64,000 nt of DNA from Cliona cf. orientalis. Its lineage: Eukaryota > Porifera > Demospongiae > Clionaida > Clionaidae. The notes beneath the pieces were generated by a model. It was not told the origin of the DNA. It saw only the letters and a program-made list of their open reading frames with translations, and did not search any database. The translations under genes were made by a program, and so were the position numbers. The DNA lies in the NCBI GenBank assembly GCA_963930775.1, contig OZ005698.1:1928501-1992500 (forward strand), written 5' to 3'. This document shows, one piece after another, positions 1 through 64,000 of the stretch (the first letter of the stretch is position 1; the number at the start of each line of letters is the position of its first letter).

Positions 1-160
1 CGTGCTTGCCTACCTGTAACTATGGCAATGGCTCCGTATTATGGACAGTCAATGTTGGCTACACGGCCAACTTCTTCGAGCCATAATTCAGTAAGTATAT
101 AGCGTTCTAGAAGCTACGAAACAGATTTTTGTGTAGAGGCTTCGTGCAGCTTCTTACCTA
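1..160. repeat. Fragment of large foldback element arm
   Basis: The stretch around 25-150 closely resembles the outer right arm of the palindromic element at 37204-38158: a CTCCGTAT start, the phrase CCATAATTCAGTAAGTA, then TTCTAGAAGCTACGAA and CAGATTTTTGTGTAGAG. Only one arm is present because the window starts inside the copy. No coding content is seen here. Confidence 0.6.
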
Positions 161-605
161 TAGATGCTTCTCCTGGCCCAGCTAAAGTTGAGTCGAACGA
201 TGGTCTTGGTAACTACATGTGATTACTTAATAGTATCAGTTTTGCCTATACACATTGGTAGTCTACCTGTGACCTCTACAAATCATTGAATATGGGCATA
301 TCTTACACAGGACTTACTTCAACATAACAATTTCTCCAGAATTCTAGTGCCATTTGCTTATCATAAGTAGACAACTTATCACCATGGTAGACGCAACTGT
401 GTATGCTGTTTTGACGGAGACTAATGGCTAGGGCTGCTACACCTCTGATAAAATCTACGTAGATGATGCACCTAGAGTCTCCAGGAAGTGGTAGAAGGTT
501 GTTGGCAAGGTTTGTGTACACCTGTGGAAATTAAGCATTGTAGTATATGGTGATGATTTGGGTTCAGTATTACAATGTACCTTGAGATTGAATCTCAAAT
601 ACTTG

Positions 606-715
606 ATATGTGCTTGTTAACCCTCGCCACAAAGCGTAGGCGGAGGGTTACTGCAATCTTTTGGTGATTTTTGTCCGTCCGTCCGTTTGTCCGTTTGTCC
701 GTCCGTCCGTTAAGT
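606..715 (+). repeat. Head of TAACCCTCG-family repeat with GTCC microsatellite
   Basis: A short hairpin (AACCCTCGCC ... GGAGGGTTA) is followed by a tandem (T/G)CCG run near 673-712. The same order, hairpin then TCTG/TCCG microsatellite, occurs at the start of the longer copies at 9659, 15543 and 17935, so this is a solo head of that dispersed non-autonomous family. The rest of 160-1040 shows no gene. Confidence 0.5.
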
Positions 716-1044
716 GGTAAGGGTTGTCTGAGAGAAAGTACTCATTAAAGGTATGCCGTTCATCAAGGAAGAGTGGTCACATTAAGTCCTGCCCAGTGGT
801 GTAGTAGCGTGCACAGCTGTAGTCTGTGTTTACATGGGACCTACCTCAGCTATGTGACTGATTGCCACACTGCCTTGCTGGTCAGTCCTCAATGAAGTGA
901 CAGTTTAAACAGGCAGTGGCTCTTAAGTGCATAGCTAATTCAGTTTAAGCCTATGTCACAGAGGCTTTCAGTTTATATAGTGACATAGCCAGGTACCTTT
1001 CCAAACTCCTAGATCATTCACTGACTCTAGTACCAGAACCCTGT

Positions 1045-1175
1045 TCAGGTGGAGGGTATGTAGCTAGTTTAATACTCCTCAGCAAGCATACACATGAGAC
1101 ATGCTATAGATCTACAAGTGCATGAGTCATACATGCATGTAGCGGTGAGGGTTCTGCACTCCTGTGCATTCATTT
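1045..1175. repeat. Dispersed repeat shared with 60905-61010
   Basis: The segment GCTATAGATCTACAAGTGCA and the following CATGCATGTAGC and TTCTGCACTCCTGTGCATTC recur almost unchanged at 60930-61005, immediately outside the right terminus of the 20 kb nested element. It is a two-copy dispersed repeat within this window. On the minus strand both copies read as the end of a short open frame. Confidence 0.65.
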
Positions 1176-1575
1176 ACATTTGAAATCTCACATATTGGAT
1201 TACCCAGCAGCTGTTTGAGGTGACCCATGACAAATGAAGTAGCAGTCGCAGTTAATGCCACAAGTGGCACACCAGGAAACTAAGTAGGCAGATTCTTAAG
1301 GAAATCATAGGATGGCCTATTAGCGTAAGAGTTATCAATGTTGTAAATGGTAACTAAAGAAAATTAATGTAACATACTTACCTAAATGTTCTCCATGCTT
1401 TGAGAAGGTGAGCCTCATCAATTGCAATCAGCCCGATCCTGTCTCGAACAGCCAGGGTCTTAAAAACAGGCTTCGGTTGACCAAGATTATCATAGAATGA
1501 CTCCGGAGTGCAAAAGACAATCTTTGAATGATGACTTTTTAAGTACTTCATAAGCAATCCCGTCAGCTTGGCATC
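1165..1575 (-). pseudogene. RecQ-like DEAH helicase, two exons, interrupted
   Basis: Two minus-strand exons encode the middle of a superfamily 2 helicase. The exon 1382-1575 (acceptor TTTAG, donor GTAAGT) ends with an IDEAH box followed by WRTF. The next exon starts at 1316 (acceptor CTAATAG), joins in phase to give FRPSYDFLKNLP, and carries the ALTATAT motif III. This order (DEAH, then FRPxY, then FPxVPxxALTATAT) is typical of RecQ-family helicases. An in-frame TAG at 1280-1282 sits between LPT and FPGVP, so this copy is probably dead. Motif I (Walker A) should lie upstream but is not found within the 109 bp before the DEAH exon. RecQ-like genes are also carried by mobile elements, so a host or transposon origin cannot be settled here. 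Confidence 0.75.
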
Positions 1576-1684
1576 CTAAAGATCTAGAAGGATGTAACAC
1601 AATTATTCAGGGGAGTGTAGAAAGTAGGGCAAAATGAGTAATATACATGTACGTGAAGTATAGGAAGATAGAGCTAGTACATAC

Positions 1685-1916
1685 CCTGGGGCTGAGAGAG
1701 ACCATCTTCTTTCTGTGGTACATGTACCACTTTGATAATCAGTTTTGAAAATTTGGCAATGAAATGCTCCTTTCTCTTTCCGATTGTGTGCCTCTGAATG
1801 CTGCAAGTTGTGCAGTAGCAGCTGTTACACTGCTTACAGAACACGTGAGCTTCACCCTGGCATTGGACACATATGTCCTCTACTTCTAGTTCTGTCACCT
1901 CCCCATTGAATGGCAC
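1685..1916 (-). CDS. B-box-type zinc-finger exon (partial gene)
   Basis: This minus-strand exon is bounded by an ACTATAG acceptor (exon start 1916) and a GTATGT donor (exon end 1685). It encodes a Cys/His-rich segment with ICVQC, FCKQC, CYCTTC and spaced histidines (IQRHT, RKEH), the pattern of a B-box zinc finger (TRIM-like fold, two zinc ions, protein-protein contacts). It lies 109 bp upstream of the helicase exon, but the splice phases (phase 1 out, phase 0 in) do not match, so the two may belong to different genes or an exon may have been lost. No RING or C-terminal domain is visible nearby. Confidence 0.55.
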
Positions 1917-3334
1917 CTATAGTGTAGAGGTAATGTTTTTCATCAGTATAATTTTATCTTAACCCTGTACTGATTGTTGCAGAATTAGAGCAGACCGTCT
2001 TGCACTGTTTTAACTATGTGAAAACTGACACCAAAAACTTTGCCATGAGTTCAGGTGCTTTTGTCAATGTTTTTTATGGAAATTAATTATTACGCATGAG
2101 CGTGATTTAAGCAGAATTTCATAACCTGAGCGACTGACTCTCTTGTGTATGGTATAGTACAGACAACAAGCAACTTTATTCCCACTTGCGTGTAAGTCGC
2201 GCGGGTGGAGCGAGTACTCATGACGTGCTGACAAGTATTCGTGGGTGAGTGCGAGTACACGTGCTCAACCACAAGCCTTGAAATGAAAAGTGAGGTAATT
2301 GTCAATGGATACCAAGTATGTATCATAGATTGGCTCTCAATGCCAATATTTTTAATATCTTTCCTACATTAGATGATAATATTATGATGAAAATTTTGTT
2401 TCACTGATATTTTGCAATACAAACATTGCTGGGCTTTATCAAGGGACAATCGACACTAAGACCTCCCATTTAATGGAATGATGTATTATATGATTACATA
2501 CGGACGCATATGTATTACACTTGTATACACATTAATCTCGTATATATCGGCAATCTATTATTGATTTTCACTATTGTCAATCAATTGACTCAGGATCACT
2601 GATCGATTGAAATTGCCTCTACAACTAGTTGATCGACTGAAATAGTACTCATTTCGGCTTTCCTGGATTCCTTTGGCGTGTACTTTGAGCTAGCTACGAT
2701 TCGTGCTGTCGATTGCACCATTTGTTACCTCCTTCACCTCCCATTCCATTCCCGTTTTTCTATTGAATAGAATAGGCACACATTTCCATTTAAACGGATC
2801 TAGATTGGACGGAAACGTCACTGTTTTTATGCCACCTACTGTAGTTAATGATTTGTCCCCAGTTCAAAGTTGCCCTCAGCCATATGCAGCCGAAATCTTG
2901 AGCATCTCTACATCAGTCATCTCAGCTTCTTTTCAATAGTACTACAGATAAAACAATAGCTAACTCAAACTAGAAGATACAGTTGTACATAGACATGCAT
3001 GCACTATTTTGCCCCCACATGCATGGTGTGCATATCATTACCCCCACAGGCACCATGCTAGCCGCACATTGACATTAAAATGTATAGTACATATCTGGTT
3101 GTCATAGTGTAGACTGGTGAAGATTTTCATATCAAGTAGATACCCGTAATTATCCCCGCCCTTTCTACATGCGAACATTTGGGAGTGGGCTTATATATAG
3201 GATCGTGACATTTCTGTGTGAAGACCATTACCAACCAACGATTGCCAACATGGGCACTTTCTCTGGCTGTTTAATGCGCCAAACTCTAGAAAAGACGTTG
3301 TATAATATGGCACAAATAGCTAGTATGTTAGCAA
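1917..3334. other. No supported gene
   Basis: AT-rich sequence with only short ORFs lacking recognisable domains or consistent splice sites. A GATCGATTGAAAT-like phrase recurs at 2600-2650. Nothing further could be assigned. Confidence 0.5.
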
Positions 3335-4779
3335 TAACATTTGCTCGATCAGACGCTGTGGTTATTACTTATTTTATTGCCCGAGTTTGTGCAGTGTTTT
3401 TTCGAGCGGCATTTATTAATACCAATAGCTGCCAGAGAGGCAATCCTTAGAAAACAGTCGATTGATTTAGGAGATTCTGGCCCCTTTGCTCATGTTAGAA
3501 CTTGTTCTAGAAGATTGCTAAGAGTTGATCGTGTACCTGCCATTGAGAACGAGTCACGAGGCATGTCCACGTGCTGCATGCTTTTTGAATAGTAGGCGAG
3601 GCACTGCTACTACAGTGCTACAGAGCAAAAGAGTAGATTTTTTCTAATTTTGCATGCACACTTATTTTGACCTACAATAAATAGAAATAGCACTTTTAGC
3701 TGCAGTACTGGTGTGCAAAGTATAAAAAAAAACATCGCTTCGTAACAGAAGGTATGACGAACGATGACGTTGGTCTGGTATTTCGTGCGCTATACATAGC
3801 AATACAAACGATCAAAAACTGCCAGATCGAAGGCTATGGACGAGTTGAGGTAAGTTTCTGAAGGTAGAGAATCGCTCTGGTATATCTGCTTCTACATAGT
3901 AATACCGTACGTAGCTAATATGAGCGACTGTCGGATCGCCTAGTGAGGCAGTAGCTGTCAACCCCACAAAAATACTACGAAGCACTAAAAAGGCCTTTAG
4001 GCTGCTTATCGTTACTATCTTACCTCCCTTCAACACTTCAGAAGCAAAGTGCTCCACGCGTTGAACGCTAAAAACTCGGTTTTCGCTGCCTCTCGGTCTT
4101 AGATCGCCAGTGGGCGTGGTCAATGAAAATGTCACTGTTGTATACATGCTAGGGCACTACGTCATCAAGGCAGACTTCAACTGTCTGGAGCAACCGGTGG
4201 AAATATTTGCTTCCGGATTGGGTGTATCCTGCAACACATTCGCAGTTCCACATATACACTGGGATTGTTAATGCATAAGGATGTATAGAGCACGATATTC
4301 ACTCTTAACTAAAGCTTTTATGCAAGATTCTGTGCCTAACGTAAAGAGACCATATTTTAGGCTATTTTGGTGAATATCTCCGTGACTCTTTGTGGTTAAG
4401 ACTTATTTGGCACAAAGATGTATCTAGTTGGTGCCTATCTTCAATTCAAATCACAATTCTTGACTATAATCCAATCCCGTAAAACTGTGCCTAACATAAG
4501 AATTGGAAATTTTTGGCCATTCTTGCATGCTGAAGCCATATAGAAGGTGATATCAGCTTTCCACTGCATATGTAGATAGTCTATCCATTGACCTAACTAG
4601 GTATCAAATCAAACAAAGATACATTTAAGTTTAACCACAAAACACTGCAAAAACTACACAGTGGTAAAAATCTACTCTCTTGCTCTGTAGCACTGTATTC
4701 GAGAGCAGCGACTATTTCATTTAGCACTTCCAGAGGTGCAGCGACTATTCGAGAGCAGCGTCTGATCGAGCGAATACGG
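3335..4779. mobile_element. Foldback MITE, CCGTATT terminus class
   Basis: Inverted arms: GCTCGATCAGACGCTG at 3343-3358 pairs with its complement at 4756-4771, and GTGCTACAGAGCAAA at 3615-3629 pairs with TTGCTCTGTAGCAC near 4680-4693. The right end reads CGAATACGG followed by TA, i.e. terminus CCGTATTCG next to TA, the same terminal class as the MITEs at 8907, 13707, 19536, 38893 and 52638. The left terminus is degraded. No transposase is present inside; a 111-codon minus-strand ORF at 3812-4147 has no recognisable domain. Confidence 0.6.
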
Positions 4780-5185
4780 TATTTACAGCGTATATTGGTT
4801 TATGGAGTCTAACATATACATTTTTATACTCAAATAGCTTGTACGTAAGGCAAAACTAAATACAACTTGAGCATAAATGGGGGGGGGGGGGGGGGCTTTA
4901 AATTGATAAACGTTGTCCATGAGCATCACGTTAGTGCCTTTTTGTTGGCCACCGTAGGCATGCCTATCGACTATGCCATGTACTTTCCACTTGTACCATG
5001 ATTGTAACATTCTGACCAATCAGATTGAGGTGTCTAAATAAAATAGACACCTCCTAGGATGTGTCTATCTAGATAGACACCTACGGTATGGAAAGAAAGT
5101 ATTGCAACAAATTACCGTTAGAAAAATGTTCTGTAACAGAACAGAATCGGTTATTGAACTGGACATAGAGCTCTGAATCTTAACG

Positions 5186-5460
5186 GTGTGCACGGTACAG
5201 TATGCACGGTGTGCACGGCATGATTACCCATACGTGCGTACATCCTGGCCTACCGGATACGTACGTACCGTACCGCGTACCGCGCTGCACCGGAGGGGAG
5301 GCGCGCGCGCCGTACAGTGCGATCACGCGAGCCAGCTAGCTATAGCGCTAGCCGTGTACGTACGCGTACACATACGTACCGCCCACGTCGCGTTGGTACC
5401 GGTACCGCATGTTACGGTACGGTACGGTATTACGTGTATTATTAAAGACCACGCGACCGC
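5186..5460 (+). promoter_or_regulatory. CpG-rich probable promoter of the BEN gene
   Basis: About 270 bp very rich in CG dinucleotides (runs of CGTACG, GCGCGCGC, CCGTACCGCG) in otherwise AT-rich DNA, ending just before the ACCATGG start at 5491. In animals such unmethylated CpG-rich stretches mark promoters. Promoter function is inferred from composition and position; no TATA box is obvious. Confidence 0.5.
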
Positions 5461-5490
5461 ACAGTACACGTGTACATGAACGGATCAACC

Positions 5491-5727
5491 ATGGCCAAAT
5501 CTTTGCCAGCTTCCCAGAAGATGGCAATAGCTATTGCTAAAATCTTCGTGAAATGTGAAGGCAATAACTCACCCAAATATGACGGAAAGATCTGGGAAGA
5601 GGATGTGAAATATATTGTCAAAGTTAATGGACAGTCAATTGACCCTCGTTCGCAAGAAGACATAAAGCCAGGTGACAGAGTGATTATAAGGCGTCCAGGC
5701 AAAGGAGGAAGGAGAATACGCAACTAG
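5491..5727 (+). CDS. Small basic protein of unknown function
   Basis: 78-codon ORF plus stop, opening with a near-perfect Kozak context (ACCATGG at 5488-5494); an in-frame ATG at 5476 is an alternative start. The product begins MAKSLPASQKMAIAIAK, has an acidic middle (DGKIWEEDVKYIV), then KPGDRVIIRRPGKGGRR, so it ends strongly basic. No family is recognised. The PGDRVIIR phrase suggests a small beta-barrel or ubiquitin-like core, but this is a guess. The stop is only 12 nt before the ATG of the BEN-domain ORF, with no splice site evident between them, so both could be translated from one mRNA. Confidence 0.5.
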   Translation: MAKSLPASQKMAIAIAKIFVKCEGNNSPKYDGKIWEEDVKYIVKVNGQSIDPRSQEDIKPGDRVIIRRPGKGGRRIRN

Positions 5728-5739
5728 CACGGAATAGTA

Positions 5740-8722
5740 ATGTCTGATTTAGACATAGAGGAAGCCTCTCGTAAATCTGTGAAGCAGCCTTCATCTACCA
5801 GGAGGAGGAAAGGACATTCTGAGCATGAAGGTAGCTCCAATAAAAAGCCTAAATGTATGTAAGGTACGTACGCATCACTATCGCTGTTGTACTTCAATAC
5901 AGCATAGTCCTTGGATTGTACGGTGAATATCATTCACATGGGCATATAAATGATGCCTGCTTTCTTTCAGTTCCTTTTGTTGCAATCAGAGATGGAGTTG
6001 CAGCCTTGCCATGTGCCACCCACAGCCAGGATGAGATAAATGTAGTATCAGCAGACAGTGGTCCCTCACATCAAGATGGTGGCCTCCCTGTAGCAGGTCA
6101 AATGGACCATGATATTGGTATAGAGTCTCGTGAAGCGAGTGGTGGATGCCCCCTCCATTCAACAGATCGAACTGGCTGTGGTGTTGACATCAAGTCTAAA
6201 GAATCAAGTGGTGGGCGCCCCCTCTTTGAAGCTGATCAAACCGGCCGTGGTGTTGATATCAAATCTATCAAATCGAGTGGTGGATGCCCCCTCTTTGTAG
6301 CTGATCAAACCAGCCATGGTCTCAACATCAATTCCAACGAATCGAGTGATGGATGCCCCTATTTGTACCTGATCAACCCGGCCATGGTATGGACATGAAG
6401 TCTCCGGAAGTGATTCATGGAAACTCTCTCCTTGTGAAGAATCAAGGAAACCGTAGTGTCACCCCTGTGTCAGACCAAAACAGCAACCCTCTATCGAGTG
6501 GTGGATGCCCCCTCGCTGTGGAAGAGAGAACAGCCTGTAGCGTCAACATCCCGAGTCATGCTTATAGTGGTGGGTGCCCCTTAATAGCATCTGTACTTGG
6601 TGGTGGCCCTTCAGGGATAGAGCAGACATCCTCATTGCGTGGAGGTTACCCCCTTGCATCTGTCCATAGAGTGCATTCTCTCCAAACTGCACCCCTGACA
6701 CTATCTTCTCCAGCCAAGAGACTGCAGGGTAATGATGAAGGTGAGTGTATACTGCCTGAAATGTGTAGTATGCATGCTTATACGTATACAGTAGGGTATA
6801 CTGACATATATAGGCTGATAATGTTGTGGGTAATAGGTTAATTGGGAGGGCCTTCCCCTCCTTGTGTGTTCTAGGGCTACAATATGTCTACTACCTCCCT
6901 GCAAAAAAGGTTTTTTAAGGGATAGTGGCAGCAGAGGTTGCTCCATTTAAGCCATTTTGGGTTGAGGATCTTAGTAATAGTGTGCCATACATACGTATAT
7001 TGTGTACAAATAATTATTATTCATGCAGATATAGGAACCAGTGACATCTATAACGAGATCAAACGACAATCTCATATGCAACATCTCAGTGATATTAGGA
7101 TGGAGAGCTTCATGGACCTCTTTCTAAGTTTTGAGACCACCTTGAAAAGGATTGAAAAGTTGGTTTGCATACAGAAGGAACAATGCGATGAAATCAAGGA
7201 TCGAGTAGAGGTGATTGAAAAATCACAAGCTATCTCCAGAGAGCAAGCAGATTTTATCAAGGCTCAAGTGGCCACTGTTACAGTGAGAGCAGCCTCCCGG
7301 GAGCAGGTGGATCGACTCCAAAACGAACTATGTAGCATCTCAAAACTCCAGAGTCATCTACAAAGAAAACAAGATCAGATTGCGTGCAAACAAGACTTAT
7401 TACACAGTACAATTGCAAATGAGCAACATCCAATGTCATCTGTGATGTCATCTCCACTTCTGTCTCCTCCTATTGCCACCTGGAATCAGCCAGTCCGTGC
7501 AAGTGTTTCAGAGACGTTTGTGAAGTCGAGGGATCAAAATGACCTTCCTCCCATATTGACCGTGCAACCTACTGGGAGAGATATCCAGCAACCACCAGTC
7601 ATTGATGACGAGCTACTAAGTGTTCTTGACGATTTGTCCAGTATAGCCGATGCAGCCTCTACTCATTCACACTCTTTTTCTCTACCAGCAGTTGAAGACC
7701 CATCATCTATTCAAGATCAAGGTCGTCAAACAGTAACCCCTGGCTGGTCTTGTGGGATTGATTCTAGACTTTCAACAAGTGCGTCTTCCCAGTGTAACCC
7801 CAACAACTGTAGTGGAGCTGCCCTCAGATCTATGCCCTATGATAGTGGTATTGCCTTTGATTCCACAAGTGACCGCAATATTGGAGATGGCTCTGGATCT
7901 CAATTTCCGCTACGTATCTCCCCTGGATACATCAGCCATGGAGGCATTTCCCCTGGACAACCCAATTCAATTTCGCTCCATGGTGGAAATGCTGGATTTC
8001 AAGCAACAATCTCCACATCTCTTAATCAAGTTGAAAACAACCCAGGACCATATGGTTCCACTCAGGCCTGTGGTGGAAATGCCCCCAGACTTAAACTTGG
8101 AGATTACACCCGAAGTAAAATTGCCCAGGAACCATCGAATTCTATGCAGGTCCGTTATGGGTATGCCCCTGGATCATCCAGTTCCAAGCAGGCTCCATTA
8201 GTCGGTGGAAGTAGTTCCACTCAGGTCTGTGGTGGAAATGCCCCCATATCTAAACTTGAAGATTACACCCGAAGTGAAAATGCCCAGGAACCATCAAATT
8301 CTACACAGGTCTGTGGTGGGTATGCCCCCGGATCATCCAGTTCCAGGCAGGCTCCATTGGTCAGTGGAAGTAGAAGGGTGGGTGCAGCTGTGCCAACTAC
8401 TTCTTTCATACTGAAGTCAGCAGATGAAGTGATGCAGAATAATCCTGAACTCTGTACTACAACCAATATCAGAACTTTAACCAAAAAACTGGCAACTGAT
8501 GCAATTTTTGGTGAAGATGTGTTGCGTCAATCTACTGTTACAGGGAATCATGGCCATTATGCCTTGGACCCGCACAAACTATACACATTAAGTACAGTTA
8601 TTAGAAACAAAGTCTATCCTGACCTGACGATTGAACGATTCAAGGAATTCCTTTTTCCTCAAATGAAAAGTGCCCTAGCAGAGTTGTGCAAAACAGTCAG
8701 GAGAAAATACAGAAGCTTGTAG
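5740..8722 (+). CDS. BEN-domain protein, spliced, with one frameshift
   Basis: Three exons fit by phase: 5740-5854 (donor GTATGT), 5971-6740 (acceptor TTTCAG, donor GTGAGT) and 7029-8722 (acceptor ATGCAG). The N-terminus starts MSDLDIEEASRK and carries a basic stretch (STRRRKGH, NKKPK) that looks like a nuclear signal. Exon 2 encodes 23-residue repeats centred on SGGCPL. Exon 3 starts with a heptad-like segment (codons for 7080-7420, e.g. LKRIEKL, DRLQNEL) predicted to be coiled coil, a Ser/Pro-rich linker with two 53-residue repeats, and a C-terminal BEN domain at about 8440-8722 (TKKLATDAIFGED, STVTGN, ALDPHKLYTLS, ending KTVRRKYRSL). BEN domains bind DNA or chromatin proteins in the nucleus. 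One C appears missing near 6355 (CCCC where sister repeats have CCCCC), shifting the frame between repeat units; sequencing error or polymorphism is possible. Confidence 0.75.
6138..6600 (+). repeat. 69 bp coding minisatellite (SGGCPL repeats)
   Basis: The unit start AGTGGTGGATGCCCCCT occurs at 6138, 6207, 6276 and 6345, exactly 69 bp (23 codons) apart, with weaker units near 6409, 6497 and 6568. The repeats sit in exon 2 of the BEN gene. The same 17-mer reappears in non-coding DNA at about 8751, 8820, 9436 and 9508. Confidence 0.85.
8055..8372 (+). repeat. 159 bp tandem repeat in BEN-gene exon 3
   Basis: Two copies, starting 8055 and 8214, of a 159 bp (53-codon) unit encoding STQVCGGNAP, a KLEDYTRS segment, AQEPSNS and GYAPGSSSS. 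The period is a multiple of three, so copy-number change keeps the reading frame. The shorter motif GGTGGAAATGC also occurs upstream at about 7980, showing an older expansion. Confidence 0.85.
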
Positions 8723-9612
8723 TGTTTGTTTTCCCTCTTTCAGTCTTGTAAGTGGTGGATGCTCCCTAGCTGTTGTCCTTATTTTTTGTTATCACTCAGT
8801 AAGTACTCAGTACGTACATAAGTGATGGATGCCCCCTTCCTTGTATTTAAATTTTGTTTTGTTTCCTTTGTAGACACCTTCACATTAACTGAATGTCATT
8901 TACGTACCGTAGTGCTAGAAATTTTTGCATGTATAAAACATTGCGATTCTTTAAATTTTCAGTATTTTTCTTAGCAATGCGAATTTTAATAATGCGAGTT
9001 TCTCCTGAGTCCAGGTAACATGCTAGCATCACTGACAGTGACATGCGGTGGCATGAAGCTTTCAGCCTGCCTTGCCAGTCTAGTGCACTCCTAAGTTTGC
9101 CATGCACAGACATTATGATTTTCAGAATCTAAAGTCATCTAACTCACCGGCTAACTATTCTTCCTGTTCAGATCCAGTTTTTTCTAAAGTACACTCGCCT
9201 TTTGTTGAATGCCCTTGCATACAAACGTGGGCGGGCACCAATTGGAATAAAATGCGTTATTGAAATCATTGCGATATTAAATAATGCGATCACTCAGCAA
9301 CTCGCATTTTTTGCATTAATTAATACCACGCATTTATTTCTAGCACTACGGTATGTACGTAGTACACAAGATCATGAACATCTTTATGCATTTTTGACTA
9401 AATATTTGTTTTCCCTCTTTCAGTCTTGTAAGTGCTTAAGTGGTGGATGCCCCCTAGCTGTTGTCCTTATTTTTTGTTGTCACTCAGTAAGTACTCGGTA
9501 CATAAGTGATGGATCCCCCCTTCTTTTTGTAGACACCTTCATTTGTAAATCTTACAAACTGAATGCCATTTATGTATGTATCAAGTACACAGATCATGAA
9601 CAAACATCCATA
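8722..9612. repeat. Tandem duplication, one copy carrying a MITE
   Basis: The segment TTTTCCCTCTTTCAGTCTTG, the GGTGGATGC phrase, TTGTCCTTATTTTTTGTT, GTAGACACCTTCA and ACAGATCATGAACA-like ends at 8724-8906 plus 9354-9400 recur in the same order at 9408-9605. The first copy is interrupted by the element at 8907-9351; the second is not, so it serves as an empty site. Both copies begin with sequence like the 3' end of the BEN gene region. Confidence 0.75.
8907..9351. mobile_element. MITE, TIR CCGTAGTGCTAGAAAT, TA duplication
   Basis: Left end CCGTAGTGCTAGAAAT at 8907 pairs with ATTTCTAGCACTACGG ending at 9351, each flanked by TA. The tandem sister copy at 9408-9605 lacks it, supporting insertion at a TA. 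Internal sequence has AATGCGA motifs in both orientations and no transposase. TA target duplications are known from Tc1/mariner/pogo elements. Confidence 0.8.
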
Positions 9613-9658
9613 TTATATAGTGGAGCAACTCCTACAATGGTACATATTAAGCATCATT

Positions 9659-10430
9659 AACCCTCGGCGCATGCGCGAGGGTTACTGTAGTTGGTTTGTC
9701 TGTCTGTCTGTCTGTTACCACGCTAGCTGCTACATACCTCGTTTGCGAGTCCAATTTGCGGTGTTGCAAGGTTCCTTATGGCGTTTCCAATTCATGATTT
9801 GTGTGGATTTCTCCGAAAACGCTTTATTCGCCAGTTTTGGCGTCATTTGCCGATTCTAAGCTTCTTGACTTTGCCCGAGCTAGTGATAGCCATGGCTTAA
9901 CGTATAAATAGGTTGCACGCTATATACGGTATGTACGTCTATAACCCTCAGCGCATGCGCAGTTGCATCAATCCCGCCGCTCAGTCCACCAGTGAGCTTT
10001 TGACGATCGTGGCTTCTTTTCAATTCTAAGGCTTAGCTGCCTGTATTCTTGTGGTACCCTTTGACTCTCTGGTACCCTTTGAGATAAATTATACTTGTGC
10101 CAAGGCTTTGCATCATAGCTAGTCCTTCAAGCTAAGATGTAGCTAGCTAAGTCCCCAAGAATTGGAGGTTAGGGTACAGTGAGGAAGGTTGAGTTAACGT
10201 CGACACCACAGTGTGGAGTTCGATACAACACGCTAGGGTTGTTGCTGCTATGAGCTGTTGAACCGTCTTGAATAACATTGCTGTGCAAGTATAACATTAG
10301 CCTCATCCCTGTCTCGCCCTGGCCCCAGCCCTTTAGCTACCCCGGCCCTTTTCTGCATGCTACTGTTGAAGCATGTAGCTAATGCCATGTAGCGCGCCGA
10401 GGGTTTTGTGCTCGAGAGAGCTCTAGTTAA
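9659..10430 (+). mobile_element. Non-autonomous TAACCCTCGG-family element
   Basis: Starts TAACCCTCGGCGCATGCG with a built-in hairpin, then GTCTG tandem units, a GTTACC...GCTAGCTGCTACATACC block, and ends GCGCGCCGAGGGTTTTGTGC with CTCGAGAGAGCTCTAG. The same order is found at 15543-16122 and 17935-18995, with a truncated minus-strand copy at 25845-26080. No protein is encoded. Flanking phrases GGAGCAACTCCTACAAT at about 9613 and 10450 are near-duplicates. The superfamily is unassigned. Confidence 0.75.
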
Positions 10431-10569
10431 TAATAGTGTCCACTGCATTGAGGAGCAACTCCTACAATCATACGTACATATTAAGCATAAATATTCTTTT
10501 ACTATTACAAGTGTTCACTGAGCAGCAGCTCCTACAGAAACAACAATCCTAAGCAATGTACCTATGCAC

Positions 10570-11620
10570 ACATTAATATCCAGTAGCATCTCCATTCAGT
10601 TCAATTATTCGAGAAATAACTTTCTTGAGGTGTGATATGTATCGCCTGCACTTCTCAACGCTGACCATCCTCCAAAATGAAAGCATCCCTTGAACCAGCT
10701 CATCCTTTGTTTTTGGTTTGATCTCACGGCGAAGAAATTCCTAATAAAATAATAGTATTATTATTAATGGTTAGTGAAAATACTCCCTCAATCCACAAAG
10801 TGTTGTATACCTTGAGTTTATGCCAAAGGTTCTCAATTGGATAAGTATCAGGACTTTTGGGCGGCGTCCTCCACCAGTTGATCCTGTTCTCAAAAAGTTT
10901 TGAGCACGGTGAGATGTGTGTTTAGGATCATTGTCCTGCATAAATCAATGTCCACTGGGATGACAGAATGGAACTAGGCACTGGCTTAGGATGTTTACAT
11001 ACACCTCTGCATTCATGATACCATCGAACACACAGACCTTCATACTGCCATTCCAGCTGATTCCTGCCCAGAGGTGGACTTTAGTTGGATGCTTAGGTCG
11101 AGGTTTCTGACCTCTTTTACTGCAGCAAAATCGATGGTGGCTTTCCATCTGCACATTCGTTTCATCAGTCCAGATAACGTCATGAAACTCATCATTCCTA
11201 TGTACCAGTGCCCATTCCAGGCGTTTGTGCTTATTGACATCTCGTATAAGCTGGCAGTAGGCGGAACCTCGGGGTGTCCGACCCAGGCTAGTATGGCCTG
11301 TTAACACAGTACGCTTGGACAAAGGGAAACCTAGATCCCGCAGCTTAGCCACAAGCTCCTGCGCAGTGGTCTCGTTATCATTTTGCATTGCTGATACTAT
11401 CAACTGCAGGACCTCGGGAGTCAACTTGGTTGGCCTTCCACTCCGTGGTAAAGGAGATGTAGAGCCATCATGGGTGTGATAGTGCTTCAGCCGTCGCCAA
11501 ATTGTCTGTCGGCTAATTGTTTCTCCACGTTCTTCATACGAGAGAATGATGCTCTTGATGCTTCTCCTTGGAGCAGTTGAACAATGATCTGCTTCCTGTC
11601 TTTACAAGATATCTATGCCT
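10570..11620 (-). pseudogene. Tc1/mariner-family transposase, decayed
   Basis: On the minus strand a Tc1-like DDE transposase can be followed in pieces. The longest open part (11424 to 10945) has VIWTDETNVQMESHH (first catalytic Asp), then VHLWAGISWNGSMKV. Beyond a frameshift near 10965 comes MQDNDPKHTS (second Asp) and, after another shift near 10890, SPDTYPIENLWHKLKEF with the third Asp, then the C-terminal helices. An N-terminal helix-turn-helix region is recognisable but broken between 11430 and 11600. A full protein of this family is about 340 residues. Multiple shifts mean it is inactive. Terminal inverted repeats were not found. Confidence 0.85.
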
Positions 11621-12070
11621 AGGCATCACTTTCTAACAATTATTTTTCACTCTTCTTGCTTGCCAAATAAGACTCAAAATAACTCAGCTTAAGTGCTAGC
11701 GTAAAGTTTGTGCTCTGGAATACCAGCATAATAAATACTGCTACTACGCAATTGTACTGCATTATAATATATGCGTATGTACTGTGGTGAGGTTGAAGGT
11801 TAATTGCCATAAGTGGACGGAGTAATTGGATGCTGAGTCGGCGAATCTTGGAGCTCAAGGAAGATACTGGCTAGGAAGGCACATTTTGTGAAGTTTAGTA
11901 CTGCACTGGCCAACAAGAAAGCCATCGCTGTGAAAGTTCGAAGCATCTTAGCCTTCTTGAAGGCCTGGCCATGTTGCTGCGTGCTGCTCGAGCCGACTTT
12001 TATAGCCAGCGCTGTAGTTGCTACCATGAGGATGCATCGTCAGGGCCACGTATCCCATGGTACAAGTCCG

Positions 12071-12172
12071 TTATATACCTCGCTTCAGTCTCTACGCGAT
12101 TTACACTGCCTCGGGCCTTCGGCCCTCGGTTGTGTAAATAGCGTACAGACCTGCACCTCGGTATATAATCTA
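12071..12172. repeat. 100 bp palindromic foldback element
   Basis: TTATATACCTCGCTTCAGTC pairs with a near complement ending CTCGGTATATAA around a GGGCCTTCGGCCC loop, with the inner ATTTACAC / GTGTAAAT also pairing. It is a stand-alone hairpin with no coding capacity. Confidence 0.7.
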
Positions 12173-12213
12173 TACATACATGTACATGTTTAAGTACAGA
12201 ACATATTACTAAC

Positions 12214-12770
12214 CTTCAGCCTTCTTCAGTTTTTCTTCATTTCCTCTAGGCCTCTTTCTACGTATAAACTATAAAAGTAAAGATTAATACACACATGCAC
12301 AATGTTTCACATACATGTGTCTACACAATATGCAAGAGAACTATGGACGAGTTGCCTGTGTATATATGTACGTGCGTGAGACATACCTTTCTCCTTGTTG
12401 GGTTTCTGTTCCACTTGCTTCACTGCCGTCTACAGTACCTCTTGATTCTTCCATATTATCTTGAGCTGTGAATAGGTATTGAGTACAAGTATAGCAATAA
12501 CAGCACTCTACCAGTACATCATGCATGATAATAGACGTGTCCACATGTACTACACTACACATACAATATGCATGCAGACTGTTATGCTTAGCGTGCACAC
12601 CAATCTTCGTCCACCTCCTTTGTTGCTTTGCCAGAATCATCATCACCTTCCACTTCCTTCCATTTCTGCTCTGCTTTGGTTCCAACAGCAACGATATTTC
12701 CACAATAGATTTTGCCTGCTTGCTTTACTTTAGCCACTGCTTCAACATTTTGCTTCCTTTGCCTCCACAA
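12214..12770 (-). CDS. Possible small-exon gene fragment, basic
   Basis: Two minus-strand exons join in phase: 12387-12465 (acceptor TTCACAG, donor GTATGT; NMEESRGTVDGSEASG...) and 12214-12257 (acceptor TACGTAG, donor GTTAGT; KRPRGNEEKLKKAEG). A longer open exon upstream (12770 to about 12600) encodes KIYCGNIVAVGTKAEQKWKE and EGDDDSGKATKEV; its donor is weak. The matched phases and charged composition suggest a real nuclear protein or a relic, but no domain is recognised and neither the start nor the 3' end is seen. Confidence 0.3.
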
Positions 12771-13394
12771 GTTACGACTCCACTACTTCACTATAACATT
12801 CCTCTTTTGGCCGGCATATCAGACTGTAGCACTCTGAGGGAAATAAAATGCAAATTTTATGACCGCACCCACATTTATACTGTTGAAACACAGCCTGAAG
12901 GGTGGCGAACACAGTTATTGCTCTTCAGCTAAATATTTGTTCCAAGTTATCCTGTATTGTAGCACTTACTTTTCTTGTCACGGAGATTCTTCAGTTATTA
13001 TCCAATAGCCATGGCCGTGACAACAGTGATAAGTGTGCTGAAGTTGAACTAGTGGCGATCAGAATTTTGTTGACAGAAATGGGTCAAGGGTTTCGACTAG
13101 GTAGTGTTGAGATTTCTTTGTATCGTTGAAATGGTGCAAGTCCCTGCTCGCAGTCGTCCTGTCTCAACACTTGTCAAACAATTACACCTCTGTACCATAC
13201 CATATACTGTTAGCACGCAAGCGCATGTTTGCAATTCATTTTTTAGATTGCATATATCGTTGCGCACAATTGTAGAACGGAAAACAATATATTAACTTTT
13301 TGTTGATTGCTTCTGTATGTGCTCTATAGAGCTCTATTTTAATTCTATCCAGGTCTACACATACAATATAGGGTTTCATTTAGGATTTTCGCTG

Positions 13395-13415
13395 GGGGGG
13401 GGGGGGGGGGGGCAA
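13395..13415 (+). repeat. Poly-G tract
   Basis: Uninterrupted run of about 19 G followed by a second G run near 13501-13510. Similar runs occur at 4880-4896, 14356-14370, 17035-17058 and 62463-62474. The 12770-13700 interval otherwise shows no gene. Confidence 0.8.
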
Positions 13416-13706
13416 ATATGACAAATACGGAGTTATAGGGGGGCGGACTATAGTAATACTTCAAGTATTTTTCTTCCGTGAATAATGAAATAGTAATTGT
13501 GGGGGGGGGGTATACTTCCCCCAGGAAAACTTTTTAGAATTTCAATGTCTGAGATTGTTTCTGGTGGCTTTTGAGCACCCGAGTGGGGAAAAGCCTGTCA
13601 GTGATATCCACTGCTTCCCCTCTATTTTAATAATTGGATGTGGGATATGTGTTTCCTACCACGCGTAGCGCGAAGCTTAAGCTAGTTTATAGGTTAGCAA
13701 TAAGTA

Positions 13707-14285
13707 CCGTAGTCTCCCAGGTAAGCGCCCATGGGCGCTCTACCATAACTCGCTGATTTCGCCATACTGGGCGCTTACCATGTGCAAAAATTGAAATAGG
13801 CGGGGCTATTTTTGTGGGCGTGGCAGTAAGCTGGACTCGTGGTAAGCGCTCTATATAGAGTGCACGCTTGTGCCGTTTTTTTTACTTTTAATACATAAAA
13901 GAGAAAAGTTTTAAACTACACGAGCTGCCATAGGAAATTAGTAGTCATCTGAATCAGAGAAGGGATCGAGATCGTCGATATCGTCATCTTCGCCAGCCCT
14001 CCTGATCGGCTTCATCGTCGCCGTCCTCGAGATCCCTCGGGATTTCTTCTCGAATGAAGTGATCTTCCGACCCATCGACTGCGTTTGAGTTTGATATTGT
14101 TATGTATTTGATATTGCTATATACAGCCAGTGATCTTGTAAAATTTTCTTGATGGGCACTTGCCATGTTGATCTAGGCGCGGCCTACCTGGGCGCTTACC
14201 CGGGAGTGGGTGCTTACCATTCGACTGGGCAAAACAGTTACCTGGGCGCTTACCCGGGAGTGGGCGCTTATGCGGGAGACTACGG
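13707..14285. mobile_element. MITE, TIR CCGTAGTCTCCC, TA duplication
   Basis: Left end CCGTAGTCTCCCAGGTAAGC at 13707 pairs with the right end (complement CCGTAGTCTCCCGCATAAGC) ending 14285, both flanked by TA. Within the right end CTGGGCGCTTACCCGGGAGT occurs twice in tandem, so subterminal repeats have been amplified. The interior has no transposase. Confidence 0.8.
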
Positions 14286-14700
14286 TACATGTAAAACTAC
14301 CACTTTGGACACTTGTACCATTTATTGCGTGTTTCGAAGGTGGTTACTCTTGGTGGGGGGGGGGGGGGGGAACAAATATACCCTGCTGAGTGAGATAATA
14401 TTTTACTATATATGCACACATTTTCAGAAACTGATCACCCCACACAGCAGCATATGGAAACAAGAGTCACTCACAGTAGTAAGAAATATTTATACCTGCT
14501 AAATTAGCCTTTCCATTTTTCTTTTGTAAAATGTGACCCTTCATGACGAACCAAACATACAGTGCCACTATTACCAGCTACAATCTTTGAACTGTTACTG
14601 CTACAAATTTGAATCTCTGAGCAAAATGTACCCAGATTTACAGTACTAAAAATTTGCAGCAAACAAGATGAAACATTGCTACGTACATTATACACGAATA

Positions 14701-14862
14701 GTCCATATACTAACCATTAAATTTTTTGCCAATCTATGGCCACGCCCACCAAGTCAATGAGCTGCCAAAATGCATGCTTGAATGAGAGCAGCAACCAATG
14801 TTTCGATGAAAAAGAACGACGTGGCGAGCATTTCTAAAGATTATTAGTACACAAATTTGAGA
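14701..14862. repeat. Fragment related to foldback arms at 37.4 and 37.9 kb
   Basis: CCACGCCCACCAAGTCAATG, GAGAGCAGCA and GCGAGCATTTCTAAAGAT match in order the arm at 37865-37970 (CCGCCCACCAAGTCAGTGAG ... GTTTCTAAAGATCG). One arm-like segment only. Confidence 0.6.
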
Positions 14863-14934
14863 AAAAGGGTGGTGTGTATGTGGGGTGCCAAGTGTGTCAA
14901 AAACACTAACAAATGCTATATTGTATATCTCCCT

Positions 14935-15340
14935 CTGATATATAAATGTGGCACTGATTTAGCTAATTATCTGCCTGATTTATATGTATGGGCTTGATAT
15001 AACACATCTGACATAGATTTATAAATATGGGCCTGATTTATATCGGTGCCATATTTATGAACATGCCTCTGATTTATATACATGGGTCATATTTATAATA
15101 AATATGGGTGAGATATATCTGGCATTTTGCAAAAGGGTGGAGTCAGGGTGGGCGTGGTACAAGTAGTTCTGTGTGGGGACTGCAACAGCTATAATACCAT
15201 AGTACTGTGTGTGTGTGTGTGTGTGTTGTTGAGGTGGGTGTGGTGGATTAATTAGGACCATACCCATCAGGCAAAAATCTTTATAGACTTATAAATCTGT
15301 CCCATGTTTACATATCTGCGTCAGATATAAATCGGGCCTA
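14935..15340. repeat. Degenerate GATTTATA(T/A) repeats
   Basis: The motif TGATTTATA or AGATTTATAAATATGGG recurs at irregular ~28-40 bp spacing (about 14955, 14975, 15013, 15031, 15070, 15090, and again 15285-15330), alternating with CCTG/GGGCTTG spacers. It is interrupted by a (TG)n run at 15206-15225. This looks like an old minisatellite. Confidence 0.5.
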
Positions 15341-15542
15341 TACAGTCTAGTCTCCAAAGGACACTTTGGGAATGGGCCTTTTGTCCTTTGTTTAGAGGTT
15401 GTCCTTATCTCTGAGGTTTGCAGCATTTGACCTTAAATACAATCTTTAATAGGGCAAAGATGCATTGAAATGTACAATTGAATGTTCAAGACCTAATAAT
15501 ACGTGTTATGAGTGGATCATTGCATGACATGATCATCATTAT

Positions 15543-16122
15543 TAACCCTCGGCGCATGCGCGAGGGTTACGGTAGTCGTTCTGTGTGTGAGTGAGTGAGT
15601 GAGTGAGTGTGTGTGTCTGTTACCGCGCTAGCTGCTACATACCTGTTTTATACGTTGAAAACAAGGTGCCATTAGGCTTTTCGTCGTAGATACAATATAT
15701 GCATTGTGTGGATTTCGTTGAAAATGCTTTGTTCAAAAGTTCTGGCGACATTTTCTGACCACCACCGCCTTCTTCGCTTCTTGTCGAGTTCTCGCTCGAT
15801 GAAAGAGATAGTAGCCGCTTCATTTCAAGAAGATTAGTGTGTAGCTCAAGCGATAGTTCTTGTAACTCGACTGACTCATTACTAGTCACAGTAGGCTGTC
15901 AACTACGCTTCTTGGCGCCATGGCTTTACTGTATACAATCTGCTGATCTGGCATGCACGTGGTACTATTGCGTAATACCATGCAACCCGTAATGCATTCT
16001 TGTGGTCATAGTTTCTTTCTAACTGCTAACACTGCTAACAGCAACAGAGTGTTGCAGGCTTTAATAGCTTGCAATGTAGATTAGTCACTACTGCAATAAA
16101 TCTCACAGCGCCGAGGGTTTAG
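15543..16122 (+). mobile_element. TAACCCTCGG-family copy, internally shorter
   Basis: Begins TTAACCCTCGGCGCATGCG, continues with (GTGA)n/(GT)n in place of the GTCTG run, then GTTACCGCGCTAGCTGCTAC, and ends GCGCCGAGGGTTTAG near 16122. The centre is diverged from the copies at 9659 and 17935 (for example an 84-codon minus-strand ORF at 15635-15889 absent from the others), suggesting a second subfamily or an internal replacement. Confidence 0.65.
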
Positions 16123-16706
16123 CACCAATGGTGTTCATTGAATAAGTAATCATGCAGTGTTGCTTGTTGTGCATATTTGTGCTTTAGGTTAACAATTTTG
16201 TCAATATTTGTGCTAACAGATAGGGCTTCATCTCCATGCCCTTTATACTCCAAAAAATAGCATACATCTTCTAAAGCTGTTATAGCTTCCTTATATCAGT
16301 CGTTAAGCCAGCGATCCAAAGCACGTGGTACAAGCGTTGCAGATCCAGGAAGTGCATCTGGTGGCACATTCCAGTGCATGCAATTTTTGCCTTTTTTTAT
16401 CTACTTGTTCTATCTAGGCCATCTTTCACTTCTAGGACTCCAAACAAAGACCAGAAGACAGAGGAAGTCTTCTACTTTTTTCTTGTTCAAGTACCATAAC
16501 CCAGAGACATTCATGAGCTCCGCGGCAAGCGCTTTTGTGCATGCTACTCGTAAGCGATCACAAAAAGTGCCTCGCGCAAAAAGTGGTACGTTTTGGTTTC
16601 CCTAGATGGATTCCCATGATTCAAGCACCATTCAAAGCTCTTGTGTTGCTCTACAATATAAGACTGGAACCAAGTTTTTCCATCGAACGGTTCCAAAGTT
16701 ACACGC
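16123..16706 (-). pseudogene. Decayed ORF in left arm of inverted duplication
   Basis: Read on the minus strand, the arm shows coding-like sequence interrupted by stops and shifts: first a segment with FDGKTWFQSYIVEQHKSFEW and REALFV, later WNVPPDALPGS and RALDRWLND followed after a TGA by YKEAITALEDVCYF and IVNLKHKYAQQATLH. The FDGK...W phrase is reminiscent of retrotransposon Gag proteins, but that resemblance is weak. The other arm (17527-17927, plus strand) has the same decayed frames. No splice sites rescue the frame. Confidence 0.35.
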
Positions 16707-17927
16707 TGTTAAAAATAGTACAAAAATTGCTATTTTACTGTGTACATTTATATACAAACCAATGATATTAAACATAGTACAATATTGCTGCTAGCTATCA
16801 AAGGTCATCTTGAAGTTTTGTTGAAGGTTATTGGAGCTTTCACAATCAGTCTCCTATTCCATCATCACAGCTATGGTTGACAGAAAGCACTCTCTTCATA
16901 TACTTGGTAATCTAATCACAGGAACATCACCTATTGAGTACGTACATGGGGTCAGGGTGAGAGAGAGAGAGAGGGAGAGGGAAAGAGACAGAGAGAGTGG
17001 GAGAGAATGAGGGAGGGAGACACACAGAGATTGGGGGGGGGGGGGGGGGGGGGGGGGGTGGGGGGGTGGGGGAGAGAAGTATCAAAACACTAGTAGAGTA
17101 CTAGCTACCTCCCAATTGCAAGTATACGCTCGGGGTTTTCAGCTAGTCTTGTCCCCAGCCTGGCGTGCGAGACTAGTTTTCAGCTTTGATGTGAGCTGCT
17201 GTAACACAGGCTCATCCTCTGATGTACACTGGTAAGGCTCACCCCCATCCCTGGACTTATGCTGATACACTCGCCTCACACACGCTTTGTCATGATAATG
17301 TTGTTTAATATTCACTGTGGCCAACATTCCGATATGCTTACTTGACCATAGAGAAGGAATCCTATCTGGATGACGATGCCTCCTCCCTAGAAGCTTGGCA
17401 GTACACAAGGAATACCTTTTTCTTGTCATTCACGATTTGTTCTTGGGCAGACTCTAGAAACCTTCGAGAAGATATGGAAAATATCACGCGGTTGTACTGA
17501 AATTTTCTGATATTTGATGCTGTGTAACTCTGGAACTGCTCGATGGAAAAACTTCGTTCCAGTCTTATATTGTAGAGCAACACAAGAGCTATTGAATGGT
17601 GCTTGAATCATGGGAATCCATCCAGGGGAACCAAAACGTACCACTTTTTGCGCGAGGCACTTTTTGTGAGCGCTTTCGAGTAGCATGCACAAAAGCGCTT
17701 GCCATGGAGCTCATGAATGTCTCCGGGTTATGGAACTTGAACGAGTAGAAAGTAGAAGAGTTCCTCTGTCTTCTGGTCTTTATTTGGAGTCCTAGACGTG
17801 AAAGATGCCCTAGATAGAACAAGTAAGAAAAGTAGATAAAAAACAGCAAAAATTGCATGCACTGGAATGTGCCACCGATGCACTTCCTGGATCTGCAACA
17901 ATTGGACCGCTGGCTTAACGGCTGATA
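16294..17927. repeat. Inverted duplication, ~400 bp arms
   Basis: Left arm 16294-16706 is the reverse complement of 17527-17927 at high similarity; for example GATCCAGGAAGTGCATC in the left arm matches GATGCACTTCCTGGATC in the right. The ~800 bp spacer contains a GAGA-rich/poly-G stretch (16960-17075) and a minus-strand ORF 17139-17429 (Cys/His-rich phrases, no assigned family). The right arm ends where the 17935 repeat begins. It may be a foldback transposon or a palindromic duplication of a dead gene. Confidence 0.75.
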
Positions 17928-18336
17928 TGTTGTTAACCCTCGGCGCATGCGCGAGGGTTACGGTAGTTGGTTTGTCTGTCTGTCCGTCTGTCTGTCTGTT
18001 ACCGCGCTAGCTGCTACATACCTCGTTTGCGAGTCCAATTTGCGGAGTTGCAAGGTTCCTTATGGCGTTCCCAATTCATGATTTGTGTGGATTTCTCCGA
18101 AAAAGCTTGGTTCGCCAGTTTTGGCGTCATTTGCCGATTCTAAGCTTCTTGACTTTGCTCGAGCTAGCGATTGCATGACTTAACGTATAAATAGGTTGTG
18201 CACTATATACGGTATGTACGGCTATAACCCTCAGCGCATGCGCACATGCCCGGTTGCATCAATCCCGTCCCTCAGTCACCAGCGAGCTTTTGACGATCGT
18301 GGCTTCTTTTCAATTTTAAGCGGCTTAGCTGCCTGT

Positions 18337-18446
18337 ATTCTTGTGCCACAAGAATACAGGCAGCTAAGCCGCTTGGGTTGTGGTAGTCTCGTACCCAGCT
18401 TCTTTATCGCACGCGTGCGATAAAGAGGCTGGGCACGAGACTAGGG
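18337..18446. repeat. Nested hairpins incl. CTCGTACCCAGC palindrome
   Basis: CTGCCTGTATTCTTGTG is followed at once by its complement CACAAGAATACAGGCAG; next comes TAGTCTCGTACCCAGC ... GCACGCGTGC ... GCTGGGCACGAGACTA, a ~60 bp palindrome. The latter belongs to the CTAGYCTCGTNCCCAG hairpin family seen also at 18696, 19971, 59561 and 60197. Confidence 0.75.
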
Positions 18447-18695
18447 TTGTGGTACCCTTTGACTCTCTGGCTTGTATGCATGCATGGATTTACAGTGCTT
18501 GAAACCAAGTGAGTTCAATGTGCGATAATATTGGACATGCAATATTGCTCAGTGTACTTCAGTCTTGTGCCAAGGCTTTGTATCATAGCTAGTCCTTCTA
18601 GTTAAGATGTAGCTAGCTAGCTAAGTCCCCAAGAATCGGAGATTAGACTACAGTGAGGAAGGTTGAGTTGACGTCAACACCACAGTGTGGAATTC

Positions 18696-18770
18696 TAGCC
18701 TCGTCCCCAGCCTCCCCGATCTTTGTTCGTGGTTGAACAAGGATCGGGGAGGCTGGGGACGAGGCTGGTG
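18696..18770. repeat. CTAGCCTCGTCCCCAG hairpin
   Basis: CTAGCCTCGTCCCCAGCCTC pairs with GAGGCTGGGGACGAGGCTGG around a short spacer (GATC...GATC also pairs). It is inserted inside the repeat copy at 17935; the copy at 9659 lacks it. Confidence 0.75.
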
Positions 18771-19535
18771 GAGTTCGATACAACATGCTAGGGAATTGTT
18801 GCTGCTATATAATTATGAGCTGTTGAACCGTTTTGAATAATACAGCTATGCAAGTAACATTAGCCTCATCGGGCCTGTCTCACCCTGGCCCCAGCCCTTT
18901 AGCTGCACCCTTTTCTGCATGCAACTGATGAACCATGTAGCTAATGCCGTGCAGCGCGCCGAGGGTTTTGTGCTCGAGAGAGCTCTAGTTAATCTGGGAA
19001 TTCGAAGGTATTCTTGTTCATCAACATCGCCGTCCCCATCACCATCTTCCATTTGCTTATCATTTCCTAGTTTTGCAACAAATGCTGCACTGCAAATATG
19101 GAAGGGTGAGCTTCACCCCAAAATTGGAGTGAAATGATTGCCACAAATAGCACTCTTTTTTCTGGAGTGGCACCCACTCCTCATGTTAGACTAGGAGTGA
19201 TCTCGCTCCTAAATTAAGGTGGCCATCATTCCTGGCTACTAGCAATACTAGTACTGTATAGTATTTTATCAGTAGGTGGTACACGGTAATACAGATTACA
19301 CACAAATAGCAAGAAAACAACAATAGGAATGTCTCAACTTTTAGAAATTCTGTTCAAGTTCAATATAGGTCACGGATGAGAAATCCATGCCTTACTGACA
19401 CGGGGACCTTGAGCAGTTTTGTAGCGAAAGGTCGCACATTGCCTGCTGTCTTTCTTCTTGCAAAATGTATGCATGCATGCAGAAAAGTACATCATCACTG
19501 ATCCAATTAAACTACATAAAAAATATATATATATA

Positions 19536-19955
19536 CCGTATTACCTCTAATTCAACAGACACCAGAAAAATAATTATTTTGGCCAATTTCTGCTATAATT
19601 AGAGCGCACGAAATAGTTGGCATTCAAAGTGTCCGATGAATTAGAACACGCTTTCACGCATGCGCATTCAGTCAAATGGACGTGCGATCGAGCAGCTGCA
19701 GAGATTGAGTAAATGAGATGGTACCTGGAGGTCCCTGTTCATGGTGGGAAAGAGAATAACTCGCCTCCTTCATACACTGACATGGGTATAGGTAGTGCGC
19801 TAGCCGAGCTGTCCGCATTAGGATAACGACGTCCAGATGATTAGAACAACAAAAATTCAAACTTCATTGACTGTCTGGTGTAATTAGAGGTAAAAAAATA
19901 ATTTGAAATGGTGTCCGGATAATTAGAGATGTCCGTTAAATTAGAGACAATACGG
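19536..19955. mobile_element. MITE, TIR CCGTATTACCTCTAATT, TA duplication
   Basis: Left CCGTATTACCTCTAATTCAA pairs with the right end TTAAATTAGAGACAATACGG; both ends are flanked by TA. It lies inside CACTA-type element 1; the sister element 2 has the uninterrupted sequence near 22740-22750. Internal phrases (GTCCGATGAATTAGA, GTCCGGATAATTAGAG) repeat the terminal theme. The interior resembles pogo/Tigger-derived MITEs but no protein is coded. Confidence 0.8.
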
Positions 19956-19970
19956 TATGTACCAACTTTC

Positions 19971-20172
19971 CTAGCCTCGTACCCAGGCCCAGAAGGAGGA
20001 AAGAGGGCCTGGTACCTATTGCACGTGCATGCGCCAACTACCTAAAGAAAACCTGGGGTGCCGCGAACGACTGTACGCTTTTTCGCCCTCCTCCCGCGGC
20101 CTAGGGTACGAAACCGTGCAATAGGTACCAGGCCCTTTCCTCCTCGATCAAAGTGCCTGGGTACGAGGCTAC
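19971..20172. repeat. 200 bp CTAGCCTCGTACCCAGG foldback
   Basis: CTAGCCTCGTACCCAGGCCC pairs with the segment ending GCCTGGGTACGAGGCTA; GGTACCTATTGCACG and its complement form an inner stem. The sister CACTA-type element 2 lacks this insertion. It is the longest member of the CTAGCCTCG hairpin family here. Confidence 0.8.
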
Positions 20173-21771
20173 AACTTTCCCCATCCCCTTCCTTTACTTT
20201 AACCAGAAATTTAATTTTTTTTATTGCATGCATAGTAGCTAGCCAGCTATGTTGTCATAGTGTCACATGACCCCCTAAAGTTGTCCCCCCGGACAAACTA
20301 GGGCAGTATGTTATTCTTTGGTACTTATACTTTCAACAGCAAGCTTAATCCTTCTCTTTGTGAAGACTAGATTCTGATTCAGCATCCATTTCGTCCCAAT
20401 CTTTTGGTATCAATAATGCCTGGACATTTTTATCAGCCATATTATATTAAAAATTTGCCAAATGGCACGGGCATATTAAAATTGCTATGTACCGCATTTC
20501 ACTCACCTCAAAAGAGCTTCTACGAGCCTTCTCTTTGATAAAAAGAAAATGAGCTTTTTCAGCGGGCACAAGGCATGAAAACGGCTTTCTCTTCTTGTCT
20601 ACTTTCAAAAACACCTGCAGCTGCCCCTGGTACCGCCCACACATAACTTTTGAACCCCATAGTGATAGTGCAATCTGAGTCATGTGATTTTCACGTGAAC
20701 ACTACATTTGCGCGCGCTATGGCAAGCTGCGTATGCATAGCAGACTTTTGAAGGTTAGTTACTGAGTGGTACTAGCAAGAGAGGGGATGAAAAGCATAGT
20801 AGTAGTGACCAGTGCTACCAAGATGCCTCATCTTTGGGTAGTTCTCTGCCAAGATGCTCCATCTTTTGGCAGTTGGTCGGTGGGTCATCACTATAGCTAG
20901 TGACTGATTGTATTACCAAGATGTATCATCTTTAGGTAGTACTCTGCCAAGATGCTCCATCTTTTGGCAGCTCAGTAACCTAAGTTAGCATTTAGAAATC
21001 CATCCTCATTGTATACCACAGTTTTGAACATTCTGTCATCCTTATAGAGCCTACATTTTTTGAATTTCAAAAGTGAGGCTTGAATAGCTAACTTGTGACT
21101 AGCTCTTCAGTTTTTCACATGCAGGAGTCTTGCTAGGTAGCTAGAAATAACTTCAATACTATGATGTTAGCTGTGCAAAATAGTTACCAGGTAGATATTA
21201 ATGTTGAAAATGCATGATGAGTGAAATCACTCCACGATTAGTCACTCCAAGGCCACTTAGCTGGAGTGAGCCTGCTTCACTCCTAGTAGTGGTTTGCTAC
21301 AAGAGTGAACCACACTCATTATTGGAGTGAATTCACTCTTCTGGTCCTTCACTCCACTGGAGTGAGTTGCTAAAGGAGTGAACTCCACTCATCCTTAGAG
21401 TGAATTCACTCTTTTGGTGCTTCACTCCACTGGAGTGATTGACTGGTGGGGTGAAGTGCACCCGTTTTTGGAGTGATATCACCCCAAAATTTTTGCAGTG
21501 TGGTAACAGTTAATGGTTATTGGACATGGATATGAAAAATCTGGACTTTGACCAGAGGTACTAAAAATGCAAATTGATCTCTTACAGAGGCAAATCCTGT
21601 CACATTGTTGTGTAGAGGAATGAGTATCTATGCCAAAAAGTGAAATCTGATAATCATCACCTTAGGCGACTATTTTGGCTGTATTGCAGATAGATGTCCA
21701 CAGCATTATATGCATTCTTCGTTTTTTCGTGGAGGTTCACATATATCATAGAGTCGGTTGACTCGATATAC

Positions 21772-22254
21772 TGTACTCGCTCTAATTATCCGAACAGCCA
21801 AAAATAATTATTAATATCACCCTTCAGTGTTAAATAGGAAGTAAGTAAATTCGGCCAATGGCTTGTTCGAGTGTAAATAGAATGGATCCGGTGCAAATGG
21901 AGAAAGCACTGTTATAGCGATGAAGAAACAGCAGTCGATGTGCAACTATAGGTTTATCATCATCAGCTCTAGAGCTCCAGTGTCGTGCTCTGAGCGATCA
22001 CAAAATGATCGCCGTCTATGTCCGTCTGTGTTACCTTTCCGCTCTTATATGCTGTCCGAGATGTGGTAGCCACACGCTTTGATGAACGTTGTCTTGAGCT
22101 CCTGCCATGCCGTACTGCGTGGCCGTTCGGTTGATTTAGAATGGGTGAAAAAATTTGAAACTCAAGATGTTCGATGAATTAGGAAAGGAATAAATTACTT
22201 AAACTTGCCTTTCAGGCTATAAGAATGTTCGAATAATTAGGGCGAGTGCGATAA
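21772..22254. mobile_element. MITE with ACTCGC(C/T)CTAATTAT termini
   Basis: TACTCGCTCTAATTATCCGA near 21774 pairs with TTCGAATAATTAGGGCGAGT near 22228-22247. Internal GATGAATTAGGAAAG and GAATAATTAGGG echo the element at 19536, so it is probably a related pogo-like MITE. The preceding 21520-21745 is a fragment of another repeat also seen at 34540 and 38745. Confidence 0.6.
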
Positions 22255-22283
22255 GTAGGGATGGCACAGTTACATATATGTAT

Positions 22284-24815
22284 CACTGCAAAAATGGAAG
22301 GGTGAACTTCACTCCAAAATTGGAGTGAAATGATTGCCACAAATAGCACTGTTTTTTCTGGAGTGACACCAACTCCTCTTGTTAGACTAGGAGTGACCTC
22401 ACTCCTAAATTAAGGTGGCCATCACTCCTGGCTACTAGCAATACTAGTACTATAGTATACACTGTATATATAGTGTTACATCAATAGGTAGTACACAGTA
22501 ACACAGATTACACATAATAGCATGAAAACAGCAGTAAGAATGTCTCAACTCTTAGAAATTCTGTTCGAGTTCAACATAGGTCATGGATAGGAAATCCATG
22601 CCTTACTGACACAGAGGTCTTAAGTAATTTCGTAGCTAAAGATCACACATTGGCTACTCTCTTTCTTCCTGCAAATTGTATGCATGCATGTGGAAAAGTA
22701 CATCATCACTGTTCCAAACTAGCTACTTACACAAAAAAGATATATGTACCAATACACATAGTAGCTAGCCAACTACGTTATCATAGTCCCCCTAAAGTTG
22801 TCCCCCCGGATGCAGTACCCTATAGGGCAGTATGTTATTTTTTTAGTACTTACATTTTCAACAGTGAGCTTAATCCTTCTCTTTGAATCCTTCTCTTTGT
22901 GAAGACTAGATTCAGATTCAGCATCTATTTTGTCCCAGTCTTTCAGTACCAATAATACCTGGACATTTTTATCAGCCATATAAAATTTGCCAAATGGCAC
23001 GGGCATAATTAATTGCTATGTACTGCGTTTCACTCACCTCAAAAGAGCTTCTACGAGCTTTCTCTTTCATTATACAACCTTCACTGATAAAAAGGACTCC
23101 AAGGATGAGTTTTTTCGGCGGCCACAAGGCACGAAAATAACTTTCTCTTGTCTAATTTGAAAAACGCCTGCAGCTGATCCTAAGACCACCCACGCATCAC
23201 CTTAGAACCCCATAGTGATAGCTAGCTATATAGTCAATCTGAGTCATGTGAATTTCACGTAAACACTACATTTGCGCGCACTATGGCAAGCTGCATATGC
23301 ATACTGAGCAGACTTTGAAGGTTAGTTACCTAGTGGTACTAGCAAGAGAGGGCCAGGGAGGAAAAGCATAGTAGTAGTGACCAGTGCTACCAAGATGCCT
23401 TATCTTTGGGTAGTACTCTGCCAAGATGTTCCATCTTTTGGCAGTTGGTCGGTGGGTCATCACTAGCTAGGAACTGATTGTACTACCAAGATGTATCATC
23501 TTTTGGTAGTACTCTGCCAAGGTACTCCATCTTTTGGAAGCTCAGTATAACCTAAGTTAGCATTTAGAAATCCATCCTCATGTTATACCACAGTTTTAAC
23601 ATCCTTGTAGAGCCTACATTTTTTTAATTTTGTTTTCAAGGAGACCAGACACTAAACAGAAAAAAATTGTCCAAAAACCACCATATAATTGGGCTGGATG
23701 CATAATAGAACCAATCAATGCAAGCAGGTAGCCTAAATTTCAATTTTATCAAAGTTGGTAAAGGTCGTCACATTTACGTGCGCGCGAGGTTCAGTACCAA
23801 TGGTCCCTGCAACACGTTACTTTCTACTAGTTACTTCCTACTAGTACTCGAGATCATCACAGCACACACACAAGGCTAGAGGAAAACACAAAACAATTTT
23901 AGTTATGTTTCTCAACTCGATGTACTTTCCCACACATCCATGCATGCACAATGTAAAACTATAGCTGGATTACTCCGCCTACCTCTCAGCAAAAACTGGA
24001 GAGCTACTGTTGTGGCTGATTCTTCATCTATTTAGCAAGTCTTTGGATACAATACCAGCTGCATGGTAGCCTACGCATGTACTGGCCTAGCGATTTTCTA
24101 AATAATGCACACCGGAACTCAAAACATTGCAAACACATGGCTTTCCTATACAAACATGGGCGAACTTTAAAGGCCCGTAACGTAAATTCTAAGGCGTGAA
24201 TCAAAGTTTTCTCATATCAAATTTCGTTTTTCGACCCATTCTGCGTGCCCATGTAAAAATTATGTTCCCAAGTGCTCCCAATCCCTCCATGAATTATTTT
24301 TTTTTTCTTTTCTTCTTAGTGTTTAACTACTTAGTGCTTAATTAATTAGTGCTTAATTAATTTTGAATTTTAGAAGTGAACTTGAATAGCTAGCTAGATA
24401 ACAGCCATGGACTAGCTCTTCAATTTTTCACATGCAAGAGTCTTGTTAATTAGCTAGCTAGAAATAACTTTAATAGTATGATGTTGGCTATGCAAATAGT
24501 TACTAGATAGATATTAATGTTGAAAGTGCATGATGGGTGAAATCATTCCTCTATAAGTCACTCCAAGGCCACGTAGTTTGAGTGAGTCTGCTTCACTCCT
24601 TAGGAATGGTTTGTTACGAGAGTGAACTACACTCATCGTTGGAGTGAATTCACTCTTTTAGTCCTTCACTCCACTGGAGTGATTTGCTTAAGGAGTGAAC
24701 TCCACTCATCCTTGGAATGAATTCACTCTTTTGGTGCTTCACTCCACTAGAGTGATTGACTGGTGGGGTGAAGTCCACCCATTTTGGAGTGACATCACCC
24801 CAAAATTTTTGCTCA
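22284..24815. mobile_element. Non-autonomous CACTA (EnSpm)-type element 2
   Basis: Collinear with element 1: CACTGCAAAAATGGAAGG at the left, ACTCCA/TGGAGTGA subterminal motifs, CAAGATG...CATCTT inverted motifs at 23390-23530 and CAAAATTTTTGC at the right end. It has an extra ~725 bp segment at about 23636-24362 relative to element 1, bounded by similar A-rich CACTAA(A/G) phrases, probably an insertion. The internal exon-like ORF is degraded. Confidence 0.75.
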
Positions 24816-24901
24816 CTGGAGCATGCTGGACACAATCTTGACTTTACATGTAAAACACTGCCAAATAAGTTAGCTACATATGTTTGATCATTTCATTGTA
24901 G

Positions 24902-25281
24902 GGGTGGAACTGAGGGATGTATTCAAAGAGTTAATCACAATTGCTACCAAGTGGTGCGATATCGGAATAAGTCTTGGCTTACCTTATCACACAATCGAAG
25001 TAATTAGTCATGAGTATTTTTGCGTGAACGACCGTTGCAGAGCGGTGATTGTTACGTGGTTGAAAGGGAATGGTACACCTGTAAGCTGGGCATCTCTGAT
25101 ATCAGCCTTAGAACGGATGGATGAAAGGAGAGTGGCTGAGACATTGAGAGACAAGTACACATTAGTTCCCAGTGGTATGTATCTAAGGTTACCAATTTCA
25201 ACTTAATTCACATATTTATCATGAGCGCAGGAAGTGAAGATGATTCTCTGGCATATTTGGGAAGTAGAATCAGCTCTCTAG
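24902..25281 (+). CDS. Death-domain protein, two exons
   Basis: Exon 24902-25174 (acceptor CATTGTAG, donor GTATGT) and exon 25231-25281 (acceptor GAGCGCAG, donor GTAAAT) join in phase. The first encodes a Death-fold domain: KWCDIGISLGLPYHTIEVI, NDRCRAVIVTWLKG, PVSWASLISALERM and RRVAETLRDKY, matching the six-helix Death domain found in apoptosis and innate immune adaptors. It would act in the cytoplasm by homotypic Death-domain assembly. Start codon, other domains and the 3' end are not identified; downstream exons may continue past 25.3 kb or have been separated by the transposon at 27138. Confidence 0.75.
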
Positions 25282-25844
25282 GTAAATATCATAAACGTGT
25301 GTTTTTACTATTAAGTACACCTAGGTTTGCTACTGGGATAACACTTCATACCATGTTTATGCTTACAATTTAAAATTTTGCACGATTTTCTGGTAAAGGT
25401 CATCATACGCTCCATTAAGAAAGTCTTAGAATGTGAATTTCCTTGTGCTACTTAAGATCATGCATTTTATTAGCATAAACACAGTAGTTGCCAACTTTCT
25501 TAATTTACTTGCCAGGGCATGCTGCTCTATACGTGCATGTGCCACACCCACATAATTACCTACACCCACCTCAAGAGTCTAATATAACAAAAATCATGGG
25601 TGTGCTCAAAATTTGGATTGTTAGTTTAGCATCACTGAGCTGAAGATTATGAAAGGATCTTGGCTACAAAATGTCAAAATTATTTTTGTAAGTAGGTAAT
25701 GATAGCTTTATCCGTCAAATTTAATGTTATACTTCTGGGCTTTATCAGGACATACCTTTGATGAAGTGTCTGTTGAGTAGAACAATGAAAACAGTCTCAA
25801 ATTTATAACTGTCCCACTCAAATCAGGACTGTTAGCAACTATGA

Positions 25845-26080
25845 TACTAGAGTTCTCTAGAGCACAAAACCCTCGGCACGTTGCATAGCGTTTACTACAC
25901 TAGCCTAGCAGGCTACATGTATGATGATGCGATGATATAACACAGCAGTGTTGTTTAAGGTTAAACGGCTCACAGCAGCAACAGCCCTGGTGCTGTTGTA
26001 TCAAACTCTGCACTGCGATACCAACATCAATTTAGCTTCCCTCACAGTAGCCTCCTTGGGGACATTAATTAGCTTCTTCA
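25845..26080 (-). repeat. Truncated TAACCCTCGG-family copy
   Basis: Reverse complement of the last ~230 bp of the family: CTAGAGCACAAAACCCTCGG at the left, then AACGGCTCACAGCAGCAACA and CTTGGGGACATTAATTAGCT, matching 10430 down to 10140 in reverse. The head is missing. Confidence 0.7.
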
Positions 26081-27130
26081 GGACGTCCAGGGTTGTAGCT
26101 AGAAAACTTTTATAGAGCGGTGGAAGCATGGCAGCAACATCTGACATGTACCATAAAAACAGCTATCACTGCATGCAGAGGGTACATACAGGGTAGTGAC
26201 CAGACCACAGCAGTGTTTACAGTGCTCCATACTTGTGGTTATATGCAAAGGCTTTTGTGGTGTGTACTTGTAATAACAACTGGCTGGGTGGTAGTAATCA
26301 GTAAGTGTATGTAGTGTATAGTAGTTCTAGTAGCTACATGCATGCCCAGTTCAGCTTGCCATTATAGAATACATATGGCCCCGCCCATTTCTCAGCAGGA
26401 TAGAGCGGCGTGGAGCCGCTCTACCGCGCTATAGCAACATCACTGACATCTCTAAGTGCATTGAGTGCCGATGCATTTCCTGAAGCACTAATGGTACTAA
26501 ACCCTCAGGGCAAATGCACTATGCAGTATTGCATGTCCAATATTACTGGTGCAAGTTGCTCATATGGATACTATTACAAGCTTAAGTGAAAGGATGCTAG
26601 GAGTAACAAGAGTGCACATTACTCACTATAGCCAACAGTATCACATGTGCCATACATGCATGCAACATTGCTGTGTCAACAGTTTATAGTACACACACAG
26701 AAAACAAAGAAGCTTCTCTGCCAGTGTGCTACCGATCAGTGATGAACCAATTGTGTTGTTGGATCCATGACTAACCATACACACCCTTCGAGTTAAAAAG
26801 ACATTATCGCTGTCTCTAAAGCTTACCAGGGAGCAAAGAAGGTGGCGGTGACCAGCAAGTGATGACAGAACTGCTAAACAAGCATTTTTAGCAAAAGCCA
26901 CACAATAAAAACCTTGAAAACACCATAAAGAAACCTATGACACCTTTCCTTCAACGTAAAAACGAAGTAGACAGCAGATTTGGTGATAATAGATACACTG
27001 ATAGATGAATAGACACGGCGCATAATTGAAAAAGAGGGAAGGGGGAGGGAGTGTGAAATGACCACGTATTTGATTAAAATACCAGTTTTCACCCACGGTA
27101 CTTGTTTTACTAAATTTGGCATGTTTATTA
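26081..27130. other. No supported gene
   Basis: Intergenic-looking DNA with a short GC-rich hairpin (GAGCGGCGTGGAGCCGCTC near 26404) and short ORFs without domains. Confidence 0.5.
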
Positions 27131-27384
27131 TTAAGATCAAGAGTATATAATAGCAGGAGCTTATGAGCGGCGCGATGGAGCGTCTTACTACTGGTTTTAC
27201 GTATCATACAACGAGATAACGTAGTTTCCTTATATGGTATCGCACCTTGTACTTCGCTGTGCAAAGTCAAGTGGTATGCGGTTGCGGTCTAGACGTACGG
27301 TACAGGGTCGTCTACGCGCTTTCGCGATACGCCTGGGCGTAGCGCAACCACGACCCGCGACGATCCAAGAAGCACAATTCCACG

Positions 27385-30699
<3,315 letters not shown>

Positions 30700-30770
30700 T
30701 TAAAAACTTGGAAATATAATATATAGTATTGGCATTATTATTACATTAAAAATAACTTTATTGGATAATA

Positions 30771-32211
30771 TTATAATTTAATACATGATTCTTTCTCAGC
30801 TGCATACACCTTTAACTTGTCCCTCAATGCCACATCTGCATCAACACCTTTGTTTGCTTGGATCCGAGTCACCATAGCAGCACATTGGAGTAGGGAATTC
30901 ATCATTGTGTTGATTACTCGAGACAATATCTCCGAAAATAGCTCCCGAATAAGTGATTTAGGGCAGTCAACTTCATGTATTGAATGTCCTTTTAAATCTT
31001 CACATATCTTAACAAAGTCTTCACACAAGCAGCGATCGTTTAAAACAGCATCCTTGGTTTCCTGCATGAAATGTAAGAACAAATGATTATGTATGTATAC
31101 TTACAATATAAAATTATTGGGGGTTTATAGAAATTTTTTGAAGAGGGGGAAAATAGAAGCCTCTAGCATTGTTGGATTACTTTGAAAATCATGGATGTTG
31201 GCTGCTCAATTGTGTACATGTTGCATTATGCAACCCTTACAAACTTTGAAGGGGGGATGTACAGAAAACCGTCTATGCTCATACTTGTGTATGTACATAA
31301 TATTACCTTGGATATCTTGCGACCGTCCTTCAGAAGAGCCTGCATATTCAGTGTTGATTTTATCTTCACAGAACGTGCACGACAAAATGGTAATAGAAGA
31401 CGATGTGGAAACTTCATCCGTCCTCGGTCCTGTTTCTTCAGTATTGCCGGAATGACTGTCTTATCAGATTCAACCAAGACCTTCAACATTGACAGCTGCT
31501 TCCTAAGCTTCTGTTTCTTTTCAAGTGTGTATCGCTTTGCCACTCTTGATTGACTCCAACAACTACGGCTACGGAATTGGATAGAAACGTGAGGACTGAA
31601 CCCAAACAAACGGTACAGAGATACATCATCATCTGAAGTTACAGGTGCAGCTGGTTCTTTACAAATGGCAGATTCACACCTACTTCTCAAGTTGTCCAAA
31701 ATCAAATCTCGCTGACAAACAATGAAAGTAAACAATGATGAAAATACGACTGACATAATAGCACTCCTGCAGTCATCTGAAACAGCACCAGCATATCCAC
31801 TGACTAGTCTACTCCATCGCCTAGAGCTAGTTGGTATACTCATGGACGCAACAGCATAAGTGGCACTATAATTATTCCAGGCAAGGAACAATCGTGTCTA
31901 TCAGCACCCTTGGAACATTGATCCACATACAGAAAGCAGAGTTTGTCGATCCCATCTTTAAGAAGTTCTCGAAAGGCTACACAAGAATTTCCAATTAAGT
32001 AGCACCACAAGGCTTTTCTATCTTGAAAGAAGTGAACATGCTGCTCTTTTTGTACTTCTCTTATCACCACCTGCTGAACAACATCGAGATCGGCATTTTT
32101 TAGCTCCTGTGCTATGCTTCTTAGCTCACGCACGGTTAGTCTCTTCGTCTTGGGCATCATTCGTGTGGGATCGGGAACAGTGCTGAGTCTGCGTTTGCAC
32201 GCGCGTATCAT
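30771..32211 (-). CDS. Second gene of the P-like element, unknown function
   Basis: Minus-strand gene inside the element, convergent with the transposase; stop codons lie about 70 bp apart. Exon 1 runs 32211-31307 (donor GTAATA) and exon 2 31061-30771 (acceptor CATGCAG), joined exactly in phase. Product about 395 residues: N-terminus MIRACKRRLSTVPDPTRMMP with a basic KTKRLTVRELRS, then EVQKEQHVHFFQDRKALWCY, later LFGFSPHVSIQFRSR, the basic coil-like YTLEKKQKLRKQLSMLKVL, and a helical C-terminus (LIRELFSEILSRVINTMMN). A 1-nt deletion near 31890 separates two open halves. I recognise no family. Position inside the terminal repeats suggests an accessory DNA-binding or regulatory protein, which is inference. 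Confidence 0.6.
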
Positions 32212-32425
32212 GATGTATGTACATACATACGTATATTAGCGCTAGCGCAATGTTAATGTTATTCACAGCCACTTATGGTACACCCCTCGCGGCCGCAAAG
32301 AATTTCTCGGACTTCCATATATGGAAGGATCATCATTGTGGTGGTTTACGAAATGTAAAACACGGAAGAACCCTGAGTAAGACGCTCCATCGCGGCGCTC
32401 ATAAGCTCCTGATAATAGAGGGAGG

Positions 32426-32644
32426 GAGTGTCCTACTCTAGTATAATACAGTATAACAGCTGTTAGGCAAGGTTATGACCTTTATAATCATATTCATGCT
32501 TGTGGGAAGCCATACAGGGCACTAGCGTACACGCTTCACTGTATAGCAGACAGCTTGTGTAAACTGTTAGGTATGAATATGATTATAAAGGTCACAACCT
32601 TGCCTAACAGCTGTTACACTGTACTATACTGGAGTAGGACACTC
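32426..32644. mobile_element. Foldback MITE inside the P-like right TIR
   Basis: GAGTGTCCTACTCTAGTATA pairs with a near complement ending AGTAGGACACTC, and AACAGCTGTTAGGCAAGGTT pairs with AACCTTGCCTAACAGCTGTT further in; arms are ~72 bp. It separates the outer 16 bp of the right terminal repeat (CTATTATATACTCTTG) from the rest, so it was inserted after the P-like element arrived. Confidence 0.8.
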
Positions 32645-32666
32645 TATTATATACTCTTGTTAAGAT

Positions 32667-33100
32667 GAAGGCAGAGAAGCTTGGAGTTTTGACTTGTACG
32701 CTAGATGACAAGGCTTTGATAGCCTTTCCGTGGATCTGATTGTGTCGAAGCCTACCAAAGGTCCAAAGAACAGATCCAAAGCTTTTGTGGAGCCTTGAGA
32801 TCGTCTGCTAGTTGTTCTAGCCACACCTGTTAGCTGTTTGCATTGATCGGCCAGAAATGATGCTTGATCATTACTTTTAGCATACGATTAGCCTCAACCC
32901 TTGACTCCCTTGAGAGAGAGCGTATAGAGTCGTCAGAGCTATTAGAAATGACCATCAAGCGCCAGTCAATGTGAACAGCTAAACCAGCACCACTAGAACA
33001 ACTTACAGACGATCTCAAAGCTCCACAAAAACCTTCAGATTTGTTATTTGGACTGTCATACAACTAGTGCTACTAGAAGCTGTGAGACCAACTAGTTGAA
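32667..33100. repeat. Partial inverted repeat near Death-domain exon
   Basis: TTTTGTGGAGCCTTGAGATC near 32783 is nearly complementary to GATCTCAAAGCTCCACAAAA near 33009, with CTAGTTGTTCTAG opposite CTAGAACAACTTA. The spacer has no recognisable gene. It may be a short hairpin duplication within an intron. Confidence 0.5.
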
Positions 33101-33158
33101 GACATGAATGAACTGGCAAGAATACCAATTCAGTTCAATTTGTTACTTCTCCCTTTAG

Positions 33159-33461
33159 ATGGAGAGAGATACCAGGACGACCAACTTTCTCACTTGGTTG
33201 TCATATTAGAGAGTTGCTCTGCCAAGTGGAAAGAAATTGGTGTACATTTAAGTTTCCACATGGGAGAATTGGAGAATATTGAAGCCAAGCCTCACCTGAT
33301 GATGAGTGCTCCAAGAAGTTATTTGAATGATATGCTAACTCAATGGTTACACTGGGGTCCTAGGGATAGGCGTGGCAGTGTAGGCTTTGCCACCAGGGAA
33401 GAACTTCGTCGTGCTCTAAGAAAAGCTGGTCTTGGTGCACTCTCTGAGAACCTACCACCAG
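33159..33461 (+). CDS. Second Death-domain-like exon
   Basis: Exon bounded by the acceptor CTCCCTTTAG (33149-33158) and a CCACCAG|GTTTG donor. It encodes LVVILESCSAKWKEIGVHLS, MGELENIEAKP, SAPRSYLNDMLTQWLHWGPR, then FATREELRRALRKAGLGAL and SENLPP. This follows the Death-domain pattern of a W-x-x-I-G helix, an acidic-hydrophobic helix, a TQWL helix and a final helix pair. It is in the same orientation as the exon pair at 24902-25281, with the P-like transposon in between, so one gene with two Death domains or two tandem paralogues is possible. Confidence 0.65.
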
Positions 33462-33992
33462 GTTTGTAAGGATGTGGGGATTTATTGAACTACCAGCATG
33501 ATCTTAAGTATAATACACGAGACTCCATGCCATAATATTTTTTATCCTTTTTCAAGGTACCATGCATAAAGATTAGTTAATTGTATACTTCTGTTTGTTA
33601 ACGTTACAGGATAGTGTTCCACCCACTCACGGAAATCATTGCTCGTGCCCATACAAATATAATACATTTTATGCATGTGACCAATAGAGATTATTCCTAA
33701 CAGTGTTGGAGACAGCATTTGAACCATGCGTCAAACCTTACAGCCAGTTGGCCCAAGAAAATTTCACTGTGAATTCCTGACGATAGCATTATTGCTAGAG
33801 CAGTGTCACGGATATATAGTGTTTTTTTCTGTAAAACTTTAGTCCTGCTTCGTGGTACAAGCTTTTGTACCCGTTTGTTACCGCTCTTGAAGCTGTTCAA
33901 CAGCTGCCTAACCCTCACGTGCCTTTCAGTGACTCCACCAAATAAAAAACGTTCCATGTGGCACTGCACTGTCATGAAAGCTTATCATAATA

Positions 33993-34654
33993 TGTGACCG
34001 GATTTGGGAAAACCCTCCGTATGGGATTTTTTCAGAAAATTGAGTTTGATGCATGGTTGATAAGCTCTAGCATAGAGCTAACCCGCGTTCACGTCTTAGG
34101 CCGATCGCGCGCTTCGTTGTTGGGATACAGCGCTTTGTTTGCGATCGCGCCACACCCCCAATAATCAAGAAATTACGGTCTAAAGGCGTTGCTATGCACA
34201 CGTATGGCATTTCCGCATACTACGCGTGACCCGGAAATCAATTAAATGGACCTGGGCAGAGCCGTTCGAAATGAACGTAAAGATCGATTGAATTTCATTG
34301 TTGATAACGACAGCCGATTATTCTTAGATGCCCAAGAAGCTAAAAAGGTGAGCGAACGTACAGTAGTTCGATGAATCTAGCTGTATCTACGTAGAGAATT
34401 CTAATTAGCGCCCATAGCAACGGGCTCCGTGTACGGTGGCTGTGCCGACTAGGTGGGTCAAAATGAAGGCTTATTTCGCCTTTGTATAGCACGACTAGCA
34501 TCCGTAGAAGATGGCAACAGTTAGAAGAAGGGTTGTTCGACATGTATATGACAAAATCTGGACTTTGATAAATTTCGACCTGAGCTACTAAAAACGCGCA
34601 TTGCGCGAATCGCACACGGATCCCATACGGAGGGTTTTCCCAAATCTGGTCACA
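33993..34654. mobile_element. MITE, TIR TGTGACCGGATTTGGG, TA duplication
   Basis: TGTGACCGGATTTGGGAAAA at 33993 pairs with TTTTCCCAAATCTGGTCACA ending 34654; the inverted repeat continues for about 38 bp (CCCTCCGTATGGGAT). TA flanks both ends. Internally, an ATG at 34244 opens a 34-codon stretch (MDLGRAVRNERKDR ... FLDAQEAKK) that ends exactly at a consensus GTGAGC donor, which looks like a captured first exon. Confidence 0.75.
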
Positions 34655-35690
34655 TATGTTGTAAGTTTTGTTTCATAACTGGCTTTCAGCTTGACAAAAA
34701 CTGACGCACGGTTCTATCAAGTGGACCTTCGTATGGAGGTCAATAGCTGAAGAGTCACTTGTTTCTCCATTTAAGCGATAGTATCTCAGTAGCTCAAGAA
34801 GGTATATAGCCACTAGCTTGATAGCAGACACGCACACACACACAGAATGACTACTGTTACAGTAACCCTCGCGTATGTGCCGAGGATTAATAACAAGTAT
34901 GTCTTGCGTCACAATCATGGGATAATGTGGCTAGTATATATGTATCTATTAATAGTACATGCTCATAGAGTACAGTGACGTACATGTAGTCTATGCACAA
35001 ATAGTATCAAGATTGCCCAATAGTATGCATTGACTTTGAACCTATCATTCCATTCCATTCCATAGGTCACAACCCTCACCGCAAGCTGCTGCGTGAACTA
35101 AGTGTACAATGGCGACATTCTCACTCAATCTGCTCAAATGTCGCTACTGAACTATTGACATATATAGAAAGGATATATACCTTGCCTCTCGCTTCACTCG
35201 AGGCTTGGTACCACCTGCTCAGCAGGCCTCTCGAAACACACTGCACTTTCACGCCGATGGTTGGACAATGCATCTCTAGCTAGGTCTCTCTCTCTCTGGC
35301 CAGAGGCATTAAGGCCACTCTTAGTGCACACGACCCTACAGTTTTGACCAATCCTGAGCCTTGTAGCGCGGACTTTCTCTTCACCCGCACCGTTCATTCA
35401 TAGCAACCAGGCGCATCCAATACACATATCCATTCCCTTAATGTAATGACATGGACTACAATATAGCCATAAGATTTGGCCCAGGGAATTAAATTGGGCG
35501 ATTTGGCACATCAGCCAGCCAGCTGCCAAATTAAAATCCGCCAATATTCCTATATTATTTTGTGCATGCAAAGGTGATCGTGCATTGCGAAGCAAATTGG
35601 TTTGTGTGGTCTTTGCACTAATTTAGTACCTGGTATCACTCGCTTAAATAACTTTTACCGCATATGGTACTTCAAGGCTCATTTTCAATT
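34655..35690. other. No supported gene; one repeat end
   Basis: Contains a short minus-oriented TAACCCTCG-family end at about 34863-34892 (AACCCTCGCGTATGTGCCGA) next to a (CA)n run. A moderately GC-rich minus-strand ORF (35194-35397) has no recognised domain. Confidence 0.45.
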
Positions 35691-35699
35691 TCTCTTTTA

Positions 35700-37198
35700 G
35701 TGCAGGATAATCTCACTGATGGTAGCATTAGTACCCAATAATCATCCCTGCTCACTATGCAGTTGTACAATCACAGGTACACAGGCTCTCTTCTTGTCAG
35801 CTTGGATATTAACCTCTAGCTGGGCAGTACATACAACTTCATGCCCACCTCTCTTCCCATCTTTACCATACACTTTAACTGAGGGCTTACTCATTTCTGG
35901 AAGTGGCTCTCCTGTGCGGCGGAGATTCTTTGCGATCTAGTGTAGCATCCTCCTGGAGGTAATGGTTGGTGGAGATCTGCAATCCACAACTGCCTCCACT
36001 GGAACCCCTTCGATCTCTAGATCGAAGAATAGCGTGGGTCCCACGACTGAGTTACTCTCCTGAGACTCGGTTGTGACCATGCAAGTGTTCACATACGCAT
36101 CTCCAAGATGTTCACATTCGTTGCAAAGCCTTCATTGGGCTAGCATTCCTCTAGCTCCTCTAGCTGGGCCTCCGTGAACTCACTCTGCTTCGATTGTCTT
36201 GACGGCTGCTGCCTTTGAATTGTCACTACGACCTGGGGCCTCGTGCTTCAGTCAAGCGTTTCGGCAATTACGAGCGAGGTGACCTTTGTGACCACCCCTG
36301 TGACAGTAAGCTCGCAGACTGTATCCTCCAGAGGCTGAAGGGCTTCATTCTGCTTGAGGTTCTGAGTCATCCTTCTGCTTTGCATTCGAACTCGAACCAG
36401 GTTGCTCCTTGCTATGAGGGGGCTTGACGAATCTGGTCTGTTTCAGTTGTGTAGGTTTCTCACTCTTCTCACCATGGACCATTACTGAAGCAGCATCATA
36501 CTGTTTAAAGTCCTTGCCATCAGTAGAGGGGAAGGCTTTCCTGCCTAGACGCTGTAGTTTAAGTCCAAGTTGCTCCACAGACTCGTTCTCCTGGACCGCG
36601 TGATGAAACTTTAGCCCTGGCAGTTCCTCTATGTCTACAGGACGGAATCTTTTGCAGAGAGCATCTGTGGCCTTGTAGCCAGACTTCTCATCAGTGGAGA
36701 ACATCCTGAACACGTGTGAAGCAGTTTTGTCGAGGTGCACCTTCAACTGATACAGTTTGACTTCGTCTGACCACTCGACTAAGTGGACTCTTTCATCGAA
36801 CCGTTCTAACCATTGTCAATGCCATCATCTTCTGCTTGACTTCACCAGTATACCTTTCCAATGGTGGAAGGCTCTGAATAGAAGCAGCCTTGCACCTGTG
36901 CCTTGATTAGTTCAGTCATTGATTTCATAAGTGTATAACTGCTAGCAGCATCTGTCACTGTAGCACCACCATCACCAGTGTTGGCAGTAGCCGGGTCTGT
37001 AGCTCCTCACGATGCGTCCGTAGGCGCGGCAGGGTCTGTGGGCGGAGTCCTGCTAGCCCTGCTGGATTCCATCGACCTTTCACCCAAACTGTCAGGCGGC
37101 AGTGGCGGCACATGCGCAGTAGTACCTGTGGGGTCTGCAGACTTCAACTCGGGTGTCTCCAGCTTTTCCTCGAGCACGCCTGTGGTGATAACTATCAA
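35700..37198 (-). pseudogene. Ty3/gypsy-type Gag and protease remnant
   Basis: Read on the minus strand from 37198, an N-terminal Pro/Thr-rich part is followed by Gag-like sequence (LYQLKVHLDKTASHVFRM, RFRPVDIEELPGLKFHHAVQ, LGLKLQRLGRKAFPS). A zinc-knuckle position near 36265 reads CHRGGHKGHLARNC, where the second Cys of a CCHC knuckle is replaced by Gly. Further downstream, near 35960, EGVPVEAVVD corresponds to the aspartic-protease active-site region but the residues after Asp do not match the DTG motif, and QGCLLGTNA near 35740 fits the protease C-terminal part. Stops and shifts are frequent, and reverse transcriptase is absent. Its 5' end abuts the foldback at 37204. No LTRs were found. 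Confidence 0.7.
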
Positions 37199-37203
37199 TT
37201 GAT

Positions 37204-38156
37204 ATAGATCGATAAAGGAATCATTCCTCTAAACAAAAATCTGCTTCGTAGCTTGTAGAACGTTATACTTACCAGTTAGAGTTATGGCTCGAAGAATTCA
37301 GGCGAGTAGCTACATAGAGCAGTCATAATACGGAGCCCTTGAGGTTAAATAAGCATGGCAGCTGCACACAAAATTCTCCAGCCACTTCTTTCTTCGATTC
37401 TGTGTACTAATGTTTGTTTTCTTCTTTTCCATTGAAATGTTGGCTGCTGCTCCCATTCGAGAGTCTTGGCAGCAAGCTCATTGACTTGGTGGGCGGGGCC
37501 ATGTATTTGCCATAAACGGTGAATATACGGACTTCCGCATGCAACGTACGTAGCAATGTTCATTGCAATTCTTTGCAAACTTTAGTACAGGTGATCCGGG
37601 TATATTTTTGCTCATATGTGACCGTCCACAAGAAAATCATGCATACTTCATAATGCACTGAAAAAAGATTTGAATTAAGGCCACCATTACCAACTATACT
37701 ACGTTTGAACCATTGCTCCAGCAAATTTGAAGTCTAGCCGTGGAGATATGAGCAGAAGTATACCCGGATTGCCCGTACTAAAGTTTTGTAAAAAATTGCA
37801 ATGAACATTGCTACATGTTGCACGCGGAAGTCCGTATAGTCGTCGTTTGTGGTAAATACGTGACCCCGCCCACCAAGTCAGTGAGCTAGCTGGCTGCCAA
37901 AACGCTCAAACGAGAGCAGCAGCCAAGATTTTGATGGAAAAGAGCAAGAAGACAAGCGTTTCTAAAGATCGTTAGTACAGAAAGAAGTGGCTGGAGACTT
38001 GTGTGCAGCTGCCATGCTTATCTAACCGCAAGGGCTCCGTATCATGGCTGCTCTGTATAGTTACTCGCATGAATTCTTTGAACCATAACTCAGTAAGTAG
38101 TGTTCTAGAAGCTACGAAGCAGATTTTTGTGTAGAGGAATGATTCCTCTATCGATC
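37204..38156. mobile_element. Large foldback element, ~475 bp arms
   Basis: The left arm (ATAGATCGATAAAGGAATCA, then AAAAATCTGCTTCGTAGC) is the reverse complement of the right arm ending near 38156 (GCTACGAAGCAGATTTTTGT, GGAATGATTCCTCTATCGAT). Arms match in order through TCCAGCCACTTCTTTCT, GACTTGGTGGGCGGGGCC and ATCCGGGTATA to the centre near 37680. The centre carries a TGTGACCGTCCA phrase shared with the fragment at 38830. It has no protein. Fragments of the same family are at 1-160 and 14701. Confidence 0.85.
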
Positions 38157-38158
38157 TA

Positions 38159-38734
38159 CAGTAGAACTTCCGAATAACGGACACCTTGGGAGCAGGCCTT
38201 TTGTCCTTTATATGGAGGTTGTCCCCTTATAGAAGCGGAGACAATTTACATACAAATATAATATAGTCTACACATTATGATAGCTATATAGCTAGTTAGC
38301 GTTTGCAGAGGTGACTGGAGAAAGAATCAACAGGAAAGCAGGATATGAGCTGGATTTGAGTCTACTTCAATTTAAGTACTGTGTATACACTTGAATTGTA
38401 TCATGCATTGATGCATTAGTCTTGCCCCAGATCCACCTTCAAGATAGCACCCCTCCTACAAAGGGGGAAGGGCCTGGCTAGGCTATCATGATTACGTCAC
38501 TGGCCGCGAAAAGGGGTGTGGCTTCCTGGCCGTCCGCTATTTAGAAGTAAAATTATACTGAGATGTTCAATCGGGTCCGAACAATCCGTCCGTTATAGAG
38601 AATTGAGAGGTTGTCCGCTGCTCGGAGGTTCGTAATGTACTAAGTCTATGGCAAATTCAATCCGTTCCATAGCGGTTGTCCGTTATATAGTGGGTGGTCG
38701 CTCCTGGGAGGGTCCGTTATGAGAAGTTCCACTG
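38159..38734. mobile_element. pogo/Tigger-type MITE, TA duplication
   Basis: CAGTAGAACTTCCGAATAAC at 38159 pairs with GTTATGAGAAGTTCCACTG ending 38734; TA lies on both sides. CAGT-GAAC-type ends with multiple internal GTCCGTTATA / GTCCTTTATA motifs are typical of pogo-derived elements. A related truncated end (GTCTCCAAAGGACACTTTGG) is at 15345-15420. Confidence 0.8.
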
Positions 38735-38892
38735 TATACCACAAAGTGAAAATCAATATAGTTACCACCCATAGGCAACTATTTTGGCCTGTATCTCAGA
38801 TTGATATCCAGTGCATTATGCATGGTTTCTTATGGACGGTCACACATCTCCATGACTACACATGCCGGAGACTCAAGTTTGCTAGAGCAATA

Positions 38893-39322
38893 CCGTATTC
38901 TCGTTATTAGGCGCACCTCGCTTATAAGCGCATGCCATTTTCCTGACCTAAGTACTCGTTATTAGACGCATTTTGTGTATAAGCGCATATGTGACCCTTG
39001 ACCTTGATATCTGTATGCTTTCTTGCTAGCCCAAAGGTTCCAGCCATTTCAAGTTACTCAAAATCACGATGGCTACTATCGATTCTCAGGTTCTTCGAGC
39101 TATGAGCACCATTTTGAGCTTGGCGGAATGCAGCAACACGAACGATTGGGGGATCGATCGATTGGCCACGCCCCTGAATGATACCGCGACCACGCATGCG
39201 TTCTTGGATGCAGCTATTCTTTATTAGGCGCATCTCGCTATTAGGCGCACTTCGCTATTAAGCGCGCAGGTTTTCTTCCTGTGGAGATATAAGCATATGC
39301 GCTTAATAGCGGGAAAATACAG
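38893..39322. mobile_element. MITE, TIR CCGTATTCTCGTTATTAGGC, TA duplication
   Basis: CCGTATTCTCGTTATTAGGC at 38893 pairs with GCTTAATAGCGGGAAAATACAG ends near 39322 (outer part CTGTATTTTCCCGC in complement); TA flanks both ends. ATTAGGCGCA / TATAAGCGCAT motifs are repeated near each end. Confidence 0.75.
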
Positions 39323-39597
39323 TAGTTCAAAGGGTAAGGTGGCCTTAACTCAAAAACTTTTTCCAATGCATTTTCTTGTTAATGGTCACATATTTATTCT
39401 TGCTGATTGAGGCCAATTCGCCAAATTTAATTCCTGCCAAATTTTCCAGCTATACGGTATATTATAAGAAAAGTTATTATCTGAAATATTTTTCATCGTT
39501 TAATATTAGTATAGTAATGGGATCTCATTGTGTACAGAGATCCTACAAGAACTTAGAAAAAATTTCGAGAAGTGAAACAAGATATCATAGTATAAAG

Positions 39598-39662
39598 CAA
39601 GATTTGAACCCATTACATTCTGTTCGGCACACAAGACCCCAACCACTACACCACCGCGGTTC
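39598..39662 (-). repeat. tRNA-like SINE head
   Basis: On the minus strand an A-box-like GGTGGTGTAGTGGTTGG is followed about 35 nt later by a B-box-like GGGTTCAAATCTTGC, as in tRNA genes and tRNA-derived SINEs. No good acceptor stem could be built, so this is more likely a SINE promoter than a working tRNA. The surrounding 39330-40560 shows nothing else recognisable. Confidence 0.5.
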
Positions 39663-41084
39663 TCACTGCTGCCAATCATTATCATTTACCCCTTTCATAA
39701 ACATACCCTAGAGACTAACCCTGCTACCCATTGGCAACCCATTTCTAAACCCCCTAGCCCCTCCCATCCATGCCATGTATTATACATCATATGCGCACTT
39801 GATTGCGTCATAACCACGCATCAGTAATCTAATTAGGATTACAATTTTGATAATAATGAGTCCTGACTGTGACTTATCAAACGTGCAGGTGGAAGACGTT
39901 CAGACAGTTGGAGTGAAGCTAGGATGATGGCTGCTAAACCAAAGATGAGATATTGTTGATTTCTTCCCTGATTTACACTATCAGTATGCAGTATAATATA
40001 ATAACAATATAATAATGAATATGGATGTTTTAATTTCCCATCTTGTCCGTTGATGATGCTATATTTAAATCCCTAGTGGCAATTAACTTTATGTTTTACA
40101 AATAATTATTGGGTAATTGCGATGTAATGAACACTTGACCATATCCCCAGTAGCTGCATGATTGTAATACTTGTATAGGTTACATTACAAGGTGCAGGTC
40201 TTCAATAGTCACACAATTTTTTATTTTGGGCACAGTTGGAGGATCAAAGGTCACATTTAACAACTTAATCAACTATTGATGAATCGAAACCTTATGCTGA
40301 GGCTGCCATTTACCTGCTGGAACTCAAATTATTAACCAACTGCTGTGTCACAGGGCTACTAGGACTCAGGACGTAAAATTACAGCATGTATGCACCAACT
40401 TTTAGCACAATTCAACAGGAAACCATCTCATAATAAGGCCATCACTTAGTAAAGTTGTTCCCATCCACCCCACAGGCTATTCTGTAAGTAGCTTGCATAT
40501 GATTATGCAAGTTACTGAATTGTATGTCGGCTAATAGCAGCAGAATAATGAATATCCACCACCCTGCACGGATTGCATTTGGTTGCGAATCCAGGGATGG
40601 GAAACGAGCAGAGTAAGGTAGGGATTTTCGGACGTCCTCTCACTGTCAGTATTATAATACCCAGTGGCTATTGATCCGGCCGACCTTTTCCAATGCTATA
40701 GATCCGGCAGATGTCACATGATGTATGTACGTGCGTATAGCGTGTACTTGGTATAGATGACTTAAGGCGTGAACATTTAGCCAATTATGACCACCCAGAG
40801 GTGTGACCAGGCACGACTCGCACCTTTGCTGCTGCCTGAAATGTATTAGTCGTATATTGGAATAGATATACTCTCCGTTGCTACGACTTGATAAAAATCG
40901 AGCAGCACCCTAGAGCCGGCTGATGGCACATGTAGGGAGTACCGAAATGATGTAATGCATAATTATTATAATGTATACGTACGTAATGTGAATTATGTAT
41001 AGAATGTATGTAAAAATAGATATGTATCTATAATTATCATGATGTAACGTATTAAATTTTGTTAATGGTACACCATACAGTGAT

Positions 41085-41310
41085 GGAGAGCCTGGCGGGA
41101 CTGTAACACAGTGGGACGGTAACAGTAAGACAGTGGGACAGTAAGACAGTATGACAGTGGGGCAGTAAGACAGTGGGACAGTAAGACAGTATGACAGTCG
41201 GATAGTATGTGAGTGGGACAGTAGGATAGTATGACAGTGGGGCAGTAAGACAGTATGACAGTCGGATAGTATGAGTGGGACAGTGGGGCAGTAAGATAGT
41301 GGGACATGAG
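41085..41310 (-). repeat. Left subterminal tandem repeats of outer element
   Basis: About twenty ~10-11 bp units of the type CAGTAAGACAGTGGGA / CAGTATGACAGT, in opposite orientation to those near the right end. They produce long accidental ORFs on the minus strand (repeats of LSYCPTV), which should not be annotated as protein. Confidence 0.85.
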
Positions 41311-43842
41311 ACAGCAAGACAGTAATTAAGATAATGAGAGTAAAGCAGTAGGCCAAAGACTTCTCCTTTGGAGACTATAAACCCTTAAGTAGGTGACAGT
41401 AATTTAAAGCAGTAAGACAGCACAGCTATATAACAGCAGTGCTAAAGTGTGCAACTAAGATCTAGCAGTACTATGATATCTGTACATGACAAGTTTGTGG
41501 CAACATAATGAAATAATTAAGCATAACAATTAAGCCTATTTTATAGCAATACTTGGTTCTAATGAAGTTAAACAGTTAATTGACTTTGGGAGTGGTAAAG
41601 CCAAATGAATCCAGTGTGTCGTGATCATCTGACTCAAGCAAAAAGCGGTTGTACTGAGACGCTGTCATGTATGTTGTGTCTTGTTCCTTAAATTGGACAA
41701 TGTAGGCATCCCATTGTTCTTTTCCAATTTGCAGCTGCACATCCTTATTCCCATCTTTGGGAACTTGTTTGTAGTAAACTACCCTGCGTCTTTGTAACTG
41801 ACTTGACAGTGCCTAACCCTTCCTCCTCCAATTTCTTTATTTCTTGAAGAATTTCTTGTGCAGAAGGCCTCTGTTTAGTTGTCATGTTTTTGATCACGGT
41901 TCTTGGAGTAACGAAGGGCCCCTTTGTTAATAAAATGATGTGGCTTAATGCTGGCTTAGTTGTATCCTTAGCCTCGATTGACATGCTTTTGCTACATTCC
42001 AACGTCTGAAAAATAGTAATAGTAGCTATTACATAGTATTCACCACCAGCACAGGATATTTTTAGCTTCTATACTTTTTCATATGCCTGACATCCTTGGA
42101 AGTATTCTGTCAAAGCAATGGCCATTTCAAGATTTTCATTAATTCTCTATGATGGTGTCTGGAGCTATTGGTATCTCATCATCAGCAAGATTATCCAAAC
42201 AAGCATTGATCCCATCATAAAGTACTTTCATGACTCCACTAAGTCTGAATAATAATGACAATTAATTTTATCATGAGCACTTACACCAATTATATAGCAG
42301 TGATTAAATTTTATTTAGAGGTTGGGGAGCATAGGGATTTCCTACTCCTGATTTGAGTTTCCCCTCCCTGGATTCTCCTAATCATACATAGCGAATAGTA
42401 TAGCACGCGCAGTAAGGGATCATGTCCTATTCCCCCCTCCCAACAAAGTAGCGATTAGCTACCAGTCCCATATCCTTCGAAAAATTCCCACTGATGTCCC
42501 CTTCGCCTTCAAACTGGCTATTCATCTTCCTTGTGATTTCGTTAGAAAATAGGCGGTACTGCTCCTTAGCAGGAGAGAATGTGTATACTCTGTAGCTACA
42601 TCATGGTGCCATCGACTTATAGTTGAATATGGCTTTGCTAGTGACTTTAGGTCATACTGTTCAAGTTTGCTACACCACTCCTCCACCTCTTCTTCTAAAA
42701 GAAGTTTAGGACGGGGAGAACACAACAGAAAACGATCTACAAATCCATCGTTGCATTCAGTAAGCCCAGGATATAGGCGTTGGATAAAGGGGGTGGGCTG
42801 TATATAGAAACCCCCCAATGCATAAGCACACTTTCTCCAATTCCTGCCTTCCCTCCTGCTTCTGATAACCTGGTTACATAATATTATTATTATGTGTTTA
42901 GTTACGTATGTGTTTGATAATACTTTTTTCAATAATTAAATCAGCTTTAATATGTGCCTGCCTATAATATTATATAGAACACTCCCTGTATGGTCACCTC
43001 AATTACTCAGTGTGTGCAATGATTTAATAAATTAATTATCACATAGGCCACTTTAGTAGTACTAATGGCTCTTAATGGACTAACTATTACAGCAACATTA
43101 CTGAATAATTTTATTGGGAAAGTTTCAGAGTGAGTAGGAGATTACTACTATTGTACCATAGCAAATGTACTTGCCTGTGATGTTGGTCCACTTCCCGGCA
43201 TCGTAGAGTCTACAATTATAAAGTTGACGTTCTCCACTCAATTCGAGTTGTCGTTTCTGTATAATTATCGATAGCTACCACTGCAAAAAATATGTCATTT
43301 CCTAACACTGGAATGGGTACTAAATCTCTCTGAAATGTGAGTATTCCTGATTGATTTCTGTATAGTTCATCACCTCAGGAATGGTCACATTTTCTATTGA
43401 AATTAAATGTACAGGAATGTGCACAATTCAGGTGCAGGAAAAAATCAGGCAATTTGAAGTTTCGTGATGGAAATTACCAATGAAATTTAAAATTTCCTAT
43501 CATATTCATTCACATGATACTTGTCAAAACTTGAAATTTCATTATTAATTCCTTGATCATGATATTTATCAAAATTTGAAGTTTCACAATGGAAAATTTG
43601 CCATGAAATTCAAAAGTTCCTAGCATGATTATTAACAGGAAACTGATCAAAAGTTGAAATTTCACCATGATTCCTTAACATGATACTGATGAAAACTTGA
43701 AATTTTACCATATTTCCTTCATAATAATAATAATATTATGATACTGCCCGGATTTCAAAATTTCCTATGATTCATGATAACATAAAGAATCTTGAATAGT
43801 TAACCAGATTGGTCAGCAAAATTCAATTCATGTCTTCAGAAA

Positions 43843-45670
43843 TTATTTCTCAAATCCCCAAAATGTGCTAGAAAACTCAGCAGGTTTTGACCTGGTTGAT
43901 GTCTCACCCTGTATCCGAGGCAAAGTCTGCTGTGTGGCTCGCTTCGATTTTCCCCTCTCGTTTATTGTCGTAAGCTGGCCAAGGAATTTATTCACTTTAG
44001 GGTGACGCCAGGGAAGGGGCTTGACAAACATCACTTGTCTGGAAGTTCCATCTGGGAGTTCCTCACTTCCACTTTCCTCACTGGACATGAAGGATTTGAC
44101 TAAGATCTCCATCCATTTCGTCCTCCTATCCTCAGGTATATCTACCTTCGCCAGTGTTGCCTTTCTGGCCGCCAATTTCTGCAATAGATAATTTCCAGGT
44201 GCATACATGGTTAGCAGCAAAAAACGATGCACAACTTACACTAGCAATTCTGTTCCTCCTCCTCTGTACCTGGACTTTGTGCTCATATGTTCCCTTCTCC
44301 TCCTGAGCAGATTTTTCTGACATTGACTGATAAAAGCGTCTGGCAGCAGCTATAGTAATGGTAAACATGGTATGTACAACAGTGACGGGAGAGGAAGAGA
44401 CTACGCAAAAATGTAAGTGCACATGCACAGCCAAGCTCAAATAACACGAAAGTTTAATTTTTTCTCACCAGTGTGGTAAAGGTCATCACTCTATTCAATC
44501 ACTAGCAGGGCAAATACTAGTGGGACATACCTTGAATTTGACTGACTGTCACTGATCCATCCATTGCTTTAGTTTCAGTTCTAACTTTCTTGACTACTGC
44601 TTGATTGGATGCATCAGAATAGCGCTTTCTATAATATCATGACAAAATCAACATGTACACAACATTAGAGACATTGACCTTACTTTAAGTCAAATCCGTC
44701 AAATTCCTGCGCTGGATCATCCAATAGGCATTTGTAAACATCACGAACTAAATGCTAGAAACAAAAAAAAAATGCAAAATGATAGCTATCTATCAGGATT
44801 AATACAGCGGGAAGCATATCCAACACTCCCTCTCCCAACTGGTATTCACATCTAGTGTCACTCTTGAAGTACTGTACGTACGTACACATTAAGCACTCCT
44901 AATTATTCAGCACCCTTTACCAAAATTAATGATCTATACTCTTCGGTAAAGGTCGTCACGTGTAAATGCTATTAATAGCACACTACTGCATGCTAACATT
45001 TCCTGTCTCCACAAAAGCATCATGCATTAATCCCTGTATAAGCTATTTGACTTACTCTGACACTCGTAGGCACTGAAATTTTAGGAGTATCACCTCCAGA
45101 AGTAGTCACAGACGAAGAGTGGGCCTTTTCTTCAAGCTGTTGCAGTCTTTTCTCTACATCACCGAGACGATCATTGGTCTTCTTCACCTGAGACAAAATT
45201 TCAAGGATGGGCCCATTTAACGACTGCGTTTCAGATTTCCCCCCATCATCTCGATTTGTTGGCGTCAACCTGTTGTCAGCATTACTGAACCCATGCTTCA
45301 TCGCACTGAGTGTTGCCGATGGAGTAGATGAAGTGCTCTTCTTCAGACTGCTACCTGGTACTGTAGGAGTGGTTCTGGCACCACCACTGCTTGAATAGTT
45401 CAAACGCTTGGGTACTACACTGTTAGATTTGGTACGTGCACGGCTATGACTTGATGTATCACTGACTCTTTTTTTCCCAGCAGCATCACCAGGATCATGT
45501 TGTTTAAGTGGGGGTTCAGGATTGGACGTATCACTACTTTGGCTATCTTCATCCTCGAGCTTTTCTGGTGAAATATCATTTTCAGTATCAAATTCACCTC
45601 TTTCCTTCTGAGCCAGATATTCATAGTAAGACTGTGAATATTGAGCTTGTGTAAAATCTTCCAAACTCAT
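43843..45670 (-). CDS. CACTA second protein (TNPA-like), five exons
   Basis: Five minus-strand exons join in phase: 45670-45056, 44754-44684, 44628-44531, 44349-44240 and 44178-43843, giving about 410 residues. It begins MSLEDFTQAQYSQSYYEYLA, has a Ser/Pro-rich middle with a basic AGKKRVSD stretch, a coiled coil (KKTNDRLGDVEKRLQQLEEK), DDPAQEFDGFDLKKRYSDAS, a basic QVQRRRNRIAS, and a C-terminal LPWRHPKVNKFLGQL segment. This arrangement (basic, coiled coil, then a PWRxxKV segment) corresponds to the second gene of animal CACTA elements, whose plant counterpart binds subterminal repeats. It is intact, unlike the transposase gene. An ATG six codons upstream is an alternative start. Confidence 0.75.
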
Positions 45671-45897
45671 CTGCATGTAATGCATATACAGTCACCGAAC
45701 AATTACATGCAAACAAACATACAAAGCAGTGTGCACACACACCCATAACCTATATGTATGTTCACAAAGGTATCGATATTTACTCTAGTCCATGCATGCA
45801 TGAACACGGACACACACACACACAACAAGTACATACGTGCACACACACACACTTGTACACAAAAACACATAATATTATATATGCACACACATACATA

Positions 45898-46310
45898 ATA
45901 GTTATCTGGGGTGCATGAGATGCATTTACTGTCAGATAACTATTTTGTTGGTGATTGATCTCTGTTCATCATTGGCCTACGTAATGATGACCCACCCCCT
46001 TCCCATAGCCAGCAAATTGCCTATAAAAACTTTGATTGCTAGGCAACTACCAACAAACGCGCACACACACACACATACAAAATACATACACACACACAAA
46101 CCATAGACATACACATAATAGTTATCTGCCAGTAATTGGGGTTCATGAGATGCATGGTCGAATGCACCCCAATTACTGGCAGATAACTATTTTGTTGGTA
46201 ATTGACCTCTGTTCATCATTGGCCTACTTTATGATGACCCAACCCCTTCCCATAGCCGGCAAATTGCCTATAAAAACTGGTTGCTAAGCAACTACCAACA
46301 AACACACACA
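45898..46310. promoter_or_regulatory. Central divergent-promoter region, duplicated palindromes
   Basis: A ~210 bp unit is present twice (45898-46105 and 46112-46310): ATAATAGTTATCTG, CAGATAACTATTTTGTTGGT, GTTCATCATTGGCCTAC, CCTATAAAAACT and GCAACTACCAACAAAC. In the second unit AGTTATCTGCCAGTAATTGG is followed by its complement, giving a long hairpin. The CTATAAAAAC is TATA-like. The region lies between the divergent TNPA-like and TNP2 genes, so it probably contains promoter elements; this is inference. Confidence 0.5.
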
Positions 46311-46369
46311 CACACACACACACAAAAAAAACACACACACAAACACACACACACACACATAAAAGACAG

Positions 46370-46408
<39 letters not shown>

Positions 46409-46520
46409 ATAGACATACACACACACACTGTCATGCATGTTGCATTCAAATACAGCCATGTTTTCCCTATAAATCTGAGGCTAGGAAAAAAAAAAAGCTT
46501 TAGCTGGGTCTGGTCTGCAT

Positions 46521-46701
<181 letters not shown>

Positions 46702-47138
46702 CTGGGTCATACCTCCGATTGGTGCCTTCAACAGTCAGTCAAGGGTGACACAGATCAGTCAAAATCGTCAATGATATGGACCACACAGGTAGCACACGCG
46801 CAGGAGACACAAACTGACTTGTAGCAGGGTACGAGATTATAGGGTTCTTGCAGAGCGCTCGAGCACCAAAGAAGTCTACGTGATTCTTGCCCGCCAAAAT
46901 ACATATCCCGCCGGCGCCAAGGTCAATAAGCCCGCGCGCGCCTAGGCCCTGCCACAGTGCACATGCGCAATGTTTTAATAAGAGTAAATCCCGAATAATT
47001 AACTTTACGCGATATGTTTTGGTGCGCATCATATAGAATAATCGTTGTCAATATGAGTGCAAGGAAGAAACCACGAGTTTCTGCTGCCACCCACCGAATT
47101 TGTCCTCACTGTGACAAAGAATTGAACATTAAAACATA

Positions 47139-47631
47139 CACTGTGTCTACCGTACCGGCACCGGTACCCAAGATTTAGTGCTTGGAGTACCGGCAACTAT
47201 ATTATATAGCTATAGATCCCAGCCCCCGAAGGGGGCTGGGATCTATAGCTATACTAATAGCCACTATTAAATACTGAGCGCTAGACGGCTAGTGAGGCTA
47301 GTAGCGCGTGGTTGGGTTTCGGTAATCGGTAGGAGACGAGGGGGGTTTGGTTTTAGGGTATGGTTGTTGACCGAGGGTTAGTATTATAGTGACAAGGTGT
47401 ATAAAGGTGGCAAAAAACGGTATCCAGCAGCGGCGAGCCGGGTTGGTACAGTGGGCTAGGGCTGGGACTGGTGGAGCGGTGGTCGTGGGTTCGAATCCCG
47501 CTTGGATCTTTGGATTTTTTTTTTTTTTTTTCTTCCACTTTCGAAAATTTTCTAAGTTTTTTGGCGGGCTATTCTGCCGGTACTCGAAGCGCTAAATTAT
47601 CAGTACCGGTGCCGGTACGGTAGACACAGCC
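47139..47631 (+). mobile_element. 493 bp insert with 9 bp TSD (Mutator-like MITE)
   Basis: Flanked by TAAAACATA at 47130-47138 and 47632-47640. Inverted ends: CTGTGTCTACCGTACCGGCA at the left versus TGCCGGTACGGTAGACACAG at the right. A 9 bp duplication points to the Mutator/MULE superfamily. It contains a perfect palindrome (TATAGATCCCAGCCCCC / GGGGGCTGGGATCTATA, 47208-47249) and a tRNA-like sequence. Removing the insert with one duplication copy restores the transposase frame. Confidence 0.8.
47435..47508 (+). tRNA. tRNA-like sequence (pseudogene or SINE head)
   Basis: A B-box/T-arm GTGGGTTCGAATCCCGC follows an A-box-like GGTTGGTACAGTGGGCTAGG; the ends GAGCCGG and TTGGATC can form six of seven acceptor pairs (two G-U). 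A T-run starts at 47517, so polymerase III could start and stop here. The anticodon arm is not convincing and the spacing suggests a long variable arm. It more likely is a tRNA-derived SINE promoter carried in the 493 bp element than a working tRNA. Confidence 0.4.
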
Positions 47632-50600
47632 TAAAACATATCGAGCTCATCGAAGGCTATACTTTGATTCTCAGTCTAAATCTTGGCTAATGGCTGGCAA
47701 GTATGCTCAAGAATCCAAAGCCACCAGCTTACCATCCGCACAGGACGAAATTATTGATCCACCTGGTGACGCTACTGACGATGAAACCAACCCAGAAACT
47801 GATTATATGGATGTCGATGTACTTTTAGAGTGTGATCATCAATCTGAGCTTGACTCAGACCATGCACAATGTTTGCCAAATAATCTGCTACCTAACGTAC
47901 AGCCACATAGCCATATCACTAATCCATCTGGTAACGAAGCAGACATTGAACCTCAACCAGGTAGGACCATATTGTATGCATATATAAGCTTGAAAATTTA
48001 GCCATACTAGAATTGTTTTGTATTTATATATGATTTAGAGTATTGGTTGGAGTCTGATAAAGATGTTACGGCAGACATTGAACCTCCCCAAACGTTGGAT
48101 GCTGTGATTGCAGCCACGAACAGTGAGCAAGACAAGTCTAGTCGAAGTATTGTCTGGTGGATAGTTCTATTCGTCAATGTATTTCAAACCCTCCACGTCA
48201 TATCTGACCAGGCAATAGCTTGGCTACTGAAATTTTTATGGGCACTATTGACGTTTCTGGGTACATACTCACCGGTCATAGCCAAAGCCTCTAAATTTTT
48301 TCCATCATCACTGTATTTGCGGGATAAGTTAAACGCATGGAAGGACAATTTTCTGCGTTACGTAGTTTGTCAAAAGTGTCACACATTATACAAATATCAA
48401 GAGTGCATTGAAGTAATAGGAACAAGACGCAGGGGGAGATTGTGCTCTCACTGTTCATTTTCGAATGTTTGTGGTGGACTGCTGCTCAAAGAAGTTATAA
48501 CTCCTTCTGGTACCATCACGTTTTATCCTCATAGTGTCTTTTGTTATAAGAGTGTCATTGATGCTATGCAAGAATTTGTCAGTAGACCAGGATTTGCTGA
48601 TACTTGTGAAAGTACTCGAGATTTGCACACTAGACCCGGTATTTGTGATGTTTATCAAGGTCAAATCTGGAAGGATTTCCTGAAAATAAATGGAAGGGAT
48701 TTTCTCTTAGCACCATATGTATATGGTTTTATGTTAAATGTTGACTGGTTCAAGCCCTTTAAACATCAAGAATATAAAGTTGGAGTGATCTATTTGGCGG
48801 TACTTAACTTACCGAGAGAAATACGGTACAAACGAGAGAATATTATTGTTGTTGGAATTATACCTGGGCCGTCTGAACCTCCTACTACCATAAATAACTA
48901 TTTGTACCCTCTCATGACTGAACTACTCAAACTATGGAATGGTGTACAGTTGACTATTCATGGGAGGGGTCGTCATATTGTCCGTGCTGCTCTATTGAGT
49001 ATTGGTTGTGATCTCCCTGCTGCTAGAAAAACCTGCGGCTTTCTAAGTTATGTTGCCAATTTAGGATGCTCTCGCTGTTATGTCAATTTTTCAGGGGGAT
49101 TTGGTCGAAGAAACTATTCAAATTTCAGGAGGGAGTCATGGAAGCCTCGAACGAATGCCCAACACCGAGCTGATGTTGAGAAAATTAAGAAATGTAAAAC
49201 ACTAACTGATAGGTTGAAAATGGAGTCTGAACTAGGATGTCGGTATTCAGTATTGTTGCAGCTGCCATACTTTGATCCAGTGCGAATGCTGCAATTGGAT
49301 CCAATGCACAATCTTTACCTTGGTACATCTAAAATGGTGATTCGTAAGGTTTGGATTGAGCGTAATATTCTGCCTCCAGCTAAAGTAGCGATAATCAATA
49401 GACGTCTAAAGCGAATACATGTACCAATCGAAATTGGCCGTGTTCCTGTGAATATACAGTCTGGTGACACATTCACCGCAGAACAATGGATGAACTGGGC
49501 CATGTATTTTTCAGTGTATTGTTTATTTGAGCTGCTAACTCTAAATGAAATTGAATGTTGGAGGCATTTTGTGCTTGCGTGCAGGCTTTTATACAAGAGA
49601 AACATAACTGCAGAGGATGTAACTGTATCTGATGCACTTCTAATAAAATTTTGTTCCAGAATGTGCCGACTGTATGGTTGCCGAGTTGCCACCCCAAATA
49701 TGCACATGCATGGACACATGGCTTCCTTTATCAAAGATTATGGTCCAATCCATGCTTTTTGGCTGTTTTCCTTTGAACGCTACAATGGTCTGCTGGGTAA
49801 GCAGCCAAATAACAACAGGGCAATTGAAATACAGCTTATGAGACGGTTTTTAAGGGATAATGTACACTTAAATCTACTCCACGAAGGACAAACACAAGAA
49901 TTTCATCAAGATTTTTATGATGTTGTTGTAAGACATGCACAATCGTTTGACTCTATGAGCTCGAGGGTAGCTACCACTGATGCTGATACTTTGTACTCAA
50001 AGCCTTCCAAGTTTAATATGATTACATTAGGACAAGATGAACTACAAGTCCTACTCTCCATGTATTGTGAGCTGTATCCACAACACAAAGATAAACTACT
50101 CCTGGATGGATTGCCGAAGTGTGCTAAGAAATATAGTCATATTGCATTAAACAATAGCAAGCTTTCATCAAAGGATTATGTACTTGCTGAACCAGTATTC
50201 ATGTTCCCTGGTGACAGTGAAGTAAAGATTCGACCAGCAAAAATCGTCCACTTTATTATGCACTCTCTATTTATTGATGATGAAAGGAAATGTACTTTGT
50301 TTGCAGTTGTTCAATGGCCTTTGAACCATCCACGTCAGAATGCAATGGGCAAGCCAGTTGAAATCTGGTGCAAACATCTAAATGAGCCCTACATCAAGAA
50401 TCTTTTTGTTCCAGTTGAAAGAATAGCTAGAAGAGTGATGTATGCGTATGAACCTATTGATGGAGAAGAAGTACTTGTTGTTATTCCCATTGTTAATTAG
50501 TTCATAGTTAGGCATTATTAAAAATTAAAAATTTGAAATTCAACTTATAATGTGTATACAAACGTCAAGAAAGGCATGGAAATGTCAACTTTCCTATGAA

Positions 50601-51097
50601 AATTGTCAACAGGAATTCTGAACCAGGAAACTTAACTCATGCTGACTTAATTTCCATATTTTCATGATGATAATTATGTTAGGAAACTATTGTTAGGAAA
50701 TTCCAAGAAATGTCACTTAAACACTATATTTCTGGATGAAGATATGTAAAGGATATCTTTTTTAGTAAACATCATGAATGCTGATTAAACTTGATATTTC
50801 ATGAATACCATAAATGCAAGGGAAATCTTGACAATGATTGGAAATGTCATGAAACATCCAAAAAATTCGGTGTTTCATGAATGACGATAGTTTAAAGGAA
50901 ATGCTCATCAGGAATTCTCATTAAATTTGCTGAAATGCCAATTTTCCTATGCTATTTCCTAACAGTAAACTTGATGATAAATTTCCTGTTTGTTTTCTGA
51001 TAAGAAAATTTGGTGGAAATCTGCTTTTTTTTCCAGTGTACGAGCTAGATCTTGTTACACCAATCCGGCATTATTTCTCACAATGAAAAATAATAAT

Positions 51098-51160
51098 TCA
51101 TCATAATGCCTACAGTTTCGACTGCTATACTGCAGTCTTCCTCAGGGCAAAAAATGCAGA
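51098..51160 (-). ncRNA. Hammerhead-ribozyme-like motif
   Basis: On the minus strand the core CTGAGGA (51145-51139; CUGANGA) is followed by a 6 bp stem GACTGC-AGTATA-GCAGTC and then GAAAC (51119-51115). After a one-pair stem III (C-U-G) comes a U-A cleavage position at 51112-51111, and GGCA pairs with the TGCC just before the core as stem I. Penelope-like elements are known to carry hammerhead variants with very short stem III in their terminal repeats. One extra A sits between core and stem II. Activity is not demonstrated. Confidence 0.55.
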
Positions 51161-51239
51161 ACTACAAGTGTATATACAGTTCTTAAGGTACCATTAAATT
51201 GCGTGGGCGTGAGGTGGGGGATATGACACCTAAACCACA

Positions 51240-52620
51240 TCAAAGTCATTAGTGAGGTGCATGTTGTGTAACCACGCCCTTTTAATTGCACAGGTCTCAG
51301 GGGTGTGGCTGCTAGAGCCGGAAGTGTTCATTTAATATCCTCCATGGACCGGAAGCCGAGCCGGAAGGGAGGGGCCAGGCCACGCCCAAAACAGCCCCAC
51401 CCTGTTCCCCAAGGACCACCATTCTCAATCAAGTGCCTACTAACCACCGGATGTCCACCGGAAGCCCACAATCAATCCCAATTAAAACACACAGCTTCCT
51501 CAAGGCCAAAACACACACAAACACTTGGAGGCCGTTCTGCCACACCGCCCACGCAAGAGCTCACCTCATTTCCTGTGTGGGCGGAGTGACAGCACGTCAT
51601 CGCAACCACATCCGCTTCAAACCATCGTCGGCTTCCGTCCAGCCGTACAGGCCCCTCGATCGCACCGCCGTACAGTGCCTCATTAACAGACATGGCCTCA
51701 CCTTTGACCTCCTGCCACGCCCCCAAAGCCTCCTCGCGGGGTTCAAAGGTCACCACCGCTTCCGGGACACGCCCACCTATCGCCGCAGCCACGTCCCTGG
51801 CCCCGATGTCCAAGCACTGGCCCGTGAAGCCACGCCCAATCGGAAGCAATAAAACCTGCATTAACGCACACGCACACACTCCACACAGTGCCAGGAACAC
51901 GCCCACATGCTTAATTAGGCCTAATTAGCTTTTTTTTTTTTTTTTTTTAGTCGTTGCGGTTAATAGTTAAGCAAGAATGCTTTGATCTTGCTTTGATGTG
52001 GGCAATTACCGGCCTTTTCTTCAGGGGCCACTTCCGGTCGCTAATTACACGCGCATAATCATCCCTGGCCGATTCTGGACACGCCCACCTTCGACCAAAA
52101 GCACTCGTATGGCCTCTTCGGCCACGCCCCTTCACGATTCGCTAATTGAATTAGCCATTCCTGACGCTCACGCCCACGCAATTAAATGGTACCTTAAATA
52201 GTCAGTCCTACGGTGGGCGTGTCCGACGCTCCTTGGGGCGTGGTCGACGCTAACCGCGCCGCGCCTGCTTCTTCTCAAGGATGGAGTAGGTCTCCTGACT
52301 GCTGGTGGTGGTCCTTCGGGTGGAGTCGGTTGTCGTGGAGCCGGTGACGTGGTAGGAGCCCGTCGTCTGACTCTGAGCGGTGGCCTGTTGTCTCTTGGCC
52401 GCGGTTCTCTCGGGGGGTGTGGCTCGTGGGGCGGCTTCTTCCGAGCTTGCGAGATGGTCCTGATCCAAAGGGGGGAGAGCTCTTTTCCTTCATCCCTATT
52501 CATCTTCAACCCCTTTGGAGCCAGTCTGATGTATACTGCTTCTTTCACTTTCCTCTCCTGCAGGTCTGTCGCCGTGTCCAAGATCTCAACGTCGTCCCAC
52601 TCTATCTCATGGCCGGCTTG
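51240..52620 (-). other. GC-rich 3' part of the Penelope-like element
   Basis: Markedly more GC-rich than flanking DNA (CCACGCCC / GGGCGTGG repeated), open on several frames of both strands, with a T-run at 51929-51949. The upstream end (52581 to about 52260, minus) continues the retroelement protein as an Arg/Pro-rich tail (KKPPHEPHPPREPRPRDNRP). The remainder to 51240 has no recognised protein; the long ORFs on both strands probably reflect composition. Confidence 0.5.
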
Positions 52621-53350
52621 CCAGGTGTGCTCAGCTACCGTATCTGATCTAATTAACGCGCCATGAAAAAATAATTACGAGTGCTGGGTGGCGCGCCATT
52701 AGAGCCTGAAAATTATCCTTCGCGACCAGGTGGCGCGCAAAATTTGTACACAAAAGTAGCTATAGGGACGCGTGGGTGGGCGCATTTAAATAGAGCGTGA
52801 AAATTGCCCTTCAGGCCAAGGTGGCGCATCTATTAGAGAGGTGCGTTAATTAGATCAGGTACGGTACTGCAGATCTCTCGAAGGCTGCAAGTCTGCAGGC
52901 TGCCTTGTGCTCCTTCATCCTAGCTGTTAGACTTCTTCCAGTTTCACCTATGTAAAAGTCACCACAAATGCACTTAATCTTATACACAATACCTGGTCTT
53001 TCTTCCGGTGGAGTCGGGTCTTTGAAGTTCGTCAGGATCCGGCCTAGGGTCTCTGTTGTCCTAAACACTGTTCTGATATTGTACTGTCCTAAGATCCTCC
53101 TTATCTCCTCACCCAGGCCTTTTATATATGGAATCTTTGCTGTTGACAGTGGCTTGTTTTCTTCATCGTCATCCTCACTCTTCTTTTCTTTCTCTTCTCG
53201 GTGTTGGACCCTGTATTTCCTCACAAAACCTTTGGGGTATCCATTGCATTTCAGCACCCCCTGTACATGATGTAATTCGTCCTTCAAGAGGTGTTGGTCC
53301 GACGTCAGGTCATGTGCTCTCTTCATCAGTCGAAACTGTAGGCATTATGA
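52480..53350 (-). pseudogene. Penelope-like protein, GIY-YIG domain, split by MITE
   Basis: Minus-strand frame from about 53350: FRLMKRAHDLTSDQHLL, VLKCNGYPKGFVRKY, an acidic EEKEKKSEDDDEEN linker, IPYIKGLGEEIRRILGQYNI, RTTETLGRILTNFKDP, then the GIY-YIG core GIVYKIKCICGDFYIGETGR and LTARMKEHKAACR. The MITE at 52638-52864 interrupts it after ERSAV; the frame resumes with AEHTWQAGHEIEWDD and EAVYIRLAPKGLKMNRDEGK. This is the C-terminal endonuclease end of a Penelope-like polyprotein; the reverse transcriptase is missing (5' truncation). GIY-YIG enzymes nick target DNA. Confidence 0.8.
52638..52864. mobile_element. MITE, TIR CCGTAYCTGATCTAATTAAC, TA duplication
   Basis: CCGTATCTGATCTAATTAAC at 52638 pairs with GTTAATTAGATCAGGTACGG ending 52864, TA on both sides. 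It sits inside the GIY-YIG gene; removing it and one TA rejoins SAV and AEHTW in frame, direct evidence for insertion at TA. GGTGGCGCGC motifs recur inside. Confidence 0.88.
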
Positions 53351-53428
53351 TGAATTATTATTTTTCATTGTGAGAAATAATGCCGGATTGGTGTAACAAG
53401 ATCTAGCTCGTAGCTATCGATAATTATG
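53336..53428 (+). repeat. Inverted copy of the retroelement tail
   Basis: Reverse complement of 51039-51125 plus 43261-43278 (shared CAGTCGAAACTGTAGGCATT, AACAAGATCTAGCTCGTAGC, TATCGATAATTAT). It lies at the 5' side of the retroelement. The junction to the ORF falls on the shared TTTCGACTG, a microhomology. It preserves the CACTA target without the insertion. Confidence 0.8.
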
Positions 53429-54513
53429 ACTACCCAATCAAGAAGTTCGCTGAAACGTTTCTGTATAATGTCAAAGAGGGCCGACATCTCCTCATGAGCA
53501 CACAGATCTAGAGCTCTGCCCTCATGCAACTGTAAATGATTGAACAGCCCTCTTCTGGTATAATCATCAACGATAATTCCAGCCATTGAACAAACTGAAA
53601 CAATATCAATCACTTGCGAGAATTCAATAAAAGGCAATTATGACCAACCTCCTTTTCCTAAAGGATCAATAATTGAGGGACGGAATGCCTGGCTTTTTCC
53701 AGACCCAGGTTGATCCAGACATACAGTGAACAGGTTATAATTAGGTGGTTCGCTGTATATGTTTCACGAACAGATATCTGTGACTGTGGACCCATCAAAG
53801 CGGCAGTGGTGGAAAGAGCTGTCACACTGAAACAAACTCAGGAAGAGTGTTATGAGCTTTGGCCACAGTAGTGAACCAGTCAGCAATTTTCTGGGGCATA
53901 CACTGTTGTCACGGAAATAGCTGCTCTTGGTCACAACGAAGTATCTTCCAGGCACCACATCAGATACAGTGGATGAAAATTTCGGTCGCTTTGGTGTTGG
54001 ACCAGTTGAAGATGTACATGTGGCCATGTCTTCCTGATACTAAGGAAAATTATTATAGCTAGGCTGGTGTTTCTACAAAGAATGACAGTGTCTTACAAGA
54101 TCAATGAAATCCTTTGCCTTTGCCTGTGAGAACGGTGAAACTTGTTTTGATTCTCTGCACTATCCTCTTGATACAAGCATGATAGCAAGTGTGAAACTTT
54201 TTATAGGCATTATGTGCATGTGCATGGCTATAGTGCATGGCCACTATCAGAACTTAGTGGTAATATACATACATAATTATTAGAGTATGTGTACAGATGG
54301 GGCTAAGAGAATGCATTGACTCAAACCACTGACATGGATTAGGTTGGCTAACATCTGTGGTTGGAAGGGTGTGGATTAGGGTTAAGGCCAGTGACCTTGT
54401 TCTCAGTGCGCTGGATGTACGTAGTGAAGTTTGTGCATGTGGGATCCAGGTCAGCAGGCCAGCCTCTTGTGGCCAGATTTGTTTTGGTACTGGTTGACGT
54501 TAAAATTAATAAA

Positions 54514-54919
54514 TGTGACCTGCTCTGAGAAAAGGGACCACTTGGGATATTTCATAAAAAATTGAGTTTTTGGCATTGAATGATAGCTATGTGTGCTGAA
54601 TCCAATGGCGCAAGTTTCATGAAAAAATATTGATCGTTATGGCCATTTTTATACACTGGGGTAGGTATATTCGTTTTTCAGAAAATGTGCATTTTCAATT
54701 AAATTTTGTATTAAATTGTATGTGTCTGAGCAATTATTTGCGCCCTCATCGATAGTTTACATAATATTGCAACTACATAACCAAAGCATATCGATATGAA
54801 GCCAAAACCCTACATTTTCTGGTAGAGTAAAAAACAGAAAAATGAAAAATATTAATTTTTAGCTATTATTAGAAAATGAAATTTTATCCCGAGTGGTCCC
54901 TTTTCTCAGAGCGGTCACA
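54514..54919. mobile_element. MITE, TIR TGTGACC(T)GCTCTGAGAAAAG
   Basis: TGTGACCTGCTCTGAGAAAA pairs with TTTTCTCAGAGCGGTCACA, and the inverted repeat continues with GGGACCACTTGGGAT / ATCCCGAGTGGTCCC. TGTGACC ends are shared with the element at 33993 although interiors differ. It lies in the intergenic region between the two divergent genes of the outer element. No TA duplication is visible. Confidence 0.75.
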
Positions 54920-55354
54920 TTTATGCCACTTGCTGAATCATTAAATTTTGGGCATTGAAATAAGTCCACTGGTTGTGGCCATAAACAGATGTGTGCTAGA
55001 TAAGTTATCCTCTGTCCTCAGTTCTCCCTTATCTTGGTCAGCCACAGTAAGCTGAGAGTACGTGAAATCCCAACCTTGGTACATGCATGGATTATGGAAT
55101 TAATCCTTGAGGTTCAGCTTGAATAGCAAACTGGTCTGATAGTGGTAGCCAGTGGTACAACCTATTTTAAGGACACTCTGGGGAAGGGGTGGGCTGTGGG
55201 GACACCATTGGTCACTGGAAAGCTCACACTTTCAACTTGCAGAGGAAAGAAAAGTTTAATTAACCTGCATGACTTGCATGTGTTTGTTGGGTATTACAGT
55301 AGCTGCAGCTGACTTCAGTCCAGTTTCACAGGATCAATACCATCATGAGAGTTT

Positions 55355-58300
55355 TTGTGCTGCTATCAGTTATCGTACGTACTTCATGTGAGTGCTGGAC
55401 GATTGCACCCCAAGTGGTGTAGTTTGATATCAAAGATATGCAAGGATTTTGAAAAGCACCCTTCTCCACCAAAGCTGATATCTCATATTGAATGCACTCA
55501 GGAAGTACTGCAAGAATCATTCTTACACCTTCTACCACCGCTGATCATTTGGGCACCTCTTGAACAATTTAAGGAAATTTTTTCAAGTGGTTTTAAATGT
55601 CCAAAGTGTGAATTGACAGACAGTGTCCTCTTTGGTTACTCATGGAAGGATGGTGTTGAATTAGAGCGTTCTGAACCACAAAAAATTCATGGACAAGATG
55701 GGATTGTGCTACTTGTTGGAAGGGTATATATAAATGTTCAAAGAAAGGACATGAAGTTGTCAGCTATCACCCAGGTGTCCTAGAGCAAATTAATGCCAAA
55801 TCATTAATTATTTTCCGTTTGTGGTTTAAAACTGGCTATACAGTTGATCTGATCAGATTTGTAGAAAGTATGATCATCTCTGGTTTAAGATTGTCTGCAA
55901 TTAAAAAATTATTGGATTCTACATGTTTAGAACAGTATTCTTTCCGAAGAAAACAATTTACTGAAACTGTTCAACATTTGTGTTCAACACCTGCCACAAC
56001 TGATTTCTCTTCATTCGATAATTGGAAAGCGCACCTACCAACACTATCACCATCAAGACATGCAATAGCAGGATGTTTTTTGTCATCATTCTGGGAAAAG
56101 GAGAAAGTGTATGAGAAACACATGCAAGACACATCACTAACTGAGGAGGATGGATGGTTATCGTGTGATCATACCTTTGCATCTGCCGGTAAGTTAAGGC
56201 ACACATCAACAGCATTAAAATTAATTTAAATACATGTATCTGTAAAGGGGTAACTTTTCAGAAGGTACATGTCCATAATATGCAAGTATTACAGTAAAAC
56301 CGAAGAAATTAGATCTGTTCCAAGGAAGTACATAGAACTCTAGATATGTTGTCAATACGAACTAACCACAGAAATTTGCTTGTGGTCTACCAGAATGCCA
56401 CAGTGCTACCCACCTCAACTAATCATAACTGAATGCATGACGTAACACTTATCTTACATATACAGGAAATATAGGTATGACAAGAGAATTTGATTCACGA
56501 TGGATCACACAGTATGGTGCTCTATTCTGTGTCCTGAACGGGAAGGGGCAAATTGTTACTTGGAAATTATTGACAAAGGATTTAACCTTCAACAACATTG
56601 TAAGTCACTTAAATGTGCTACGTGAATGTCTACAAAAACAAGGGAAGCAAATTGTTGAATTTTACATCGACAATTGTTGTGCATGGAGAAATTTGCTTCA
56701 AAGTGTCTACGGAACTGGTTTACATGTACGTTTAGACATATTCCATACTGTAAGAAGAGTGAGTGATAAAATACCCAAAAGACATCCCTTGCAGCATGAA
56801 TGTATGAATGAGTTTTCTATGGTTTTCCGGGATGCCACCGACAATGGCATTGAGAGAACAAAAGCTACCCCAGAACCAACCATTCTAGTCAGCCAGCTTG
56901 ATAAATTTGTAACAAAATGGAAAAACGTAGAGTATAATGGATGGTCAGTTTTGGTCCTCTGTGGCAATAAAAGAAACTGACAATTTAAGAAAATACATGG
57001 AGAGGGGATATTTATCCGGAATCAAGCCCGGAAGAGGGACAAATAGAAATGAAGCCCTTCATAAACAGCTGAATAGAATAGTTTCAAATTCTAGGTATGG
57101 TATTGAACTAGCATATGCTCTGTTATCTACGATCTTTTTCAAACACAATGAAAAAATTCAGGCGAGTTTGGAGCACAGAAGAGAAAGGGCGGTTGAAGAG
57201 TATGAAAGTATTTTTTTTAACAACCTGCAATCCCAGAGTAGTGTTGAGCACTTTGGATTAGAATGGTCTCACACAGTTAAAGCAGCACCATGTGACACAG
57301 GATCACATGTACAGTCTCATCCCCAGTTATGTTTATCTGACTCCTCTTATGATCAGTTTGCATCGAGGATAACAAAAGACTGTATGGATGCTAGTCTAAG
57401 AATAAATCTGGATCTTGTTGATGCAGATGATAACGATTACAGTAGTGATGAGGAGGATAGTAGATATATTATACCCATATCGGCATTAAAAATAATTCTG
57501 TTAAAAGCTCTATCTTGGTATTTCGTGTATGAACATTTATCACGGTGCTCCAAAACATCCAAAATTTCTTACAAAACTCTTCCCTTCATGAACTCTGCTG
57601 TTTCTAAGCTCAGCAATTCAGACCCATTTACTGAAAATATCTCCGAAGCAGATTCTGTACTATCGCCAATTGAAAATTTAGAGCAATCACACACACCCAA
57701 CATGAACCCAAGTATGCACAGATTGGAAAATGTATTAAAGTCATGGAATTTCAAGCGTCTCCCAGTAAATGGTGATGGTAACTGTTTATTCTACGCTGTA
57801 GCTTATTCCTTGCTCTGTCGAAAAAGAAGTGACCATACAAATCAAGTTTGACTTCAGAACCGACTGCTCTCAGCCAATAAAGCACCTTGCAAAAAACTGA
57901 GGGAAGCAGTTGTCCAGGAATGGATTGGGGAAAACACCATGTGCTATCAGTCCTTTCTGACACATCAGCAGTTGAAAGAGGAAGCTCACAGGTTTCTTCA
58001 AGATGGTGAATTTACAGGTGATGTTGGAGATCTTGTGCTACCTGCACTTGTGAATGTCTTGGCAATACCAATGGCAGTGTTCACGTCTGCAGAAAATATG
58101 CCAGTGCGATCCTTGCTTCCTATTACCTCAATGGTAATGGAAAGTGAACCGATCTTCCTGGCATATCTTCACGAAGGTCCAGGTCACTATGACGCTGTGA
58201 TCAGAGATGATAAGGAGAACATAGAGCCACTTGAACTAACATCAGGTACTACTAAATGCACATATGGGAGAAAGGCTACAAAAGGTTTTCATGTGCTTTT

Positions 58301-58788
58301 ACGCAGGATCGCTACAGTACTAGGTGTCCATGCTTCAAAGCAAATCAAGGGTGCACTTCTGAGTGTCGATGCAAAAGATGCAACAATCCTAATGGTGCAA
58401 GACCAATCTTATCTAATACGACATCAGGTCAAAAAAGGTGAGACAACGATACAACTCACAAATTCAAGAACTTAAGGGGCGAAAGACTGCCAAATTTATG
58501 CAAGATGTTGGTGAAGGTATCAACACTCAAGGAAGCCCGAGTCAGTTTGAGTACCTCTTAATCGGTGCAATTATCCAGTATTCCCATCCAGATATTCAGG
58601 ACTGGGAAGACATTAAAAATAATAATATAGACCCTCTCTTTATTGCCAATAACTACAATGCTGTAAAGGTACTTGCAAAAATCTTAAACCTTGCTCTACC
58701 CATATTTCATAGATCAAATATGGAAATTTATAGTGCATTGAAACAGTACCAATCACAGTTTGAAATATTCTATAAATTGCATACATAG
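55355..58788 (+). pseudogene. MULE-like DDE transposase fused to OTU protease
   Basis: Read in order with small breaks: a zinc-ligand segment (FKCPKCEL ... YKCSKKGHEVVSYHPG), LRLSAIKKLLDSTCLEQYSF, the catalytic-type LSCDHTFASAG (exon end 56187, donor GTAAGT; next exon 56466) GNIGMTREFDSRW, IVEFYIDNCCAWRNLLQSVY, LDIFHTVRRVSDKIPKRHP, and LSGIKPGRGTNRNEALHKQL. Then comes an acidic linker and an OTU domain: LPVNGDGNCLFYAVAYSLL (Asp/Cys of the catalytic centre) and GPGHYDAVI (catalytic His), followed by a Cys-rich tail (DRYSTRCPCFKAN, CTSECRCKRCNNPNG) and a helical end. D...D...E spacing with DxTF and FHxxRR suggests a MULE-like RNase H fold. OTU enzymes are deubiquitinase-type cysteine proteases. 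Breaks: 2-nt slip ~55724, shifts ~56940, ~58288, ~58435, TGA at 57849-57851. The N-terminal start is not resolved. Confidence 0.7.
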
Positions 58789-59386
58789 TGGATAGTACAC
58801 CACTTGACTTGGGATTAAAGTCAACTGCTTTCTATATTATTATTCACTTGTATATTTGTTGCACATTTTGTCAATGTCACTGTCATGCTAATAATAGCTA
58901 AATTATACCATGTGGGGAGGTAGGAGAAGCTGGTGATATTGAGTGGTGAATAGCTACTGAGATCGCTTTTGAAAACCTTTTGAGGCAAAATACTTGTGGT
59001 TATTTTTGGCTGTGAGTTTATTTTTGGGTCAGAAGCCATCAGTCCAAATCCTGATTCACTATCCCATAATCTTGCTCATATTGTGTCATCCTTCAAATTC
59101 TCTATCACTGTCCTATAATATTATTACCGTCTTACTGCATGTACATGTCCTATACTGTCCTACAATCTCACCTTCCTATAGTGTCCCACTGTCCTACTGT
59201 CCTACTGTCATACTATCTGATTGTCACAGCTACTGTCTTACTGTCCCACTGTCATACTGTCCTACTGCCCCACTGTCATACTGTCCCACTGTCCTACTGT
59301 CCCACGGTCATACCATCCGATTGTTATACTGTCTTTTAAGTTACTGTCCCACTGTCTTACAGTCCCACTATCCTACTGTCCCACTA

Positions 59387-60551
59387 GGGCAAGTGGAAAC
59401 GGAGGAAACGGAAAACGGAAACGGAAAGCTGAAATGGAAAACTGAAGCGGAAATCGGAAACGGAAAAGCTGAAATTGGGAAGTGGTCGTCAACATTCGTT
59501 GCGCTAATGGCATCTTTTGCGCATGCGCGATCTATTTGGGGCTAAGAAATGGCATTGCCTAGCCTCGTTCCCAGGCCCCTGCCATGTTTTCAATGTCTTG
59601 CGTGCGTTGAAAAAGATCGGGGAGACTGGGGACGAGGCTAGCATTGCCAGTATCTTTCTCTCGACATCTATCAGCATAGCCTGACAGCTGGATACAAGAT
59701 TCCTGGCTCGACCTAAGCTTGAGGTACTAATAGTGACCCACTGACGAGAGATAGAGGTCTAACAGCCACACCATCTCCCATGCACCGGGTGAATAGTTAC
59801 TACAAACAACAGGAAGACTCCAGTATGGCACCCAGACTCTGGGCCAGAGTACAAGATGCTGAATGTTATAGAGACCAGGCGGTAGAATTTTGAAGTTGGT
59901 GAAGGAAGTCCAGAGTGACAAACTAGATATCAGTACTCAGTGGCTGAGAGGTGATTATGGCCCTTGTTCAACGTTAAAAGTGGCTCAAAATCTGCTATTA
60001 TTATTCAATTTATTACCATGCTAAGCAGTAAACTATCAAGTAAAGAATCACACTGTAACTACTTCAGGCTTGGTACAGTAACTGTTGATGAGCCTAAAGG
60101 CTCACAAAGTAGCTATACGCTACAATCACAACTTGACATTAATGGAGCACTTACTGAATCAGATATATATCATTACAGGAGTCCATTAGTAACAGTCTCG
60201 TCGCCAGGCCCCTAGGGACGAGGCTAGTAGTAACATTAACTAAATTTTTGCTACAATTGCACTGGTGGTGCTATAATAACTTGTCATGGCCCTCAGATAA
60301 TGATCACCGAAAATACATTAATATCACTTGGATGTTTTACAAGGTCTTCACACTAGCTGCAGGGAACAAATAATACATAAACCTTCATTAATTTTCTTAT
60401 GCATGGCGAGATATCAAAGATACTAGCTCAATGCCGTTTATTTTTCTGACGACCACTACCAATTTTCAGCTTTTCCGTTTCCGCTTTCCGCTTCAGTTTT
60501 CCGCTTCAGCTTTCCGTTTCCGTTTTCCGTTTCCTCCGTTTCCACTTGCCC
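59387..60551. mobile_element. 1.16 kb element, 9 bp TSD, GGAAACGGAAA repeats
   Basis: GTCCCACTA flanks both ends (59378-59386, 60552-60560). Termini GGGCAAGTGGAAACGGAGGA and the complement ending CACTTGCCC extend ~110 bp as tandem GGAAACGGAAA/GCTGAAA units in inverted orientation, ending with AAGTGGTCGTC. Nine-base duplications are Mutator-like. It contains CTAGCCTCG hairpin copies at 59561-59640 and 60197-60230. No transposase is coded. Confidence 0.8.
59561..59641. repeat. CTAGCCTCGT hairpin
   Basis: CTAGCCTCGTTCCCAGGCCC at the left and GGGGAGACTGGGGACGAGGC at the right form the family stem; the spacer has TTTTCAA / TTGAAAAA. A short single-stem relative (TCTCGTCGCCAGGCCCCTAGG ... GACGAGGCTAG) is at 60197-60230. 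Confidence 0.7.
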
Positions 60552-60956
60552 GTCCCACTATCATACTATCCAACTGTCATACTGTCTTACTGTCCCACTG
60601 TCTTACTGTCTCACTGTCTTACCGTCCCACTGTGTTACAGTCCCACTATCTTACATTCACACTGTCCTACTGTCCTTCTGTCCCATGTGCACTGTCTTAC
60701 TGTGACACTGTCCTACTGTCCTTCTGTCCCACTGTCTTACAGTCCCACCAGGCTCTCCATCAATGTATGGTGTACCATTAACAAATACATTACTGTAACA
60801 TCAATTAGACACATATCTATTTATACCTATACATTCTATACATAATTATACATTACATCGTTTCGGTACTCCCTACCGTGATGTGCCATCAGCCACCCTC
60901 TTCAGATGCAGGGTATGTAGCTTGTTCAACATGCTATAGATCTACAAGTGCATGAG

Positions 60957-61295
60957 TCATGCATGCATGTAGCAGTGATGGTTCTGCACTCCTGTGCATT
61001 CATTGCCCCAGGGGCTAGAGCTCCAATTTGCCCACCTACTATCCAATATTGGTAAGGGTCGTCTAGTATATTTAGGGACATGAGCTAGATTTCCGTAGAG
61101 AATCCTTTTAGCCTCAGAGAGTTCATGTTCTGTCAAAGCCCGCTGCCCTGCAGACTCAAGCAACTTCTCCAAGCTCTCTACTTCAGTTGCCATTTTGCTA
61201 GCTAGTTCAGCACATTTAATAGACATACAGTGTAGCAGTGCATACCAAAAATTTATATTATCATAGTCTAGTAAGCTACCGGCCATATTACACAT
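60957..61295 (-). CDS. Unknown ORF, helical, partly repeat-derived
   Basis: Minus-strand ORF of 112 codons with a coding-like acidic helical core (SKMATEVESLEKLLESAGQR, ALTEHELSEAKRILYGNL, VPKYTRRPLPILDS). Its C-terminal end (NECTGVQNHHCYMHA) lies in the repeat also present at 1045-1175. No family is recognised and no splice sites were confirmed. It adjoins the right end of the outer element. Confidence 0.3.
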   Translation of the reverse strand: MCNMAGSLLDYDNINFWYALLHCMSIKCAELASKMATEVESLEKLLESAGQRALTEHELSEAKRILYGNLAHVPKYTRRPLPILDSRWANWSSSPWGNECTGVQNHHCYMHA

Positions 61296-61329
61296 TGTAC
61301 ATTATGATCTATACAAAATTTATGTACCG

Positions 61330-61610
61330 TATACTTTCTCACTGTAAAAAACTGGCAGTATAAGCTAGTATATGTATGGTAGTATATATATGTTTGTTAT
61401 TCAGCTGTTATAAGTCCGCTTATATGTGATAGTGACATCTGAGCTTGTTTTAAGCTAGCTTATATGGTTAGAAGGATATAAGCTGGAGCCAATAACACTC
61501 TTATATTGTTAGAGGGTATAAGCTGGAGTCAATAACACTCTTATTTCAATCTCATATGGTATATGCTTGCTATAAATATATGCTTATATCAAACCCTTAC
61601 TTACTATCAG
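61330..61610. repeat. TATAAGCT-rich low-complexity region
   Basis: GGATATAAGCTGGAGCCAAT AACACTCTTAT occurs twice in tandem near 61470 and 61527, within many TATAAGC/GCTTATA motifs. It is followed by a C/T-rich (CCCCTCCC) stretch at 61610-61680. No gene is seen here or up to 62500. Confidence 0.6.
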
Positions 61611-62523
61611 TACCTGCCCCTCCCATTCCCTGCTGGTCCTAGCCCCTCCCTCTCTCTCCAGCTGGGAGGGGGTGGGGCTAGGTTATAATTTCATCGTGGA
61701 GCTATGACATCATTAAAACTCGACATTATTAAATACCTTCACGAAGATCTTTCTTGCATTGACGCTACGAGTACTGTCGATGTCAGTCAGACTGTCACAG
61801 AGAAGATATCTGATCACCGCCAGTGAGGCTCAGCTAATCACGCGGCTGCTCTGCCGAGTCAGGCTCGATCCCGCCCGAGTACATATATACCATGTATGTT
61901 TTGAGCTACGTCTACCAACCATTGTCATGATATCCCGGCCATGCAGGCGTCAATGACGGTACGATCCAGCCCGATTCGCCGGAAAGCCGGCTGATTACAT
62001 TCATTAAGTGTTTTAGTTGTGAATAGGTGTGCTCTTAATAGAAATACCCTCTGAGTACCTGTCCCTGCTTTGCAAGATGATCATTCTCTCCCTGGATATT
62101 GTCGAACAGATCATCTGAGACTCCAGTCTCCATGGTATGTAGAATTATATAGTATACCAGTATTTATTGTAGTGCACTCAGATGAGCCAATTAGGTAATG
62201 ACAAGCCAGCGTACTTTTTAATAATCACTGTCTGAGATCATACAGATCCCGATCATTGGATAAATTTATGTGACTTGTTAACCGAGTCCCCCCACTATCA
62301 CCCTCCAGTGCTAACCAGATTTTAATACTGAGAGGCATCATTTCTCCCAGATGAGTGTCACATATTCAGTGCCTATAGAGAAGTACGAATGGCAGTCTGA
62401 AAACATAAACACTAATAATTTATGCATCTTGAAACATATACAGCATATTATTGTCATTTAATGGGGGGGGGGGGCCCTCATTCATTCATTCATCCTGGTT
62501 TCAGCCACTCTAAAAGGCTTCAA

Positions 62524-63165
62524 GTACCAGCATGTAATCAGCCGTACACAGGTTCAAGACGATTGTCCAAACCCGTTTCAGCCAACCACAGTGCTAGTAC
62601 TAAACATAAAAGCTTATTATTAGATTTAATTAACTAGCCAGACGTACCTATGGTTCAATCACCCTCTATTAATATCAGTATGAAATCAAACGCACACACA
62701 GTACCAGGAAATTACAGGCATATACCAGCATGTAATCAGCCGTACACAGGTTCAAAGACTATTGTCCAAACCCGTTTCAGCCAACCACAGTGCTAGTACT
62801 AAACATAAAAGCTTATTATTAGATTAAATTAACTAGCCACGACGTACCTATGGTTCAATCACCCTCTATAATAATCAAACACACACACAGTACCAGGAAA
62901 TTACAGGTGTATACCAGCATGTAATCAGCCGTACACAGGTTCAAAGACTATCATAATGTCCAAACCCGTTTCAGCCAATTATACTGCTAGTTTGTTACCT
63001 ATAATTCACATCCCTCACACACCTCGCTTTATATGAATCAACCCTACGCTGCCCATACTGTACTAGGAAATATTATGATTACCAGCATGTAATCAGCCGT
63101 ACACAGGTTCAAAGATTATTGTCCAAACCCGTTTCAGCCAACCACAGTGCTAGTAATACTAAGCA
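62524..63165 (+). repeat. Satellite-like tandem array, 4 units of 170-200 bp
   Basis: ACCAGCATGTAATCAGCCGT begins units at 62525, 62724, 62913 and 63081 (spacing 199, 189, 168). Each continues ACACAGGTTCAAAG...TTGTCCAAACCCGTTTCAGC, and the first two share ACTAAACATAAAAGCTTATT. Spacing falls through internal deletion. The 12-G run at 62463 lies just before. Confidence 0.9.
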
Positions 63166-64000
63166 CATTCATATTATGTAATAGCATTCCGTAAATAAAT
63201 TTAAAATAAAGCACACCCTAGGATCTGTGTTGCACATAATTTGGTGTCTAGTTATGTGCGAGTCAGTATAAAAAAAAAGAAGTACAACCCTAGGCCTCCA
63301 CTTAAAATACTAAGTAAGGATGATGATGTTCGTTTTGCAGGACTCGACAGGATAGCCTATGCATAGATGTCACTGGCGGACGATTGCACACCCCCCTCCT
63401 GACGTCGACCTCGGGTGCTATTTGGGGGTAATATATATTTGGTGTAGCATTTTGCTGTTCCACGGACAACCAATAGAGTCTGCTATTATCAACTGAACAT
63501 GCTAACTTTGTTCTCTCTACCCTTACACAATGCATTGTGAATGTATGTTCAGCACAACATTTTGTCATAACTAGCATAATTTTGCCGCTATCATCACTAC
63601 TAGTTAATAAATGCATGTAGCCAAGGAATAATACATAACTCTGACAATATACTTCATGCTAGCAGAGAACTTTCATGAAGCGTACTTGGTTTGGTACACT
63701 TGCAAGTTTCCTGTGTGGGTGGGTGGGGCATAATTAACATTGGTATACAACAAGCATGCTACACACATGATCATACAGCCACTGTACAGCTACACACTTG
63801 AAGCTCCCGAACTACTCATAATAATTTTTATTGTGAAACTTGCTCAACTTCGTTCTGCTGTCTTTAGTAGTCTCTGCTTGATACTATTTCGCGCTCTCTT
63901 CTCGCCGGACTCCTTTAGAGGCACCCATATCATCTGTCCTCGAGCATCATGAGCATTGTCGGGTCGAGGATTCGCGGTCACAAGTTCGCGCCAAATTTTG
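63166..64000. other. No supported gene
   Basis: Short ORFs only (longest 104 codons, minus, 63302-63616, without a domain). The last ~150 bp become more CG-rich (GCGCTCTCTTCTCGCCGGAC, GGGTCGAGGATTCGCGG), which could be the edge of a promoter outside the window. Confidence 0.45.

Follow-up and report, generated by a model that had tools for sequence, protein, structure and literature searches.

A DNA transposon family of the sponge Cliona cf. orientalis pairs an OTU-domain transposase with a DUF3987 gene

A family of DNA transposons in the genome of Cliona cf. orientalis (GenBank assembly GCA_963930775.1) carries two genes head-to-head, a DDE transposase fused to an OTU cysteine-protease-like domain and a P-loop gene of the DUF3987 family, and this gene pair resides within one mobile unit. 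The window analyzed here, 64,000 nucleotides of contig OZ005698.1 (positions 1,928,501 to 1,992,500), holds a broken and interrupted copy; judged from the sequences, selection seems to have kept the two genes together. The reading that we favor, at a probability of about 0.5, is a two-gene DNA transposon of the cut-and-paste type, in which the DUF3987 product would act as an ATP-dependent helper of transposition. OTU-fused DDE transposases are already known from Ginger1; what is unexpected is that DUF3987 also neighbors CxC5/KDZ-type transposases.

Element borders and nested insertions

The inverted termini and inverted tandem arrays reported in the initial annotation are real, and the borders of the element fall within 7 bases of where they had been placed (Table 1). 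The units of the 8-bp arrays are of nearly uniform polarity, opposite at the left and right ends: the GACAG:CTGTC counts over the left and right 1500 bases are 18:2 and 1:14 for the window copy, 35:2 and 0:26 for a copy on the main contig (the C1 copy), and 33:0 and 2:29 for a copy on contig C8. The search for a target duplication, also suggested at the outset, failed at the window copy, where the flanks are CTAGAGCC and ACCCTCTT, but succeeded elsewhere. Among 18 family stretches inspected (13 two-ended, 4 one-ended, and 1 without ends), 9 of the 13 showing both ends have the same ends and exact 8-bp duplications, one more has 7 of 8 bases duplicated, and three, the window included, have none. 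The duplicated bases have no fixed sequence across copies. When the C1 and C8 copies were scanned blindly for an 8-bp duplication with a 12-base inverted end, each gave a single match, at the predicted ends, and 20 shuffles of each sequence gave none.

Table 1 Features of the transposon copy in the window
Feature	Position	Strand	Basis and remarks
Whole copy, including two nested insertions	40918..60894 (19,977 bp)		Ends GGCTGATGGCACAT; target duplication not kept
Left subterminal array, 8-bp units of GGGACAGT type	41097..41325	+	Repeat analysis
DUF_e, 3'-most DUF3987 block	41597..41984	-	tblastn, alignment
DUF_d	42472..42818	-	tblastn; PF13148 E = 5.3e-7 for the same block in the C1 copy
DUF_c, second half, truncated by nested insertion	43176..43265	-	tblastn
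First nested insertion, foreign to the element	43266..53457		Absent from the C1 copy; tnp2 ORF; inverted repeats
DUF_c, first half, with a stretch that we take to be Walker-B-like	53443..53592	-	tblastn, alignment; low end extends a few bases into the insertion
DUF_b, with P-loop	53659..53822	-	tblastn; C1 copy matches PF13148 here at E = 2.9e-8
DUF_a, N-terminal	53831..54027	-	tblastn
Transposase N-terminal part, CxxC pair to first presumed catalytic aspartate (SCDHTF)	55403..56190	+	tblastn, motifs
Transposase, remaining DDE core (YIDNCC, LDIFH, GTNRNE)	56462..57209	+	tblastn, motifs; preceded by an inferred intron, GTAAGT..ACAG
OTU cysteine-protease-like domain (GDGNCL ... GPGHY)	57699..58238	+	tblastn, motifs; frame broken near 57849
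Cys-rich CXC region and C-terminal tail	58239..58785	+	Relatives match MSL2-CXC/tesmin, always under the Pfam cut-off
Right subterminal array, inner part, ACTGTCCY units	59182..59385	+	Repeat analysis
Second nested insertion, 1.2 kb	59387..60551		Inverted ends of 105 bases (94%), GGGCAAGTGGAAACGG; divides the right array
Right subterminal array, outer part	60552..60745	+	Repeat analysis

The size of 20 kb first given to the element did not hold: its true size is 8.4 to 9.2 kb, and about 11.4 kb of the window copy consists of two later insertions (Table 1). Uninterrupted copies of 9.2 kb and 8.4 kb are present in the same genome. The close C1 copy (C1:10670399-10679567, 9,169 bp) passes directly from the equivalent of 43265 to that of 53458, and the sequence between is therefore a later insertion. 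This insertion splits the DUF3987 gene in two, is flanked by the same 14 bases, CGTTTCTGTATAAT, at 43252-43265 and 53456-53469, and contains an unrelated tnp2 (Transposase_21) transposase ORF (48011-50500; PF02992, E = 4.4e-12) as well as 86-base inverted repeats of 100% identity (51039-51124 and 53327-53412). The second insertion is flanked on both sides by GTCCCACTA, which is less telling because it lies within a tandem array.

The OTU transposase

In the window copy, both the transposase frame and the DUF3987 gene are broken. Residues of the DDE and OTU motifs recur in the family. The OTU domain (PF02338 / PF10275) exceeded the Pfam cut-off in one of six relatives scanned, L035 (PF02338, E = 1.2e-5, 26.2 bits against 23.3), which also passed the C65 cut-off (26.7 bits against 24.3); the OTU score was below the cut-off in the C1 copy (20.5), L036 (14.9), L018 (19.4), and L068 (14.3), and L037 had no OTU match in the frame scanned. 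The catalytic residues of OTU proteases lie in the motifs DGxC (Cys) and GHY (His), and a simple six-frame pattern search found both in 13 of 17 stretches, which represent 16 distinct loci (L016 and L070 overlap); the pair was incomplete in C1_33.08, C17_3.2, C1_22.15, and L019. C1_27.09 has GVGNC where the OTU Cys motif is expected.

The original description of the transposase as MULE-like stands as far as the DDE motifs, which in MULEs are DxTF/Y and TNxxE, and the 8-bp duplication are concerned. None of the 143 genome matches to PF10551 (MULE) at E ≤ 1 falls on an OTU transposase. A MULE-related ZSWIM1-3 RNaseH-like model matched L037 below the cut-off (E = 0.019), and hhalign of the OTU transposase against the MULE DDE profile was marginal (E = 0.014, score 24.6, 100 columns), with 1 of 60 column-shuffled profiles outscoring the real one (30.6 versus 24.6) and the reversed profile scoring 16.8. 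The motifs and this one marginal profile match thus hint weakly at kinship with MULEs. Pfam scans of the OTU transposases returned no SWIM or PHD match and, at E ≤ 1 or 10, none to any integrase family; KDZ and CxC models had no match in those scanned, and hhalign to KDZ detected no similarity (E = 0.47). Two scans of IMG/VR yielded no confirmed relative of the transposase.

The DUF3987 gene

The resemblance to DUF3987 that was noted at first was confirmed by the joined exons of the C8 copy (PF13148, E = 2.3e-16, 60.4 bits against a cut-off of 27). Two single exons of the C1 copy are also above the cut-off (Table 1), with a third below it (15.9 bits). The C8 counterpart of DUF_e has no Pfam match at E ≤ 0.05 but can be aligned to the C-terminal region of further members of the DUF3987 family. 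The P-loop reads DQPGSGKS in the window copy versus GPPGSGKS in the C1 copy, and the gene contains introns. Its best PHROG is a DNA helicase (E = 2.1e-5), and it matches phage helicase and primase families. Of the helicase/primase-like partner initially envisaged, the DUF3987 assignment was borne out, but Pfam detected no primase domain in the element reading frames scanned; no polymerase or HUH nuclease was found in them either.

Other copies and selection

The two genes are divergent, as first described, with DUF3987 on the minus strand and the OTU transposase on the plus strand, and their co-occurrence extends beyond the window: four further copies have these ends, exact 8-bp duplications and, between them, both genes or their remnants in divergent orientation (C1:10.67M, C8:9.09M, C17:3.2M, which lacks the transposase core, and C1:33.08M, as remnants). 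The refuting observation named at the outset, copies elsewhere that never hold the two genes together inside these termini, was thus looked for and did not turn up. C1:26.46M and C6:1.29M have the same ends and only the transposase, so that DUF3987 is absent from two of seven transposase copies with these ends, and more distant OTU transposases of the genome have no DUF3987 nearby; the transposase family overall is thus not reliant on DUF3987 in cis. No examined copy has both frames fully intact: the C1 copy has frame changes, and in the C8 copy the DDE core is disrupted by one frame change and one stop codon.

Between the C1 and C8 lineages, which are saturated at synonymous sites, both genes are under purifying selection (DUF3987, 428 codons, pS 0.80, pN 0.22; transposase with OTU and CXC, 851 codons, pS 0.80, pN 0.27). 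Given the low pN in both despite saturated pS, DUF3987 looks like a working part rather than cargo. At two junctions, the intron donors lie at the same codon in the two lineages.

DUF3987 beside CxC5/KDZ-type transposases

CxC5 lies within 7 kb of DUF3987 at 25 of 48 DUF3987 loci. On C1, the main contig, 19 of 36 loci are near CxC5, against a mean of 0.5 and a maximum of 3 among 1000 shifted sets, and all 26 pairs checked are head-to-head; at 20 of the 48 DUF3987 clusters, none of four transposase kinds was found within 7 kb. The KDZ-type DUF3987 proteins are only about 20% identical to those of the OTU elements and have an altered P-loop (e.g., HKGQKKS), so ATP use by DUF3987 is possibly not general. 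A helicase-like ATPase of prokaryotic mobile DNA is thus the partner of two dissimilar transposon groups in one genome.

Discussion

Eukaryotic cut-and-paste transposons are usually described as encoding one transposase, sometimes with a DNA-binding helper. For the element described here, we infer the biochemical steps, the helper role of DUF3987 included, as follows. The MULE-like DDE transposase would most likely bind the inverted arrays of ACTGTCCC units by means of its Cys-rich regions, cut at the GGCTGATGGCACAT ends, and insert with an 8-bp stagger. The DUF3987 ATPase would most likely assist it in an ATP-dependent manner, as IstB, MuB, and TnsC assist bacterial transposases, by loading on target or donor DNA, remodeling the transpososome, or opening DNA. 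The OTU domain would most likely strip ubiquitin from the transposase itself or from chromatin or repair factors at the break.

These bacterial systems, IS21 IstA/IstB, Mu MuA/MuB, and Tn7 TnsB/TnsC, combine a DDE transposase with a dedicated P-loop ATPase, as outlined in PMC11208146, and their likeness to the DUF3987 pairing would be a functional analogy only. In prokaryotes, according to PMC5862659, DUF3987 is a predicted helicase found in PrimQH and All3500 primase-helicases and phage satellites. The sponge gene shares that Pfam domain but has introns, adjoins a DDE transposase, and has no primase domain in the frames scanned.

The pairing of OTU transposase and DUF3987, which the initial annotation had singled out, is confirmed, but DDE transposases with an OTU domain were known before: Ginger1, as described in PMC2836005, is a TIR DNA transposon of 2.6 to 7 kb with 4-bp CCGG/CCGT duplications; its DDE transposase has a Gypsy-integrase-like core with GPY/F and, in several families, a C-terminal OTU cysteine protease domain. 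The sponge element is likewise a TIR element with such a fusion, whereas its DDE core, CXC region, second gene, and 8-bp duplications set it apart; these duplications without fixed sequence and the missing integrase match do not agree with membership in Ginger1. The 8 bp lie inside the range of 8 to 11 bp given for MULEs (PMC6446971), from which the element differs by lacking PF10551, SWIM, and PHD matches and by having OTU, CXC, and the DUF3987 partner. Rehavkus, a MULE outgroup with a 9-bp duplication, a PHD finger, and a minisatellite near one end (PMC6446971), recalls the subterminal arrays but does not agree with the 8-bp duplication and the lack of a PHD match. The word OTU is absent from the main text of that paper and of a 2026 arthropod MULE paper (PMC13359780). 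Zisupton and Dileera, of the KDZ (Kyakuja-Dileera-Zisupton) group, are reported to make 8-bp duplications (PMC12730594), and the CxC5/KDZ loci here are also head-to-head with DUF3987; the profile results above give no sign of KDZ membership for the OTU transposases. Capsid, polymerase B, or packaging genes, as in a Polinton or virus-like element, were not found in the subset of element frames scanned.

Since nested insertions account for over half the length of the window copy, the gene pairing might have been an accident of nesting in a 20-kb composite, a view refuted by the uninterrupted 9.2-kb and 8.4-kb copies, which carry both genes within one pair of ends and target duplications. A passive role for DUF3987, as cargo picked up from the host or from another transposon, would suit the two copies with the same ends that lack it, but is largely refuted, and very improbable, in view of the strong purifying selection across saturated synonymous divergence and the recurrence of the same head-to-head layout with another transposase group.

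Other roles for DUF3987 are harder to dismiss. It could be a replicative helicase, so that the excised or nicked element is copied with the help of the helicase it encodes, by peel-and-paste or circle replication, while the transposase does no more than end the cycle; the matches to phage helicase and primase families agree with this, as does the replacement by DUF3987 of helicases beside primases in prokaryotic mobile elements, as described in PMC5862659. We nonetheless regard it as somewhat unlikely, because no primase, polymerase, or HUH nuclease was found in the scanned frames, and TIRs with 8-bp duplications fit cut-and-paste transposition. It is unlikely, too, that the OTU and DUF3987 products mainly counter host silencing or defense, by deubiquitinating chromatin or restriction factors and with the ATPase as decoy or remodeler. 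Accessory genes shared by unrelated transposon groups are known, namely, the TET/JBP genes of several fungal groups, KDZ included, for which such an anti-silencing or defense role is proposed in PMC12730594, and DUF3987 is common to OTU elements and CxC5/KDZ loci here; yet no tie between DUF3987 and silencing was observed, and the relatives described for it serve in the replication of mobile elements.

Returning to the transposition helper, we suggest, tentatively and at less than even odds, that in animals a dedicated helicase-like ATPase of the DUF3987 family, encoded head-to-head with the transposase, is required by DDE transposons of two or more unrelated groups (OTU/MULE-like and CxC5/KDZ). 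Such pairs would be the eukaryotic equivalent of the transposase-plus-ATPase pairs of bacteria, the ATPase having been recruited on two or more occasions from the replication machinery of mobile elements in prokaryotes or else passed down from a deep common ancestor. If so, the recurrence of a conserved, selected ATPase partner in both groups would open target choice, or coupling to replication, to testing in animals, and would link eukaryotic transposons with the replication modules that prokaryotic mobile elements carry. The OTU fusion, which is also found in Ginger1, strengthens the view that transposition involves the handling of ubiquitin, and the element may account for DUF3987 and OTU gene models annotated as host genes in animal genomes.

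A transposon family that pairs an OTU transposase with a DUF3987 gene

The element in the window has inverted ends that both carry GGCTGATGGCACAT, and arrays of 8-bp units with opposite polarity lie inside the two ends, so the inverted termini and inverted tandem arrays proposed in the initial annotation are present. The first 501 bases of the span annotated there had 111 genome matches, many of which are short copies with paired ends. The genome, in which the window occupies 1928501-1992500 of contig C10, has 29 homeodomain matches, five of which cluster on C12 at 7.76 to 7.92 Mb; it is thus likely to be that of an animal, and a sponge would be compatible. The ends were examined in 18 stretches of the element family and in three distant relatives; both ends are present in 13 of the former, and the latter have no such ends. 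Nine of the 13 two-ended copies are flanked by an exact 8-bp duplication, a length described for both MULEs (PMC6446971) and KDZ transposons (PMC12730594). No target duplication was found around three of the 13, namely, the window copy, C6:5.80M, and C19:5.26M, the pairing of the ends itself being uncertain in the last two. At one terminus of the C1:26.46M copy, a bare 14-base end abuts sequence that lies upstream of the transposase. When the C1 and C8 copies were scanned blindly for 8-bp duplications next to a 12-base inverted end, the only hits were the predicted ends, and 20 shuffles of each copy gave no matches; the scan identified no ends at eight other loci (two KDZ loci and six that contain distant OTU transposases), where the stretches are perhaps too short. 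One distant OTU transposase (C7:1.90M; L070) lies between long inverted arrays whose tandem units are longer (∼1402-2951 and 7622-8943), and array-built inverted ends may therefore be a trait of the wider OTU transposase family.

Gene content was determined for each copy by tblastn with exon blocks. Elsewhere in the genome, the two genes co-occur between the same termini in the C1 and C8 copies and, in reduced form, in two others (see the table). No credible DUF3987 was detected in C1:26.46M and C6:1.29M, even at E ≤ 10. In none of the copies examined are both frames fully intact: blocks a and b of DUF3987 are in different frames in the C1 copy, as are the transposase core and OTU parts, and the C8 copy has a frame change and a stop in the DDE core. 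No DUF3987 was found within the 9 to 9.5 kb examined around the distant OTU transposases at C1:34.09M, C2:11.76M, and C1:27.09M, and the genome-wide list of matches to PF13148, the Pfam profile of DUF3987, includes none near C7:1.90M, C7:7.03M, C12:3.22M, and C18:4.07M. Thus, DUF3987 is the partner of a single branch of the OTU transposases.

The element that combines the OTU transposase with DUF3987 is a new family. Among the literature matches listed, a set that excludes subscription papers and Repbase Reports, none describes a eukaryotic transposon with DUF3987 or a MULE-like DDE transposase with OTU. The fusion of OTU to a DDE transposase is itself a feature shared with Ginger1, where it is already described (PMC2836005).

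Copies of the element and features nested in the window copy (unprefixed positions are those of the window)
Copy or feature	Position	Content	Ends, target duplication, or match
Window copy	40918-60894	Both genes between ends	Both ends
C1 copy	C1:10.67M (C1:10670399-10679567; L021 and L022)	Both genes between ends	Exact 8-bp duplication
C8 copy	C8:9.09M	Both genes between ends	Exact 8-bp duplication
Copy	C17:3.2M	DUF3987; transposase reduced to N-terminal part and last 25 residues	Exact 8-bp duplication
Copy	C1:33.08M	Remnants of both genes between ends	Exact 8-bp duplication
Copy	C6:1.29M	Transposase without DUF3987	Exact 8-bp duplication
Copy	C1:26.46M	Transposase without DUF3987	Near-exact duplication, 7/8 bases
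Copy	C1:22.15M	DUF3987 tail only	No end in stretch examined
Copies	C13:6.52M, C8:8.38M, C6:1.59M, C7:3.04M		Exact 8-bp duplication
Copies	C1:9.26M, C19:5.28M, C18:1.75M, C10:8.61M		Single end within stretch examined
tnp2-type (CACTA/Plavaka-like) transposase	48011-50500	Open ORF, 829 aa, inside 10.2-kb insertion	PF02992, E = 4.4e-12
Inverted repeats, 86 bases	51039-51124 / 53327-53412	Inside 10.2-kb insertion	Perfect, 2.2 kb apart
Second insert, 1.2 kb	59387-60551	In subterminal array of window copy	105-base inverted ends, GGGCAAGTGGAAACGG

Nested insertions account for the length of the window copy

The size of 20 kb originally attributed to the element does not hold, as the window copy without its two nested insertions is ∼8.6 kb long. 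The C1 copy aligns to window positions 41097-43265 and, with no intervening sequence, to 53458-59386, with 85 to 95% identity in four main blocks; because it passes directly from the equivalent of 43265 to that of 53458, the intervening 10.2 kb is a later insertion. A 14-base stretch is repeated on both sides of this insertion. Since the 86-base inverted repeats within it are perfect, they perhaps delimit a very recent nested element. A minus-strand frame at 52850-53344 resembles a GIY-YIG endonuclease by eye and has no Pfam match. The second insert is flanked by a 9-base repeat, which is less telling because it lies inside a tandem array; in the C6:1.29M copy, a stretch related to this insert comes after the array (L029, 1389-2903).

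Domains and conservation of the two proteins

The resemblance to DUF3987 was confirmed, with PF13148 matches above the Pfam cutoff in the C1 and C8 copies. The P-loop reads GPPGSGKS in the C1 copy, GQPGCGKS in the C8 copy, and DQPGSGKS in the window. The assignment of the OTU domain stands in part: its Cys and His motifs are both present in 13 of 17 stretches, but the domain exceeds the Pfam cutoff in only one (L035) of six relatives scanned, with scores below it, or no match in the frame scanned, in the other five. CXC matches are weak, with E values of 7e-3 to 3e-4, all below the cutoff. The transposase motifs SxDHTF, GT[NT][RK]NE, and [YI][IV]D[ND]CC were found in 15, 13, and 11 of 17 stretches, respectively; the C8 copy, missed by the last pattern, has FFIDNCC. 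The DDE motifs resemble those of MULEs, and in an hhalign comparison, a weak profile test in which 1 of 60 shuffles scored better, the DDE core matched MULE with E = 0.014 versus 0.47 for KDZ. The kinship of the transposase with MULEs is weak; PF10551 (MULE) matches none of the OTU transposases.

In the comparison of the C1 copy with the C8 copy, synonymous divergence has reached saturation (pS, 0.80), whereas pN is 0.22 over 428 DUF3987 codons and 0.27 over 851 transposase-OTU-CXC codons; this difference is seen in all nine blocks, including OTU. The ratios for DUF3987 and the transposase are 0.56 and 0.42 for the window versus the C1 copy, 0.70 and 0.49 for the C17 copy, and 1.7 and 0.94 for the C8 copy versus C1:33.08M. 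Ratios nearer to one between close copies are as expected of dead copies. The C1 and C8 lineages share the codon at which an intron-like donor occurs, both at the DUF3987 d/e junction and at the junction of the two transposase blocks; at the DUF3987 c/d junction, the C1 copy has GC where the C8 copy has GT. Together, the selection pattern and the matching donors make both genes look like old, selected parts of a single element.

DUF3987 recurs beside CxC5/KDZ transposases

The surprising part of these findings is the recurrence of DUF3987 across transposon loci. The 80 PF13148 matches in the genome form 48 clusters, 25 of which lie within 7 kb of CxC5, a cysteine cluster of KDZ transposases. 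On contig C1, 19 of 36 DUF3987 clusters are near CxC5, whereas 1,000 circular shifts gave 0.5 on average and never more than 3. All 26 pairs checked (25 with CxC5 and one, L072, with a KDZ match) are oriented head to head, an arrangement common to these pairs and the OTU element. In a proximity count that took in the 80 DUF3987, 45 CxC5, and merged KDZ matches and, of 143 MULE matches, only the strongest 84, none of the four transposase kinds lay at a distance of 7 kb or less from 20 of the 48 clusters; such clusters are perhaps decayed or located beside other elements. Contig C1 carries 36 of the 48 clusters in 37.5 of 216.8 Mb, a strong enrichment on one contig. At locus L071, the neighbor of DUF3987 (2.9e-33) matches CxC5 above the cutoff (3e-12) and KDZ below it (4e-4). 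In L071 (3298-4005) and L072 (5852-6556), the KDZ transposase is separated from DUF3987 by a third gene of ∼235 aa, which has no Pfam match.

Among eight aligned DUF3987 sequences (five of the KDZ type, two of the OTU type, and one from a phage), the two types share 19 to 23% identity with each other, not more than either shares with the phage relative (16 to 23%). The P-loop of the KDZ type is altered in L071 to L074 (KKGEKKT, NKGQKKT, and HKGQKKS), compared with GPPGSGKS in the OTU type. Given this divergence, the idea that the OTU elements recently acquired their DUF3987 from KDZ loci in this genome was rejected; DUF3987 was either recruited twice or split into the two types very long ago. 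A third group, in which DUF3987 would accompany a SWIM-MULE (L073), was rejected: the DUF3987 in L073 shares 84% identity with its counterpart at the CxC5/KDZ locus L075, and a CxC5 match lies 6.8 kb away, so that the simplest reading is a MULE nested within a KDZ element. Accessory genes common to several transposon groups are known from fungi, in the form of TET/JBP (PMC12730594).

Possible roles of the accessory domains

In the inverted arrays near each end, the transposase would have many sites to bind, and the DDE core, the presumed agent of the observed outcome, would cut at GGCTGATGG and join with an 8-bp stagger. The recurrent place of DUF3987 beside transposases, together with its conservation, suggests that it acts as an ATP-dependent helper of the transposase, and it can be likened to the bacterial helpers IstB, MuB, and TnsC (PMC11208146). 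Alternatively, DUF3987 would be a replicative helicase: the best phage family for the OTU-element protein is DNA helicase, and the DUF3987 of prokaryotic mobile elements is a predicted helicase (PMC5862659). The helper role is the one to which its position and conservation point. For the OTU domain, possible roles are protection of the transposase and action on chromatin at the break; in the Ginger1 study, OTU and Ulp1 domains were suggested to help to activate DNA repair (PMC2836005).

Scans of IMG/VR for transposase relatives yielded 16 and 62 pattern matches and a scan of prokaryote genomes yielded 48, none of which was confirmed. The OTU-element DUF3987 had no match in phages or plasmids, and the OTU region had none in phages; one KDZ-type DUF3987 matched a single phage record at 25%. 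In the PDB, nothing convincing was found for the KDZ-type DUF3987 (best E, 0.22) or the DDE core (best E, 0.39).

Those OTU transposases whose start can be read have an N-terminal hydrophobic stretch that resembles a signal peptide, e.g., MRFFVLLSVIVLYVSAG in the C1 copy and MMKVVLIVLLLSQVYSS in L068. Among the eight N termini compared (L021, L024, L025-L026, L029, L068, L035, L036, and L037, of which two are identical and one lacks Met), peak hydropathy over 11 residues exceeds 2.2 in seven. Such an N terminus is odd for a nuclear enzyme, and there may be an upstream exon. In most of these proteins, a conserved tryptophan follows the hydrophobic stretch.
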